A stretch of 64,000 nt of DNA from Prorocentrum cordatum (lineage: Eukaryota; Sar; Dinophyceae; Prorocentrales; Prorocentraceae). Numbering within the stretch: position 1 is the first letter of the stretch; every line of letters starts with the position of its first letter. The DNA lies in the NCBI GenBank assembly GCA_963575745.1, contig CAUYUJ010014564.1, positions 138,501 to 202,500 on the forward strand, in the 5' to 3' direction. Positions 1-64,000 of this stretch are shown one piece after another. Made by a program: the position numbers and the translations under genes. The notes under the pieces are model-generated. The model saw nothing but the letters and a program-made list of their open reading frames with translations, was not told the DNA's origin and did no database searches.

Positions 1-1084
1 CCGTGCCCGGCGAAATGCGCGCAATAACTGGTTCGATACCATTGAGAGTGCGATTGCCAGACGACGGGAGAACGTTCTTCAGGGCAAGACCGCATGCCAG
101 AACAACATCTTGGCGGTCTTCGCGTGGTTGCCCACCTGCCCAGAAGATGCATTGCCTCTGCCGCAAACTCCTTACAATATCGAGTAGACGAGCAAGATGG
201 CCCGGAGGTGGACCAGGGTCCAGAACGAACGCCATGGCGCCAGCGACAGGGCCGAATACGGTGGTTCACCCGAAAGAATGGTGGCCACTTATCAGCGGGT
301 GGGTGATGGAATTCGAGGGATACTCTGCATTGAACCCTTTCGAATGGGACTGCGCGAGCCCAGGAGACCGTCATCTATAAACGCCGAGCTGCGGTTGGTC
401 CGCTGGGTGCGCAACGGCTCCAGTCGACGAGCCGAAATCCTTCACATCAGTAATTTTGGGTCTCGGAGCCCACAGGGCGGTTTTTCATGTTGTCCATTCG
501 ACGTTCCATGAAGCCCGATGTCATTCCGAGGCCGCGCGTCGAACGTTTTCGATGGCGCGTCGCGTTATGCGATGTCACGTGCGTTGGGGTTGTCAAAGGC
601 TTGCGTGCTTGTTGCGGATCGGTTGATGTGGGCTGGGGTTTCTCAGGATTGTACATTTGCTTTGCGCTGGGGCGGTTTCGACCCCCATCCCTGGCTGATC
701 CACCCCGCGGGTAACGTCTCAGGAAGAGTTCGATCATTTTGTTCGTAGCGCCAGCGATGCTGTCGCGGACATTGACCGCGCCACGGGGGGGGTCGTCCAG
801 AAATTTCCTACCATATTGCAGTGTTGGTTCTTCGTTTTGAAGAGACACCGCCCCGCGTCATTCCTTCCGGCCCCCTCCCTCGTCCTCCCTCTTCGCGTAT
901 CTGCCCCTGCTCTCCGCGTGTCTCCGTCGTCATCGTCCATCGTCATCGTCGCCATCACCATCATCATCAGCATCATCAGCATTCTCGCCGTCTCCATCAT
1001 CAATACCACCACCATCCTCATCAACATCATCAAAACACCCCCCTTGTTCCCCCGCGTCTCTGCTTCGCCACATCCCCCGCAAGT
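1..1084. other. No recognisable gene
   Basis: Several overlapping short open frames exist on both strands, but none has a recognisable domain. A degenerate CAT/ATC trinucleotide tract lies at about 928-1040. A GGTTCGATACC string at 30-40 fits a tRNA B-box, but no cloverleaf can be drawn around it. Confidence 0.5.
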
Positions 1085-1525
1085 CTCGTGGCCTTGTGAG
1101 GTGCTCCACCGAAGGCCCCATCGGCAGGGTCCTTAGTGCGCCGCCCAGCCCATGTCGGCATGCCCCTCAGACGCTTCGTGTCCCCATGAGGAGCTCATCG
1201 GAGGTCCCGGCGGCAAGGTCCACATGCCGTCGCCCAGGCCACATTGATGACACCCTCAAGCGTTTCGTGCCCCCTTACGCAGCTCCACCAAAAAAAGGTC
1301 CCAGCGGCAGGCTTCCCAGGCCGCCGCCCAGCATATTTCGGCATACGTTTCACACGCTTCGTGGCCCCATGGGGAGCTACACCGACGGCCCCACAGGCAG
1401 GGCCCACAGGCCGCCGCCCAGCCCATTCCGTCATACGCTCACAAGCTTCGTGGCCCCATTGGGGAGCACCCCCGATGGCCCAAGCGATAGGGTCCACATG
1501 CCGTCGCCCAGCCCATGTCGTCCAC
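1085..1525. repeat. Tandem repeat of about 90 bp, roughly five units
   Basis: The string CGCCCAG recurs at 1142, 1231, 1325, 1415 and 1505, spaced 89, 94, 90 and 90 bases apart. Each unit also contains a CTTCGTGNCCCCAT box followed by GGAGCT/GGAGCA. Units are diverged by substitutions and small indels. Open frames across it are products of the repeat. Confidence 0.75.
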
Positions 1526-1608
1526 GAGTGGCGCCCAGCACGGCTCCAAGAGCGCCCCAAGAGGCGCCGAGTAAGTTGCACCCTCATGCAAATAGTTTTT
1601 GTCACTTG

Positions 1609-1741
1609 TGGGGGTCCTCTTGGGGCCCTCTTGGAGCATTCTTGGGGCCCTCTGGGAGCGTTCTTGGGGCCTTCCCGGGGCCCCAGTGGGCCCTCGGAGG
1701 GCCCCAGAACGTTCCCCGAGGGCCCCAAGAGGGACCCCCCA
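1609..1741. repeat. Imperfect inverted repeat of the GGGGCCCTCTTGG minisatellite
   Basis: The left half reads GGTCCTCTTGGGGCCCTCTTGG and onward. The right half returns as its reverse complement, ending in CCCCAAGAGGGACC. The centre is near 1683. The arms are about 60 bases and imperfect, so the array can fold back on itself. Confidence 0.6.
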
Positions 1742-2314
1742 AAATGGTACAAAGAATTCGCGCGAACGTGCAATCTGTTGTAGGCCTTTCGGGGCCCTCT
1801 GGGAGCTCTTTTGGGGCCCCCATTGGTGGCGCCTTGGGGCCTTGGGATGGCTCCAAGAGGCTTCGGGATTGCCCCAGACCGCCACGAGACAGCTCCGAGA
1901 CGGCCGTCGAGCACCACGGGTGAAAGCAAGTGAGGCTAGGGAACAGGGCCTCTGGTAAGCCGCCACTGCGCCCCCTGGACTACCCAGACAGCGAGGGGAC
2001 CTGAAACGCCCTGGGGCTCCAGGGGCCCCAGATTAGTGAAGTGAAGGTTTTTGCCATGCAAGCACCCCGAAATTCTTCACTTCACTAAACCGGACCCAGG
2101 ACGAACTCGCTACGCTCCAGTCCCGCGGGAGATCCAAGACTCCCGCCGCCGCCCGGGGACGTTGCTGCATTGCGGTGCTCTGGTCACTGTTAATGGCTTC
2201 CGCGGGCTGCAGCGGCTCACTTCCATGACTACCCCGACTCACGAATCCAGTGGTTGGTCTGGCTCTATGGGTTGGTTTCGTTGTGTCGGTTGATTTTATG
2301 CTTGGTTGGCGGTC

Positions 2315-2550
2315 GGTGGATTTCGCGTTGTTCATTGGTGTCGTGAAGTGATTTGTCGTTTGGTTGGTCAGTGCCGTTTTGTTGATTCGTGCCGTTTTGT
2401 TGGTTGGTGTCGTTTCGTTGGTTGGTGTCGTTTTGTTGCTTGGTGTCGTTTTGTTGCTTGGTGTCCTTTTGTTGGCCGGTGTTGTTGGTTTGTTGGTTGG
2501 TGTCGGTTTGTTGGTTGGTGTCGTTTTGTTGCTTGGCGTCGTCCTGGCGG
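2315..2550. repeat. 18-bp tandem minisatellite
   Basis: Units of the form GTTGSTTGGTGTCGTTTT repeat with 18-bp spacing and scattered substitutions. On the minus strand the frame reads Asn/Thr/Gln-rich repeats. This is a repeat product rather than a gene. Confidence 0.75.
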
Positions 2551-2689
2551 CGTGGCCGATAATCGGCGGCCTGCAATGGCGCCAGGATTTGTTTCGGGCC
2601 AGCCTTGATCGCCCTCATCATTCTCATATTCGTCAGCGTCAGCACTCGTCGCCCCCATCCGCGCACACATGCGGCCCTGGTACGGCTCT

Positions 2690-3200
2690 CACGCGGCCCT
2701 GCGAAGGCCTTCACTGTGCTCCCCAAAGCTTTCTGAGGGGCCCCCCAGAGGCCCCAAGAGGGCACTGGAAATTGTCGCTTCCAACTCCGCCAGGCGGAGG
2801 TCAACAAGGGTCTCACTGGTGCACTTCCAGGAATCGTCGTTCGATCCTCTTGGGGCCCTCCTGGGGCCTTCTGGAGCCGTCTTGGAAGCTCCGAGCGGCT
2901 CCATGAAGGCGCCGGGCGATATCGCTTCCAATTCCGCCAGGTGGAGTTAGACCAGGGGCTCACTGAGGCCCCTTTTTGCGCCCTCCTCTGCCTTTGAAAA
3001 AGCCCCGATGGGGTTCTTCAGTGCCGTCTTAGGGCCCCTAAGAGGCCTCCAGTAGGGTATTGAAGTTATCGCTTCCAACTCCGCCACGCGGAGTTGAACC
3101 CAGGGCGGCTCTCTATGGCCCTTTCGGGGCCTTCTTAGAGCTTTTCTGAGGCCCTAAGTGGGCCCTGGGAGGTGTCATTTTCACGGGCGTTGAAAGTGAC
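2690..3200. repeat. GGGGCCNTCTTGG minisatellite with three 'AACTCC' hairpins
   Basis: A degenerate array of GGGGCCCTCTTGGGGCC-like words contains three copies of a longer module about 145 bp apart. Each module has TCGCTTCCAACTCC, a short loop and a complementary GGAGTT arm, at about 2780, 2927 and 3073. The same hairpin module recurs near 41.1-41.6 kb. Confidence 0.6.
3124..3200 (+). repeat. Direct repeat flanking the retrotransposon, left copy
   Basis: About 77 bases run from TCGGGGCCTTCTT to GGCGTTGAAAGTGAC. They match 18811-18889, which lies outside the opposite LTR, with few differences. At this length and distance it is not a target duplication; it is two members of the minisatellite family, or the result of exchange between them. 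Confidence 0.65.
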
Positions 3201-3328
3201 ACCGCGGAGGACTTTGAGGGTAGCTCTTTGGGAAATGTTATAGTATCGGGAGCATAGCTCGCGCGCCGCTGCCTTGGGCTCAAGGCACGCGCGCCCTATT
3301 TGCCCGGACACTGCTTGTGTTCGCTATG

Positions 3329-3462
3329 TGCTGGAAAGATCATTACATCGATCTTATCCTATCTTACCCATCCACCCCTCATACTGTACCCTCACAGCAG
3401 AGCGATGGATGCTATTTGCCAGGCTATATGCCCTATTTGAGTTACCAGGCTCACTTTCGACT
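3329..3462 (+). repeat. Left LTR (134 bp)
   Basis: It starts TGCTGGAAAG and ends TTTCGACT, and is identical base for base to 18599-18732. It does not end in the usual CA. The first in-element ATG of the Gag frame (3428) lies inside this LTR. Confidence 0.9.
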
Positions 3463-4609
3463 TGGTAGCGGAGCTGGCCGCACTCTCGTGTGGTCAGCTC
3501 TTGCTCTTCTCAGCCTCACATTCTTCGGCACGATCTTCGTGACCACCTACTACCCTGCGCCACCACTCCCAGTACATTTACGAGGATCTATTCAAGAGCA
3601 AGAAGCTACACGAGAGGTGCGACGTCTAGACGACCAGATTGGTACCATATACGCTTCATCATTGCGTTACTATCAACCGCTCGGCAACGAGCCAATAACG
3701 CAATACCTGAAGCAAGGGCGGGGAAACCCGCCAGACAGAGCGCCTCGAAGACTCGACAAGGCGCTACCCCAGCGCGACACCGCTCATCATAACCGTCCTT
3801 CGTTACACATTCTCGGGCTAATCGTTTTCGCTATCATATGGTTCGCGCTGGGGGCAGCAATCGCACACATGCGTCGGGGAGATAACAGCACCGATGGGCA
3901 AACACATGGCCCATATTGGGACCCTCAGGGTAATGTACCTTTTCGTGAGTACATTTACGAGGTCAACGCGTGGCTCAACGTTACAAGCGGACGTATGACG
4001 CCACAGGCCCAAGCGGCCGCAATACAACGCGGCCTGGGAGGCCTAGCGAGGACACTCGCCATGAGGGTACCGCCTGACATCATAAACTATGGTGCTGATA
4101 TCGACGGGGTCCACACAGACCCAGTAACTTATATCATGTTTCTCCTCAGCATGAAATTCGAACGCCTGGAAGATGAGCGACAGCTCACTTCCGGCACACA
4201 ACTTATTGACTTCCATGTGCCTCACGGGGAACGAATCGATGTTACTCTTACCCGATTCGAAATGGCCCGACTTGAGGCGCAGTCGGTGGGATTCGACCTT
4301 CCCAACTTCCAACTGTTAACTACTATCCTATTCCGCGCCCTAGGCGTCGGCAACCAGAAGGCCATGCAACTCTTACAGCCACTCAATCACCAAATGCCTC
4401 GAACACAACAACAGTATGATGAGTTGCTGGAGAGGATGCGTTCGGTAGGCCACCTATCCGAACGATCTCCTGGTAACATAGGATCCGTGTTTGGAAGAGG
4501 AAGGGGATCTGGTAGTGGAAATTTCTACACTACCTTAACCACTGAAGCCCAGCCTGGAAACGGGCCCTCAAACATATGGGCCGACGATTCAGGAGAAGCC
4601 ACTGCTTGA
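3428..4609 (+). CDS. Gag-like capsid protein with N-terminal hydrophobic segments
   Basis: 393 codons from the first ATG inside the element; the frame is open further upstream. The region from about residue 172 to 360 resembles the dinoflagellate copia Gag domain: an opening Trp-Leu, glutamine/alanine helices, Gly-Gly-Leu-Ala-Arg, Asp-Pro-Val-Thr-Tyr, and a helical C-terminus. Two strongly hydrophobic stretches at about residues 19-43 and 128-148 look like membrane anchors, which is odd for a Gag. The frame ends at TGA 4607-4609 but stays open after it to 6193, so this and the next ORF may be one protein with a leaky stop. Two GNRA hairpins (3679, 3718) lie between the hydrophobic segments. 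The start codon is uncertain. Confidence 0.75.
   Translation: MPYLSYQAHFRLGSGAGRTLVWSALALLSLTFFGTIFVTTYYPAPPLPVHLRGSIQEQEATREVRRLDDQIGTIYASSLRYYQPLGNEPITQYLKQGRGNPPDRAPRRLDKALPQRDTAHHNRPSLHILGLIVFAIIWFALGAAIAHMRRGDNSTDGQTHGPYWDPQGNVPFREYIYEVNAWLNVTSGRMTPQAQAAAIQRGLGGLARTLAMRVPPDIINYGADIDGVHTDPVTYIMFLLSMKFERLEDERQLTSGTQLIDFHVPHGERIDVTLTRFEMARLEAQSVGFDLPNFQLLTTILFRALGVGNQKAMQLLQPLNHQMPRTQQQYDELLERMRSVGHLSERSPGNIGSVFGRGRGSGSGNFYTTLTTEAQPGNGPSNIWADDSGEATA
3463..3477 (+). promoter_or_regulatory. Candidate primer-binding site (initiator-Met tRNA-like)
   Basis: TGGTAGCGGAGCTGG directly abuts the left LTR. TGGTAGC is complementary to the GCTACCA 3' end of many eukaryotic initiator methionine tRNAs, the common copia primer. 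The exact tRNA of this organism is unknown, so only the first seven or so bases carry the inference. The site is also read through in the Gag frame. Confidence 0.55.
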
Positions 4610-4650
4610 CTAGCAGGGGATCGATCACAACCAAGCTGGGCAACCAGCCC
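4607..4650 (+). promoter_or_regulatory. Candidate UGA readthrough site: TGACTAG plus downstream hairpin
   Basis: The Gag stop is TGA followed by CTAG. UGA-CUAG is the best-known leaky stop context in animals. The frame then continues without a stop through 4610-6193. A GNRA hairpin (GCTGG-GCAA-CCAGC) begins 25 bases after the stop, at 4635. Downstream RNA structure is a common stimulator of readthrough. Function is inferred, and a point mutation is the alternative. Confidence 0.45.
4635..4649 (+). repeat. GNRA hairpin after the Gag TGA
   Basis: GCTGG-GCAA-CCAGC-C. It lies in the inter-ORF gap. If the gap is translated by readthrough it is read in a frame giving Ser-Trp-Ala-Thr-Ser-Pro, not the usual Gly-Asn peptide. 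Confidence 0.85.
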
Positions 4651-4810
4651 TCCTTCTAGAGAACCACAGCCACACCGCTCATTATGGGGGGAATCAAATC
4701 CCCTAACCGACGGTGTATCCACCTATTTAGGAGACGAAGACTTCGACTCCGGCACTGATACAGACACTATATCATCGGATGGTGTTGAAGCTCTAGATTG
4801 GTCTGATATC

Positions 4811-6193
4811 ATGAATATGGATAATGACAATCAGCGTGCTGAGCATTTATTCTGGCTGTTACAACAGGCCAAGCGAAGGTGGAGGAGGTTCGCACGAAAA
4901 CCAGTTCGTCGCGTTAGAAGTAGGATACGTAGAAGTTTTAAAGGAAAGGGCAAAGGCAAGCGTGGTCGTCGGAGGTTGAACGGGCGAGGTATCGCGGCAT
5001 TTCTCCAGAGGCTCTCCGATGAACAACATGATGAGATATTCTTTGGGGGGAAAGGCCGTGGTAAAGGCCGTGGAGAAACCTCAGGTAAAGGTAAAGGTAG
5101 GCGGGGAAACCCGCGAGGTAGAGACGGCCAGGTTCTCAAATGCCATGAATGTGGTAGTACCGATCATCTTGTGCGAGATTGTCCAGCGAAGGGAAATGGA
5201 AAGGGCATGTCGTCCGAAGTCCATTTCGGCTCAAGCACACCATCCATTGAGTATCTGAGCCTCCAGGACTTTGAGGCTATGGGACAGATATTTTTCACAT
5301 GGGTCGTTGGCATGGACAACATTGACAAGCTCGAGGGGTATGGTCATGGATTATACGCGCATTACCTCGAGTACGTCAGCCGGTTCGTCACGGGCAGTAA
5401 TGAACTCACTCCCGTGGAACACGGTACGCTCGGAAACGAGCCTCTTTCCTTCTTCGACTGGATGTTCGGGAACCCAGGCAACATCATGGCCTACGAGAGC
5501 GACGACGAGGACACCACTATAGAGGCTTCGCCTTCCGAGGTTCAACGGAACCTCGAACCTCCGCCCGAAATCCCGCCTGGAAACAGGCCTTCTTTGATGG
5601 GAGAATATCCCCAGACCACTGAAGACTTAATTGAAATGGAGTCTCAGGCATTTGTTCAGGCCTTCATTGCAGGCGAACCAGATATTCCGTTCATACCTCC
5701 TGGTTCGCTTGCTCCAGGCGAATATGGACCACGTACCCTTTTGCAGACCCTCATGAGGATGCATGAGATACTTACAATTGGTTATCCTGAAAGTCAAGAA
5801 CACATCGAAGCTGGCATCATGACAGAACAGGATAATGATGCTTGCGGTAGCTCAGAGCTACTCTTGGCAGCTCTGACTCTCATTGACAGTATAAATCCTC
5901 AGGAAGTGCAGAGACACTTGATATACTCCCATGGTAGATGGCGTCGTGCCCTGGAAATGGCAATGGCTATGCGTGGTCATGATCTTCCCCCGCCAGGATG
6001 GAATCTCCAGGGGCTGGGGATGAGGCCAAACCATACGGCCATGCGTAACATTGCTAGGCAGCCTATGCTCGTCGATGACCCTGAGCCGACGACTGTGCCT
6101 CCTACTCCAGGACAGCCGAGCGACGCCCAGACGCCGGCCATGCAGGGAAACCTGCCTTTGCCAGATGTGCCAATGGCCATCATAAATTGGTAG
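4811..6193 (+). CDS. Gag C-terminal part with CCHC zinc knuckle
   Basis: 460 codons from the ATG; the frame is open from 4610, directly after the Gag TGA. A very basic N-terminus (about residues 16-60) and a Gly-Lys/Arg-rich tract (about 75-108) precede a CCHC knuckle (CHECGSTDHLVRDC, spacing C-x2-C-x4-H-x4-C, about residues 111-124). This is a typical nucleocapsid RNA-binding arrangement. The remainder is acidic and Pro/Glu-rich with no recognised fold. It stops at TAG 6191-6193, overlapping by 8 bases the open frame that leads into the next ORF. Hairpins lie at 5101, 5428, 5575 and 6142. Confidence 0.8.
   Translation: MNMDNDNQRAEHLFWLLQQAKRRWRRFARKPVRRVRSRIRRSFKGKGKGKRGRRRLNGRGIAAFLQRLSDEQHDEIFFGGKGRGKGRGETSGKGKGRRGNPRGRDGQVLKCHECGSTDHLVRDCPAKGNGKGMSSEVHFGSSTPSIEYLSLQDFEAMGQIFFTWVVGMDNIDKLEGYGHGLYAHYLEYVSRFVTGSNELTPVEHGTLGNEPLSFFDWMFGNPGNIMAYESDDEDTTIEASPSEVQRNLEPPPEIPPGNRPSLMGEYPQTTEDLIEMESQAFVQAFIAGEPDIPFIPPGSLAPGEYGPRTLLQTLMRMHEILTIGYPESQEHIEAGIMTEQDNDACGSSELLLAALTLIDSINPQEVQRHLIYSHGRWRRALEMAMAMRGHDLPPPGWNLQGLGMRPNHTAMRNIARQPMLVDDPEPTTVPPTPGQPSDAQTPAMQGNLPLPDVPMAIINW
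5536..5555 (+). repeat. 8-bp hairpin inside the zinc-knuckle ORF
   Basis: CGAGGTTC, loop AACG, GAACCTCG. It is a longer stem than the GNRA family and is not followed by CC. It is only 20 bases upstream of the GNRA hairpin at 5575. Confidence 0.55.
6186..6193 (+). promoter_or_regulatory. Overlap requiring a +1 frame change
   Basis: The zinc-knuckle frame ends in AAT TGG TAG. The frame of the 1930-codon ORF is open from just after TAA 6183-6185. Only these 8 bases are shared, so a fused product would need a +1 shift here, as Ty1 uses between Gag and Pol. Initiation at ATG 6258 is the alternative. Confidence 0.4.
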
Positions 6194-6257
6194 TTCGACA
6201 TCAGAAGAAGTAGAAGGTGATGGTTGTGGGTTAGATGAGGATGACGTCACCATCCTC

Positions 6258-9200
6258 ATGATGGACGTGACTGGTGAGGAAGAGGTCGATTTCGACCCTG
6301 ATGAGTCTGAATCATCATCACCATCGGCACAAGAGCCACTTGCGCCGAGCTCCACCCAGCAGGGAGACCTGCCTCCATCGAGCGATCCATCTGGGATCGC
6401 AGAGGAGCCTCCTCAAGCACCTCCAACGGGTGCCGCTCCTGCCGCATCGGCAGCTTCTTCTGATGAGAACACCAGAAGATCTCGTTCCCATGCGCGCGTC
6501 AGAGAAGAGCCACATCCCCAGGCTCGACTTCCTCGTGAGTGGAGACAGGCTGGCCCAAAGGAACACGCTCTCAGAAGAGGTGGCCAGCTACTTCCGCACA
6601 ACGACCCACGACGCCGAAAAGGGGAACACTCGGCCTTCGGCCAGGGCAATCCTGCCTATAGGGACGGCGATGGCAGGCCCATCCGTGGAGGCTATCAGCT
6701 TGCAACAAACATCCGCCGCCCTGAAATTCAAGAAGCGCGGACCCAGTTGCGAGATATTATCGCGGCTCGCAAGCAGTATAGGCCTCACGCTGCATGCGGT
6801 CCTTGTTCCCAGCCGTTCCAGAATCACAGGCCAGGATGCCCCGTTGGAAACAACGAAGGCCTGAGCCCCAACAGGGGCAAAACCCCTCCTAAAGAGGGCC
6901 ATCCGCCACTTGACCCGATGACACCGGAAGAGATCGCAGTAGTGAATAGTCGTCTCGGGATCTTGGGCCACTTGGATCCGAAAGAAGAAGAGAAACCTAC
7001 TCCGGCTCCAAGGGGAATGGTAGCCATGACCCAGGAAGAGAAAGACGCGCTCTTTAGTCTTCCTGGTATGCGAGGAAACTCGCCTGGCGTCTCTAGCCAG
7101 TCCCAACAACCAGAGCCGATCATCAAGGACGAGACAAAGGCTCAACGTGTGGCGGAGGATGAGGAGCGTATTCGGACAGTAGAAGAACGCACACGCGAGG
7201 CAACTCGCAAGATGTTGGAGGATTCCAGCACGATCTACATGAAGGGGGCTAGGAAGCCCCCACTCCCACTAACTTCGAAGGCTAAGAGTGAACCCCCGAC
7301 ACCTAAGCCGTCTCCGGAGCCGAAACCGAAGGCGAGCTCTCAGAGCCCTGGGCCAGACGTGCATATGGAGGTGCCTCGATCTGCGACGCCGAGGCCGCCA
7401 ATTGGCGCAACTCCTCCACAACCGTTTGTGCCCAAGCAGCAACCTCAGGACCCTATGGAGGAACGAAGACGCCCGCTTAGTCGCAGCAAGTCCATTGCGA
7501 AAAGGGCGGCAGCTTTCGAGCGCAGTGGGTATGCACCTGCGCCAGCTTCGCCTGTGGCGGCTCGTTCCAGGAGGTCCGATGAAGGTGCTATGTCGAGGGG
7601 TAACTGGGCGCCGAAGATCAGGGGCAGCGCCAGTCGCGCATCTCCGCGGGGAAACCCGCCAGGCGCTGCTGCCGCAGCTTCCTCCTCTTCTGGAGCCGCA
7701 GCCTCTTCGGCAACAGAGGCTCCGATGCGGGGAAACCCGCCAGTAGTTCAGCTGCACCACCCAGGAGACACATCCTTTACTAGTGGGACTCCAGATCTGA
7801 TTAGGAATAGACTGGCACTTCGGAAGCTCCCACCGATACGTTCGGTGGATGAGTCATTCATGAAGGAATGCAGGAAGGCCGGAATTCTTCCCACATCCAA
7901 TGATACTCTTAAAAAGTTAAGCAAAGCTCTCAGCAGGAAATGTAGACATGCGCCAGATAAGTCACATAATCCTGTGTGGCGCCTGAGATCTTTTGATGAT
8001 CATGATGGTTGGATTAACCTCGTGGAACTCGTGGCTGACTTTCCGTGGAACACAGGTCACTCGAGGCACGCTGGACATAACCCAAAATATGACGAGGCCA
8101 AAGTCATTAGCGAGCAGTTGTATGGTCGCTCGGTTGACCAACTCGCAGCCATCATGATGGAAGTTGTTCATGTTCGTGAACCAGACGGAGAAGAAAAACA
8201 TTGCCTTCAATTCAAGGTGCTAATGCGGGACTCCGGCGAGCCCGCTATCTTCGTCCGCGCCTCTCAGGGGCATTCATGGACATTGAAAGCTCCATGGTCG
8301 CTGTGCAGTTACATTGTACTGTGCGACGAACCCGCCGGGAGACCGGCCCCATACCCTGAAGTCGCCATGCATGGCACTCGATGGCACGCTTTCGAAGGTA
8401 TCATGTGGTACGGCCTGTCCTGTAGACCTGAGCACAACACGAAGAAAAGGGGGACAGGCCGTTCGCACATCCATTTCGTGCCGACAGTGCGCCGCCGTGC
8501 CGTGAACAGTGGGTGGGACCCAGATTCAGACCTCATCATCTTTGTAGATTGGCGCAAGGCCATACAAGATGGTATGAAGTTCTGTTGGTCCGATAACGGA
8601 GTCCTCTTGTCCGAGGGAGATAACGGTATCATTGAACCGTATTACATTTCTCATGTAGAGGACCTGACCACTGGAAGGCAATGGCGCAACCCAGAATATT
8701 TGGGGAGCCGCCGTGCGCGAGTCTCTGTCAGTACGATGACTGCCTCAGATAGGTGGGCTGATGTTGGTAATTCCAGCATTAAGTACCAGTGGTCCCGAGA
8801 CCAAGAGGGCGTTGATCCAGCCATGGTCTACCTCCACAGGGACGTTGGGGACCACTACAGCCCCACCCAGCTGGGAAACCAGCCTGAGATCTTTCGGATC
8901 TTTATGATCACCGAGAGTGAGGCCGGGAGCGCGGCTCCAAGCCGTGCCCCAAGCCAAGGGCCGAGCGCCGTGTCTTGGCAGGCCATAAGTACTTCAGACC
9001 TGGATCAAATTGCAGCTTCGCTGAACCCTGACCAGGTAGAACAGCTGGCGGACAGGCTGTACCAGCAGGATCCCTGGGCCGCAGGCCAGGGAGCAATGTC
9101 CGCTATGGCCACGAGAAATCGTCAAGCCATGCAGGGAAACCTGCCTACAAGCGGACCTGCTCGGTTCGAGCCAATGCACGCAAGCCCCACACAGAGCATG

Positions 9201-12050
9201 CACACTCCAAGGGGCATGACTCCATCGGGCACTCCGCCAGCACAGTCCCCATTTGGGACACCTGTCCGCCCTGCCGTAAACGGCGCACTCATGGAGAGGT
9301 TAGCTGCGGCTAGGGCTGATCACAGCACAGCCCTCTCCAACATGATGCCGCCCGGCACGCCAACGAGTCAGCAGGGAAACCTGCCTGGTACACCAAGCCA
9401 CCACAGGGCGGGTATACCCGACGACTATCGCTCAAGAGTGGCGGCCGCGGTACAGCAGATGCAGAACCATAATCTGCCTCACCCAGGTGGGCAGAGGTGG
9501 AGGCCAGCCTGGTCCTGGGAACCGGAGGGTCCCAACCCACGGGACCCCGCTCGGCAACGAGCCTTTATCCCGGCGTTTAACGCCCATCCGAGCATGTCTC
9601 AGGGCCAGAGGCCACCACCCACGCAGATGAATCCGCCATTATACCCTGACGGTACAAGGGTCCCGAACAAATTTGTTCGGGAATTGGCGGATCAGATGCA
9701 TAACCTCACCAATGTGCGCTGCAGTGACCACTCCATGTACCCGCACATGGCCTTCATGCCTTCTCCAACATCACCAGAGGTGGTTGTGCAACCCACTGCC
9801 CATTCAATATCGTCTGGCAGTAGGGGCGTGCCTGACTACATCAGGCAGACGCACCGCACTCAGCAGGCATGTTTCAGGAGGAGGCAGGCGGTGCAAAGTG
9901 TACGGGGCCAGTCACGTGCAGCTGCACTCGACGTGGTGCGGAATAGGGGCTCACCTTTGCGAGGGAACTCGCCTGCCGTGACTCCTACCACTTCCATGCC
10001 CAATGTCGAAGTGCAGGAAGTGCTGAATCCAGCGGGGACACCCCCATCAGCCTTCATGCCCTCCGAGACGGTATTGGAGAGGCAGCGGCGGGTATATCCC
10101 AGGGTAGCAGACGTAGAAGTCTTTACTGGGATGGAGGACACCTGTGCTGTATGCCTCGAAGAATTTCAGCCCAGGGATAGTGTGTACCGCCTGAGGTGCA
10201 ATCACCTATTCCACGAGGGATGCTGGAATTCTAACGTGGTGGGCCACGTGACAAACCAGCGTGAGGGAGATCCCCAGCAGCCACCATGTGCGATCTGTCG
10301 TGCACCTGGCATTATAACATCGTCCTTCCCATGGACTGGCTCCCTTAGTCAGACTCCCGAGCAGTCAGCGAGGGAGCTGCGGGAGCTGAGGAGCATGGTG
10401 GAGGAGATGACGGCCAGGATGCTAGCTATGCAGACAGTTTCGTCACACCAGCAGGGACACCTGCCTGAAGAGGTAAGGCCGCCTATGGCAACGGGATATT
10501 TCGATCAGCTTATCCCGATGACGGCGCCTCAGCAGGGAAACCTGCATGATACTCCTCAGATGTCTCCCCAGAGTGGAGGCGAGGCTGAGATGTCACTGGA
10601 CCCCGATCAGCTGCGCGAGTTGCGTGTGCGACATTTCCAGAATCAGATGGATAATACGCAGTCAACGTTTATGCTAGATGCCAATAATCCTGAAACTGAC
10701 AGTCCGTCGTTAGACCTATCAGAATCCTCAGCGGCGTCAGCAGCAACAGCAGCCAGGGCCATCAACATCTCAGCGACGAATGAGGAGTTCGAGGAGTGGC
10801 TGCGGTACCGGGATCACGTCACGAACGAGGGGCTACAAGACATCGCCCTTCTCTCGTACCTGACGCTGATAAGGCGCACTACCCGCGAGCAGTATATGAG
10901 CATACGTGATGAGTATGCCAACTGGCGGGGGGAGCGTGGTGATCACGCCCAGCACGTGTCGTACTTCCAGTACATTGACCTGGCACGCATGGCCGAGAGC
11001 GAGTCGCATGCCAGTGTCGTGCGGGGTAACCCGCCAGGGAGTGCGAATGTGCCGCGGGGAAACCCGCGTACCGACACAGCCGACACTTCAGAAACTGTGC
11101 ACATCAAGCAGCCGAGTAAGACGTTTTTGGATGACGGTGGAAATTCCATACTCATCGACGTCGGTTCGAAGATCAACATCATGGGCGAGAACACGAGCCG
11201 TAAGTTCGTCCAGGCTGCTGAGTCACATGGTCGTGCTTGTACGTTCGAGCCCCGCTCTCGTTTGCATATCAACGGAGTGGGAGAGGGGTCGGCCCCAGCG
11301 GATACCGTAGGCACATTTAGCATTGCCTGCGAGTACCAGGGGTCAGCCCAACACGATTCATACAAGACGAACATTGTGTCAGGCTGTGGAAAGGACCTGC
11401 CAGCCATCCTAGGTCTCGACAGTATGCAGGACAAACGCACGATCATCGTGCTTGAACGAGGCCAGGAAAAGCTGATATTCCCTGGTAAGGGGCAGGTCAA
11501 GATGGAGCTCCCGGAAGGCTCCAAAATCATGCCGACGACGAAGTTGCCGTCAGGGCATCTGTCGATCAGGTGTGATCGTTTTGGAGCTGCGGGGCAACCC
11601 GCCTCGAGCTCAAGCAGCACGTCCTTCCAGACAGTGCTGACAGGCGAGCCGACCCCAGCGCAGGAGCGCAATCAATTGCAGGGAAACCTGCCCCAGGGGT
11701 TGATGGAGACGCTCGCCAAGGCCACCATGCGAGGCGACAACATCGACGATCTCGAGACGTTCGATTGTTTTGTTGCCAGGACACTGGCCCAGCATGGTGG
11801 TAGTGTACCCATGGACGCTGTGCAGTCCCGCCGTAAAATAGTGATGGGATACACTAATCGTGAATTGCATACGGTCAGCGACGCTAGGTCCAAAGGCGTG
11901 CTGAAACAGCTGATGGATAATCCATCGATGCTGACAGCATTTGCGGAGCAATCCGCCTCTGAGGCCACGGCGCGCTGCAGTGCTGAGCTCCAGCATCTGA
12001 GGGAAGCCCAGATGTTGGCAGATATTGTAGGCACATCTTCTTCATCTTGA
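6258..12050 (+). CDS. Large polyprotein: Tpt1/KptA-like domain, RING-H2 finger, retropepsin
   Basis: 1930 codons. Residues 1-530 are Pro/Ser/Arg-rich and low in order. Residues about 537-805 match the Tpt1/KptA RNA 2'-phosphotransferase plan: a LSxxLSRKCRH helix with a following DGW motif, RASQGHS (667-673), HGT (705-707), GRSHIHF (about 735-740) and SDNGVLL. Tpt1 uses NAD+ to remove internal RNA 2'-phosphates. Residues 1296-1347 form a RING-H2 finger with all eight Cys/His ligands (CAVC, CNHLFHEGC, CAIC). A retropepsin lies near 1625-1760, with DVGS (D1634) in place of the usual DTGA/DSGA and the ILGLD strand at 1717-1721. Seventeen GNRA hairpins fall in this ORF. It ends at TGA 12048-12050, but the same frame runs on into the integrase ORF. 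Confidence 0.82.
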   Translation: MMDVTGEEEVDFDPDESESSSPSAQEPLAPSSTQQGDLPPSSDPSGIAEEPPQAPPTGAAPAASAASSDENTRRSRSHARVREEPHPQARLPREWRQAGPKEHALRRGGQLLPHNDPRRRKGEHSAFGQGNPAYRDGDGRPIRGGYQLATNIRRPEIQEARTQLRDIIAARKQYRPHAACGPCSQPFQNHRPGCPVGNNEGLSPNRGKTPPKEGHPPLDPMTPEEIAVVNSRLGILGHLDPKEEEKPTPAPRGMVAMTQEEKDALFSLPGMRGNSPGVSSQSQQPEPIIKDETKAQRVAEDEERIRTVEERTREATRKMLEDSSTIYMKGARKPPLPLTSKAKSEPPTPKPSPEPKPKASSQSPGPDVHMEVPRSATPRPPIGATPPQPFVPKQQPQDPMEERRRPLSRSKSIAKRAAAFERSGYAPAPASPVAARSRRSDEGAMSRGNWAPKIRGSASRASPRGNPPGAAAAASSSSGAAASSATEAPMRGNPPVVQLHHPGDTSFTSGTPDLIRNRLALRKLPPIRSVDESFMKECRKAGILPTSNDTLKKLSKALSRKCRHAPDKSHNPVWRLRSFDDHDGWINLVELVADFPWNTGHSRHAGHNPKYDEAKVISEQLYGRSVDQLAAIMMEVVHVREPDGEEKHCLQFKVLMRDSGEPAIFVRASQGHSWTLKAPWSLCSYIVLCDEPAGRPAPYPEVAMHGTRWHAFEGIMWYGLSCRPEHNTKKRGTGRSHIHFVPTVRRRAVNSGWDPDSDLIIFVDWRKAIQDGMKFCWSDNGVLLSEGDNGIIEPYYISHVEDLTTGRQWRNPEYLGSRRARVSVSTMTASDRWADVGNSSIKYQWSRDQEGVDPAMVYLHRDVGDHYSPTQLGNQPEIFRIFMITESEAGSAAPSRAPSQGPSAVSWQAISTSDLDQIAASLNPDQVEQLADRLYQQDPWAAGQGAMSAMATRNRQAMQGNLPTSGPARFEPMHASPTQSMHTPRGMTPSGTPPAQSPFGTPVRPAVNGALMERLAAARADHSTALSNMMPPGTPTSQQGNLPGTPSHHRAGIPDDYRSRVAAAVQQMQNHNLPHPGGQRWRPAWSWEPEGPNPRDPARQRAFIPAFNAHPSMSQGQRPPPTQMNPPLYPDGTRVPNKFVRELADQMHNLTNVRCSDHSMYPHMAFMPSPTSPEVVVQPTAHSISSGSRGVPDYIRQTHRTQQACFRRRQAVQSVRGQSRAAALDVVRNRGSPLRGNSPAVTPTTSMPNVEVQEVLNPAGTPPSAFMPSETVLERQRRVYPRVADVEVFTGMEDTCAVCLEEFQPRDSVYRLRCNHLFHEGCWNSNVVGHVTNQREGDPQQPPCAICRAPGIITSSFPWTGSLSQTPEQSARELRELRSMVEEMTARMLAMQTVSSHQQGHLPEEVRPPMATGYFDQLIPMTAPQQGNLHDTPQMSPQSGGEAEMSLDPDQLRELRVRHFQNQMDNTQSTFMLDANNPETDSPSLDLSESSAASAATAARAINISATNEEFEEWLRYRDHVTNEGLQDIALLSYLTLIRRTTREQYMSIRDEYANWRGERGDHAQHVSYFQYIDLARMAESESHASVVRGNPPGSANVPRGNPRTDTADTSETVHIKQPSKTFLDDGGNSILIDVGSKINIMGENTSRKFVQAAESHGRACTFEPRSRLHINGVGEGSAPADTVGTFSIACEYQGSAQHDSYKTNIVSGCGKDLPAILGLDSMQDKRTIIVLERGQEKLIFPGKGQVKMELPEGSKIMPTTKLPSGHLSIRCDRFGAAGQPASSSSSTSFQTVLTGEPTPAQERNQLQGNLPQGLMETLAKATMRGDNIDDLETFDCFVARTLAQHGGSVPMDAVQSRRKIVMGYTNRELHTVSDARSKGVLKQLMDNPSMLTAFAEQSASEATARCSAELQHLREAQMLADIVGTSSSS
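8334..8348 (+). repeat. GNRA hairpin read in an alternative frame within the Tpt1-like domain
   Basis: GCCGG-GAGA-CCGGC-C. It encodes Ala-Gly-Arg-Pro-Ala rather than Gly-Asn-x-Pro. It is the only copy with CG at the variable pairs and lies between the QGHS and HGT motifs. Confidence 0.8.
9549..9563 (+). repeat. GNRA hairpin read in an alternative frame
   Basis: GCTCG-GCAA-CGAGC-C, translated Ala-Arg-Gln-Arg-Ala. The same 15-nt word at 3679 is translated in a different frame as Leu-Gly-Asn-Glu-Pro. Confidence 0.85.
9661..9682. repeat. Perfect 22-bp palindrome inside the polyprotein ORF
   Basis: The half-site TCCCGAACAAA is followed immediately by its reverse complement. It is unlike the GNRA hairpins because it has no spacer, so it is a dyad as duplex DNA. 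Confidence 0.7.
11589..11603 (+). repeat. GNRA hairpin read in an alternative frame, downstream of the protease
   Basis: GCGGG-GCAA-CCCGC-C, translated Ala-Gly-Gln-Pro-Ala. Confidence 0.8.
12048..12050 (+). promoter_or_regulatory. In-frame TGA between protease and integrase ORFs
   Basis: TGA is followed by AGA TGG CAG and thirteen sense codons up to ATG 12090. The two ORFs therefore share one frame interrupted only by this UGA. ATCTTC and GAAGAT bracket the stop as a weak 6-bp stem. A GNRA hairpin begins at 12121. It is either recoded or a nonsense substitution. Confidence 0.5.
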
Positions 12051-12089
12051 AGATGGCAGGGCGACGTCGCCCCCTCGTCGTCTTGCCTG

Positions 12090-15000
12090 ATGGCTGAAAA
12101 GCCGGGGGGTAACAAGGACAGCGGGGCAACCTGCCTTAGTAAGAGGGCTTTTGTCATTGAAGATACGAGGGAGGCATGTGCCGACCTCCGCACACGAGGT
12201 TATATTTGTGACCGTATTTCCCACAACGAACTTATGACAAGCGTGGGCACAAACTATCTAGGTGCGGTGATCAGTGGAGATTACACTCTCATATGGATCA
12301 GTACTCCGGGTGACTGGTATATACGAACTCCAGGAAAGAGAGTGGCCCCACACTGGTCACGTATCCAGAACCTGTTGATAAAAGCCAAGAAACTCCGCAT
12401 GAACATCATTATATTCGGTCCCCCAGGATATGTTTGGAAGTTATCTCCAGTACGTGATGCTCTGGAAGATCTAAAGTTGTCAGTGATACGGATGCGTTTG
12501 TGTCATTTCGGTATTCGGTTCAACATGCAAGACAATACACCAAGTGGTACATATATGCAGGTAGCATCATCGATACCGATTTGCTCGAAGCTGTGGACAT
12601 GTACCTGTAAGCAGGCCATACCACAACATGTGTTGGACTGGTACGGCCATACGGTACGACATGCTGAATGGCGGGCTCAGGCACGTACTACACTCATCCG
12701 TTACTTAAACGACAAAATCCTGGGGAGTACCACCACGCACGGAAACGTGCCCGTATACTTAAATACGTATACACGTACAGACCATAATACCCGTCATTAC
12801 GTGACGACTCATAAGGGAGGACCAAAATGGTCTGAAGTCATCCGACGTGTAACAATCAATTTGGATACCAACGCGGTTATTCAAGATATCTCAGTTACCG
12901 ATCAACCAACAGGGTATGATTGGCATGCACCATTACCTGCAGGGGTTGCCAACATCAGTACTCGGTTGTACTGGCAACCCGAGGAACCGGTCTTGCTCGG
13001 AAACGAGCCTACTCAATCACCACAGAAACATAGACGCGTCATCATAGATGACTGTTCTCTCCCCCTCCCGACTCTGGCGATTGACGCATGTACCCATTCC
13101 ACCACGACAATGAGTACACAGACCGACGAACAAAACGAGCAAGCTTTACCCACTGAATCGCGTATAAAGCAGAAGGAAAGGCTCAAAGCCGAAAAGGAAG
13201 CAGGCATCAAGCCTCGCCGCATTCAAAAGCACGTCGAAGACGGAAATGACGATTGCGGCGATGACTTGTCAGGACTCGGACAGGATCTTATGGCAACCTG
13301 GAGTACTGACGTCCCTGTTGAGCTGATAAGCTCCGACGAAGACGATGACCTGTTCCTTACCCTTCCCACATCTATGCCCGACACACACGCTAACATATAC
13401 AGCATAGTTGCTACACTATGCTACGGCCATAACAATTGCGTGGATATGTTGGAGCTTTGTGGTGGTGAGGGTGGCATCACAGAACTTGCCTTCTCAAGGG
13501 GACTTTCCTCAGGCGGCAACTTGGACAAGACTACATATGTCGACCTGGGAGACCCCTCGGTGCAGCAGGTTATAGATCATTACTTTAAGATATGCTACGT
13601 ACGAGTTGCCATGCTGCAACCCAGCTGCCGCACCACAGGACCACCATCTTACTATAACTACAAAGTCAACTATAATACTTGGGAACGGCACCACAGAGAA
13701 GACTTACCACACATAATCTATTGTGGTAAAATTGCTGTTACCCAAGATGACGCTCAGAGGTGGTTTATACGCGAACAACCGACAGGAACATGGGTGGACG
13801 ATATCTCTCCATGGACGAAGCTTGCCAACCGACCACACATCACGACCGTGCGCATTGATCAATGCGCTACTGGACTTAAAGATACGACTGGTGACTATAT
13901 TAAGAAGCCGACAAATATCACCAGCAACGACAAGACAATTCTTAAACCCTTTGAGCGACTCAAGTGCAACGGTCAGCATGTGCACGCACAACCGTGCAAC
14001 ACCGAGCTTTCACTGGCACAAAAATACACTCGACGACTGCAGTCTGCCTTCGTGGAAGCCGTCTACTTGGCGAAAGCCATTGACACCACGCGCGGAAACG
14101 CGCCTATAAATACTGCACATGCTTATCCTGCCGACCTTCCTGAGCAAGCTGAACCAGGTGAAGGTATGAGACGCATCGGTGATCGTATCATCCCAAAGGT
14201 GGCTACGTGCCCGGCATGCATCGACAACGTCCGAAAGGACAGTCCTAGCCATAACAGAGACCCTACGCAGTGCAAATATCATGACTCTATCTCTGTATAC
14301 TGGCCATGTCCAGCATGTCAGAGGGATCTTACGAGAAGCAAGGGTGTTAAGAATCACCTTGATACCGAACCTGGTAAATGTCGTTTTGCTGAACCATTTA
14401 AACTACCAGACGACCACGACCCCGAAGGCAAAACCGTGCCAGCTTGGTGGAAACCCCTACCTAAACCTGGTGAGGGCCAAGCTTCAGCTTCAGGTGGCCG
14501 CCAAGGCGCACGCGCCAGGCCACCACGACCACGTTCCTTCGGTAACGTCGATCCGACATCTGGTACCAGCAGCTACGACCTGCTACGAGACGCCCCCGAG
14601 CGTGGAAACACGCCTTCTGCGTCTTCTAGCGATACGCCACAGGTAGCGGCCCGCCGCGGACGTCTACAAGGCGTACCACCACCTCCAGACGCAGTCAACA
14701 CAGGGGATCAACTACGTAGAGCTACAAGGAACCCTCTTGCCTCCACCGGCTCTGGGGCTCCACGACTACCCGACTGGACGAGATTTGACATCCAACGCAG
14801 TCTACAGAGTCTCCGTAGTCACGAACCCCATGTTGTGAAAAAGGAATTCCGAAAACTGCATCTGCGATGGTATCATGCGAAGGAGCCAAAGATGAGGCTA
14901 ATCCTCGAAAAGGTGGGGCTTGATAACGTTCGACTGAACATGATCAAGGAAATCTGCGATACCTGTCGGGAATGTAGAGCATGGGAACGTCCTGGAAACT

Positions 15001-16064
15001 CGACATTACCATCAGTAAGCCTCCCTGGCAGCTGGCTCGATGAAGGGGAAATGGACCTCATGTTTTACAAGAAACGGACCATATTTCATATTATGGATCG
15101 CTGTATTCGCCTGGCAGCAGGCCTAGAGATTTCCGACAGAGAACGCGACGCTATCATCGACGCCTACCACTATTGCTGGATTGCCTATCACGGACCCTTC
15201 AAAGTTTTATACTCAGACGGAGAAGGCGCCCTGAATAACGATGCCGCTAAAACCATGATGGCCAATAAGGGCACGGAACTTCGTATCCGTGCTCCTGGCC
15301 AACACGCGACTTCAATTGAGTCACGAAACGGCATTCTCAGAGGCGTCCTCCACATGATTGAGGAAGAATTGAATAGACACAACATCCCTGTTGTATTCAC
15401 TAGAGTATTGGCGGAAGGCATCTTCGTTACTAATGCGTTTACGTTTTATAACGGAGTATCGCCATATCAGGCACACACAGGACGTCAGCCCTCCTTCCTT
15501 CCTGATCTCGATACCCTTGACTTTCCCAAGGGACCCGAGACTTCAGGACACGAACGAGAACGTCGTGTAAGGGAAGTCAGCCTCGAAGCCATAACTCAGG
15601 CTACTGCTGTAGCCAAGACAAATCGGGCTCTTAGGGCTAAGACGACTCCTGATGGTGCTCGCCTCTACTCATCAGGGGATTTGGTCGACTACCACCGACC
15701 TACTGCCACCAAGGACGACCATGGAGGCTGGAACGGCCCATTCCCGGTGATCCGAAACGTGCCTGAAAGAGGACATATTGTTGTCAAGGCAGGATCTCGT
15801 GAGGTAATTGTGATGTATCCTGATGCTCGTCACACACTATACATCGAATGTCTCCTCACACGGGAACTTGGCATGGATAATATGGCCATGCAAACCGTCC
15901 TTGCTTATGTGGCACACCTCAGCGCAGGGAAACCTGCCAAAGTTTTCGGGTATATCCCCGACTACAAGGGAAACCTTAACCTGTCAGACGATAGCAAGTT
16001 TCACCCGCGCGTACACCTAGCACTACAATATCTCGTACGAAATTACTCAGAGTGGAACATGTAG
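12090..16064 (+). CDS. Pol part: methyltransferase-like region and integrase
   Basis: 1324 codons. An N-terminal region (about residues 20-200) is conserved in dinoflagellate copia polyproteins but has no known function. From residue 452, DMLELCGGEGG resembles the SAM-binding motif I of cytosine-5 methyltransferases; QPSC (about 509) sits where their PC loop would be; REQP and a KPT-TN segment follow. The usual catalytic Pro-Cys pair is not present in canonical form. The integrase has an H-x4-H (about 919-924), C-x2-C (956, 959) zinc motif and acidic residues D989, D1043 and E1077, followed by a C-terminal chromodomain-like or SH3-like stretch. It ends at TAG and overlaps the next frame. Hairpins lie at 12121, 12737, 12995, 14090, 14600 and 15924. 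Confidence 0.85.
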   Translation: MAEKPGGNKDSGATCLSKRAFVIEDTREACADLRTRGYICDRISHNELMTSVGTNYLGAVISGDYTLIWISTPGDWYIRTPGKRVAPHWSRIQNLLIKAKKLRMNIIIFGPPGYVWKLSPVRDALEDLKLSVIRMRLCHFGIRFNMQDNTPSGTYMQVASSIPICSKLWTCTCKQAIPQHVLDWYGHTVRHAEWRAQARTTLIRYLNDKILGSTTTHGNVPVYLNTYTRTDHNTRHYVTTHKGGPKWSEVIRRVTINLDTNAVIQDISVTDQPTGYDWHAPLPAGVANISTRLYWQPEEPVLLGNEPTQSPQKHRRVIIDDCSLPLPTLAIDACTHSTTTMSTQTDEQNEQALPTESRIKQKERLKAEKEAGIKPRRIQKHVEDGNDDCGDDLSGLGQDLMATWSTDVPVELISSDEDDDLFLTLPTSMPDTHANIYSIVATLCYGHNNCVDMLELCGGEGGITELAFSRGLSSGGNLDKTTYVDLGDPSVQQVIDHYFKICYVRVAMLQPSCRTTGPPSYYNYKVNYNTWERHHREDLPHIIYCGKIAVTQDDAQRWFIREQPTGTWVDDISPWTKLANRPHITTVRIDQCATGLKDTTGDYIKKPTNITSNDKTILKPFERLKCNGQHVHAQPCNTELSLAQKYTRRLQSAFVEAVYLAKAIDTTRGNAPINTAHAYPADLPEQAEPGEGMRRIGDRIIPKVATCPACIDNVRKDSPSHNRDPTQCKYHDSISVYWPCPACQRDLTRSKGVKNHLDTEPGKCRFAEPFKLPDDHDPEGKTVPAWWKPLPKPGEGQASASGGRQGARARPPRPRSFGNVDPTSGTSSYDLLRDAPERGNTPSASSSDTPQVAARRGRLQGVPPPPDAVNTGDQLRRATRNPLASTGSGAPRLPDWTRFDIQRSLQSLRSHEPHVVKKEFRKLHLRWYHAKEPKMRLILEKVGLDNVRLNMIKEICDTCRECRAWERPGNSTLPSVSLPGSWLDEGEMDLMFYKKRTIFHIMDRCIRLAAGLEISDRERDAIIDAYHYCWIAYHGPFKVLYSDGEGALNNDAAKTMMANKGTELRIRAPGQHATSIESRNGILRGVLHMIEEELNRHNIPVVFTRVLAEGIFVTNAFTFYNGVSPYQAHTGRQPSFLPDLDTLDFPKGPETSGHERERRVREVSLEAITQATAVAKTNRALRAKTTPDGARLYSSGDLVDYHRPTATKDDHGGWNGPFPVIRNVPERGHIVVKAGSREVIVMYPDARHTLYIECLLTRELGMDNMAMQTVLAYVAHLSAGKPAKVFGYIPDYKGNLNLSDDSKFHPRVHLALQYLVRNYSEWNM
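12121..12135 (+). repeat. GNRA hairpin with G-T wobble, third frame
   Basis: GCGGG-GCAA-CCTGC-C. It is translated Ser-Gly-Ala-Thr-Cys near the start of the integrase ORF, 71 bases after TGA 12048. Confidence 0.75.
15924..15938 (+). repeat. GNRA hairpin read in an alternative frame near the end of the integrase ORF
   Basis: GCAGG-GAAA-CCTGC-C, translated Ala-Gly-Lys-Pro-Ala. The identical 15-mer at 6142 is translated Gln-Gly-Asn-Leu-Pro. A 4-bp relative (AAGG-GAAA-CCTT) follows at 15966. Confidence 0.85.
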
Positions 16065-16573
16065 TAGCAGTTCGATTGGCTAAGAGTGTGTCAAGCCTAC
16101 CTGCAGTAAAGTACGCCACCGGGTCTACGCTGATCCACTATGACAATGACATTAGCCCGGCGTTCCACTACTACGAATGTGTGGGCACCGGCCTAAACAT
16201 CTTTCAGATTACTGGTAGCACTCACTCCAGACTTATTCAATGCTTGACTTCACGTGTCCCTTCCTTAGGATTTCACGATGACCTGGCTAAATATCAGCAT
16301 CCAAGCAACACGTCTGGAGAACACGAGTCGCCTGGAAACAGGCCTTCTCCAGACACACCAGATGCTTCATCGCCTAGCGAAGGCCGTCTGTCGACAATCT
16401 ATGAGGAAAATGAGGAACACACTATCGAAGCCATGATGCTGGAAGAGTGGTACGACGAATTACGTATGGACCTTCATCCTACGACGATTACAGATGATTA
16501 TCTCTATTGCGTCCCAACAACTATGCTGCCTAACCAATGCGTTTTTGGTTTCAGCATTTGCGGACGAAGATGA
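16052..16573 (+). CDS. Pol linker fragment between integrase and RT
   Basis: 173 codons counted from a GTG; the frame is open upstream of it. It is -1 relative to the integrase ORF, which it overlaps by 13 bases, and it overlaps the RT ORF by 80. It is acidic and low in recognised motifs, as expected for the integrase-RT linker of copia Pol. It holds the hairpin at 16330. It is more likely a piece of one Pol reading path than a separate protein. Confidence 0.55.
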   Translation: MEHVVAVRLAKSVSSLPAVKYATGSTLIHYDNDISPAFHYYECVGTGLNIFQITGSTHSRLIQCLTSRVPSLGFHDDLAKYQHPSNTSGEHESPGNRPSPDTPDASSPSEGRLSTIYEENEEHTIEAMMLEEWYDELRMDLHPTTITDDYLYCVPTTMLPNQCVFGFSICGRR

Positions 16574-18467
16574 TATTACATCATCAGATATGCTCGGAGA
16601 CGAGAGCTATTCCCTAGACAGTGATGAATATGGTCCTTACGTTGAACTATGTTTTACATCAGAAATGTCAAAAATAGTGTTGGATCAGACCCAACTTGCA
16701 CAGCTCGATACCGATATGGTCGCAACGATGAGAGTATATGTATCCAATGCTGCTAAACGTGCTGTGGTTGTCAAAGAAGACGACCTACTGACCAAAGCCG
16801 ACATAGCAGCACATCCAAAGGAGGTTAGTGAAGCCTTATATACTGAGCTCAAGATCTGGATTGATAACCGATGCTTTGAGATGTACGACTTATCCAAAGC
16901 TTCCAACATCATGACATCCAGATATGTATACAAGTGGAAGTTCGTAAAGATGGGCACCGAGAACGTTAAAACCATTCGTCTCAGATTGGTCCTTCGTGGA
17001 TTTATGGATACTGAGGCCTTTGATGTGGAAACATTCTCGGGAACCGCCCGAAGGCAGTCTCAACGACTCTTGGCAAGTGAAGCGGCATGTCATCCAGAGT
17101 GGATCTTAGCATCCATGGATATCGATAAGGCGTTCCTAAAAGGTTTGACCTACGAGGAACTTGCCCATGCCACTGGCGAGGAAACTCGCATGGTCTGCTT
17201 TGCTCTTCCACCAGGAAGCGCTCAGGTACTTCGCACCCTACCCGGCTTCTCATCCTACGACGAAAGTCGACGCTGTCTTAGGTGCCTCAAACCAGGAACG
17301 GGTACTAAGGACGCCCCAAGAGCGTTCTCTCTCAAACTTCGTACGACCAATCCTGAATTTGAATTCAGCCAAGATCTTCTGACTGCACAACATGTCGATG
17401 ACATTAATATGACAGGTCTAGAGAAAAATATCGACGACTATGTACAACGTGTCGAAAAGGTGTTTGGCAAATGCAAGCTCAACAAGCACACATATACGAA
17501 CTGTGCCGTCCGCTACACTAAGAATGATCAGGGAGATGTGATCATGGACCAGGACGAGTATATCAAACACCTACGTCCTATCACACATCCAGAACTTACA
17601 GGAGCGGCGGCCGACGCCAAAGCCACGAAACTTATTACCGACATGTTCGTCAGCCTGCGAGGAGCCCTCGCCTATGCCCTTCTTACTCAAATCTGGCTTA
17701 TGGTATATGTGGTCTCTCTTCAGAAAATTCAAGAGCCCACCAATTTACAAGTCAGACGTTTGAATGCTGTCACGCGAAAGCTGATCAGCAGTCCGAAACG
17801 TATCACCTTCCCTCGGATGAAGCCGACGAATGAAGTCGACATCCATAGCGATTCGGGATATCGGAAGCTTACCGGAGAGGAGGATGACGAGACCAAGGGC
17901 TACGGCATACGCGGGGCCAACGTACTACGGCGAGGAAACTCGCCTCAAGGCAAGTCCGTCGTTCACCTCTGTGACGGACTATGCAAATCACACCGATTAC
18001 AGGTGAGGTCCAGTTATGCTGCGGAGGCACTTGCAGCCGCACATAACCTTGATGAGTGTTACCCTACGCTCATTACTCTCCATGAGCTTAAGGCAGGGGC
18101 CTTGACTCCACGACAACTACGAGATATGCGTGAAGTTGGAGGCCTTGCTATCAAAGTCTCTCTGACCATAGACGCTGAGTCCGTCTACAAATCTTTATCA
18201 AGCAGGGATCTCAAAATACCCACAGAACGGACTCTGCTTGGACATATCAGTTGGATACGTGAGCTTATGGATATAGGTATAGTACATAATGTGCAATGGT
18301 GTGATACTAGGGATATGACCGCAGATGGGCATACAAAGGGAAGCATCGATCGGGAACTGCTTCTGGAAGTGATGTCAGGCACTCAGTCATTTAAGTATGA
18401 CGTGAAGCAATTTGTCCCCTTTCGGGGTCCCGAGGACAGAGACAAACCTAAGTTTAATCAATTTTAG
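16494..18467 (+). CDS. Copia reverse transcriptase and RNase H
   Basis: 657 codons. The N-terminal palm carries SMDIDKAFLKG (catalytic D209), LKPGTGTKDAPRAF in place of the copia YGLKQAP helix, and HVDD (300-303) as the active-site box where copia has YVDD. A thumb region follows, then RNase H with HSDSGY (D453), AAEALAA (E511), TIDAES (D560) and CDTRDMTADGHTKGS. These match dinoflagellate copia relatives closely and all acidic residues are kept, so the enzyme could be active. The frame change from the preceding fragment lies in the 16494-16573 overlap, which contains a run of five T (16540 region). Hairpins at 17176 and 17930 sit in it. Confidence 0.93.
   Translation: MIISIASQQLCCLTNAFLVSAFADEDDITSSDMLGDESYSLDSDEYGPYVELCFTSEMSKIVLDQTQLAQLDTDMVATMRVYVSNAAKRAVVVKEDDLLTKADIAAHPKEVSEALYTELKIWIDNRCFEMYDLSKASNIMTSRYVYKWKFVKMGTENVKTIRLRLVLRGFMDTEAFDVETFSGTARRQSQRLLASEAACHPEWILASMDIDKAFLKGLTYEELAHATGEETRMVCFALPPGSAQVLRTLPGFSSYDESRRCLRCLKPGTGTKDAPRAFSLKLRTTNPEFEFSQDLLTAQHVDDINMTGLEKNIDDYVQRVEKVFGKCKLNKHTYTNCAVRYTKNDQGDVIMDQDEYIKHLRPITHPELTGAAADAKATKLITDMFVSLRGALAYALLTQIWLMVYVVSLQKIQEPTNLQVRRLNAVTRKLISSPKRITFPRMKPTNEVDIHSDSGYRKLTGEEDDETKGYGIRGANVLRRGNSPQGKSVVHLCDGLCKSHRLQVRSSYAAEALAAAHNLDECYPTLITLHELKAGALTPRQLRDMREVGGLAIKVSLTIDAESVYKSLSSRDLKIPTERTLLGHISWIRELMDIGIVHNVQWCDTRDMTADGHTKGSIDRELLLEVMSGTQSFKYDVKQFVPFRGPEDRDKPKFNQF
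17176..17190 (+). repeat. GNRA hairpin inside the RT palm, third frame
   Basis: GCGAG-GAAA-CTCGC followed by A. It is translated Gly-Glu-Glu-Thr-Arg. It sits just after the first catalytic Asp block, in otherwise conserved RT sequence. Confidence 0.75.
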
Positions 18468-18598
18468 TCTGTCCTTGTTGCCCTCGTGGTCCAGTTTGCC
18501 AGCACGGGCGCCTACTATAAAGGCGCCCCTCTAGTTGCTCGGAAACGAGCCTCATATTTCACGCCTGGCAACGAGCCGGCTTCATACAACTCAGGCTC
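18468..18598 (+). other. 3' untranslated region of the retrotransposon
   Basis: It contains a 7-bp stem (GGGCGCC 18506-18512, GGCGCCC 18522-18528) whose loop reads TACTATAAA. An intact GNRA hairpin follows at 18537 and a mismatched relative at about 18563. No purine-rich tract precedes the LTR. Confidence 0.6.
18537..18551 (+). repeat. GNRA hairpin in non-coding 3' region
   Basis: GCTCG-GAAA-CGAGC-C, 70 bases after the RT stop codon. It is a non-coding copy of the word found in coding sequence at 5428 and 12995. Confidence 0.88.
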
Positions 18599-18732
18599 TG
18601 CTGGAAAGATCATTACATCGATCTTATCCTATCTTACCCATCCACCCCTCATACTGTACCCTCACAGCAGAGCGATGGATGCTATTTGCCAGGCTATATG
18701 CCCTATTTGAGTTACCAGGCTCACTTTCGACT
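18599..18732 (+). repeat. Right LTR (134 bp)
   Basis: Identical to 3329-3462. It is followed directly by GGAGGGCCCTCTTGGG of the minisatellite family, with no duplication of the left flank. Confidence 0.9.
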
Positions 18733-18889
18733 GGAGGGCCCTCTTGGGCCCTTCTTGGGGCCTCTCTTGGGTCCCTCTGGGAGCCCTCTTGGTGCCGCCC
18801 TGGGGCCTTCTCGGGGCCTTCTTGGAGCCTTTCTGGTGCTCTTTAAGTGGGCCCTGGGAGGTGTCACTTTCACGGGCGCTGAAAGTGAC
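18733..18889 (+). repeat. GGGCCCTCTTGGG minisatellite and right flanking direct repeat
   Basis: About six degenerate units abut the right LTR. Positions 18811-18889 match 3124-3200 on the other side of the retrotransposon. Confidence 0.7.
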
Positions 18890-21559
18890 TCGTAGCGCTG
18901 CCCGTGGCCGGGGCATTGTGCAGCGCATCCCTCGTCGAACGTATTTTGTCGGACGCGTGGTCGAATTCCGCCAGTTGGGTCGAGATGGTGGTCAAGCGGT
19001 TCGGTTGCAATGTAGCCATGCGGATCTGAGCTTGCCATTTCTTGCCATTTTGGCGGGGATCGCAGGAGCGTTTGTGTTGTGATCAACTGTGCTCGATATA
19101 TCCAGCGGCAGCGTTTCATCCCAATATATTATTTTAAAAGTCAGCAGGGGCCAAATTGCTGATGTGAAGCAACGTAGGTCTCGTATCCATGCGCGAACGC
19201 CATCGAGCTGCTCGCCAGCCTCGAGGTTTCCATGGCGGCGCAAATTGAAGAGTGCTGGCTTGTGGCCGAGTTTCTCCAGCCCCTTCCGCCCAAGGCGCGG
19301 CCCGCTTACTCGGCTGCGCCGGCTGACCATGTCGGTGGCGCATCCAGGCGCGAGCCTTCTGCGAAGGGTGCGAAGCGGCCTCCTTCCGCGCGGCCCGAGG
19401 GCCGTCCGAGGGCAGCGAGAACGGGTGATGATGGCGCGGGCAAGGGGAAGGACGATGCGAGCAGTGGCAGAGTTGCGAAGAGGGCCAGCAGCTGGGCGCC
19501 TTATGACCAACGAGAGTCTCGGAGGTGCCCTGTTGAGAACCCGACGCAGTGGGGGGCCCCGCAGATCTCGGGGGCAGCCTTGTCTGGATGCACGCCGACG
19601 CTGCGCCCTGCAGCAGCCCAGGATTTTCGGGATACCCCGCGGCGCTCTGATGCCGAGGCGCCAAGGCACCAAACTAGGCGCGGGCGCGACGCCGCGGAGC
19701 AACGGACCGCGGATTCTTCCACCCCTTGGCAGGACAGTGCCAGTGACTGGGTGTCATCATGGACGTGGAGCTTGGATGGCTGGAACAACGACAGCTGGGA
19801 CTCGCGTGGCCGCTGGTGAGGGTGGTGAGACGAGAACGAGGAGGTGGCCAGCGACGATGTCGCCAGGCCCCCCTTCGAGTTCTCGGCGGCGACCGCTTGG
19901 GGCGGTTGAGCCGCGGCGAGGCAAGGGTGCGATGCATCTGCGTCGAATGCGCGGCGAGCCAGTCTGGGGCCAGACTGCCAGGCGCCGCGAGCGCCGACGC
20001 TTTGACTAACGCTGCGGGGCGTTGTCTAAGACAGGAACGCCCGCCTGTGCTCGTGGATCACGCCTGGCCGGCCGCGGGGGGGGTCGTTTTAGGCGACCCC
20101 CCAGGCCCATTTAGCCCCCCGCGGCGATGCTTCCGTAGCTGTGCGTGTTGGCTCTGTTTGGAACGGGCAGCGCCGCGCCCGCCGCGCGCGCGCGCCCTCC
20201 CCGGGCGCGCCCTCTCGGCCAGCCGGCCCTTTCTTATCCATAGGGTCAACCTAACCTTAACGGGCACGCGCACCGCGCTCATGGCGTGGGGGGTTACACC
20301 CCCGACTTCACATCCCCCGAGGATAACCTGAGCGAGAGACTTCAAGGATCTGGTGAAGAACGACCTATCAACATGGTTGAAGATATGCCAATGCCACCGA
20401 AGTGCTGTCAACATACTCACAGCATACCCTGTGCAGCGATGAAGTTTGCCAGGCGGTGCGACTCCACCATTGCAGTGGTCGCGCCCCCAGCTGCGGGCAT
20501 GAGACCGGCCGTGGTTAGATCTGGTCGGCTTGGAATTGCAGCAGGGCCCCACATCACGTCGCAGTCTGAGCGGGCGATTCGCTCTGCCATGTCAATCACG
20601 CAATGGACAGACTGGAGTGCATATGCCCACAAGGGGTGGTGCGCCAGGCCAGTTGGAGCACGCCATCCGATCGAGTCTCTTGCGCGACGCTGCCAGATGC
20701 GCACATGCCTTGGGCAGCGCGCGCACAACTTCGCTTGCAACTGTGGGTCGCTGTGGGATGTTCAGAGCAAAGTTCGCTGGTCAGTCCGAGTCTAAGGGTG
20801 GCGGCCTCCGCGCTCTCCCGCTGTGTTGCGTGGCGGGGAGTGTTCGGTCGCATCGCCCACCTCCCGGCCCCCTGGGCCCGATTGCTCGTCAGCGAGACAA
20901 TCTCGACTTGAATGAGAAGAAGGCAATGAATCAGAACGACGATAGCGCGTGCCAGGGTACCGGAGTTGTTATTACTACCGCAAGTAGGATAGCCACCACT
21001 GACCATTGGACTTATGAGTGTGGGCGAGAGCACCAAGGCTCGTACGAGTGCTCCTCCGAACGAACCTCCTGACGCCGGCCAAGAGTGGCTGTCCCGTCCC
21101 AGGCGCGCGGCTGGCTTCCACAGGGACCATTTGCATCAGCCGCGTGCGTGAGCCAGGCAGCATCGTCGCCGACGCCTCCGACTTGCCCCTGTGAGGGAAG
21201 GTTCGCTAGGCCGTGCCTTCGGGTGGACGGGCGATATTGCGTTTGTGGCAGTTCCTCAACAGCGTTCTCGGCCTTCCTGGCAGACGGAACCGAGCGAGCC
21301 AAGGAACGCGCGAAACAAGGCCACTCGCTCATCAAGCGGCAAACGGATTGTAGACGACGTCAGCGACGACATCTGTTACAACTTTTCAGGATTGGGTACG
21401 AGGGGGGCACCTGGTGCAGATGGTCGCAATTTCCATCAGCCGCGCCCACGAGCTCCCAGACAGAGATCGCCTGGCCGAGGCAGTCGCGGCTGGAACCATC
21501 GCTGGGCTTCGAGCGGCGCTCCCCGCATCGGTCTACCAGGCCACCAACGTAGAGCAATC
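18890..21559. other. Unrecognised GC-rich stretch with uncertain ORFs
   Basis: Overlapping frames are open in several phases because the DNA is GC-rich. The plus frame 19232-19819 (195 codons, Arg/Ala-rich, ending in a Trp/Ser/Asp-rich tail) has normal-looking composition but no known domain. Given the Pol relic downstream, this may be the decayed front of a second retroelement. Confidence 0.35.
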
Positions 21560-22103
21560 AATCACCGAGGCTTCCACTTGGAGCACTGGCGCGGACCTTT
21601 GCGAGCTCTGCGGGGGAGAAGCCCGCGCTCCGCAGATCGCCATCCGCCTGCGCGCAGGGACCGGCGGTAGCTTTGACCTGGTGACTATCTGCGACTTGGG
21701 CGTCCATGCGGAGGCGCAGCGTTTCTTCGGGCATCTCGGCCCAATCATGTCCGCGTCGTGGTCATGGCGCCCTCTTGCCTCAGCGCGGGACCCCCTTAGT
21801 AGCGGCCTCAGCCGCGGGATCAAGTACGGGGCCTGGGCGGGCCAGTCTGGGGAGGCTTCCGCGCGCGCCATCTTCTGTGGCCAGGCGTCGATCTCCCAGA
21901 TCCAGGACTGTATGTATTTCTTTATGGAGCAGTGCCGCCTTGGGGCTGAAGGCCCTCGAGGCTTCCTGGTCGAGAAGCGTTTCCTGGCCCTCGCCAACTC
22001 ACTTCAGCTTCTGGCGCCTTTCAGAAACTTGACGTGCATCAGGAACCGCGACCGCGAAGTCAACTGGGGCCGTTGCCGACGCGCTGCTGCGCTGCAGGTG
22101 TAG
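21560..22103 (+). pseudogene. Relic of a second copia-like Pol (methyltransferase-like region)
   Basis: The open frame 21414-22103 contains DLCELCGGEA, then a CDLG strand, FCGQASI and a segment ending in ANSLQLLAPFRNLTC. These align in order with ELCGGEGG, VDLGD, YCGKIA and the later KPT-TN-LKPFERLKC stretch of the intact element (its residues about 452-650). The stretch that should hold QPSC is degenerate, and integrase and RT do not follow. Sequence divergence is large, so it is not a recent copy of the same element. Confidence 0.6.
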
Positions 22104-23371
22104 GCCTGGTGCCTGGCTGAGCGGCATTGCAACTATTGTGGCTGCGGTGGAAAGCTGGCCAGCCCTTATGACTGAGCTCTACCTAGCCACAGGTTCTCGA
22201 GTCAGCCTCGATGCACTACGAGAGCTTGAACGCTCGGAGGCTGCTGAGCATCCGTCGCCACCGGCGTGAACGGCTACCCCTGCATCAGCAGGCAAGTCTC
22301 GAATCCTGCCGAAGCAATCGGGGCCATCAGCCCTAGCGTTTGGAAGTCAAACTCGTGCTGATGCCTCGCTGCCGGACATGCAACCGACGCACGAACTTCC
22401 AAGATGTGCCTGGGCCCACGACGTATCCATGGTATCCCAGGGACGAGTACAGTGCCACCGGAAGTGGCGTCACTGCGCGCATGCTCACTGCGCGCATGCC
22501 CGGGCTGCGCGCGCGACCCGGCGGGTTGGAAAAACGCGCTGCGGTTGGACAGGTCTGGCTTTTTTTTCCGGCTTTTTGTGCTCCGCCAGAGATGCACGAT
22601 CGCCCGCGCAATCCTTGCTCGAATCCGATGTTTTTTTGCCGTCGCGTTCACGTCGGAAACTGGGACATATACATTACCAGTGGCGGGTTGTCTTTTCAAT
22701 CCTACGACTTTTTAAGGGTGAGGGACGACGTCGGAGTGGTGTGGTGTATACTTTTCCCTCGTTTTCCAAGGGAAACAACGAAACATGTATACACCAGGAT
22801 CCCGTATACACCAGAATCCGCGTTCCTGTGCGAATTTCCGCGCAAGGTCGGGAAAAACATCGGTGTATAGAGATCGTTTCCCTATCAAGCGCCAGCGCGA
22901 ACGCACATGTCCGAGAAGGTCATAGGTATTGCACTTCCGTTGTTCATTCCCATCATCTGCCCGCGTCTCTCGCTACCCCCCCTGCAATTCCAGTACATGT
23001 TCCCTTTCTTTCTCCACCTTTCGTCGTCACCCCTCTCGCCGACGTCGCTGTCGCCGTCGCTGCCGTCGCTGCCGCCGCCGCGCCGCGGTCGGTTCCTTTG
23101 GTCGGCTCCGCTGCTCGGGCGCCGCGCAGGGCCTGCCCGAGACCGCGCGGGAGGCCGCGCTCGGGTCCATGCTGGTCGGCGGCCTGGTCCCGTGCGGCCC
23201 CCTCCCGGAGGGCTCCACCTCGGGGGGGGGAGGGGGTTCGAGTCGAGGCGCGGACCGCAGGCCGGCGGGCGACAGCCCCGACGGCCAGGGGCAACACCAC
23301 GGGGCCCACCGATTGCCGATGTGAGCCCGGAGGCCCACCTTGCCCGGGGGACGCGGGGCATCGCTGTCGGG
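22104..23371. other. No gene recognised
   Basis: Positions 22730-22870 contain GTATACACCAG twice and GGTGTATA in related forms around a TTTCCCT/AGGGAAA stem. Positions 23040-23300 are GC-rich with CGC/GTC runs that open every frame. Confidence 0.4.
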
Positions 23372-23468
23372 CCCGATGGCCGATCCGTCGGCGACGTGTC
23401 GCCGCGTCCAGCTCGATGTGTCCCCCCTGAGCTGGTCAGCCGGCCCCCCCTATCGTTGCCCCTCACAA
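23372..23468 (+). repeat. Partial copy of the 62.6-kb fold-back repeat
   Basis: The segment containing GATGTGTCCCCCCTGAGC and CCCCCCCTATCGTTGCCC resembles about 62762-62861 over roughly 95 bases. The opposite arm was not seen here. Confidence 0.55.
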
Positions 23469-23888
23469 GGGGTGTCGCCCGAACAATTTGTGATTCTCTC
23501 TGGCTCACAGGGGTGCGGGGGATGCTTCGTGGCTGGCCCAGGCAGGTTCGAGTGTTAAGGTTTTGGGACGTGCGTCTGCTGTCTGGCTCCCTTTGGGGCC
23601 GCGTCGGGATGCTGTCTCTCGTTGCCACGGCCAGATCTGCTTCGGGCTTCTGGTCGGAGCGCAAGCGGGGCCCGCTGGGGCCCCCACCAGGGCCCCCTCC
23701 CTCGTGCCGACGCTCGAGGCAGGTGCTTCAGAGTTGCGGACGACGATCAATGGAGAGGAACCATAAATGATCCCCAGATGTCTAAAACACGTTTTAAACA
23801 TGCCTTAACTACATGCCAAACCATGTTAGAAGCATTTTTAGAACAGTTTGCGACATGTCAAAAACATGTAGTATTCAGTGATAGGGTT

Positions 23889-24101
23889 GTTAGGAGCGTG
23901 TTTCTTTGTTGCTTTGGGCATAATGGGCATTATAGCCCGCCGCCCCTTCCCCCTATAACGTAACGCCCCTCCCCCCCCAGTGCGCTCCGGGCACTGCCGC
24001 CGTGCGCGCACTGCGGGGGGGAGGCGTTACATTATACCCCCCCCTGGCCCCCCCTCCTATAATGCCCACTATCGCCGAAAACAAAGAAGCGCGCGCTAGG
24101 G
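23889..24101. mobile_element. Fold-back element, about 210 bp
   Basis: Inverted arms of roughly 90-95 bases meet near 23995. The left arm carries TTTCTTTGTT, GGGCATTATAG, ACGTAACGCCCCTCCC and CAGTGCGC. The right arm carries their complements GCGCACTG, GGGAGGCGTTAC, CTATAATGCCC and AACAAAGAA. It has no coding capacity. It could be a non-autonomous DNA transposon or a hairpin-forming satellite. Confidence 0.7.
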
Positions 24102-24516
24102 TGTCCACTGTCACGGCATCCACAACTTCAGAGGGCCGAGGTCTGGGCGAGACGAACGTGGGCGGCGGCCGACCTCAGATCAGATCCTGTCCACTTCGCT
24201 CTAAGCTCAGGAGGGCAACATAGGCACAGACACAAATCATCGCCGATTCCCAGGAACACGTGTGAACATTTTGGCAGGTGGAGGGGAAGGCGAAAGTCAA
24301 GAACATGTGCGTACGCATGGGGCATCCTGGGATTTGTGTCCATCTAGTTGTGTGTCCCTGGGCCCCCTCATAAGCAGGGATTTCTGTCGGTCTTGTTGGG
24401 GCACCAGGTCCGTTTGTGATGAGATTTGCTTGCCTAGCCGCCACCGCTGGGAGCATCGCTCGCTTTCCCAACCGCGGCCGCTTGCACTTTTGGGTGGCGT
24501 GTACTGCTTGGCTTAA

Positions 24517-24667
24517 GTCGGGCATGTCCCCTCTACAGGAGGAGTATTCAAAAATAGTCAAACAATAGTCTGGGGACGATTGTTTGAGCATTGTTGATCA
24601 TTTTGTTGTACTCTTTGAGTATTTTTCAATTTCGGCCAAAATCCGCCTGCAGGGGGACATGCCCGAC
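24517..24667 (+). mobile_element. Short TIR element, copy A (151 bp)
   Basis: It begins GTCGGGCATGTCCCCTCTACAGG-like and ends with the complement CCTGCAGGGGGACATGCCCGAC-like. The interior is AT-richer than its surroundings and includes ATAGTCTGGGGACGATT. Related copies are at 59643, 61632 and 61943. Confidence 0.8.
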
Positions 24668-26880
24668 CTGATGCTGGGCGCAGCTTGCCCCCCACTGTTT
24701 CCGTTCCCCCTTCGGGAGTGTCAAGGGGCCTTTCTCCACCTGCTGCCGTTCCCTCTGCCGCTGCTCCTCCTCCTCGTTCTCCTCGAATGCTCGGACATCG
24801 GCGCCTCGATCACTCCTGCTCGTCCTTTGTTTGCCTCTCGTCATTGCCCTAGTCCTCGTCCTCGTCCTCGTCGTCGTCCTTCCTCGAATCGGCCTCAGGA
24901 CCTGTCCTAGAGCTCGTTCTGACAAGTATTTCGAGAAGTATCCAGCCGTGCGTCGCGACGAGGACGCCCCTGGAGGCCAAAGGTGGCAGAACAGAAAATC
25001 AGAGAGCCTCGATTCTCCTTTCCCTTCTTCTGTCTGCCTCGCTGTTCTCCTCGCTGTCTTCCTCCTTGTCTTCCTCCCTTTTCTCCTTCCCCTCCGCCCT
25101 CCACTCCGCTCTCTCCCCATGTCCCCCTTCTCTGTTCTGCTCCTCCTCTTCCTCATCCTCTGTCCTCCTGTGCCTCCTCCTTGAACGCTGCTCTCCTCTC
25201 TCCCCTGGCTCTGTCTGGAAGACTATCGGCCCTCTCCGCGTATTGCTTTTACACACTTGATTTCAACACGTTTCTATACGACCGTTTTCGGTTGGTGTTT
25301 CGGCCCCGCCCCCCGCGCCTGCGTTCGCAGGCGCTGCCGAGGGGATCAAGCTTCTCATTTCAGGATCGGCTCTTCGCTCCCGTCGTTCAGAGTGGCGCTC
25401 TCGCCCCAGCGCGGGCCACTTGTGTGGATACGATTCTTCATCGTTGTCGCCCCCCTCGATTCTCCTCCTCCGCTTTCCCCTGGTCCGCCTGCTCCTGCCG
25501 CTTGAGTTCCCGCTGTTCCTGTTCGTCCTCGTCGTCCTCCTCCTCCTCCGTCCTCATCCTTCTCCTTCTCCTCCTGCTAATCCTCCTGCTCATCTGCCAC
25601 TTCCTTCCCCCTTTCCTCCTAATTACGCAGCTTCATGTTTCCGATTGCGCATAACACGATGGGGTCGTTTGCAGAGTCTCTGGCCCGCCATGACACGCAC
25701 TCGCGGACAGAACAACAATCAGCGCAATGGGAAGGGGTTGGTGGGAGGGTCAGGATGCCAGATGTAGTGCGAGCGCACCTACTTAGCTTGTCTGCGCGGC
25801 GACGCCTGCCATGTGAGCGCCCTCTCCTCCCCTCCTCCCGCCCCGCGGCCGCTTCCGCTTGTCTTTTCCTCCTCCTGCCGCTGGTTGATTTGCGCTTTCC
25901 GTTGTCCAGACCGCCCGAGCGCGCGTGCGGACTGCCACTGCCGCGCTGCGACGCAAAAGTAGTGTCTCTCCTCCTCGGTCCAGTCTCCTCTCTCCTCTCT
26001 TCTCCTCCCTCACCCTCTCTCCTCCTCCCTCTCTCTTCCGTTCTCCTCTCTCCTCGTCTTTCCTCCTCTCTCCTTCCCTCCTCTCTCCTCTCCCTCCTCT
26101 CTTCCTCTCCTCCTCTCGCCTCCTCCCTCCTCTCCTCCTCTCCCTCCTCTCTCCTCTCCTCCTCTCGCCTCCTCCCTCCTCCGTTCCCCTGTCTGGAGCC
26201 CTCCGGCCCTCGACTCCGCCGTGAGCCTCGCCCTGGAGCTCGAGTCGCTCGCGTGGCGCCCGCCCAGCGCGGCGGACAGCCCGCTCCAAGGCCCGACGGG
26301 CCCGAAAAAGACTCCAGGCCTGGCGCCGAGCCGAGACCCCGCCGCGTTGTGACAAAGTTCATGGCGGAGTTGCAGTGGCGACCCATACCAAGCAACACCC
26401 CGCTTGCCTCCAGGGTGCCCTGGGCTTCTTGGGTTTCGATTGTTCTGCGATGGAAAGCGTTACGCTCCCACGCCAAAAATCAAAGGACGTCCTGGGGTCT
26501 CAGGGTTGGGTTTCTTGTGGAAGGGTTCTTGTGGACTGGTCCCCACTGTAGTCGGTCGTTTTTTGTCTGAGCTGGTTCAATTTTCGCTCTTGAAGAAAAG
26601 TTATTGTTGATCCCCACCCCACCGGTGCACAGTGTGTTTTTCCGTTTGAAGTGCCCCGCCTCGGGGCTCGCGCCCTGTTTTTAATCCGGGAAGGTTTTCC
26701 CGCTCAAGCTGCGTTGTTGTCCCCCCCCCGGATACAACATTAACAACGGCTCCCGCCTGATATTTCTTCACAAGTCATTCCAACAACATCGTGTTCTCGC
26801 ACGGGACTTCCTGACAATGTATGTAGGAATCGCTCTCTCTCGCGTGCGATTTCCTCGCAATTTATTCGAATGCCGCGCCC
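24668..26880. repeat. Pyrimidine-rich CCT/TCC low-complexity region
   Basis: Long runs of CCTCCT and TCTCCTC occur, densest at 25970-26180. They open Ser/Pro/Leu-rich plus frames and Arg/Glu/Gly-rich minus frames of up to 300 codons without domains. No gene is supported. Confidence 0.7.
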
Positions 26881-26883
26881 TCG

Positions 26884-27512
<629 letters not shown>

Positions 27513-30500
27513 AGGACCCGTGCGCGCGTGCGCACGCAAGCTGAGAGAAGCGGCGCTTCCCGTTCTTGTCCAAATAGGTTTCTGGTGGGGGGGGTCTGGT
27601 TTTTTCATTGCGATTTCGCCCCACACCTCCGATCCATGCCCTCGTGGCCTGGAAACCGAGGTGCGATGCCATGGATGCGCTCCGCAATGCATCCAAGGGG
27701 TCGCGGCCGAGGAGACCGAAGTGCGAGGGCGTGAATGTGGATATGTTTCCCGCCCGTGAGAGGGGGAGCGGGTCGAAATGGGGACGAATCGAACGAGGAC
27801 GATGGGTGACAACAGCCTATTGTAATGACTTCTGGCCAGTGCCGCCGATCCGGGGGACTCCGGTTTCGGTGATCTTGGAGTCGTCGGGGACGCTGTTTGG
27901 GAGGGAGGGCGCTCTTGGAGTCGTCAGGGACGCTTTGTGGAGCTGACGTGCCCTTTGGGGGGAGGGGCCTGGAGCGGTCTCGGGGAGGGGGGTCCGGGGA
28001 GGGTTCCAATTGGAGGGTCTTGGGGGCGGTAGCGGCTAGATCTGAGGGGGGTCCCTGGGACCCCCCGAAACATTTTGGGGGATGCGCAAATCATTAAGAA
28101 AACGCCAGATGGGGGGGGTCCTTGGTACCCTCCGAAACATCTTGGGGATGCGCGAATCATTGAGAAAACGCCAGATGGAGGACCCCCCCCTCCCCCCCTT
28201 CCCCAGCGGAGCCACCCCGGCGACACCCCCCCAAGCAGAGCTGAAGCTCTTGCTGAGGCTCCTTGTAGTTCACACGCCGGATCGGCGCATTTGTTTTGGA
28301 CAGGGTTGGCTGCCGGTTTCGAGGCGAACGCTGTCTACCTACCTGATGGCGACCGTCGCATGCCCAACAGCAGCCGCCGTTTGGTCCTGACAACGCTTGC
28401 ACTCCGACTTAGCATTGCCCCTCAGGCGAGCGAACATCTCCATGCGGGCAGAAATGTACCCCCCCCTCCACCACACCTCCCTCCCCTTCCCTCCCATTCC
28501 CTTTCCAACTTCTCTTCCACCTTATCATGCCTCCTCCTCCTCCTCCTCCTCCTCGTCTTCCATCTCCTCCTGTATCCTCTTGTATCCTCCTCGCCCTCCT
28601 ACTCCTCGTCCTCACCAGCAGTCTTGCTCTGAGTCCCCGTCTTCCTCCCCATCCCCGGTGACCAGGCCCGCTCCCCTCGTCCCCTCCTCCCCTTCCCTTC
28701 TGCCTTCGTCTCCAGGCGGGCTGGTGAGCAGCCCCTCAGACGCCTGGCCCTCGACCCTGGGCACCCTGTTCCTCGCCCTGGAGCCAGTCGGGGCCGATTG
28801 GAGCACGTCGTTCAGCGACAGCGACGTGGAATGCCGAAAGGTGGCGCGGCGCCCAGGGCAGAAACCCCAACCCTCTAGTTCCGACCGCGCCTTGCCTGCT
28901 TTCCCGCCTTTCCCCCTCTCTTCAGACCTCCCTCGCCGCCTTCTCCTCCTGCGTACCTCCTCCCTCCTGTCTACGCCTCCGCCTCCTCAGCTTGCTGCCT
29001 CCTGCTTCCTCTCTCGTGCTTCCCTTCCCGCACCCCCCGAGCGGCAATGGGGGCGGCTGTGTAGCCCCCGAGAGGGCCGCAACGGCGTCTGGCGCCCTTT
29101 CTGTGGTAGGTGCAAGGACGGCCCCCAGGCTCACAAAGGGGCTTCGGGACGGTTCCAAGAGGGCCCGAAGAGGCTTTCAGAAGAGGGGCCCCAGGAACCA
29201 CCCCAAAGTAGAGCGGGCGGAGCGAGTGCACTGACCCCCACCCCTGGGAAGCTCACGGGCACCCCACTGGAATCCCCGAGGGGGGGAGGCCTTTGGACTC
29301 GGTCAGGGCACCTCTCCGGGCGTCCCCTGCGGTCCCGGAGGGGGACGGCGGGGAACGGAAGGGGGGGGCGGTCCCTGGCACCACCCTGGAGGAACAGGGC
29401 CCCCTTCTGGGGGCGGGTGGAAACCAGGAGGCCCTGTCCCTCCTCCCTCCTTCCGCTTCCCTCCCTTCCCTCTTCTCAGCCCCCCTGCTGCAGTCGGACC
29501 GAGGTTATAAGATCGAGGTCGGTTCGGGAAGGGTACCCTGGTATACAGTCGACTGTTCTCCAGTTTGGCTGGCAGAGGGCCTCATGTTCTTGAAGTTCGT
29601 TCTTCTGTCCCAGGTGTGGCCGTACCGTATCCTCCTCTGTGGCGCCGCGTCGCCTACATGCCTCCGACCAGCCAAGGATCTTCCGAGAGTGGAGCCCTAG
29701 ACCGCTGGATCAGAGCTGGAGTGATTCCCAGTCCCCGCCGAAGGATTTGGAATCTAATCCAGAAGTAAGGCCGAAACCTCTAAGTGGGACCACTGGATGC
29801 GTATCTCCTCATGGGCTAGTTCTTCACGGCCGCTGGCATGAATGAGGGGCCTATGTGCACCACTCTTCCACTGGTGTTAGCAGGTGGCCGGTCGTGTTCC
29901 GCCTGGCCTTGCCCCAGATTTTCAAGATGTGGCTTGCTATCGGCCACCTACTTGAATCTGACTCTTGGCAGTTGCGCAGTCTCCAGTATTTCTTTGAGGG
30001 ACGCCTCATTGTTGAACATGGTTTCGGTCACCGTTTTAGGCTGTAGCGAGCTTAGTAATCCTCTCTCCCTTTTTCCTCCTGGCTTCCTCCTTCTCTTCTT
30101 GCTCCTCGTTCCTCACTCCTCTTTCCTCTCTCCTCCCCACTCCTCACTCCCATTTCCCCTCCACACTCCCACTCTTTACTCCTTACTCTTCACTCCTCCC
30201 TCCGTCTCCCTCCTGTCTCCTCTCTCCCTCTTCCCTCATCGCTCCTGGCTTTGCCCTCTTCTTCTCCTTCCTTGCTTCTGCCGCCTTCTCCCCTCGTCCG
30301 CTCCTTCTCCTCCCTGTCCTCTTTTTTGTTATCTCTGTTCTCCTTTCTGCTCCGCACTCCATCTTCCTCTTGCTCCGGTTCTCTGTCCTTCGCCTCTGCC
30401 ACCTCTTTTGCCTCCTGCTCCTCCTCCTCCTCCTCCTCCTCCTCCTCCATCCTTGTCCTCGTCCTCTTCCCCTTCATCTTCCTCCTGCGCGACGCTCTGA

Positions 30501-31800
30501 ATCTTTGGCAGACCTTCCCTTCCTGTTGCCTCCTCCTCTCCCTTCTCCTTCTCCTCCGTCTCCTCCTTCTCCTCCGTCTCCTCTGTCTGCTCCTCCTCCT
30601 CCTCCTCCTTCTCCTCCTCCTCTCAGGGCCGCCCCATTCTCCACGCGGGGGGGGGGGGGCCATGCGTGCGTGTTAGAGGACAGGAAGCCCTGGTCAGACC
30701 AAGAAGGGGGGCTTTCCCCAGGGATGGTGGGGGACTTTCCTCTCGAGGGAAACCCGTGACCACTCCTCGATCGCCCCCTCCTCCCTGGTCTCGTCAGGAT
30801 CTCCTTGTTCCTCGGCGCGTGCGTCCGAAGCCCCCGCGCAGGGGGGCGGGCTCGACGAGAACGAGGCCTGGAGCACGCCAGACTTCGACGAGGAGTTCGA
30901 GTGAGGGGCAGCTCCGTTCAGCTGGCCAGGCATGCGTGAGGTTGTTGCTTAGAAGGGGGAGGATAAGCAGGAGGATGCGGAGGATGCGGAGAAGGAGGAG
31001 GAGGAGGAGGAGGAGGAGGAGGAGGAGGAGGAGGGGGAGGAGGGGGATGGTGAGGAGGGGGAGGAGGAGGAGGTGGGGAGCAGCAGCAGCGGCAGGATGA
31101 GGATGCATATGAGGCAGATGAGCAGAACGTACCCACTGTTGGGCTCAAGGATGCGGCCCGCTTGGCAAACCCTCAGAGTGCTAAACGAACGGGGGAGTTC
31201 CGAATCATGACCCCAGATTTGGAGAAGGTGCAAAACCCACAGACCTGTCCAGGAGGAGGAGGTCGGGGAGGAGGAGGAGGATGAGGAGGAGTAGGAGGAG
31301 TCAGCAGGATGATATGTGGGCGCCAATCGAGCCCGCAGCGAGAGTCTCGTTCTCCCCGGCCATCATCATATATACTTGTCGTCTCCGTGTGCCGCGAAGA
31401 GAGCATGGTGTTGCTGGGTCTGGTCCGGTAGGGATTCGCGGGGCCACTCCCCCCTACCTCCCAGCTGGCCAACCGAGCCCTCTTCCCTGGCAGCCCTGCA
31501 AAACCAAGTTCGCCTAACCACGGCGAAAGCCACCCTTGCCTCGAGCTTCTCTCGCCCGTTGGGGGCCAGCCGTATTATTGACGCCTCGCGTATCTTTTCC
31601 AGTCATCAGACGAGTTGCCTCCAGAAGGGCCGCGGATGAAATCATAGAGCCGAGAGGAGTGACGCCTGTCGAAGCAAAGCTAGTCTCAGCCCGAGCAGCC
31701 CCCCAGCAACTGTCAAATTGGGGTGCGCTGGGGGGGCCTTTCGGAGGCCTCTCTCGCGGCCCTCTCGGTGATCTTTCGGGGGCTCCTTGTGGTAAATTGC
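27513..31800. other. No gene recognised; mixed low-complexity DNA
   Basis: It holds CCT-rich blocks (28450-28620, 30060-30640), a GGA block (30985-31075) and a duplicated 63-bp module near 28030-28175 (GGATGCGCAAATCATTAAGAAAACG and a near copy). The reading frames are those expected of these repeats. Confidence 0.5.
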
Positions 31801-32010
31801 ACCTCCTCAGGGTGGGCATATATGTGGAGCACTATATGTTGTGCAACTTATATTATACCGATGGTTTGATGCAATCTACGTTGTGCAATATGTGGGGCAA
31901 TATATCTGGTGCAGCATCGGTTGTGCAATCCATGTGGTGCAAAATATGCGGTACAACCTATTTTGTGTAATATTAGTTGTGCCATTGATGTCCTGAAATC
32001 TAGGTTGTGC
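31800..32010 (+). repeat. Degenerate GTTGTGCAAT tandem repeat
   Basis: Words such as ATGTTGTGCAAC, ACGTTGTGCAATATGTGG and TCGGTTGTGCAATCCATGTGG recur about every 20 bases in AT-richer DNA. The same words occur in reverse orientation at 50886-51115. Confidence 0.65.
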
Positions 32011-33070
32011 CTGTAATTTTGATACCGTGGAATTGTCAACTCTACCGCTCGCGCCATCATCTCACCCGCCCACCCGTAACATGGTTTGCAACACCCATGC
32101 GGCGGCGATTGCGATGGGTGCTTAGTGCTTGCTGGCGCAACTCTGCTGCCGTGCTTGCGCGCGCGCACAGCGACCAGTTCGTTCGCCGCAACCGACGCGG
32201 TGCGGGTGGCGCACCGATGGGTACATCCCAGCGCGTCTTGCAGGCCGCGTTGTCGCGCGGGCACTTCAGTGTGAGTCGGTGATTCGGGCGGGCGCGGTAT
32301 CATGGCGACGCCGACAAGGGCAGAGTCGATGATGACAGTAGCGGTGATGGTGTCGGTGATAACGATGACAACGGCAAGGCCGATGATGGTGCCGATGCCG
32401 ATCGCGCTGATGACGGTGATGGTATCCACGCGTCGGTGATGAAGGTTTTGGAAGGACTTCGACATGTGCGCGCGGCCGACGCGTTCGAATGTCCAGGATG
32501 CTGTTATTTGACAGGGCTCGCGCCTCCCCGCCAGCAAGCGGTGCGTTCGATGATTTCGAATTGCGCGGGCTAGAGGCCCGCTCGGTCGTAGTTGATGGAC
32601 ATGCCGAAATCGAATTAACAAAAGCGCGCATTTTTCAAGCACCATGTTCAAACGCTATTCATGGTTGGCCGTATTTGTCTCGCATGTTTCCGTGAGCCTC
32701 GATCTTGGCACCCTTACGACGCCCATGGTGTTTGTTCGACGAATTTGGGCATGTGCGCGCGGCGCCGCGTGTCTGCGGATATGTATCGTTTTCGCAGTGC
32801 ATTTTTTGCAACGAATTCGGGCATCCTGATAAACGTGTGCGTGCGCACATCATTCACTGACAGGGGTGCGGGGGGGATCAGCTTTGGGATGGTCCGACTC
32901 CGTTTTTAGCATTCGTGATGGAGCAGCACCGTATATGTATGTTTAGCCTGCTAAACCAAACCTTGTATAGAAACGACGCGTTGTGTGATTCCCTATAGCT
33001 AGTGGCCTTCTGCCCATCCTGCCACCGTGCCTGGGTTGTGGGTATACAGCGTATCAGATTTTTTTTGTGG
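32011..33070. other. No gene recognised
   Basis: GAT-rich words occur at 32320-32440. A minus frame at 31848-32651 has no known domain and crosses repeats. CGCGCGGCGCCGCG near 32757 resembles the core of the tandem repeat at 40341. Confidence 0.4.
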
Positions 33071-33074
33071 TCTC

Positions 33075-33400
33075 GTGGGGGGGGGCTCTCGGGGGCCGTT
33101 TTGGGGCCTCTTGGGGCCTCTGTTGGGCCTCTTGGGGCCCCCTTGGGGGCCTCTTGGGGCCTCTTGGGGGCCTCTTGGGGTGCCGCTCGGGGCCTCTTGT
33201 GCGACTGTTGGGGTCTCCTGGGGGGCTCTTGGGGCAGAAGGGTCGGGTTTTCGATTCGTGTTCCCACTCTGGAGCCCCTTGTGGGGACGTCTTGGGGCCC
33301 TCTTGGGCCGTCTTGGGCGCCTCCTGGGCCGTCTTTGGGCGCTCCTGGGCCCTCTTGGAGGCCTCTTCTTGGGGTGGTCTACGGGACCGTCTTGGAGCGT
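33075..33400 (+). repeat. GGGCCGTCTTGG minisatellite
   Basis: More than twenty degenerate 11-18-base units of the type GGGGCCTCTTG or GGGCCGTCTTG occur in plus orientation. This is the same family as at 2.7, 18.8, 38.8, 51.7 and 63.5 kb. Confidence 0.75.
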
Positions 33401-33464
33401 CGGGAAGCAGAAACGGCGAGTGAGGGGGAGGGAGGAAATCGGAGGCAGAGGGGGAGGATGATGG

Positions 33465-33497
33465 CCATGATGTTCGTGATGTTGCTGATGATGCTGG

Positions 33498-33538
<41 letters not shown>

Positions 33539-33914
33539 GTGGTGATGGTGATGATGGCGACGATGATGATGCTGATGCCGATGCAGATGCTGATGCTGCT
33601 GATGTTGATGATGATGCTGATACTGATGCTGCTGCTGCTGATAATGATCATGCTGATGGTGGTGATGATGCTGTTGATGATGTTGATGCTGGTGCTGGTG
33701 ATGGTGATTGTGATGATGGCCATGATGATGCTGCTGATGATGATGATGATTCTGATAATGATAATGGTGGTTGTGGTGGTGGTGATGATGTTGCTGCTGA
33801 TGATGCTGCTGCTGGTAATTCTGAGAATGAAGACGATGATGCTGATGATGATGCTGATGATCATGCAGACGATCATCATGATGATGCTGATGATTCTGCT
33901 GATGATGCTGATGC

Positions 33915-33949
<35 letters not shown>

Positions 33950-34165
33950 CTGATGATGATGATGGTGATGGTGATGGTGATGGTGATGCTAATGATGATG
34001 GTGATGATGAGGAGGAGGAAGAAGAGGGGGATGAGGAGGAGGAGGAGGAGAGGAAGAGTAGGAAAAGGACGACGCCTAGTATGAGGAGGACGGACGAGAT
34101 GGGAGGGTAGTAGGAGGAGGAGGAGGAGGAGGAGGAGGAGGAGGAGGAGGAGGAGGAAGAGGGGT
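33465..34165. repeat. Degenerate ATG/CTG/GAT trinucleotide array followed by GGA
   Basis: GATGATGCTGATGATG-type repeats run to about 34010, then GGAGGA to 34155. Only short low-complexity frames are present. Confidence 0.9.
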
Positions 34166-35225
34166 GGTGGAGAATGGGGAGCATGGGCAGGATGAGGGGG
34201 GAGGAGAGGAGGACGGAGGAGGTGGGAAGATGAGCATCGGCAGAATGTTTCCGCCTTCCCCAGCGAAGCGGGCCTCAGGATGGCACTGCCTGCACGCAAT
34301 GCGCGTGCCATCGATATGGCACGCCCTGATGGGGTGTTGTGTGATGTAGAGCGTCCCTGACATCTGTACGATGTGAACAAACACTGCAGGCATATTGTCC
34401 AGTTTCGCACCTGGGGGTTCTCATGTATCCTTGTGGCTTGAGGGAATCCGACTGCGGATGCGGTTTTTGCTTTCCCGACGTCGGATGTCAGTGCATGTGA
34501 TATCGGGCGACGAGATCTATACGTATTCACTGCTCCTGGCCATCATTTTGGATCCGTGAGCGGCGTACATGCCTCTTTGGCCAGGCCAGGCGCTCGTATA
34601 CACCGCTCCTGGTTTCAGGATGGGCCCGGTCAGGGGCAGGGGATAGGTATAGTTACCGTTTTTTTGTGACAGAGCGTGTTCGGTGCAATTTCCATGCAGA
34701 CGTCTGCGCAACTGGGGAACCTGTTTGGGCGAATCGAGATGCCGAGGAGTCCGTCCTCCATTCTGCCCTGCAGGCTTCTCTGGCTCGCGGGGCCCTTGCT
34801 CTTTCATACTCGTCTTCAGCTGGCCGTGTCTTGAGCCTGCTGCTGCGGGTATTTCTGCAACGCTGCCCTTCGTGAGGCAGAGCACTGTTCACCCGCAGTG
34901 CGAACTGCCTGGCGGCTGCTATATCTACGCGGCCCTGCCGACCGAGTCAATTGAGCAGGCGTTGCCCCTTGCGATTGTTCGGAACTAGGATTGTATTCTT
35001 GTGCTGCGCCGTGTGGAAGACGACCCTGACAGGGTTGAACACCACCGGTCGGCGCCAACGGATTTTGGCCGTTTGCATGCTTCGTAGATCCACGCCTCCT
35101 AGATGAGGGTGGAGTGTCCAGGTGCCTGCGGCAACTCCCGCCACCGTGCCAGTCCACCGCCACCGTGTATTGCTCGATTGGGCACGCCTGACCGTCACAT
35201 GTGACACCTCGTGTCCCCAAGCTCT
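34166..35225. other. No gene recognised
   Basis: Open frames of 60-120 codons overlap on both strands with no domain or conserved motif that I can identify. Confidence 0.4.
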
Positions 35226-35927
35226 GAGGAGCCGTGATGACAGTCACGAGGATACTCATGATTACGATGGTGATGCTGTTGAGGATGGTGATGATGACGC
35301 TACTGATGATGCTGATGGCAATACTGGTGATAATAGTTGTGGTGATGACGACGATGCAGCTGGCGATAATAATAATGATGACGATGATGATGCTGATGAT
35401 GATGCTGCTGATGATGCTGATGACGATACTGATGGTGACGATTGCGACTATGTATATGACGACGGTGCCGACGACGACGCTGCTGCTGTTGCTGTTAATG
35501 ATGATGATGATGCTGATGTTTATGCCGATGCTGATGTCGATGATGATGCTGCTGATGATGCTGTCGATGATGACTACGAAGATCACGATCATGATGATGA
35601 TAATGATGGTGATGGTGGTGGTGGTGGTGATGATGATGATGAAGACGATGATGCTGATGATGGTGATTGTGATGACGATGATGATGATGCTGATGCTGAT
35701 GCTGATGATGATGATACTGACGACGATGGCGATGTTAAATATGACGACGGCGGCGACGACGATGACGCTGCTGTTGCTGATGCCGACGAGACTGATGATG
35801 ACGTTGATACTGATGCTGGTGAGGCTGATGATGGCGACGATGATGCTGATGGCGACGCTGCTGATGATGACAATGCTTATAATTACGACGATGCTGATGG
35901 TGATGGTGCTGATGATGATGCTGATGG

Positions 35928-35966
<39 letters not shown>

Positions 35967-36172
35967 CGATGATGATGATGATGATGCTGATGCTGATGCT
36001 GATGATGATGATGATGATGATGATGATGTGCTGATTGCGATGCTGCTGATTACGATGCTGCTGTTAATGATGAAGACGATGCTAATGATGATGATGCTGA
36101 TGATTATGAAGACGATGATTCCGACGATGATGTCGACGACGATGATGACGTCGATGATGACGATGATGGTGC

Positions 36173-36225
<53 letters not shown>

Positions 36226-36226
36226 C

Positions 36227-36265
<39 letters not shown>

Positions 36266-36490
36266 CGGCGACGACGATGATGATGTTGATGCTGAGGAGG
36301 AGGAGGAGGAGGAGGAGGAGGAGGATAAGGGGTAGCAGGAGGAGGGGGAGGAGGAGGAGGAGGAGGATGAGGATTATGCGGAGGGTAACGACGACAGCGA
36401 TGCTGCTGGTGATGATAGTGATCATGATTATGCTGATAGTGATGATTTTGATGACAGTCACTCTGACGATGCTGATGCGGATGCTGCTGA

Positions 36491-36525
<35 letters not shown>

Positions 36526-36721
36526 CTGATGATCGTAGCGATGAATCTGAATTTGATGATGCAGATGAATATGGTGCTGATGGTGTTGATGCTGATGTCG
36601 ACGATGATGGTGAGTGTCATCATGATGATGCTGATGCTGATGGTGATGATGATGAGGTTGAGCATGCCGATGACGCAGCTGACATTGATGAGGAGGAGAA
36701 TGATGCGGACGATGGTGCTGT

Positions 36722-36753
<32 letters not shown>

Positions 36754-36883
36754 CTGCTACTGCTGATGATGACGATGATGATAATGCTGTTGATGACGAT
36801 TTTGACAATGCTGATGCTGCTGCTGATGCTGACGACGATGATGATGCTGATGATGCTGATACGGATGCTTATGATGATGATGC

Positions 36884-36927
<44 letters not shown>

Positions 36928-37053
36928 TTGAATCTGATAATGTTGATGATGCTGATGCTGATCAGTGATTCTGAGGATGAGGGTTATGCTGCTGATGATG
37001 CAGCTGATGCTGCTGCTACTGTTGATGTTGTTGATGATGATGCTGCTGCTGAC

Positions 37054-37084
<31 letters not shown>

Positions 37085-37640
37085 GTGATGCTGCGTCTGA
37101 TGATGATGATGATGATGATGAAGATACCGAGGGCGATGCTGCTGATGACGATGACAGTGGTGGTGAAGGTACTGGTGCTGATGCTGCTGCTGATGATGAT
37201 GTTGCTGATGGGGATGCTTATGATGATGATGATGCTGATGATGATGATGATGCTGATGCTGGTGGTGATGATGATGATGATGATGCTGCTACGAGGATGA
37301 TGCTGACGCGGATGATGTTTATGATGCTGATTACGATGCTGCTGTTAATGTTGAAGATGTTGAAGATGATGATGATGATGATGATGATGATGACGATGAT
37401 GATGATCATTGTGATTATGATGATGCTGGCGATTATGGTTATATGCTGATGATAATGATGATTGTGCTGATGACGACGACTATGATGTTGCTGCTGCTGA
37501 TGATGATGATGATTATGATGATGATGATGATGATGATGCTGAGGAGGATGATGATTCTGGTGCTGCTGCTGATGATGCTGCTGAAGATGCTGCTGCTGAT
37601 GATGCTGCTGCTGTTGATGATGCTGATGATGCTGATGACG
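35226..37640. repeat. 2.4-kb degenerate GAT/GCT/GAC array
   Basis: It is almost entirely GATGATGCTGATGAC-type triplets with purer (GAT)n blocks near 35930-36020, 36170-36260 and 36890-36930. One frame is open for 775 codons but shifts from Asp-rich to Met-rich reading where indels break the triplet phase, showing it is not maintained as protein. Confidence 0.92.
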
Positions 37641-38760
37641 TGGTGGTTGCGGTGATGATGTTGGTGATGGTGGGGTTTGTGATGGTTGTGTTGGTGGTGG
37701 TGGTGTTGATGTGGAAGAGGAGGAGGCGGTGGAGGAGGCCGAAGAGGAGGAGGAGGAGGAGGAGGAGGAAGTGGGAACTGAGGCGAAGGAGGCGGAGGAG
37801 GAGGAGGCGGAAGACACCTAACCACATGCCCAGGATAATAAAGTACCCCCCCCCTTAAGTCGTTCGAGTTTTTTATCGTCGACCAATAAGAGTTTGGTCG
37901 GGGGCGCGGGGGCGCGGAGGCCGAACTTCATTATCATTGGGTTAGTTCGCCATCGAAGTTACTTCATTTTCATGCTGAGATACCAACATCAAGCGAAGCG
38001 AACACGTTTTTTCTTTGTGTTGTTTTCTGTTTCTCTCTTTCTCTCTTTTTCTTTGTGTTGCTTTCTGTTTCTCTTTCTCTCTCTGTCTCTCTCTCTCTGT
38101 CTTTCTTTCTCCTCCTCCCTCTGGCGCCCTGAACTTGTTTATCGCTGGGGTTGATTATCCTGGGAAAACTAAGCACATGAGCTACCCATACACGAGCAGA
38201 TGAAAATTTTAATTTCCATTAAGCGTTTACACATTAAATTTAATAAGTCTTTAACTTTGGATTTTTGCTTCTACCTCCTTCTCTGCTTCTCCTGCTCTTC
38301 CTCCTTCTCATCCTTCTCCTCTTCCTTTTCTTCTTTATTTATAGTTCTCTTTCTATTTCTTTTTCTTCTTGTCTCCCTGCCCCCCTGAACTTGACAAATA
38401 TTTCGAGGATGTCTCAAGCGAAACAAGCAATTCGTTGAGGATGTCTCAACCGAGACAAATCATTGTTGATGATGTCTCATAGAGGACCAAAGACCAAGGA
38501 TTCTCAAGATATCTTTGGCTTTTTCCTCTTGATATCTCTTTATGCTGGCTCTGGCGGGCAACTTTTATTACCCCCCCGAAAACCCCGAACTATATTATCC
38601 CTTCGGGTTTATTATCCGCAGCAAGGGGTTAATCGTCAGGCCAAGAAGACGAACACGTAAACGAATAAGGAGAACAACATGACTGTACAGACAAAACAAT
38701 GATGATAAAGAGGATGGCCGTCACATGCGACACCTTTCGTTCCCACTTCTTGAGGAGCTC
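37641..38760. other. GGT/GGA repeat then T/CT-rich DNA, no gene
   Basis: GGTGGTG and GAGGAGGAG to about 37815; TTTCTCTCTCTCTGT runs at 38020-38120 and 38270-38370. GATGTCTCAANCGANACAA occurs at about 38408 and again at 38440, a 32-bp tandem pair. Confidence 0.5.
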
Positions 38761-39345
38761 TCATTCAGCTCATATGGGCCGTCTTGTGGCTGTCAACGGC
38801 TCTTTTGGGGCAGTCTTGGGGTTCCCTTGGGGCTTTGGGCCGTCTCGGGGCCCTCTTGGGCCGTCTCGGGACTCTCCTAGGGCGTTTTGTCTTGGGGCCG
38901 TCTTGGTTCTCTCTTAGGCCGTCTTGGGGCCTTCTTGGCGCAGTCTTAGGCTGTCGAAGGGCCTTCTAAGGCCGTCTTGGGTCTCTTCGGACGTCCCTCT
39001 AGGTCGTCTTGCGGCTGTATTGGAGGCCTCTTTGGCCATCGTGGGGGCCTCGAATATACCGGGAGCTTGTTTTGCTGTTTTGGGGAACATTTGGAGGGTC
39101 CTTGGGCCGTCTTGAGCTGACGGAGGCACGGGAATATGAGAATGCGCTTATTCAACACCGCAGGGAATTACAAAGATGATTCAGGCACCTTCGGATCCTG
39201 CTGGGGGTCCTCTTGTGGCCCTCTTGGGCCTTCTGGAGGCGTATTCGGCTGTCTTGAGGCCATTTGGGGCCGCATTGGGACCATCTTGTGCCGTCCTGGA
39301 CGCCTCTTGGGTTTTCTTGGCGGCCTTGGTTGCGTCTTAGATGCA
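38761..39345 (+). repeat. GGGCCGTCTTGGG minisatellite
   Basis: Long degenerate array in plus orientation, interrupted near 39120-39180 by about 60 bases of unrelated sequence. Confidence 0.75.
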
Positions 39346-40340
39346 CGGGAACGCTGATCAATTTGTTTCCCGCGGGATCGTGGCTTCGGGAGCGCCGATC
39401 CGTTCTTCTGTGAGAGGGCTTGGGGGGACGGTGCGCGCAGTTTGATGCCAGTAGAGCGGGGGGGGGCTTCGAAGACTACAGCAGCCCTGCCAGACAGCAC
39501 TTGGCATTCTACCACGTCTCACCGCACCAGGGGGCACGGTGGCGGAAATCAGGCCCCACGTCGCTCCGCATTGCCGACTCGGTGGCGAGGTGGAACCCGA
39601 TTTTTTGTCCCAACATTGCCAGTGCATCGGCAGTGCAGTGCGACCTTGTGACCCCGTGTACGGTCAAGACCAGCACTGATGATGCAGTGACTCATCAAAG
39701 CTACCTTTGCATCCTTTGCATCCTTTGGCAGCCTGACGCCGCTGCCTTGGTCTGGAAATGGACGCCTTGCATACTCACCTGGCATCCTTACTGCTGGTTC
39801 TGACCGTGTTCTGGCTTGGTCTAGGAGGCCTCTGGGGTAGGTAGTGTCACCGAGTCTCGCCTGCCAAGCACCGTTACCTCGGTTTTCGACAGGAGGATAC
39901 CGGGAGAGGGCATTGGGCTCTGAGGTATCGGTGGCATGGTCGCAGAGGAGAAGGAGGAGGAGGAGGAGGAGGAGGAGGAGGAGGACCAGTGTAAACCCAG
40001 GAGTCATCAACGATGTTGGAATACACCCTCCCTCCAAGCTCCCTCTTCATAGGCCCCCATCAGGGTCCATGTCCACTGAAGGAACTGCCTCGTTGGAAGA
40101 CCACCCTTTGAAGACCCGGAAGCATGCTAAACCATTGTTCTCGGGATTTCAACGCCACGGATCAACCTGATTGTTGCATTTTACCCATCCTGAATCATGC
40201 CAGAATGCCATTCCTGGGACTTCAACACCTCGAATCCACGTAATTGTTGCACGCTCATAATCCTGATCCCTTCGGAAACATTATTTCTGGGACGCTGATC
40301 ATGGGAATTCGTGAAGCTCTTGCAATTGTTTTGCAACGAG
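39346..40340. other. No gene recognised
   Basis: A (GGA)n tract is at 39947-39983. CTTTGCATC is tandemly duplicated at about 39702-39722. The rest is unremarkable. Confidence 0.4.
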
Positions 40341-40675
40341 TGTGCGCGGCGCTGCGTCGAGAGCCACATGTTGAAAAGGGCCCGCCCCAATCCGTGAAGC
40401 TTTTGCACATTTTAGCAACGAATGTGCGCGGCGCTTAAGCGAGAGCCACATTTTGAAAAGGAAGCGCCCTCAATCCGTAAAGCTCTTGCACAGTTTTAAA
40501 ACGAATGTGCGCGGCGCTTCGGCGACAGCCACATTATGAAAGCCATTCGCCCTCAATCCGTAAAGCTCATGCAACATAAAAAAAAACCGAATGTGCGCGG
40601 CGCTAAGGCGAGAGCCACATTTTGGAAACCACCCACCCTCATCTGTAAACTGTTGCTAATTGTTTAGCTTCATGG
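40341..40675 (+). repeat. Tandem repeat of about 83 bp, four units
   Basis: TGTGCGCGGCGCT starts units at 40341, 40423, 40506 and 40592 (82, 83 and 86 apart). Each continues with GAGAGCCACAT, CCTCAATCCGTAAAGCT and TTGCA. A single diverged unit is seen near 50550-50615. Confidence 0.85.
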
Positions 40676-40746
40676 TCATAAGTGGTGATGCAGTCTCAGC
40701 GAAACGCTCCCGCCCTACAAACAGCATCGGGGTGCGACAGGGAAAG

Positions 40747-40747
<1 letters not shown>

Positions 40748-40802
<55 letters not shown>
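40748..40802. repeat. (TA)n microsatellite
   Basis: Uninterrupted TA dinucleotides for about 55 bases. Confidence 0.97.
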
Positions 40803-40806
<4 letters not shown>

Positions 40807-40904
40807 CCGGGGGGCCCGGTCCAGAGGGGCCCGCCCAGGGACCTCGCCAGCGCATGGGGGGCCCGGGGCCTCACTTTCCATGTGTTTTTACAGGTTTTTC
40901 GCGA

Positions 40905-41690
40905 TTTGGAGCAAACCTGGGCTCCAAGAGACCCCCTCGTCGCTCCAAGAAGCTGTGGCGGCCCTTGAGATAGCACAAAAACGGCCCAAGAGGTCTGCTA
41001 GCGAGTCCCAAGATGCCAGGAACGGCACCAGATACCACCAAGATGGCACAAGGAACGGTCTCTGAGAGCCTCGAATCCAACTCCCCGGCGAGGAGTTCGC
41101 TTTCGGAGTCCCGCATGAGCCGTCTTGGGGCCCCGGACGGCCCATAACAGAGCCCTGGAAGCCTCAAAGACGGCCAAGGCGGCCCCGCGAACGCCCAGAC
41201 TCGCTCCAAGGTGACGCTTACCAATAGTCGCTGAGCGCGCCGATTCCAACTCCCTGGCGAGGAGTTGGATCTTGGAGCCCTCCATGAATCGCCTTGGGGC
41301 CAAAGACGGCCCGTAAGACAGCCATGGGTTGCTCAAGAACGGGCAAGGCTACTCTACGAACAGCCCAAGATAGCTCCAGAATGGCTTCAGGATGGCCGAA
41401 CGAAGCGAGAACTTGGATTTCGGAGTTGTCCTTGAATCGCCTTGGGGGCGCAGGTGGGCCGCGAGGCAGCCTGGAAACCTGAAAGTCTGCCAAGACGGAA
41501 CGGCGCCAGATATCACCAAGATGGCCCAACAAACGGTCTCTGCGAGCCTCGAATCCAACTCCCTGGCGAGGAGTTGGCTTTCGGAGTCCCGCATGAGCCG
41601 TCTTGGGGCCCCGGCCGGCCCTTAACACAGCCTGGAAGCCTCGAAGACGGCCAAGGCGGCCCCGCGAACGTGTCCTCCCTGGGGCTCCTG
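40905..41690. repeat. CCAAGACGGCC minisatellite with a duplicated 140-bp module
   Basis: Minus-orientation members of the TCTTGGGGCC family. The block starting ACGGTCTCTG at 41055 recurs at 41533 over about 140 bases with few changes, and a diverged partial copy starts near 41230. Each contains the hairpin TCCAACTCC-(N)7-GGAGTT at 41076, 41245 and 41554. Confidence 0.75.
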
Positions 41691-41919
41691 GAGGCATTCG
41701 TGGCGCTCAACGGTGACACGCCCAACCCGACAACCGCATCGGCTGATCGCGAACATTCATGCGCCGCATCTGGGAAGAACGTGGTCCAGAATCACGACGC
41801 TGTGACTGGAGCAATTTCGCCCTCTGGAGACCAGCTGCAACTCCAGGGGCCGCGGTGTGCGCATGAACCCGGGCTGCCTTCGTTAGGAGGCCACGGGGGC
41901 AGGATGACACGGAGGAGGG

Positions 41920-42700
41920 GGAGGAGGAGGACGAGGAAGACGAAGAGAAGGAGGAGGAGTCGGAGGGGGAGAAGCAGGAGAGGAGCAACAGGAGGAGAAG
42001 GGCGGGGAGGGGGAGGAGCAGGAGGAGGAGGAGGAGGAGAAGCAGAAGAAGCAGAAGAAGAAGCAGCAGAATATGAGGAGGCGCAGAGGAGAGGAGGAGG
42101 AGGAGGAGGAGGAGGAGGAGGAGGAGGAGGAGGAGGAGGAGGAGGAGGAGGAGGCGGAGGGGGGCCATGAAACGGGGGCAAGGGGAGCCCAGAGCTGCCA
42201 GCAGAGGGGCTTTTCGGGGAGGCCTTCTCCAGGGAGGCCTCCTCCAGGGGGGCCTCCAGGGGGGTCTCCAGGGGGGCCTTCAGGAGGAGGAGGAGGAGGA
42301 AGAGAATGGAAGAGGATGAGGGGGAGGAGGAGGAAGAGGAAGAGGAGGAAGAGGAGGAAAAAGGAGCCTCCATCTCCTCCTCCTGCTGCTGTTGCTGCTG
42401 CTGCTGTTGCTGCTGCTGTTGCTGCTTCTGCTCCTCCTCCTCCTCCTCCTCCTCCTGCTCCTCCTCCTCATCCTGCTTCTCCTCCTCCTCCTCCTCCTCC
42501 TCCTCCCCCTCCTCTTCCTCCTCCTCCCCCCCCCCCTCCTGGCGAACAGCGACCGCCGGCCTCGGCCGCGCGCAGCAGGCGGGCGGAGCCAGCATCCACG
42601 AAAGCACCTCCAGGGGAGAAGTGTCTCCCAGGGGGGGGCCTCCAGGGAGGCACCGAGGGAAAGCAGGAGGAGGAGGGGGAGGAGGAGGGGGAGGAACAAC
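41920..42700. repeat. GGA/CCT/CTG microsatellite block
   Basis: GGAGGAG to about 42370, then CTCCTCCTGCTGCTGTTGCTG and CCTCCT to 42540, then GGA again. Frames of up to 414 codons across it are poly-Gly, poly-Glu, poly-Pro and poly-Ser. Confidence 0.9.
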
Positions 42701-42719
42701 TATCTTGGGCTGTTGCTGG

Positions 42720-42985
42720 AATAGCTTTGGCCGTGCTTGAGCAGTGCAAGGCTGTCTTACGGGCTGTCTTGGGCCCCGAGTCATGGAGGGCCCCAAGACG
42801 GCTCCAAACGGCGTAAGACGGGACAGGAACGCCTTAAGACGGCCAAAGAGACCCCAAGAAGCCCACAAAGACCCCCGAGAGGCCCAATGAGGCCCCCGAT
42901 ATGCTTCCAAGAGGCCTCGCACAGGCCCCCAAGTAGCTCCCAGCAGACCCCAAGGGTGCCCCAAGAGACTCCTAACAACCCTCAT
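42720..42985 (-). repeat. CCCCAAGANGGCC minisatellite
   Basis: Degenerate units, mostly minus orientation, ending at about 42975. Confidence 0.65.
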
Positions 42986-43946
42986 CCTCCTACTTTTCCG
43001 CTTCCTCTCATCCTGTTCCTGTTCATTATCCCCCAAGGGCAGTGTTCCCCGAAAGCTTTCAAAACCGACTCGGGGAACTCATGCTCCGATAGCTTGGCCA
43101 AATTCTAGCCCAAATTACGGCCACATCGGCGCTTCCAGAAAGGCATGGGGCGGCGGTGATTCGCCGTAGGCGTCTTCGATAAAAATAGAAAGGGAGAATG
43201 AGTGATTGAGTATCCAGGGCATTCAGATGTGTTTTCACCGTTTCAGTACTACGCATACTCCGTTGTCCGAGCCGCCTGCGCAACGCCGCCTGGCGAATCG
43301 CCTCTGACCGGCGGCTTGCGTAAATGAATCTCCGCGCAAATGCACTGAGACGATCAATATCGGTGGCGCAGGCCAATGCACTGTCAAGAGCACCTGTCGC
43401 GGTACTATCGCATCTGGGTTCCCACTTGCAGCTCTGGTGCATGGCGGCGCCGGGATGCAGCGCACCCATGTGATCGAAAGCGCCTGCGCCCGTGTCTCGC
43501 GAAACAAACGCTTGCGCTGTTCTTAGCAAAAGGGACCCTCCATCTGATGCCCGTGTTTCGTCACATGTTGGTTTGCGCGTTCCCACAATAGCACGCAATC
43601 TGCACACACTACAGGAAACCCCCCTTTCCCGAACCTGTTGGCCACAAGGCATCTCATGGCCTCGTTCGGCATGAACTCTACGAAACTATGAGCCGGATTA
43701 TAATTTTCTGACGCCTTACATTGAAAACACCTTAAGCCGAGGTTTCTATAACTGGCCACCGGAAGAGGCGTGTCCAAAGCAGCCGTGGGGCGCTTCCTTG
43801 TAGATTTGTTCCCTCGGCTTGTTTCTTCCACTCGGTATATTGGAGTTCTCCATAAGAACAAAGGCCCTGGGACATGAACTTTTGACGACGCCATTCCCTG
43901 ACAATGGATCTTATTTGTTCCGTGCTGGTGCCAACCTGAGGAACAT
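42986..43946. other. No gene recognised; may contain the Helitron 5' part
   Basis: There are no repeats of note. The Rep frame begins downstream at a GTG without a clear ATG, so the true 5' end of the Helitron may lie here, but no terminal TC signature can be chosen. Confidence 0.35.
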
Positions 43947-45560
43947 GTGCGAAGACAGTTTGGTACCCACGACCTTGCAACCACCAACATGGGTGTTCAA
44001 TGGGTTCTCAGGAACCAAGACAAACTCCGAGTGGGCACGCTGCGAGGCCTACTCGACCGCCTCAGCGCCGCCGACGCCGAACAGCCACCACAGTCAGCAA
44101 TCCCGGCACCACCACAACCGCCACCTTCTACCTCGGAAGCCCCGCGCCCTCGCGTCGCCGTCGGAACTCCCATCATCCTGCCGGCCTCCTTTGGCGGTTC
44201 GCCCCGCGCCCTTCATCAGCTATACCTCGACGCCATGGCCTTGGTCGCTGCAAAAGGACGGCCCGACATGTTCATCGCAGCAACCGCCAACCCCAACTGG
44301 CCGGAGGTCCATGCCAACTTGCGGCCCGGAGAAGCCGCGGCAAACAGGCCTGACCTCGTTGCCCGCGTATTCCATTGCAAACTCAAGCGCCTGCTGCACG
44401 AACTGACTAAAACGCACGTCCTCGGACGAGTGGTGGCGCATACCCACGTGGTGGAATTCCAGAAGCGCGGCCTCCCACGCGCGCACATCCTACTGATCTT
44501 GGTTGAAGAACACAAGCCCAAGACTGCCGCTGAAGTCGACCATCTCGTGTCGGCCGAGATCCCCGACCCTTCGACGCACCAAGGCGTGTGCAATTTGGTG
44601 GACCGTCACATGGTGCACGGGCCCTGTGGGGCGCTCAATCCTAATTGCCCTTGCATGAAGGACGGCCCGCGCACTAAGCGGTGCCCCAAAAACTTCCGAA
44701 ACGACGCCAACTTCAATGTGAACGGCCACCCCGAATACCGCCGACGAGAGCCGACGCCACCTTTGACAGTCAAGAACGACGTGCTCGACACCCGCAGCGC
44801 AGTCCCGTGCAGCCCGTATTTGCTCGAGCTCATGGATTGCCATATCAACGTAGAAGTCTGCACTTCCCTCCGTCCAATCGAGTATCCTTATATATGCGCG
44901 CGCAAGGGCCCCGACCGCGCATGTTTAGAGCATGCGCGGAATGAGGTCCCGGAGTTCTTGGATTGCCGCTACGTCGGCGCCCCGGAGGCGACGTGGGGCC
45001 TGCTCGGTTTTCACGTGCACGGCCGCAGCCACCAGGTCGACAGACTTCCCGTCCACTTACCGTTGGAGCAATCGATCCAGTTCGAGGCCGGCGCCGAGGG
45101 ATCCGCCGTGGACGCCGCGCTCTCCAGACAGACGAAGCTGGAAGCTTGGCTCTCCCTGAACGCGGAGACCGCGTCCAACCCCGACACGCCAGACCGTGCC
45201 CTGATCTTATCTTTGAAATACCTTGAGGTTCCCCACTTCTTCCGATGGGACGGCAAGCGCGCGCGCTGGCTGCGCCGGGAACGACAAGCGCGCAACCGTG
45301 GCGTCATCGGCCGGTTATCGTATGCAGTGCGGCTTCCGCTTGGTTCCGATATGGCCCCCCCCCCTATATGGAGTACCGGTGGCGCTCAAAAGTCACCGTG
45401 GCCGGAGCAATCTGCCCCCGCGCAGCGGAAGGAAAGGAACGGGACAGACCGCTTTCGAAAAGATAACCCTGCACGGCCCTCCCCCGCATGCGTTCCAGAA
45501 CGCCCCGTCCGGAACCAGCCCTGCCCCCCCCCCCCCATGGGCGATGGGATTGACGCCTGA
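43947..45560 (+). pseudogene. Helitron Rep (HUH) nuclease domain
   Basis: 537 codons from a GTG; the real start is unknown. Helitron_like_N signatures are clear: ILPASFGGSPR, a DAM helix, GRPDMFIAATANPNWPEV, RPDLVARVFHCKL, GRVVAHTHVVEFQKRGLP, AEIPDP, HGPCG and YRRRE. The nuclease HUH box should read P-H-A-H but here reads P-R-A-H: the codon at 44478-44480 is CGC, one transition from CAC. The tyrosine motif IEYPYICARKGPDRA keeps the first Tyr but has Cys where Helitrons usually have the second. Cleavage and strand transfer are therefore probably lost. After about residue 470 the similarity fades into unrelated Pro-rich sequence. Confidence 0.88.
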
Positions 45561-45743
45561 TCGACCACGCGCGCCCCCCGCTCCCTTTCCCGACCGCCCA
45601 ACCCGGAACATCATTCGCCCCGCCTCCTTCGGCAATGCACCGACGGGCACTTCGCGAATGCCCGGGTTCCCCTCCCTAACCATTTCTACAGAGCACGGCG
45701 CGCCATGGCTCCCGCCGTCTGAGCACCGCGCGGGAGAGCGGAC

Positions 45744-46180
45744 GTGAATCCGCAGGCTGGTGAGCTGCGCTACCTGCGCCTCCTCTTGCTGCGCGTGCCT
45801 GGCGAAGGAGCCACCTCATGGGAAGCGCTCTCGCGGACTCCGAGTGACGACGTTCCTCCTGCCTTCCAGGAACATGCCCGTCAACTTGGACTGCTGGCCG
45901 ACGATGTGGAAGCCGCCGCTGCCCTCGCTGAAGCTTGCAGAATCGTGCGCAGCTTGCCCCGCATCTGCGAGATGTTCGCCCAGTTCCTGGCGCGGCTTGA
46001 CGCGAACGACAAAGTTGGTTTCTGGACGTCCTTCCTACACATTTTGTCGGAACACCACAAGGCCGTAGATCCATCCACCGTCTACCGTGCCGTCGACGAA
46101 GAGTCTGGCCCTGTGCGGCTGCACTCTGGCCGCGTCCGCCGCGCCCCCCCCTTCGCCGGGCGCTGCGCTTCAGCCCGCGG
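45744..46180 (+). pseudogene. Helitron Rep-helicase linker
   Basis: This part of the 45744-46334 frame (LRYLRLLLLRVPGEGATSWEAL, then QLGLLADDVEAAAALAEA and LPRICEMFAQFL) matches the conserved Helitron linker between Rep and helicase. It is in the Rep frame, but stops separate it from the Rep ORF. The helicase continues in the next frame, so at least one frameshift lies near 46150. Confidence 0.75.
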
Positions 46181-46224
46181 AACGCGCCGCGCAAGAGCGC
46201 GCGCGGGAATTGCGCGCGCCCGCG

Positions 46225-47640
46225 GAGCTCTGCAAGGAAAAACATATGCTCGAGCAACTTACTCTCAACGAAGACCAGCGAGCGATATTCGATTTCGTCC
46301 AAACGAGGGTAGACCAGGCCACGGACACCGATGACGCCAACATTGTGTATATTCATGGCCCAGCGGGAACCGGCAAGACGCACGTATGCAAAAATATCCT
46401 GAACTACGTCCGGATGTCTGGCCGTACCGCTCTAGCGGTGGCCATGTCCGGTATCGCAGCCTTGTTGCTCCCTGGATGTCGCGCTGCGCACTCCCGCTTC
46501 CGCTTGCCCGTGCCTGTTCCGCTTGAAGGCTGCAAAGCAAACGTCAAGGCCAGATCCGCAGCTGCAAGACTTATTCGCGACTCGGCCGTCATCGCGCGGG
46601 ACGAGGCGCCCGCGGCCTCGCGCGCCATGTTCGAGGCAGTGGGCGCGCGTCTGCAAGAACTCCTCGGAAACGTGAGACCCTTCGGGGGGAAGACCGTAGT
46701 CTTTGGAGGAGACTTTCGTCAAATCCCTCCTGTCTTGCGCTAATTAGACCGAGACGCCATCCTCAACCGCACCTCGGCTGCGATGCCGTTGTGGGGCTCC
46801 GTCGCCGTGCGGAAGTTTAGACTCCACCGGAACATGCGCGCCACTGTGGACGCAGCTTTCGCCGAATTCTGCCTCCGCGTCGGGGGCGGCGCGTGCGCCT
46901 CTCCACCCTTCGAAAACGTAGACAGAGAGTACGAGGCGTGCGTCGTCGAACTCCCCGACGCCGTTCTGGCCCCCCATTCTTGGAGACCAGAAGATCCGTT
47001 AGAGTGGGTGTACGAGGGCTTTGCCACGGTAGAGCCTGCGCAATGGTACCAGTATTATGCTTCCCGTGCCGTTGCGACGCCAACGAACGATGCTGCCGAC
47101 GCCTTCGACGCCCTCATGTACGCGAAGTTGCCCCCCTATACCGAAGTAGTGTCCCGGAGCCACGACGTGGCCATCGCCGAAGTGGATCGCGGTGATACCT
47201 ACACCACCGAGTTTCTCAACAGCATCCAAACAGCTGGACTCCCGCCGCGCGAGTTGCGCATGCGCAGCGGCTCCTTAGTGGTCTTCCTTCGGAACTTCGC
47301 CCCGCACCGCGGCCTATTCAACGGAACGCGGCTGGTTGTAGAAACACTGCGGTCGCACATCCTCGTCGTCGGTATAGTCGCAGGCCCTTTCGCAGGCAAC
47401 GTCGAGCTCATCCCGCGGATTTGTTGCGAGTCCTGCGGCGATTGCGAGCTCCCTTTTGTCCTCCGAAGACATCGATGCCCCGTGAAACCGGCCTGGGCCA
47501 TTGCCATCAACAAATCGCAAGGCCAGTCCCTGCAAGGTCGCCTGTGAGTCTATCTTCCGCGGCCCGTTTTCGCGCATGGCCAACTCTACGCTGCCATCTC
47601 TCGAGGGTCAAGCTTTGAAACAACGATGGTCTTGGTAGAA
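46225..47640 (+). pseudogene. Helitron PIF1-like helicase, two nonsense codons
   Basis: Walker A GPAGTGKTH (46357-46383), Walker B region RDEAP, GGDFRQIPP, RLHRNMR, KSQGQSL and YAAISRGSS are all present in SF1B/PIF1 order. TAA at 46741-46743 follows GGDFRQIPPVLR, and TGA at 47545-47547 follows KSQGQSLQGRL. The frame continues after each with expected helicase residues (VYLPRPVFAHGQLYAAISR after the second). Without these two stops the domain is complete, so the losses look recent. Confidence 0.88.
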
Positions 47641-48993
47641 GAGACGCATCAGACGGAGCGAGGCCTCATGCCACCTACGGGGACTTGCCCTGCACGTGCA
47701 TTCACCGCCAACATCGTAGACGCGTCATTGCTGCAGGCAGCGCGCGCACCTGGCCCTGCAAGCAGCGCCGCTCGAGAGAGCGTGGACGTAGATCGCAGAG
47801 AGGACGGCCAGGCACCCCGACCGAAAGAGGCAGACGTCGCCGCCACCGCTACGCAAGAAGCCCCTGCCCTGCACGAGACCAAATCGTGCGAGCCGGCACG
47901 CGCTCTTGACAACGAACGAGAGTCCGGCGCGGAGCTGCGCGGCATGCACACAGCGCATTTTAGACACCACGCCACCGCGCAAGACACCTTCGACGAGACG
48001 GCCGCCCACACATGCACAGTAACCCACGAAGTGCTCACGCCCAATTGCGACTCGCCAGCCCCCCCCGCGCAGCTCGCGCGGAGATGCCGTGCGCCGCGCC
48101 CTCCAGAGGGAAGCCCGCCGCCTCCCGCTGAGACGCCCGCTGCCGAAGTTACGTCGTCCGCACCTCGTTCGGCGACCATCAGCTGCATGTCTTTCCGGCC
48201 ACCGCCCCTATGTTCGACAGTGACACGCGGAAGCTCCGCTTCCAGGCCTACGGAATCTCGCGACGCAACCATCGGTCCGCTCGCCAAGCGTGCCCGACAG
48301 CTCACCCGTGGCCCTCTTCCGTGGCTTCTCCTTCACGATACTGGACTTCCCTCCCCTGAGCCGCTCTGGCCGTTCGACTCGACCCCGACGTGGCACAGTG
48401 CGCCGCAGACCGGTGCGACGACCGCCGCGCGAACGCAGCGAGGCAGCACTTGCGGCCTCCATGCCTTCAACCACGCGCTTGCCGCAGCATCTCTCTCTAC
48501 CCATCGTCCATTCACACCTGTGGACCAGACGCGGTTTGAGCAGACAGCCCTCGCAGCCCGCGTTGGGGGCCGCATCGAGCACCTGCTTGAGGATCACAGT
48601 GGCAACTACGACGTGGCCGTACTATCATGCAACTTCGCGCGCGCCGACCTCTCCATGCTGCCGCTGACGCCCCGCGATCTGCAGCGCCGTTTGGGCTCCC
48701 CCTTTGACGACCACACGCCCGCAGAAGGCCTCTTCAGTCCGCACGCGTACCTGTTCCGCGGCCCCATGAGCGGAGGCCATTGGTTCGTCGTGATCTCTGC
48801 GCCTTCCTGTTCGAACGCCCCCAGTACTAGCAAAACTCTGGCCCTCTGCGACCCCCTGTTCGCGCGTCCGCACGTCACCCCGCCATCCGACTTGGATCGC
48901 ATGCTCGCCATCTGGGCCTCCAAGATCGCGTGGAACTCCGTGGGCGATGTCCACTGCGACTGGCGATGTTTCCTCATAGCCAAGCAGATGTGA
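47626..48993 (+). CDS. Josephin-like cysteine protease tail of the Helitron helicase
   Basis: 455 codons in frame with the helicase, starting inside its last motif. Residues about 30-260 are Ala/Pro/Arg-rich linker. Residues about 270-450 have a papain-type order: catalytic-like C276 in GSTCGLHAFNHAL, a SGNYDVAVLS strand, H385 in GGHWFVV and an acidic ALCDPL strand 25 residues on. Spacing of 109 between Cys and His is close to Josephin deubiquitinases. An OTU-type protease is the alternative; some Helitrons are known to carry OTU domains. It would act on ubiquitin if active. It can only be made through the preceding TGA or from a separate start. Confidence 0.6.
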   Translation: MVLVEETHQTERGLMPPTGTCPARAFTANIVDASLLQAARAPGPASSAARESVDVDRREDGQAPRPKEADVAATATQEAPALHETKSCEPARALDNERESGAELRGMHTAHFRHHATAQDTFDETAAHTCTVTHEVLTPNCDSPAPPAQLARRCRAPRPPEGSPPPPAETPAAEVTSSAPRSATISCMSFRPPPLCSTVTRGSSASRPTESRDATIGPLAKRARQLTRGPLPWLLLHDTGLPSPEPLWPFDSTPTWHSAPQTGATTAARTQRGSTCGLHAFNHALAAASLSTHRPFTPVDQTRFEQTALAARVGGRIEHLLEDHSGNYDVAVLSCNFARADLSMLPLTPRDLQRRLGSPFDDHTPAEGLFSPHAYLFRGPMSGGHWFVVISAPSCSNAPSTSKTLALCDPLFARPHVTPPSDLDRMLAIWASKIAWNSVGDVHCDWRCFLIAKQM

Positions 48994-49067
48994 CCGATCG
49001 GTCAGCGCGACCGCGCGCGGCGCCGCGAGGGCACCGAGCGCGCGCTCCGGAGCCCATGATTTCCTAG
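48992..49067 (+). repeat. Candidate Helitron 3' terminus
   Basis: GACCGATCGGTC (48992-49003) and GAGCGCGCGCTC (49036-49047) are perfect 12-bp palindromes. CTAG at 49064-49067 fits the CTRR terminus and follows the second hairpin by 16 bases. The next base is G, not the T expected from insertion between A and T. A CCT microsatellite begins directly after. Confidence 0.4.
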
Positions 49068-49580
49068 GTGGCCTCCTCCTCCTTGTCCTCCTCCTCCTGC
49101 CTCTCCCCCCCCCTCCGCTCCTTGGTAAACGTCGCGCCACCTCCTCCTCCTCCTCCTCCTCCGCCTCGTCCTCTTCCTCCTCTTCCTCTTCTCGCCCCCC
49201 TCCTCCTCCCCCGCCCCTTTCTCCTCCTCCCCCTCCTCGTCCTCCTCCTGCTCTTCCTCCTCCTCCTGCTCCTCCTCCTCCTCCACCTCCTCCTCCCCCT
49301 CCTCCCCTCCTCGTCTTCCTCCTCCTCCTCCTCTTCCTCTTCCTCTCCTCCTGCTCCTCCTCCTACTCCTCCTCCTCCTCCTGCTCCTCCTCCTGCTGCT
49401 CCTCCTCCTCCTCCTCCTCCTCCTCCTCCTCCTCCCCTGCTCCTCCCCCCACCCCTTCCTCCTCCTCCCCCACTCCCTCCTTCTCCCACTCTTCCTTCCC
49501 TCCTCCCCCTCCTCCCTCCTCCTCCTCCTCCTGCTCCTCCTCCTCCTCCTTTTGCTCCTCCCTCCCCCTCCACCCAGGAT
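49068..49580. repeat. CCT/TCC microsatellite
   Basis: Almost pure pyrimidine-rich CTCCTCCT and CTTCCTCCTCCTGCT. The Pro/Leu and Gly/Glu frames across it are artefacts. Confidence 0.93.
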
Positions 49581-50141
49581 GCCTCAACGCCGCGTCTCAC
49601 GTTGCTCTCCTTCGAGTGGCCTCACCGGGCACCAGGGGCCATGATTTTCCAACCAGCCTTCGTCGTGGTCTCGCCGACGGCCCCGGCGCCCGCGGCCGCG
49701 CTGCTCCGCGGCGGACCATGCCCATCGAAGCTCCTGCTTCGGCAGCCGCCGCGTCGAGGTTTGCGGGCTTCGGCGTTGGAGGCACTTCGCTGTTATAGTC
49801 GTCTGCGGGTTGTTTCTGAGCCCTTGGGCGTCCAAAAACAGATCCAGGATGAAAAACTGCATCGGGAGAGCCTGAGAAGGAGTCTGGCGAATGATTTTGC
49901 AAGGTTTTCGCCAGAGGAGGAGGGTCAGCCTCTGTGGAGGGGCAGGCCAGGATGCGCGGGGCCACCAAGAGATGGAGCTCCGCCCTCCATCCCCCCCTTC
50001 CCCCCCCCACTCGCCTCCTTCGTGCGTTCTTCAGAGGGCTCTCAGAGACTCCTGGCGCCTCTTGGGCACTCTTCAGCGCCAGGGGGCCGTGGCCACCGGA
50101 GCGATACTTGCCTCGGCGCCCGCTGGCGCAGCGGTGCCGTG
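49581..50141. other. No gene recognised
   Basis: The plus frame continues from the microsatellite to 50165 without a domain. No repeats were seen. Confidence 0.4.
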
Positions 50142-50183
50142 ACTAGAACCAAAGCGCGCGCGTAGCGCGCGCGTGGTTCTAGT
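50142..50183. repeat. 42-bp palindrome with GCGCGCGC arms, copy 1
   Basis: ACTAGAACCA, then GCGCGCG, centre GTA, CGCGCGCG, TGGTTCTAGT. A TATATATGTATA microsatellite and TTTATACACGCATAA follow. The same arrangement is found at 52165. Confidence 0.75.
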
Positions 50184-50885
50184 ACATATATATATATGTA
50201 TATATGTATATATATTTATACACGCATAAGGGAGAGAAATGGAGGAGGAGGACACGAGGAGGAGGATGATGATGTGGAGGAGGAGGAGGAGGAGGAGGGG
50301 GGAAGGAGGCGGAGGAAAGGAGGAGGACACTAGGGTGGGGAAGTGTGAGGGGCAGGGCCTCACCAGAGGCTCTGGACGTTGAAAGGCTGGAATGGGCAGA
50401 ACCCGACGGTTCTGCCACAGGACGTGGTGGGACAGCTGGCGAGAACCTTATCGGTTGTGCAAGGCGTATCAACGATTAGACCCAGGATGATCTGGGCAGA
50501 CCAGACCCTCCATTCGTATAGTTGGTCGGAGCTTTTAAGGAACATGTGTACGTGGCGCCAAAGCGAGAGCTCGATTGTGAAAATGATCCGCCCTCAACCC
50601 TTGTAGCTCTTGGACATGCCGAGATTGTCCATGCAGTGCTTGTACGTAGGGAGGGTTTCTTATTTCCTTTTCCAAGGGACTTGGCTTGGCTGGTGGTCCA
50701 GCGGCTCCTTTCTCGCCGTCGCCGGCCCGTCTCCAAGTCGTCGCCGCCCGTCGTCTGGGCCCCGCTGGCGGTCTGGCGGCTCCATGCTCGCGGTCGCCAG
50801 CCCGTCGCCGCCTCGTCGCCGTCCGTTGTCTTGGGCCTGGCTGGTGGTCTTGCGGCTATGTACTCGCCGTCGCCGCCCCGCCGCC
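50184..50885. other. TA and GGA microsatellites, no gene
   Basis: ATATATGTATA runs to 50220 and GGAGGAG at 50240-50330. One diverged unit of the 83-bp repeat lies near 50550. The Arg/Ser-rich frames beyond are without domains. Confidence 0.4.
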
Positions 50886-51115
50886 GCACAACATAGACTG
50901 CACCACATCGATTGTTCCACATATACTGCACAACATGAATTGCATCATGTAGGTTGCACCACATCAATTTCCCCATTTCTATTGCACCACACACATACAT
51001 ACATGTATATGTATACGTGTATGTACGTATATACATATAGACTGCACATCACGCATTACACCACATTTATTGCACCACATACACTGCGTCACACGCACTG
51101 CACCACATTGATTCT
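50886..51115 (-). repeat. Degenerate TGCACCACAT tandem repeat
   Basis: TGCACCACATNNATTG-like words recur about every 20 bases, interrupted by ATACATGTATATG at 51000-51050. It is the reverse complement of the words at 31800-32010. Confidence 0.65.
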
Positions 51116-51640
51116 CTTTTTCAGAAAAAGTATTGGGATCTCCCCCCTGGGGTTAACAGTTTATTTTTCCTCTTTGCAACTCTCATATGGTTCTGCCCCA
51201 TCGTCCATCCGACATTTGAATTCATACCATACCAGGCAGGCCGGTACTGATTCCCCCCTCATCCTCTGCCAAAGACTATGCGCGCACACTCGTTTATCAA
51301 AATCGTCAGTTTTCAAGAATCCATTGCAACATATGTGACGAAGTGCACACGCGCGCGTTTTGCGCGCGCATGCCGAAATTTTCGAAACATACCTAAGCTT
51401 CGTAAGGATTTCAAAATCCAGTGTCCCGAAAACATTTAAAACTAACACGGTTTTGCAACAAGGGTGTCCACAAAGCCTGCGCCCGTGCTCGTGCGAATTC
51501 TGAAGAGAACCATAGGTTTTCCAAACATTGCATAGACTGCTACCAGAAGGGCCTCTCGCGCGCGCATGTTGGAATCACTCGAACGCCCTTGCGTGCGTGC
51601 TGTCGAAATCGTCGCTTCTTCGCTTCCGGTGGTCCTCGGA
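51116..51640. other. No gene recognised
   Basis: Moderately AT-rich. Short unrelated frames only. GCGCGCGTTTTGCGCGCGC near 51350 can form a small stem. Confidence 0.4.
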
Positions 51641-51649
51641 GGTTTCTGG

Positions 51650-52164
51650 ATGGTGTCATATGTCCGCACGTGCCCCAAGAGCAGCCCCACGAGGCCATAA
51701 GACGGCCCGAAGGAGCGCTCCAGAGTCTCCGAATCCGGTCCCGGATGACCTCCAAGAGTCCCCATGCAGGCGGCTTCCGAAAGCGTCGGGCGTGCCAAGA
51801 GCGCCCCAGATGAGCCCGAGGTCGCCCCAGGACGGTCGACGGGGGGCCCCAGCACCCTTCAAGATGAGACCGCGACGGCCCAAGATTTACGATCTTCCAA
51901 CCTAGTTTGGCCTTGACCACCAGAAAGCTTGAGGATTTTCATGTGTCGCGCCCTGGGAGGCGACACTCGTTCGACATTGTTTGGACATTTTTCTGGGTGC
52001 TCCAAATTATTTCTGGGATGTGGTCCTTAAGTATGATTGGCACAAGATAACCCAAGATGGCTTCAAGACGGCCCTCGAGGCCGCGAGGCTCAAGATGGCA
52101 TCCTGATAACCCCAAGAGGCCCCCACGAGACTTGCCAAGAGAGGTCCTAGAGGCCCCGAGTTGT
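51650..52164. repeat. CCAAGANGGCC minisatellite, interrupted
   Basis: Minus-orientation family members occupy 51670-51890 and 52045-52160. Unrelated sequence lies between. Confidence 0.6.
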
Positions 52165-52206
52165 GCTAGAACAAAAGTGCGCGCGAAGCGCGCGCGTGGC
52201 TATAGC
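52165..52206. repeat. 42-bp palindrome with GCGCGCGC arms, copy 2
   Basis: GCTAGAACAAAAG, GCGCGCG, centre AAG, CGCGCGCG, TGGCTATAGC. TATTTACACGCGCATA follows and leads into the ATGT array. Confidence 0.7.
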
Positions 52207-52329
52207 AATATTTACACGCGCATACACACTGTACACGTATGTACATATGCATGTACGCTGTATAACATGTATGTGACCAGATGTACGCATACATTTAGGC
52301 ATCAATGCATTCACGCATAGGTATGTATG

Positions 52330-53356
52330 CGAATGTATGTGTATGAGTATGTGCATACTTGGATTCAGACATGTATGTGCACATATGTATGTATGCATGT
52401 ATGTATGTATGTATGTATATATGTGTGTGTGTGTATGTATGTATGCATGTATGTATGCATGCATTCATGCATGCATGCATGCATGCATGCATGTATGTAT
52501 GTATGTATGTATGTATGTATGTACGTACGTACGTACGTACGTATGTATGTATGTATGTATGCATTTATGTGTGTATGTATGTATTTATGTATGTATGTAT
52601 GCATGTATGTATGTATGTATGTATGTATGTATATATATATATGTATGTGTGTGTATGTATGTATGTATGTATGTATGCATGCATGCATGCATGCATTCAT
52701 GCATGCATGCATGTATGTATGTATGTATGTATGTACGTACGTACGTACGTACGTATGTGTGTATGTATGTATGTATGTATGTATGCATTCATGCATGCAT
52801 GCATGTATGTATGTATGTATGTATGCATGTATGTATGTATGTATGTACGTACGTACGTACGTATGTATGTATGTATGTATGTATGCATTTATGTGTGTAT
52901 GTATGTATTTATGTATGTATGTATGCATGTATGTATGTATGTATATATATATATGTATGTGTGTGTATGTATGTATGTATGTATGTATGTATGTATGCAT
53001 GCATGCATGCATGCATGTATGTATGCATGCATGCATGTATGTATGTATGTATGTATGTATGTACGTACGTATGTGTGTATGTATGTATGTATGCATGCAT
53101 TTATGTGTGTATGTATGTATTTATGCATGTATGTATGTATGTATGTATACATGTATGTACGTACGTACGTATGTGTGTATGTATGTATGCATGTATGTAT
53201 GCATTCATGCATGCATGCATGTATGTATGTATGTATGTATGTACGTACGTACGTATGTATGTATGTATGTATGTATGCATGCATGTATGCATTTATGTGT
53301 ATATGTATGTATTTATGTATGTATGCATGCATGTATGTATGTATGTATGTATGTTT

Positions 53357-53392
<36 letters not shown>

Positions 53393-53620
53393 ATGTATGT
53401 ATGTATGTATGCATGCATGCATGCATGCATGCATTCATGTATGTATGTATGTATGTATGTATGTATGTATGTATGTACGTACGTACGTATGTGTGTATGT
53501 ATGTATGTATATATGTATGTATGCATTTATGTGTGTGTGTATGTATGTATGTATGTCTGTATGTATGTATGTATGTATGTATGTATGTATGTATGTATGC
53601 ATATATGTATATATACATAT
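52330..53620. repeat. (ATGT)n array with higher-order structure
   Basis: ATGT, ATGC and ACGT tetranucleotides alternate in a fixed order. GCATTTATGTGT marks blocks at 52561, 52885, 53098, 53289 and 53523. TATATATATATGTATGTGTG lies at about 52629, 52943 and 53362. Frames of up to 540 codons are Met-Tyr-Val-Cys repeats and not genes. Confidence 0.95.
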
Positions 53621-53639
53621 CTATACATATACACATGCA

Positions 53640-54424
53640 CACATGTATGAAGGTGCATGCGGGCGGGATTCCACGTGCGGACGGACGGAGGCAGCATTTT
53701 GTTCTCTTGGCCTCGTCCATCCCCCTCTCCCTCTTCCCACTCCACCCCTCTTCTGGACCTCTTCCCCCCTTTCCCCCTCTTCTTTCTCCTCAAATTTCGC
53801 CTCTCCCGTCCGACTTCACGTCTTCTCTGCCCCTTCCTCAGTCGGTGCCCGAGCAGGCTCATAGTGTGGCTCAGTCGAATTTGGGCTGTCTGTTGTATTG
53901 TATGTCACGCGACGCTGGTATCGTCACCATTCTTGTGTTCTTGTGTTGAGCCGTATTTTTTAGTTTGTTTCTAAGAGTGCCTGTCCAGATGCCATGGGCT
54001 CGTTCCATCGCATCCGTTGACCGTCATGGGCGCTCATCGAGTCCAGAACAGATGGTTTCAGTGTTGTTTAAAGTGAATATTCTCCCCGCCCCGTTGCCGT
54101 TCGCCTCCCCCCATCCCGTCGTCGCGTTTGGATTGCAAGGGAGCGGTCCCTTCTACAGTCAACAGCTTTGGTTGCAGATCCTGGGTGTTGCCAGTAGCCC
54201 GCGCGGCCTCGGTGTTTTCAGAACAGGGATGCCATTGTCGACGCAGAGCTAGGTTGCAGATTGCTCCAGGTCTCGCTACGCACTCGTAGGTGTCAAGCTT
54301 TTTGCTAGCTCCGATGGGCCAGACTGAATGTCTATTCTCGTCCTTCTTGGGTGCCTCTGGTTTCAGACAAAAGGGATAGGGGATTGAAGGGTGTTGAAGA
54401 TATGAGAAAGGCTTTTATAGAAAT

Positions 54425-54455
<31 letters not shown>

Positions 54456-55975
54456 CATACAGAGAGCGAGAGAGAGAGAGAGAGGGAAGGGTGTGGTGTG
54501 AGGGGCTGGGGGAATGAACGGGGGAAGGGGATATATACATGGGCCAGCACAGTTGCGAATTCGAGTGAGGAGGTCTGGATTGGCGGGGGGGTCGGGGGTC
54601 GCGATCGCGGGAAGTTTGAGACTTCTTCACGGCCATTTCTGAAACATGGGCAGGATCAACCCCGTGCCCGCTGTGCAGATGCAGTCTTACAGTAGCCAGA
54701 GCGCAATTTGTTTTCAGGGGAACGCCTATTCTGACATCTCAGCTCCAACCAGTGCATTATATGCTAGAGGCACGCTCCTAGCATCATATACAGTGGTTTG
54801 TACGTTCTCGAACGGATTTCGATTTTACCGACTTCAATTTTGGTTTGATTTCGGAGTTAGGGGTTCGGTATCTTTCCCGAGTCCTTAAGTGTAGAGTGCT
54901 TGATGCAAACTCATGATCTTCAGGTTCAGCTGTCATGCTCAAATGCGTTGTAAGTTAGCCAGTTCTGAACTCAGGCGTTCTGCATCTTGGTTCCATTGGA
55001 ACTTCTTGGCCAGGAGAGCGACGTCTAAGCAATCCTTGTCAGCTTGCTCGCTGCAGAGTCAGCCTTGTATGCATCTTCACAGGTATCGCCTCATTGCAGT
55101 CAAGCTGCCAAACCTCGGTTTCCATGTCGATTGGGCACTTTTGCGAGGATGGATGCTGAATGATCAGGCGTTGTTCCATCACCGGCATCTGTTTTGCCCA
55201 AAGTCGAAACGTCGAGTAAACAAAACGTTAACGTGCGTGTTTACCCCGTTCAGCCCAATCAGCAGATCATGACATCGCCTGCGTTATATTTTGTGATGTG
55301 GTTTTTCCAACACAACAATCAGCCAAGTAAAGGTTGCATGCCTGCCAAACATCTACTGGTCAATCGAACCAGTCTCCAGCGCGAGTGGCCTCAATGGACG
55401 AAAACACGGCGGTGCCAACACGCGTTCCGAGAATCTTCGACAGGAGCGGGGCATCTGCCTCCCTGGCCAAGCCAGTGGGGCGCGTACACGGCTCCCTGAC
55501 CCAGGATGGGCCTGGCCAGGGGCGGGGCGGTGGACATGCGCAGGTCTCGCCGCCCTACGGAAGAGGGAGATGAGAGGGAAGAGGGAAGAGGGACGCTTTT
55601 TTTCCCCCGTTTTTTTGTGTTGTTGTTTCTCTCTTCTTTCTTTGTTCTATATTAAAATGAAAAGTATAAAACATATGCGAATGCTGTACGATGAAAACAA
55701 GACTAATATTTCAACTGCTACAAGAACTGCCGAGTGCAGCTTGTCTCGGCCCTGCCGCTGGGCACCCTCCTCGATGCACCAAGACCCGCCCCTCCTCGAT
55801 GGAGTCACCTCCTCGCGTCCCGCGCGGCGGGCTGCTCCCCCGTCGGCCCACTGCCCGCTCGTGGACCGAGCCGGACGGGCCGCCCGTCCGCGGTCCGCTT
55901 TCGGCCACGCGCGGAGGGGGGCAGGGGGAGTGGGGAAGGCTTCTTAGAGCAAGCGCGCCACTCACCCTGTAGTTG
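53640..55975. other. No gene recognised
   Basis: A (GA)n tract is at 54425-54483. Positions 54600-55560 are less repetitive, with several 70-120-codon plus frames, but none shows a domain or continuous coding signal. Confidence 0.4.
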
Positions 55976-56250
55976 AGAGGGGGGGGTCCGACCCCGCCCC
56001 CCCCCTTCCCCCCTTCAAAGGGGGGGTGAGATTTTCGGCCCCCCCCCCCTCCCCGTAAGGGGGGAAGTGTCCGAACCCCCCCCTCTTCCCCCCCGGTGAA
56101 CGGGGGGGGGTCCGAACCCCCCCCCTTCCCTCCCTTGGCGCTGGAAAGGTGGGGGGGGTGGTTCGAACCTCCCCCCCCCCCTCCGCCCCTTTGCGCCGAA
56201 CAGGGGGCCGGGGAGAGGGCCTCTCCCGCAAAGGGGGGGGGGTCTGGCTT
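55976..56250. repeat. G-run/C-run palindromic block
   Basis: Alternating runs of 6-10 G and 6-10 C are separated by TCCGAACC-like words, so many short G-C hairpins or G-quadruplexes are possible. Sequence accuracy in these homopolymers may be poor. Confidence 0.7.
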
Positions 56251-56261
56251 CGGGATGGTGA

Positions 56262-57915
56262 ATAGTGAGTAGTGCGTGGGAAATAGTGAGTAGTGAGTAG
56301 TGAATAATGAATAGTGAGTATACAGTAGCGAGTAGTGAGGGGTGAGGAGTAAGTAGTGTGTAGTGCGCACTGCGTTGTGAGTAGTGAGTAGTGAGTAGTG
56401 AATAGTGGGTAGTGGGGAGTGGGTAGTGAGTAGTGAGTAGCGAGTAGGGGGTAGCGAGTGGTGAATAGTGAGTCGCGAATAGGGCACTGTGAGTAGTGAG
56501 TAGTGAGGTTGGAGTAGTCGGTAGTGAGTGACGAGTAGGGAGTATCGAGTAGTGAGTAATGGGTAGTGAGTAGTGAGTAGGGAGTAGGGAGTAGTGAGTA
56601 GTAGAAGTCAGAAGTGATAATCGGGTATTGAGTATTGGGCAGTGGGTAGTGCGTAGGGAGTAGGGAGAAGTGGGTAGTGAGTAGTGAGTGGTGAGTCGAG
56701 TGAGTAATGAACAGTGAGTTGTGAGTAGCGACTTGTGACTCGTGAGTAGAGAACAGGGAGTAGGGAGTAGGGAGTAGTGGGTAGTGAAAAGTGAGTAGTC
56801 CGTAGTGGGTAGTGGGTAGTGACTATATCGTAGTGAGTTGTGAGTAGTGAGAAGTGCGTGGTAGGTAGTGAGTCGTGAGTAGTGAGTAGTGAATACTGAA
56901 TAGCGAGTAGAGAGTAGCGTAGCGATTTGTGACTAGTGACTAGTGGGTAGCGAGTAGGGAGTAGGGAGTAGCGAGTAGTGAGTAGTAAGTAGTGAGCAGT
57001 GAGTATTGTGTAGGGAGTAGGGAGTACAGCCAGAAACCCGAATAAGGACGCGCGATTTTGCTCAGGGTACCCTTGCGTCCTTGCTCTTCCTTGCTCTTGC
57101 GTCCTTGAGGTTTTCGTCGTCCGCCGCCCCAAAAATGCCAACTTCGGTTTCCAAGGGTTTTGCGTCCTTACCGCGCGTCCGTATTAGGGTTTTTGATTGT
57201 AGCGAGGAGCGAAAAGCGGATAGTGAGTAGTGAGTTGTGGGCACTGAGTAGTGAGTAGCGAATTGTGAATATTCATCAGTGAGTAGTGGATAGTGGTTAG
57301 TGGGTAGTGAATAGTGCTTAATGAGTAGTGAATAGTGGGCGGTGAGTCGTGTTTTTGTGCGTAGTGATTACTGAATACTGGGTAGTGAGTAGTGAGTAGT
57401 GAGTAGTGAATTGGGAGTAGTGAGTAGTGAGTAGTGGGAGCGTAGTGCGTGGTGAGCAGTGGGTAGTGAGTGGTGCGTACTGGGCACCGAGTAAATGGTA
57501 GTGAGTAGCGAGTAGTGAGTAGTGGGTACGGAGTATTGTGTAGTGTGTAGGGAATAGCGAGTAGTGGATGGTGAGCAGTGAGTTGTGGGCAATGAGTAGT
57601 GAGTAGTGCAGTGTGAGTAGTGAGTAGTGGATAGTGGTTAGTGGTTAGAGGGTAGTGCGTAGTGATTCGTGATTAGTGCGTAGTGGGTAGCGAGTTGTGT
57701 TTAGTGAGTAGTGAGTATTGAGTAGTGGATAGTGCGTAGTGAGTAATGAGCGGTGAGTAGTGAGTAGTGAGTAGTGAGTAGTGGGTAGTGGGTAGTGCGT
57801 AGTGGGTAGTGGGTAGTGAGTCGTGAGTAGTGAATAGTGCTGAATAAGAAGTGAGTAGTGAGTAGTGAGTAGTGAGTAGTGGGTAGAGAGTAGTGCGTAA
57901 TGAGTAGTGAGTGCT
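56262..57915 (+). repeat. 7-bp (AGTAGTG)n array, about 1.65 kb
   Basis: GTAGTGAGTAGTGAGTAGTG with frequent variants (GTAGGGA, GTAGCGA, GTAGTGC). It is interrupted at about 57030-57215 by 190 bases of unrelated sequence containing two partly repeated GCGTCCTT/CCTTGCTCTT words. Confidence 0.93.
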
Positions 57916-57916
57916 G

Positions 57917-57966
57917 TTTGGGGCTAGGGTTAGAGTTCGGGGTTAGGGTTGGGTTTAGGGTACGGG
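57917..57966 (+). repeat. Telomere-like repeat tract
   Basis: GGGCTAGGGTTAGAG, GGGGTTAGGGTTGGG and TTTAGGG follow directly on the AGTAGTG array. They are variants of the plant/algal TTTAGGG and TTAGGG telomere units. Confidence 0.65.
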
Positions 57967-58255
57967 TGACGATGAGCGTTGGGGGTGGTTGGGGTCGGGT
58001 TCCGGAGCCCGGGGGCGCCGTGGCGAAAGGGGGAGAGGGGGGAGGGGGGTTCGAATTTAGCGGCCAAAGGGGGGGAGGGGGGGGTCCACGACGACAGATC
58101 GGGAAAGGGGGGGCGGGGGGGAGGGGGTTCCCCGGCGACGGATCGGGAAAGGGGGGGTGGGGTTCCCCGGCGACGGATCGGAAAACGGGGGGTGGGGTTC
58201 CCCGACGACGGATCGTGGAAAGGGGGGGGGGTCCCCCCCCCCCCTTGGGGAGATC

Positions 58256-58543
58256 CAGCGGCGCACCCTCCTTCTTAGAAGCACCCCTACTTAAAATCAT
58301 GCGGTCGCAAACATGGATCAAGGGGGCGTGGATTAGCCACGGGTCCCGTTTCCATGTGAAATCACGGATTTCCGCCGCCGGACGAGCCGGCACCGGCCGC
58401 AGCGGCGCACCCTCCTTCTTAGAAGCACCCCTACTTAAAATCATGCGGTCGCAAACATGGATCAAGGGGGCGTGGATTAGCCACGGGTCCCGTTTCCATG
58501 TGAAATCACGGATTTCCGCCGCCGGACGAGCCGGCACCGGCCG
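58256..58543 (+). repeat. 144-bp tandem duplication, two copies
   Basis: Copies start at 58256 and 58400 (CAGCGGCGCACCC) and read as identical, ending GGCACCGGCCG. G-rich repeats (GGGGTTCCCCGGCGACGGATCG, three forms) precede them at 58100-58220. Confidence 0.92.
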
Positions 58544-59642
58544 CATTTTGTGGAAGGCACCTCCCCCGATCCATGGATTTGGCGACCCCGCGCGCCAAAT
58601 CCATGGATCGCTAATCCGTGTTTGCGCGCCCCCAATGGAAGGCGCGCGCCTTTGCGCCGGCGGTCGCAGGCTCACCGTACGCAGAGGATCGGACCCCCAA
58701 GTCGGCGTTGCCTTCTTTGGGCGCAGAGGGCCGTCCCTCTGCGGTGAGGGAGATCCAGGAGGCCTCGCGCGGCGCGCAGTAGTTGTATCATCTAGTCCGC
58801 ACGCTCACCCTGTCAGATACCGGATGGCCTTCGCGCGGCGATGTTCCGAGGTAAGTCCGGCGTGAGTCCGAGGTACACTCCACGCAGTCCGACCTGAGCC
58901 TCACGTAAATCCGACGTGGATCCGTTGTGAATGGGGTCTCAGGTTGCTGCGCGAGGCCTGCAGGATTTTCCTCATAACCTCCACTGTTCAAGCCAGTCTG
59001 AAGACCATCACTTAAAACGATCGTTCCCAGCTTGAGTTTCCACTGTACCCGGCCACGGCCCTCTCGGCCTCGGCCAGACTCGACCTTGATCATCGGGCGG
59101 GCTGCGCTGCAGGGTTGCTCGCGGTCGTGGGCCGAGGGAGGAGGTCAATTCACCCGGTGTGCAACACAGAGGCCTGCACGCGGCTTTCAAGGCACATCAG
59201 CTCGCGCTTGTAGACCACGCGCATGCGGCCTCGGGCTGCATGGCCGACGACAAGATCGTCGAGATGAGAGTTTCTTCCTGCGCCTGCAGTGCACACTGCG
59301 CCTGAACAGAAGATATTGCCTCCTAATTCCGCGTTCCATTTTACCTACGCGAGAGATCTGGCCAGGTGTGATATTCCAATCTGTAGCTGTAGTCCGTCTG
59401 AGTCGCAGAGCATGCTTGACGCAGTCTAGCTTTCGAATCCGTGCAGCGTTGTTTTTCATCTCTGAAACCGATGCCCGAGACTCCGTGTGACGATAATGCC
59501 GCAGCATCACACCCTCCAGTGCGAGGAACGATCTGAGCAATAGCGCCCGAGCCTCTCTGAGGCACGCGCGGGCCTGTGACTTCGAGCAGGAGATATTCCT
59601 CCGCCTTTGTTCGCGTGGCCCTGAGAACTGGCTGGGACTTGT
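58544..59642. other. No gene recognised
   Basis: Short frames only. TCCATGGATTTGGCG and CGCCAAATCCATGGA (58568-58609) form a 15-bp-arm inverted repeat. Confidence 0.45.
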
Positions 59643-59807
59643 GTCTGGCCTGTCCCTCTCCACAGGAGGACGATTCAACAATAGTAAAAAAATAGCCTGC
59701 GGCCGATTTTTCGATTATTTGTTAAACCATTTTAGACTATTTTTGAGCATGTTTGGGCAATTTTTCGTTTTTCGTCGAAACTCTGACTGTAGGGGGACAT
59801 GCCCGAC
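59643..59807 (+). mobile_element. Short TIR element, copy B (165 bp)
   Basis: The left end GTCTGGCCTGTCCCTCTCC is diverged; the right end AGGGGGACATGCCCGAC is standard. The interior GATTCAACAATAG, AATAGCCTG, GCCGATT and TTTTTCGTCGAAA matches copies A and C. Confidence 0.78.
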
Positions 59808-59994
59808 CTAAGCTTGGACCCACCCACTCGAACTTGGTCGAACTGGCTTGCTGGACGTCTTCGGCGCCTGATCCCCCGCCTCTGCCACCGCCGCAGCCGC
59901 AGCAGCTCTTCCTACGTGTGTGGCTCGCGTGCATCGGTGTAGTCGTCCGCAGACGCGCCAACGGTGTGTTAGCTAACGGCGATGTAGGAAAACC

Positions 59995-60250
59995 AATTGT
60001 AGGAATAGGGGGTCACATGCGAAACCTACCCCTCCTACCCCACGATTTCTGAGGGGGAGGGTGGCGGAGTGAACCCCACTCTCCCCCTCAGAAATCGTGG
60101 GTGGTAGGGGTAGGGTTCGCATGTGGCCCCCTAATTGCAGGAAGGCGTGGTCCGTGGTCAAACCAATTGCAGGAACGCGTGGTTCGCGTTTTCCTACCAA
60201 CTCGCCGTGCCGTTTTCGTTTGACACATTCGCATATTTGAATTGTAGGAA
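59995..60250. repeat. Four copies of AATTGYAGGAA
   Basis: Found at 59995, 60133, 60165 and 60240. They are clustered around the fold-back at 60008 and mostly followed by a variable short word ending in CG or GG. Confidence 0.6.
60008..60131. mobile_element. Fold-back element, 124 bp
   Basis: Arms of about 55 bases: GGGGGTCACATGCGAAACC and onward pairs with the complement ending GGTTCGCATGTGGCCCCC. The strongest block, CACGATTTCTGAGGGGGAG, is perfect. The loop is about 10 bases. Confidence 0.75.
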
Positions 60251-60892
60251 ACGGTCTTTCGTGATTTCCTACATGTTGTTCTGCGTGAGCTCGGTGTCAC
60301 AAACAAAAACGTATCCCCAACCGCACCGTTAACCAAGCACGTCGTTGGCGCGGCCTTGGGTCGTGGTCGGCAGCGATGTGAGCGGCAAGGGGATCCCAGG
60401 CCTTGTCTCCAAGGCAGGGCACGCACCCGAAGGACGACGTGGCGAAATCGCATGCCCAACGGACCCGCGGCGCAATCCCGAGGGCCAGCCTTTAGTACTG
60501 TATCTTCCCCAGTGGAGCCCTCAGGGTTTAACCAAATCAAACACGCCCTAGTTGGTGAGGGACAGGCTTTTCCGTTTTTCCTGGCCTTCCACCAAGGATT
60601 TGAACGACCATTTGTTGGTCCTTGGGATCACGTTCCCAGTCTTGGTGTGCTCACTCGAGACCGAGATTTGCCGCGCGCGTCGGTACAACTTGCCGAGCCT
60701 GGCCCCAGTCGCGCGGGCGACCGAGAGATCTCCAGTGGGGGGGGGTCGGGGATCATTGACAAAAACAAGCATGGAACCCGTAACCCCCCCAACCCGAAAT
60801 TCGGGTCTTCGGGTTGGGTTGGGTTGGGGTGGTCTGGTAGTCACACAGCCGCTGTCGCCCTGGACCTCGCCTAAGGGTGTCCTGGGCCTCGC

Positions 60893-60897
<5 letters not shown>

Positions 60898-60940
<43 letters not shown>

Positions 60941-60974
60941 TCGGTGTCGGCGTCTGCGTCGGCGTCGGCGTCGA

Positions 60975-61032
<58 letters not shown>
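60898..61032. repeat. (GGCGTC)n then (GTC)n microsatellite
   Basis: Hexamer GGCGTC for about 70 bases, then a pure GTC tract from about 60975. Confidence 0.93.
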
Positions 61033-61034
<2 letters not shown>

Positions 61035-61035
61035 G

Positions 61036-61224
61036 CTTCCACGTGACCAACTTCTGCTTGAGAGTGTGGAGGCTGTCTTTGCCCGTCTCCTCGCACTCCC
61101 ATACCTTGAACTTGTTCCAACACTCGCAGCTCATGGCGATGCCGATGACCGCTTGCACACCCTTCTTGTCGTCGACGTTGCCCGTGGCGCCAGGATGCGA
61201 CACACCTTGAGCGCCAGCGAACAC
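61036..61224 (-). CDS. Possible coding fragment or exon, unidentified
   Basis: The minus frame gives about 63 residues with ordinary globular composition (FAGAQGVSHPGATGN, DDKKGVQAVIGIAMS, then a Cys/Trp/Lys-rich stretch), unlike the repeat frames around it. It then runs into Thr repeats of the GTC microsatellite. A GTATGG donor-like word follows codon AAG at about 61107. No homologue is recognised. Confidence 0.25.
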
Positions 61225-61631
61225 GTTGGTGGCGCTCTGGGATTCGGGGTACCGGTGTGGACCCCAGACAGGGTCTGCCTAAGCGCAAGCGCTGCTTAAA
61301 ATTCGGGTCGCATTCGTCGTCGTCGTAGTCGTCGTCTTCTGCCTGCCTCCTTTCCTCCCTCCTTCCTCGCCCAGGAAGCAGCAGAGGGAAGGGGTGCAGG
61401 GCTTGCAGGGAGAGTGCAGACGATGAGAGCCGCAACGGTCTCCTCGACCTCAGGACCTGGCTGACCAGCTGCCCGCGATGGCGCGACGCTGCGCGCCACG
61501 CCCCGTCGGCTCGACGGCCTCGACGTCGGCGGTCCGCGTCGGCCTCCGCCGCCATGCCAGCACTTCGAGCCTCCCGCGCCCTCTGCGGCAGCCCGTGCAG
61601 GTCCTGGTCAGACGCCCCCGACTTGCTTTAC

Positions 61632-61787
61632 GTCGGGCGTGTCCCTCTACAGGAGGGCGATTCAAACATAGCCTGAAAATAGTATGGGGACGATTTCTTG
61701 TGCGGTGTTGAAAACATGTTTGGGTATCATTTTACTACTTTTCTTACTTTTTCGTCGACAATCTCCCTGTAGGGGGACATGGCCGAC
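61632..61787 (+). mobile_element. Short TIR element, copy C (156 bp)
   Basis: Starts GTCGGGCGTGTCCCTCTACAGG and ends CCCTGTAGGGGGACATGGCCGAC. GACTTGCT occurs just outside both ends (61618 and 61791), a possible 8-bp duplication a few bases away from the TIRs. Confidence 0.8.
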
Positions 61788-61942
61788 CTGAGACTTGCTC
61801 CTGCCACGCTGGGGAGTCCCTGCTGCTGCGCCATCCTCCTCGAACCGCAGGCTCCGCCTATCGCCAGCAGCAGAGCTGCACCACGTTGTGCCCTGCATCT
61901 TGTGCACCGACCGCCCTGGGTCTGCAGCTGGTCACTCTGCTG

Positions 61943-62076
61943 GTCGGGCATGTCCCTCCACAGAGGGAATTAAAAACATAGTCTGGGGACGATTATTCTT
62001 TTTCACGCATTTGTGACTATTTTTTTCGATTTGGTCCTGTTCGTCTAAAATCTGCCTGTAGGAGGACACGCCCGAC
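61943..62076 (+). mobile_element. Short TIR element, copy D (134 bp)
   Basis: Starts GTCGGGCATGTCCCTCCACAG and ends CTGTAGGAGGACACGCCCGAC. ATAGTCTGGGGACGATT is kept as in copy A. It lies 155 bases after copy C in the same orientation. Confidence 0.8.
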
Positions 62077-62221
62077 CTAACTCTTGCATTGGGTCTACGG
62101 GAAACGCGGCGCATTTGCTGCCCCCTGCTTTCGCACACGCCTGAGAGATTCGGTTGAACTCTCAAACACCACGTCCGAGGTGCAAGGCGTTGCCCGAGCC
62201 AAATCGCTCAAGCAAACAACT

Positions 62222-62420
62222 TGAGGAAGGAGGAGGAGGACGGGGGGAGGATAAGGAGGAGGGGAGGAGGAAAAGGAGGGATTAATGGGATGAGAGGGAG
62301 GAGAGAGGCGGGAGGGAAGAGGTGCGATGAGGAGCGGGACGACGAGGAAGATGACGATGAGGACGACGATGACAACGACGAGGAGGAGGAGGAGGAGGAG
62401 GAGGAGGAGGAGCGGAGGGG
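62222..62420. repeat. GGA/GAC-rich microsatellite
   Basis: GGAGGAGGA and GACGATGAC runs. The flanking frames are repeat products. Confidence 0.8.
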
Positions 62421-62644
62421 AGGGAGGAGGTGCTGGAGGTGGTTGTGGTTGGACTGCGGAGCAGGCGCGCCGCCCAAAGTGCGCGCCCCGGCCGCAGTCC
62501 CGTGCCCTGAAGCACGAGGAGATCCACCAGGAGATGTTGAACAAGATCGACCAGAACGCGCAGGACCCGTCGGCTCGCCTCTTCCTCTTGCCCCCTGCGA
62601 CCCCAGCCAGAGAACCACGTCCGGCGGCTGGGCTGGAAGGTAGT

Positions 62645-62857
62645 TCAGGGGCAACGTTAGGGGGGGATAGGCATAGGGGGGGACGCATCGACCCCCAATC
62701 GCCCATTGATCGCCGATAGGGGCCCGATAGCCCCAACCTGCCCAGGAAGGTGCGGATTCACTATCGGAGGCCTATCGCCGATCTATCGGCGATGTATCGC
62801 CGATTCCAGGTCGATGCATCCCCCCTCTATGCCAGTCCCCCCCTATCGTTGCCCTCA
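62645..62857. mobile_element. Fold-back element, about 213 bp
   Basis: The left arm (GGGGCAACGTTAGGGGGGG, GGCATAG, GCATCGACC, to 62692) and the right arm (GGTCGATGC from 62809, TCTATGCC, CCCCCCCTATCGTTGCCC) are complementary over about 48 bases with a few gaps. The interior repeats ATCGCCGAT and TATCGGCGAT. Part of it recurs at 23372-23468. Confidence 0.72.
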
Positions 62858-63130
62858 GTAGTGCCAACGCTGGGCTGGGAGGTACAACAGCGTAGCGCGA
62901 GCGTCCGTCAGGGTCCGGGCCCGTGGGGCCCACGGCACGAGGCCTAGGAGTTTCGTTGTTTATTCGGTGGGGCCCTGGCGTCAGTGGCGGGGTGTCCCCC
63001 TCCGGCCCTTCATCGTAAAGGCACCGAGAGTCGGGGCCCCCAAACGGGGTGGTGACCACACCGTGTGGTGAGTCGGTGGGGATTCGGGGTCACCGCACGG
63101 TTTTGGGACTCTGGTCCAAAAACCGAGCGA

Positions 63131-63186
63131 TGACAGACCGTGCGGTGAGGTCTTGGGGGATTTCCAGGTCACCGCACGGTCTGTCA
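63131..63186. repeat. 18-bp-arm inverted repeat
   Basis: TGACAGACCGTGCGGTGA and its exact reverse complement are separated by 20 bases. Shorter CACCGCACGG and CACCGCACCG words lie nearby (63090-63200). Confidence 0.88.
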
Positions 63187-63429
63187 CCGCACCGTTTCGG
63201 GACTCCAAAGTCCAGGGTGGGTGGGTGCCGCATCCCCCCAGCACGTGTGCTGCGGTGCTCACGGGCATGTGGTGGTACTCACAGGCGTGCCGTGGCACCC
63301 TCAGGCTACTGCAGTCCCCGCAGGCTCAGAAGCAGGAGGGTGGCACTTCCGCATTTTCTTTACTCACAGCGACTAAAACTACAGCAAAAACTACAGCAAT
63401 ATCAATTTTTACTGTATACATATAACGGC

Positions 63430-64000
63430 GCACCGGGTCCGGGGGCCCGGGGCCGGGACCTCGACCACAAATGTGGGCCCCAGGGGGCCCGGAGGCTCGT
63501 CGGACCGCCGGACGCCGTCCAAGATCGTTCGCAGGCGGCTTCGGAACGCGCTCCGATGGCTCCAGATGCCTTCCAAGACGCCTGTCATGACACCAAGAAG
63601 GTCCCAGAAGCCTCCAAGACGCTCCGAGAGGCAGCCCAAGAGAGGCCCAAGAAGCAAAAATCGTGCCATTCCTATGGGAAAACGTATATTTTTCGCATGT
63701 TCGCCTCTTGGGCTTTCACCGTGTCCAAGACGGCCCAAGAGGCGCCCAAGACCGCCCCAAGACGGCCCAAGAAGCTTCCAAGAGGGCCCCAGGACAGCCC
63801 AAGAGGGCCCCAAGACGGCCCAAGAGGCGCCCAAGATGGCCCAAGAGGGCCCCAAGACGGGCCCAAGAGGGGGCCCAGAGGGGGACCACGAACCGCAAGC
63901 TCGAGCCTTCCGCCCCAAGAGGCCGCCAGGAGGCCCCAAGGAGGCCCCTCAAGAGGCCCCAGGAGACCCCCAAGAGGCCCAAAGGAGGCCCCGAGAAGCC
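63430..64000 (-). repeat. CCAAGANGGCCC minisatellite running off the window
   Basis: Minus-orientation units GCCCAAGAGGGCCCCAAGACGG dominate from 63590 to the end. An unrelated stretch lies at about 63655-63720. Confidence 0.75.

Follow-up and report, generated by a model that had tools for sequence, protein, structure and literature searches.

Selected, family-specific RNA hairpins dispersed along giant copia-type retrotransposons of Prorocentrum cordatum

A giant copia-type element and its hairpins

We analyzed a 64-kb stretch of Prorocentrum cordatum DNA (hereafter the window), in which positions 3329-18732 are occupied by a giant copia-type retrotransposon with long terminal repeats (LTRs), an RVT_2 reverse transcriptase and a zinc knuckle (Table 1). 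Two Ty1/copia traits are present: an identical pair of 134-nt terminal repeats and an RVT_2 match that exceeds the curated cut-off (E 4e-9). ORF3 carries HHCC-like and DDE-like stretches recognized by eye, without a Pfam integrase match. We refer to this element as family A, and to two related families in the same host as B (divergent) and C (distant). An arginine-rich stretch and a CCHC motif occur in the Gag-side ORFs of all three families, and the zf-CCHC match exceeds the Pfam cut-off in family A only.

Table 1. Features of the family A element, in window coordinates.
Feature	Position	Strand	Remark
5' LTR	3329..3462	+	at least 134 nt, identical to 18599-18732
3' LTR	18599..18732	+	identical copy of 3329-3462
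Open frame	3317..4609	+	aligns with Gag-side frame of family B
ORF1, Gag/NC-like	4811..6193	+	arginine-rich stretch, CCHC zinc knuckle
ORF2	6258..12050	+	Tpt1/KptA-like domain, RING finger
ORF3	12090..16064	+	integrase-like, judged by eye
ORF4, reverse transcriptase RVT_2	16494..18467	+	PF07727
Hairpin GCTCG-GCAA-CGAGC	3679..3692	+	
Hairpin GCGGG-GAAA-CCCGC	3718..3731	+	
Hairpin GCGAG-GACA-CTCGC	4046..4059	+	
Near-hairpin, one U-G pair	4552..4565	+	
Hairpin GCTGG-GCAA-CCAGC	4635..4648	+	not in any listed ORF
Hairpin GCGGG-GAAA-CCCGC	5101..5114	+	
Hairpin GCTCG-GAAA-CGAGC	5428..5441	+	
Hairpin GCCTG-GAAA-CAGGC	5575..5588	+	
Hairpin GCAGG-GAAA-CCTGC	6142..6155	+	
Hairpin GCAGG-GAGA-CCTGC	6359..6372	+	
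Hairpin GCGAG-GAAA-CTCGC	7070..7083	+	
Hairpin GCGAG-GCAA-CTCGC	7195..7208	+	
Hairpin GCGGG-GAAA-CCCGC	7646..7659	+	
Hairpin GCGGG-GAAA-CCCGC	7727..7740	+	
Hairpin GCCGG-GAGA-CCGGC	8334..8347	+	
Hairpin GCTGG-GAAA-CCAGC	8870..8883	+	
Hairpin GCAGG-GAAA-CCTGC	9131..9144	+	
Hairpin GCAGG-GAAA-CCTGC	9371..9384	+	
Hairpin GCTCG-GCAA-CGAGC	9549..9562	+	
Hairpin GCGAG-GGAA-CTCGC	9959..9972	+	
Hairpin GCAGG-GACA-CCTGC	10451..10464	+	
Hairpin GCAGG-GAAA-CCTGC	10532..10545	+	
Hairpin GCGGG-GTAA-CCCGC	11021..11034	+	
Hairpin GCGGG-GAAA-CCCGC	11054..11067	+	
Hairpin GCGGG-GCAA-CCCGC	11589..11602	+	
Hairpin GCAGG-GAAA-CCTGC	11678..11691	+	
Hairpin GCCAG-GACA-CTGGC	11775..11788	+	
Near-hairpin, one G-U pair	12121..12134	+	
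Hairpin GCACG-GAAA-CGTGC	12737..12750	+	
Hairpin GCTCG-GAAA-CGAGC	12995..13008	+	
Hairpin GCGCG-GAAA-CGCGC	14090..14103	+	
Hairpin GCGTG-GAAA-CACGC	14600..14613	+	
Hairpin GCAGG-GAAA-CCTGC	15924..15937	+	family B counterpart GCGGG-GAAA-CCCGC
Hairpin GCCTG-GAAA-CAGGC	16330..16343	+	not in any listed ORF
Hairpin GCGAG-GAAA-CTCGC	17176..17189	+	
Hairpin GCGAG-GAAA-CTCGC	17930..17943	+	family B counterpart GCGTG-GCCA-CACGC
Hairpin GCTCG-GAAA-CGAGC	18537..18550	+	not in any listed ORF

We scanned both strands of the window with the strict pattern GCNNGGNRACNNGCC. It matched 31 times on the plus strand and never on the minus strand; 30 of the 31 matches lie inside the element (3679-18577), and the other, at 24649, is unpaired. 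The centre of the stem is complementary in 27 of the 30, the exceptions being 4552 and 12121 (one G-U pair each) and 18563. A looser pattern (GCNNG-GNNA-CNNGC, with any GNNA loop and the trailing C dropped) gave 38 matches in the element, of which 35 are complementary, where 10,000 permutations gave 5.5 on average and at most 15, and no complementary match on the minus strand of the element or on either strand of the window's other 48.5 kb. The initial annotation had reported at least 35 copies on the plus strand of the element and no clear copy elsewhere in the window, 27 of them with the full consensus, and covariation of the two central pairs; these counts were reproduced, and the central pairs take 11 different combinations. 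Its GNRA-plus-C consensus needs two corrections: GNNA describes the loop more accurately (GAAA 23, GCAA 5, GACA 3, GAGA 2, GGAA 1, GTAA 1), and the trailing C follows only 30 of the 35. Genome-wide, the pattern matched 108,589 times, versus 32,022 for a reversed control. Visual inspection of the first 100 matches listed found 7 that are complementary at the centre (about 1 in 16 expected by chance), 2 of these 7 sitting in a family B element; 39 of the 100 belong to a satellite-like unpaired repeat. The corresponding figure in the family A element is 27 of 30.

The hairpins are read in all three frames. The preferred reading, x-[CNN]-G-[N/D/H]-[NNG]-P, accounts for 24 of the 35; 6 lie in the second frame, 2 in the third and 3 outside listed ORFs. 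The mixed frames and non-ORF copies had been anticipated; that 24 of the 32 in-ORF copies share one frame had not been remarked upon. An identical 15-mer at 6142 and 15924 translates to QGNLP and AGKPA, respectively, and family B places 38 of 44 in one frame, other than that preferred by family A. This strong frame preference in both families is what one would expect if a linker peptide (xGNxP, AGPPA) were the repeated unit and the hairpin a by-product of its codons. We regard that explanation as extremely unlikely, given the copies in other frames and in non-coding parts, the unchanged third codon positions of the stems (see below), and the loss of nearly all hairpins upon synonymous codon shuffling: 33 in-ORF hairpins in family A compare with a mean of 0.84 and a maximum of 5 in 300 shuffles, and 27 in family B with a mean of 0.53 and a maximum of 3.

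Conservation and copying of the hairpins

Three family A loci, about 94% identical, show no substitution at 460 stem positions. At third codon positions of the stems none of 156 changed, versus 777 of 6719 (11.6%) elsewhere in the same loci. Across 29 near copies, substitutions fall in 5 of 2842 hairpin cells versus 1745 of 83,792 elsewhere; in nine family B loci they fall in 19 of 1493 versus 1957 of 36,715, all 19 being in the loop. Purifying selection is strong on the stem and on the two outermost bases of the loop.

Between families A and B, pairing is kept with different stem letters at 15924 and 17930, and in the protein P0059 reverse-complementary codon pairs are kept where RGNTP of family A becomes HGDVP and RGNAP becomes RGDTP. 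Within family B, 28 of 29 motif matches are complementary (19.4 by permutation, maximum 26), although covariation there is weak because 24 of the 29 share one stem centre. The hairpin is therefore maintained as a hairpin, on one strand and in any frame, with compensatory changes between families. Since copies occur in several frames and outside ORFs, change is compensatory at aligned sites, and stems are conserved far beyond third codon positions, selection acts on the nucleic acid, as initially proposed.

Short duplications, both tandem and dispersed, give rise to new hairpins: family B copies have zero, one or two additional 24-nt hairpin units, and a 45-nt tract that includes a hairpin recurs as a distant duplicate. 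Copying, which the initial annotation had suspected, therefore does occur, and spread by copying is one trait of a selfish element. A palindromic unit spreading by template switching, tolerated by the retrotransposon and without function for it, would account for these gains and for the preference for in-frame reading as small turn-like peptides. The other trait, copies free of selection, is absent: no stem substitution was seen although the third codon positions around the stems had diverged by 11.6%. Compensatory change at sites that had not moved and the two different hairpin classes of one clade also speak against a selfish unit. A self-spreading hairpin is not supported as a full account, and we consider it quite improbable.

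The same duplications, local and distant, are what template switching would leave if the hairpins acted in reverse transcription (pausing, strand transfer, recombination or repeated second-strand priming) or on the cDNA, and the conserved stems would fit such a role. We think this improbable, as the near-fixed first and last loop bases, the family-specific further base and the conserved core in family C exceed what pausing would be expected to need, and family B loops lack a purine run, unlike a polypurine primer.

Hairpin classes of related families and a putative binder

Family B has its own hairpin set, mostly GCGGG-GNCA-CCCGC, with 36 sense and 4 antisense hairpins by the loose pattern in the part of the element covered. 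Family C has no GNNA hairpin set; it carries a sense-strand class, NNNGG-RUYGGNN-CCNNN, complementary in 17 of 18 cases and with a conserved heptaloop core; the counts for this class are 17 sense and 0 antisense. Loops are GNAA in 30 of 35 family A hairpins versus GNCA in 31 of 36 in family B, and in P0059 all seven complementary x-G-[N/D/H]-y peptides read G-D, so that a GNGA loop is implied. That related families carry different hairpin classes was not foreseen in the first reading of the sequence. We conclude that these are selected, family-specific, dispersed RNA hairpins. The family-specific loops could stem partly from preferred frame, amino acids and founder copying. Minimum-energy folds with 60 nt of flank on each side recovered all stem pairs in 32 of 35 hairpins in family A but did so less often in family B (13 of 32) and family C (6 of 17); near-identical neighbouring hairpins in B and C could cross-pair and lower this recovery.

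What reads the hairpins? GNRA loops are classic docking motifs, and an 11-nt receptor motif is their docking partner. Intramolecular compaction would make use of this property: loops docking at receptors in other parts of the same RNA would fold the long genome with no protein involved. It is very unlikely here, since a simple two-part pattern for the receptor occurs once in family A and not at all in family B, and the loops of family C are of another type than GNRA. A host RNA-binding protein or pathway (translation, localization, decay or silencing), exploited or evaded by the families, agrees with selection on sense-strand RNA just as an element-encoded binder does. We nevertheless find it unlikely, because the consensus hairpins of A, B and C differ within one host, and a single host reader would favour a shared consensus.

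We give about even chances to the reading that a protein of the element itself, with Gag as the likeliest candidate, binds the array multivalently. Gag binding was also among the ideas of the initial annotation. The genomic sense RNA carries the 14-nt hairpin about 35 times, in coding as well as non-coding parts, and the nucleocapsid part of Gag, with its arginine-rich stretch and CCHC knuckle, is the putative binder. Through such binding each family may single out its own long RNA from the many element RNAs in competition, condense it and package it. More tentatively, and somewhat short of even, the sequences suggest that families in a clade of giant dinoflagellate copia elements each have a hairpin of their own, whose loop is a GNAA, GNGA or GNCA tetraloop or else a heptaloop with a UCGG core. 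Recurring tens of times along the genomic RNA, it may co-evolve with the family's own Gag as a distributed, self-renewing tag that would sort the element RNAs competing in one cell. The arginine-rich stretch is found in family C too and so does not track hairpin class.

Comparison with known systems

Mitochondrial double-hairpin elements and Rickettsia palindromic elements are short palindromes that proliferate within other sequences and in some cases are inserted in frame. Family A hairpins are likewise short, palindromic and multiplying, and some are in frame; unlike those units, they occur on a single strand within element families, their loop frame is fixed, and their stems are under strong purifying selection.

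Lambda boxB occurs as one hairpin per nut site and serves antitermination. As described in the available part of PMC12027372, the arginine-rich helix of N binds this short hairpin, which has a GNRA-type fold, a GNRNA pentaloop and a required closing U-A pair. Recognition of a GNRA-type hairpin by an arginine-rich helix has a precedent here, but the family A loop is a GNNA tetraloop, closed by G-C in 35 of 35.

For Ty1, according to the accessible text of PMC4974528, terminal stretches of 380 nt and 357 nt are enough in cis, and as much as 5 kb can be removed from the interior. Binding by Ty1 Gag is of high affinity but low specificity (PMC8396678, accessible text). These Ty1 findings count against the Gag reading. 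Gag of Ty1 and Ty3 recognizes genomic RNA, with structured RNA involved, and the accessible portions of these packaging sources mention no repeated signature hairpin (PMC4974528, PMC8396678, PMC11381356). Family A likewise concerns the genomic RNA of an LTR retrotransposon, with Gag recognition shown for Ty1/Ty3 and putative here; unlike a Ty1 packaging region confined to the ends in the text available, its hairpins are positioned throughout 3679-18550. In the open-access papers searched, we found no comparable hairpin set described for a retrotransposon.

For LTR retrotransposons it is not settled how Gag chooses the correct RNA. Dispersed packaging signals of RNA viruses are degenerate and hence hard to study. 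In MS2 and hepatitis B pregenomic RNA, many dispersed stem-loops with a common feature have been proposed to bind capsid protein (PMC6281560, in the part available). The present hairpins resemble these in being several shared-motif stem-loops along a genomic RNA (35 in A, 36 in part of B, 17 in C) on the sense strand (35 versus 0 antisense in A). They differ in belonging to an LTR retrotransposon with near-identical copies, covarying stems and a family-specific consensus, and Gag binding is putative. Family A hairpins are near-identical, countable and conserved far above coding background, and they differ between related families in one genome, which makes cross-binding and cross-packaging comparisons straightforward. 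If Gag is not the binder, the 35 hairpins of this single RNA are under strong selection of another kind; if it is, the array would be a distributed self-recognition tag, a variant of dispersed packaging signals.

Hairpins and coding content of element A

We searched element A, the giant copia-type retrotransposon in the window, with the pattern GCNNGGNNACNNGC. On the plus strand 38 sites match, and in 35 of them the two central stem pairs are complementary, compared with 5.5 on average and 15 at most when the right halves were permuted. The initial annotation had placed at least 35 sense-strand copies in the element; we likewise count 35 complementary hairpins there, none on its minus strand and none on either strand of the remaining 48.5 kb of the window. 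The outer and closing pairs of the 14-nt hairpin (GCNNG-GNNA-CNNGC) are invariant. Its centre is varied yet complementary, as previously proposed, although with 11 combinations of central pairs among the 35 rather than ten. The loop is GAAA in 23 hairpins, GCAA in 5, GACA in 3, GAGA in 2, and GGAA and GTAA in 1 each, and a C directly follows the hairpin in 30 of 35.

Twenty-four hairpins are read in one frame (mostly as x-[CNN]-G-N-[NNG]-P), 6 in a second and 2 in a third, which bears out the three frames claimed earlier; three hairpins, not two, fall in none of the listed ORFs. Where a hairpin is read in the second frame, the trailing C occupies a third codon position and is present in 6 of 6. 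Synonymous codon shuffles within the ORFs yielded a mean of 0.84 hairpins and a maximum of 5, versus 33 in the real sequence. When inverted repeats in A were counted by loop length, lengths other than 4 nt also exceeded their shuffles (32 vs 13 at 8 nt, 31 vs 15 at 6 nt), so a shuffled baseline is low. No common loop sequence was seen among the 8-nt loops, and the commonest 6-nt loop, GGAAAC (3), belongs to GAAA hairpins. The hairpins are spaced a little more evenly than expected at random (CV 0.70 vs 0.96; 2% of simulations), a point to which we gave no weight. A tetraloop receptor pattern, also searched, was set aside with a single match in A.

Positions and characteristics of the elements, their ORFs and flanking repeats (window coordinates unless a contig is named)
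Feature	Position	Description
Element A	~3329 to 18732	bounded by identical repeats of 134 nt
A, zinc-knuckle ORF		also has an arginine-rich stretch
A, ORF2	6258-12050	1930 residues; Tpt1/KptA-like domain and RING finger
A, ORF3	12090-16064	third large ORF
A, reverse transcriptase ORF (ORF4)	16494-18467	RVT_2
Arrays of 11-nt period	1593-1851, 2834-2910, 18739-18861	CTCTTGGGGCC-like; flank element A
Tandem repeat, 18-nt period	2333-2569	e.g. TGGTGTCGTTTTGTTGCT
Family B element	G000:C1 2,046,000-2,061,600	spans the retrieved part; 5' end further upstream
Family C element	G000:C14074	12.2 kb; 263-nt repeats, 98.9% identical

The RNA 2'-phosphotransferase-like domain of ORF2 (PF01885) was detected in A (E 3e-20) and in the divergent relative family B (E 9e-15; L040 1920-8816), and ORF2 of both carries the RING finger. 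The parts of the distant family C that we scanned had no Tpt1 match and only a weak RING match. Residues 540-800 of ORF2 matched none of 253 candidates in the protein database. By eye, ORF3 contains cytosine methyltransferase-like stretches (LELCGGEGG, PSCRTTGPPS) and also integrase-like stretches; a Pfam search of ORF3 reported neither domain. No relatives were found in viral contigs. Outside both LTRs, a 46-nt stretch (3155-3200 vs 18844-18889) is 96% identical between the two sides, and the element may therefore sit inside a local repeat. The window copy itself may be defective: ORF3 is separate from ORF4 (~16065-16600), and the hairpin at 16592 is damaged here; 28 of the 29 other copies have it intact. 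Among candidate loci, 19 of 68 scored rows show the reverse transcriptase within one open frame that is 2165-2169 residues long.

Conservation and gain of hairpins in families A and B

Copies were drawn from the same genome (4.13 Gb, 21,875 contigs). From a first look that gave 13,448 candidates, we scored 67 and extracted 30 loci; loci L001-L008, which are single pattern matches, were left out of the analysis. Of the first 100 pattern matches listed, 33 belong to a satellite-like cluster (G000:C2, ~1467000-1506000) whose GCCAGG... matches are unpaired, and 6 more lie on contig C1. Seven hairpins in the 3' part are retained across 29 near copies (L010-L038), where 5 of 2842 hairpin cells were off the majority base, versus 1745 of 83,792 elsewhere. 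Only 0.2% of 5000 random window sets were as low, and 4 of 203 hairpins were broken (L011, L018 and two in L028). Three more distant loci (L056-L058; 89-95% identity by segment) cover 24 hairpins. Their stems carried no change in 460 positions, versus 1232 changes in 20,882 positions in the rest of the sequence, and their loops changed at 1/92 first and last bases, 3/46 second bases and 2/46 third bases. At third codon positions, stems were unchanged (0/156 vs 777/6719 elsewhere), in line with the earlier proposal that selection or copying acts on the nucleic acid. The stem and the GNNA loop frame are held, not the coding sequence.

Among homologous database proteins, we used only P0059 (70% identity to ORF3), whose sites can be aligned. 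At the sites of A it reads LLGDEP for LLGNEP, RGDTP for RGNAP and HGDVP for RGNTP, with AGKPA unchanged, and the codon pairs implied by the three altered peptides remain reverse-complementary, as judged from protein sequence. All 7 of its complementary peptides read G-D, which would imply a GNGA loop. At two of five frame-2 sites (12737 and 17930) it reads G-S, for which an AGY codon would not give a GNNA loop. Across P0059-P0074, 38 of 117 x-G-[N/D]-y peptides were complementary, versus 27.5 by permutation (p ~0.01), and 39 of 151 with H included, versus 32 (p ~0.09). A control using different third residues likewise gave an excess (72/299 vs 47), so this comparison does not discriminate, and we dropped protein-level codon complementarity as a test. 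P0035, P0042, P0011 and P0053 contain repeated peptides, e.g. HGNVTSDHGNVTSDRGNAT and QGHL/QGHL/RGHP; at the codon level these could give hairpins with different kinds of stem and loop.

Family B is 65-67% identical to A at the DNA level in the two longest alignments. Its retrieved part holds 36 paired GC-NNN-GNNA hairpins on the sense strand, against 4 matches to the same loose pattern on the antisense strand. The loops are GCCA (17), GTCA (11), GACA (2), GAAA (2) and four singletons, and the stem is GCGGG in 23 of 36. Within ORFs, with one wobble allowed, 38 of 44 sites share one frame and read AGPPA, AGSPA and similar. Complementarity in B (28/29 vs 19.4 by permutation) is weak evidence of covariation within that family because 24 sites have the same centre. 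Two sites align with A without a gap: at 15924, GCAGG-GAAA-CCTGC (A) and GCGGG-GAAA-CCCGC (B) differ by a synonymous double change, and at 17930, GCGAG-GAAA-CTCGC in A corresponds to GCGTG-GCCA-CACGC in B. The remaining marked sites mostly do not coincide. We located 76 places with B sequence and examined pieces of nine besides the first, counting the aligned portions of L053, which is rearranged and in places poorly aligned. The nine differ by 5.3% outside hairpins and by 1.3% within them, as low a value being reached by about 1% of random window sets; all 19 within-hairpin differences fall in the loop, many of them common to several loci.

These loci also bear on how hairpins arise. Between two B hairpins, a 24-nt unit containing a hairpin occurs in 0, 1 (L047, L048) or 2 (L049, L050, L052) extra copies. 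B also contains a 45-nt tract (8721-8765) that shares 95.6% identity with 5904-5948; its extra hairpin is missing from the nine other loci, and the direction of this duplication is inferred. In A, identity between hairpins spans only 17-34 nt. The idea that hairpins insert as exact 15-nt units found no clean 5-residue gap at A-B aligned sites, inspected by eye. The gains seen are the 24-nt tandem unit and the 45-nt tract; short-tract duplication therefore supplies hairpins, and selection keeps them.

A separate hairpin class in family C

The GNNA set is absent from family C, which has a related gene set: in 16.9 kb, GNNA hairpins with any stem match once on the sense strand and six times on the antisense strand, and in its 3' 4.9 kb neither L043 nor L044 has a GC-stem GNNA hairpin. 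We rejected C as a negative control once the full element revealed a hairpin class of its own. Inverted repeats of 5 bp are in excess at a loop length of 7 nt (35 vs 13 in shuffles). On the sense strand 18 sites, read in differing frames, match NNNGG-RTYGGNN-CCNNN, where the fourth loop base may be G or T; the single antisense match is unpaired. The three outer pairs are all complementary in 17 of 18, versus a permutation mean of 2.9 and maximum of 10.

In a second C copy (79-90% identity in long alignments), 11 of 15 in-element matches are fully complementary; a further match, at position 1295, is unpaired and outside the element. For 2 of the 17 hairpins there was no aligned partner, and one more was almost wholly gapped. 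Stems changed at 6/142 positions versus 1459/11,344 elsewhere, and loops at 1/56 for positions 2-5 and 10/42 for positions 1, 6 and 7. The hairpins of these families are selected, sense-strand, frame-independent and family-specific.

Possible readers of the hairpins

The strand bias and the GNNA loop suggest that RNA, rather than DNA, would be the acting form. G-U against A-C mismatches, taken as a sign of the RNA sense strand, number 5 and 2 over A and B, where three further entries (two in A, one in B) are mismatches of other kinds; the second C copy, with four imperfect sites, adds 3 and 1. These numbers are too small to discriminate. A role in reverse transcription is improbable. We think that a protein would read the hairpins. 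It could be a host protein, which we regard as unlikely, if slightly less so than a role in reverse transcription; because related families in one genome differ in their hairpins, the reader would rather be encoded by the element itself. Judging by titles, such a retrotransposon hairpin set is undescribed in the literature found, which is weak evidence because only open-access papers were covered; the main text of PMC5890265, on dinoflagellate DNMT retrotransposons, does not contain the terms hairpin, stem-loop or tetraloop.

Gag is the natural candidate, since an arginine-rich stretch precedes the CCHC motif in all three families. We give roughly even chances that Gag or another element protein reads the hairpins. 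Three points count against Gag. The arginine-rich stretch does not track the hairpin class. Folding together with 60 nt of flanking sequence per side favours the hairpin in 32/35 cases in A, 13/32 in B and 6/17 in C. Finally, Ty1 manages without internal sequences (PMC4974528).
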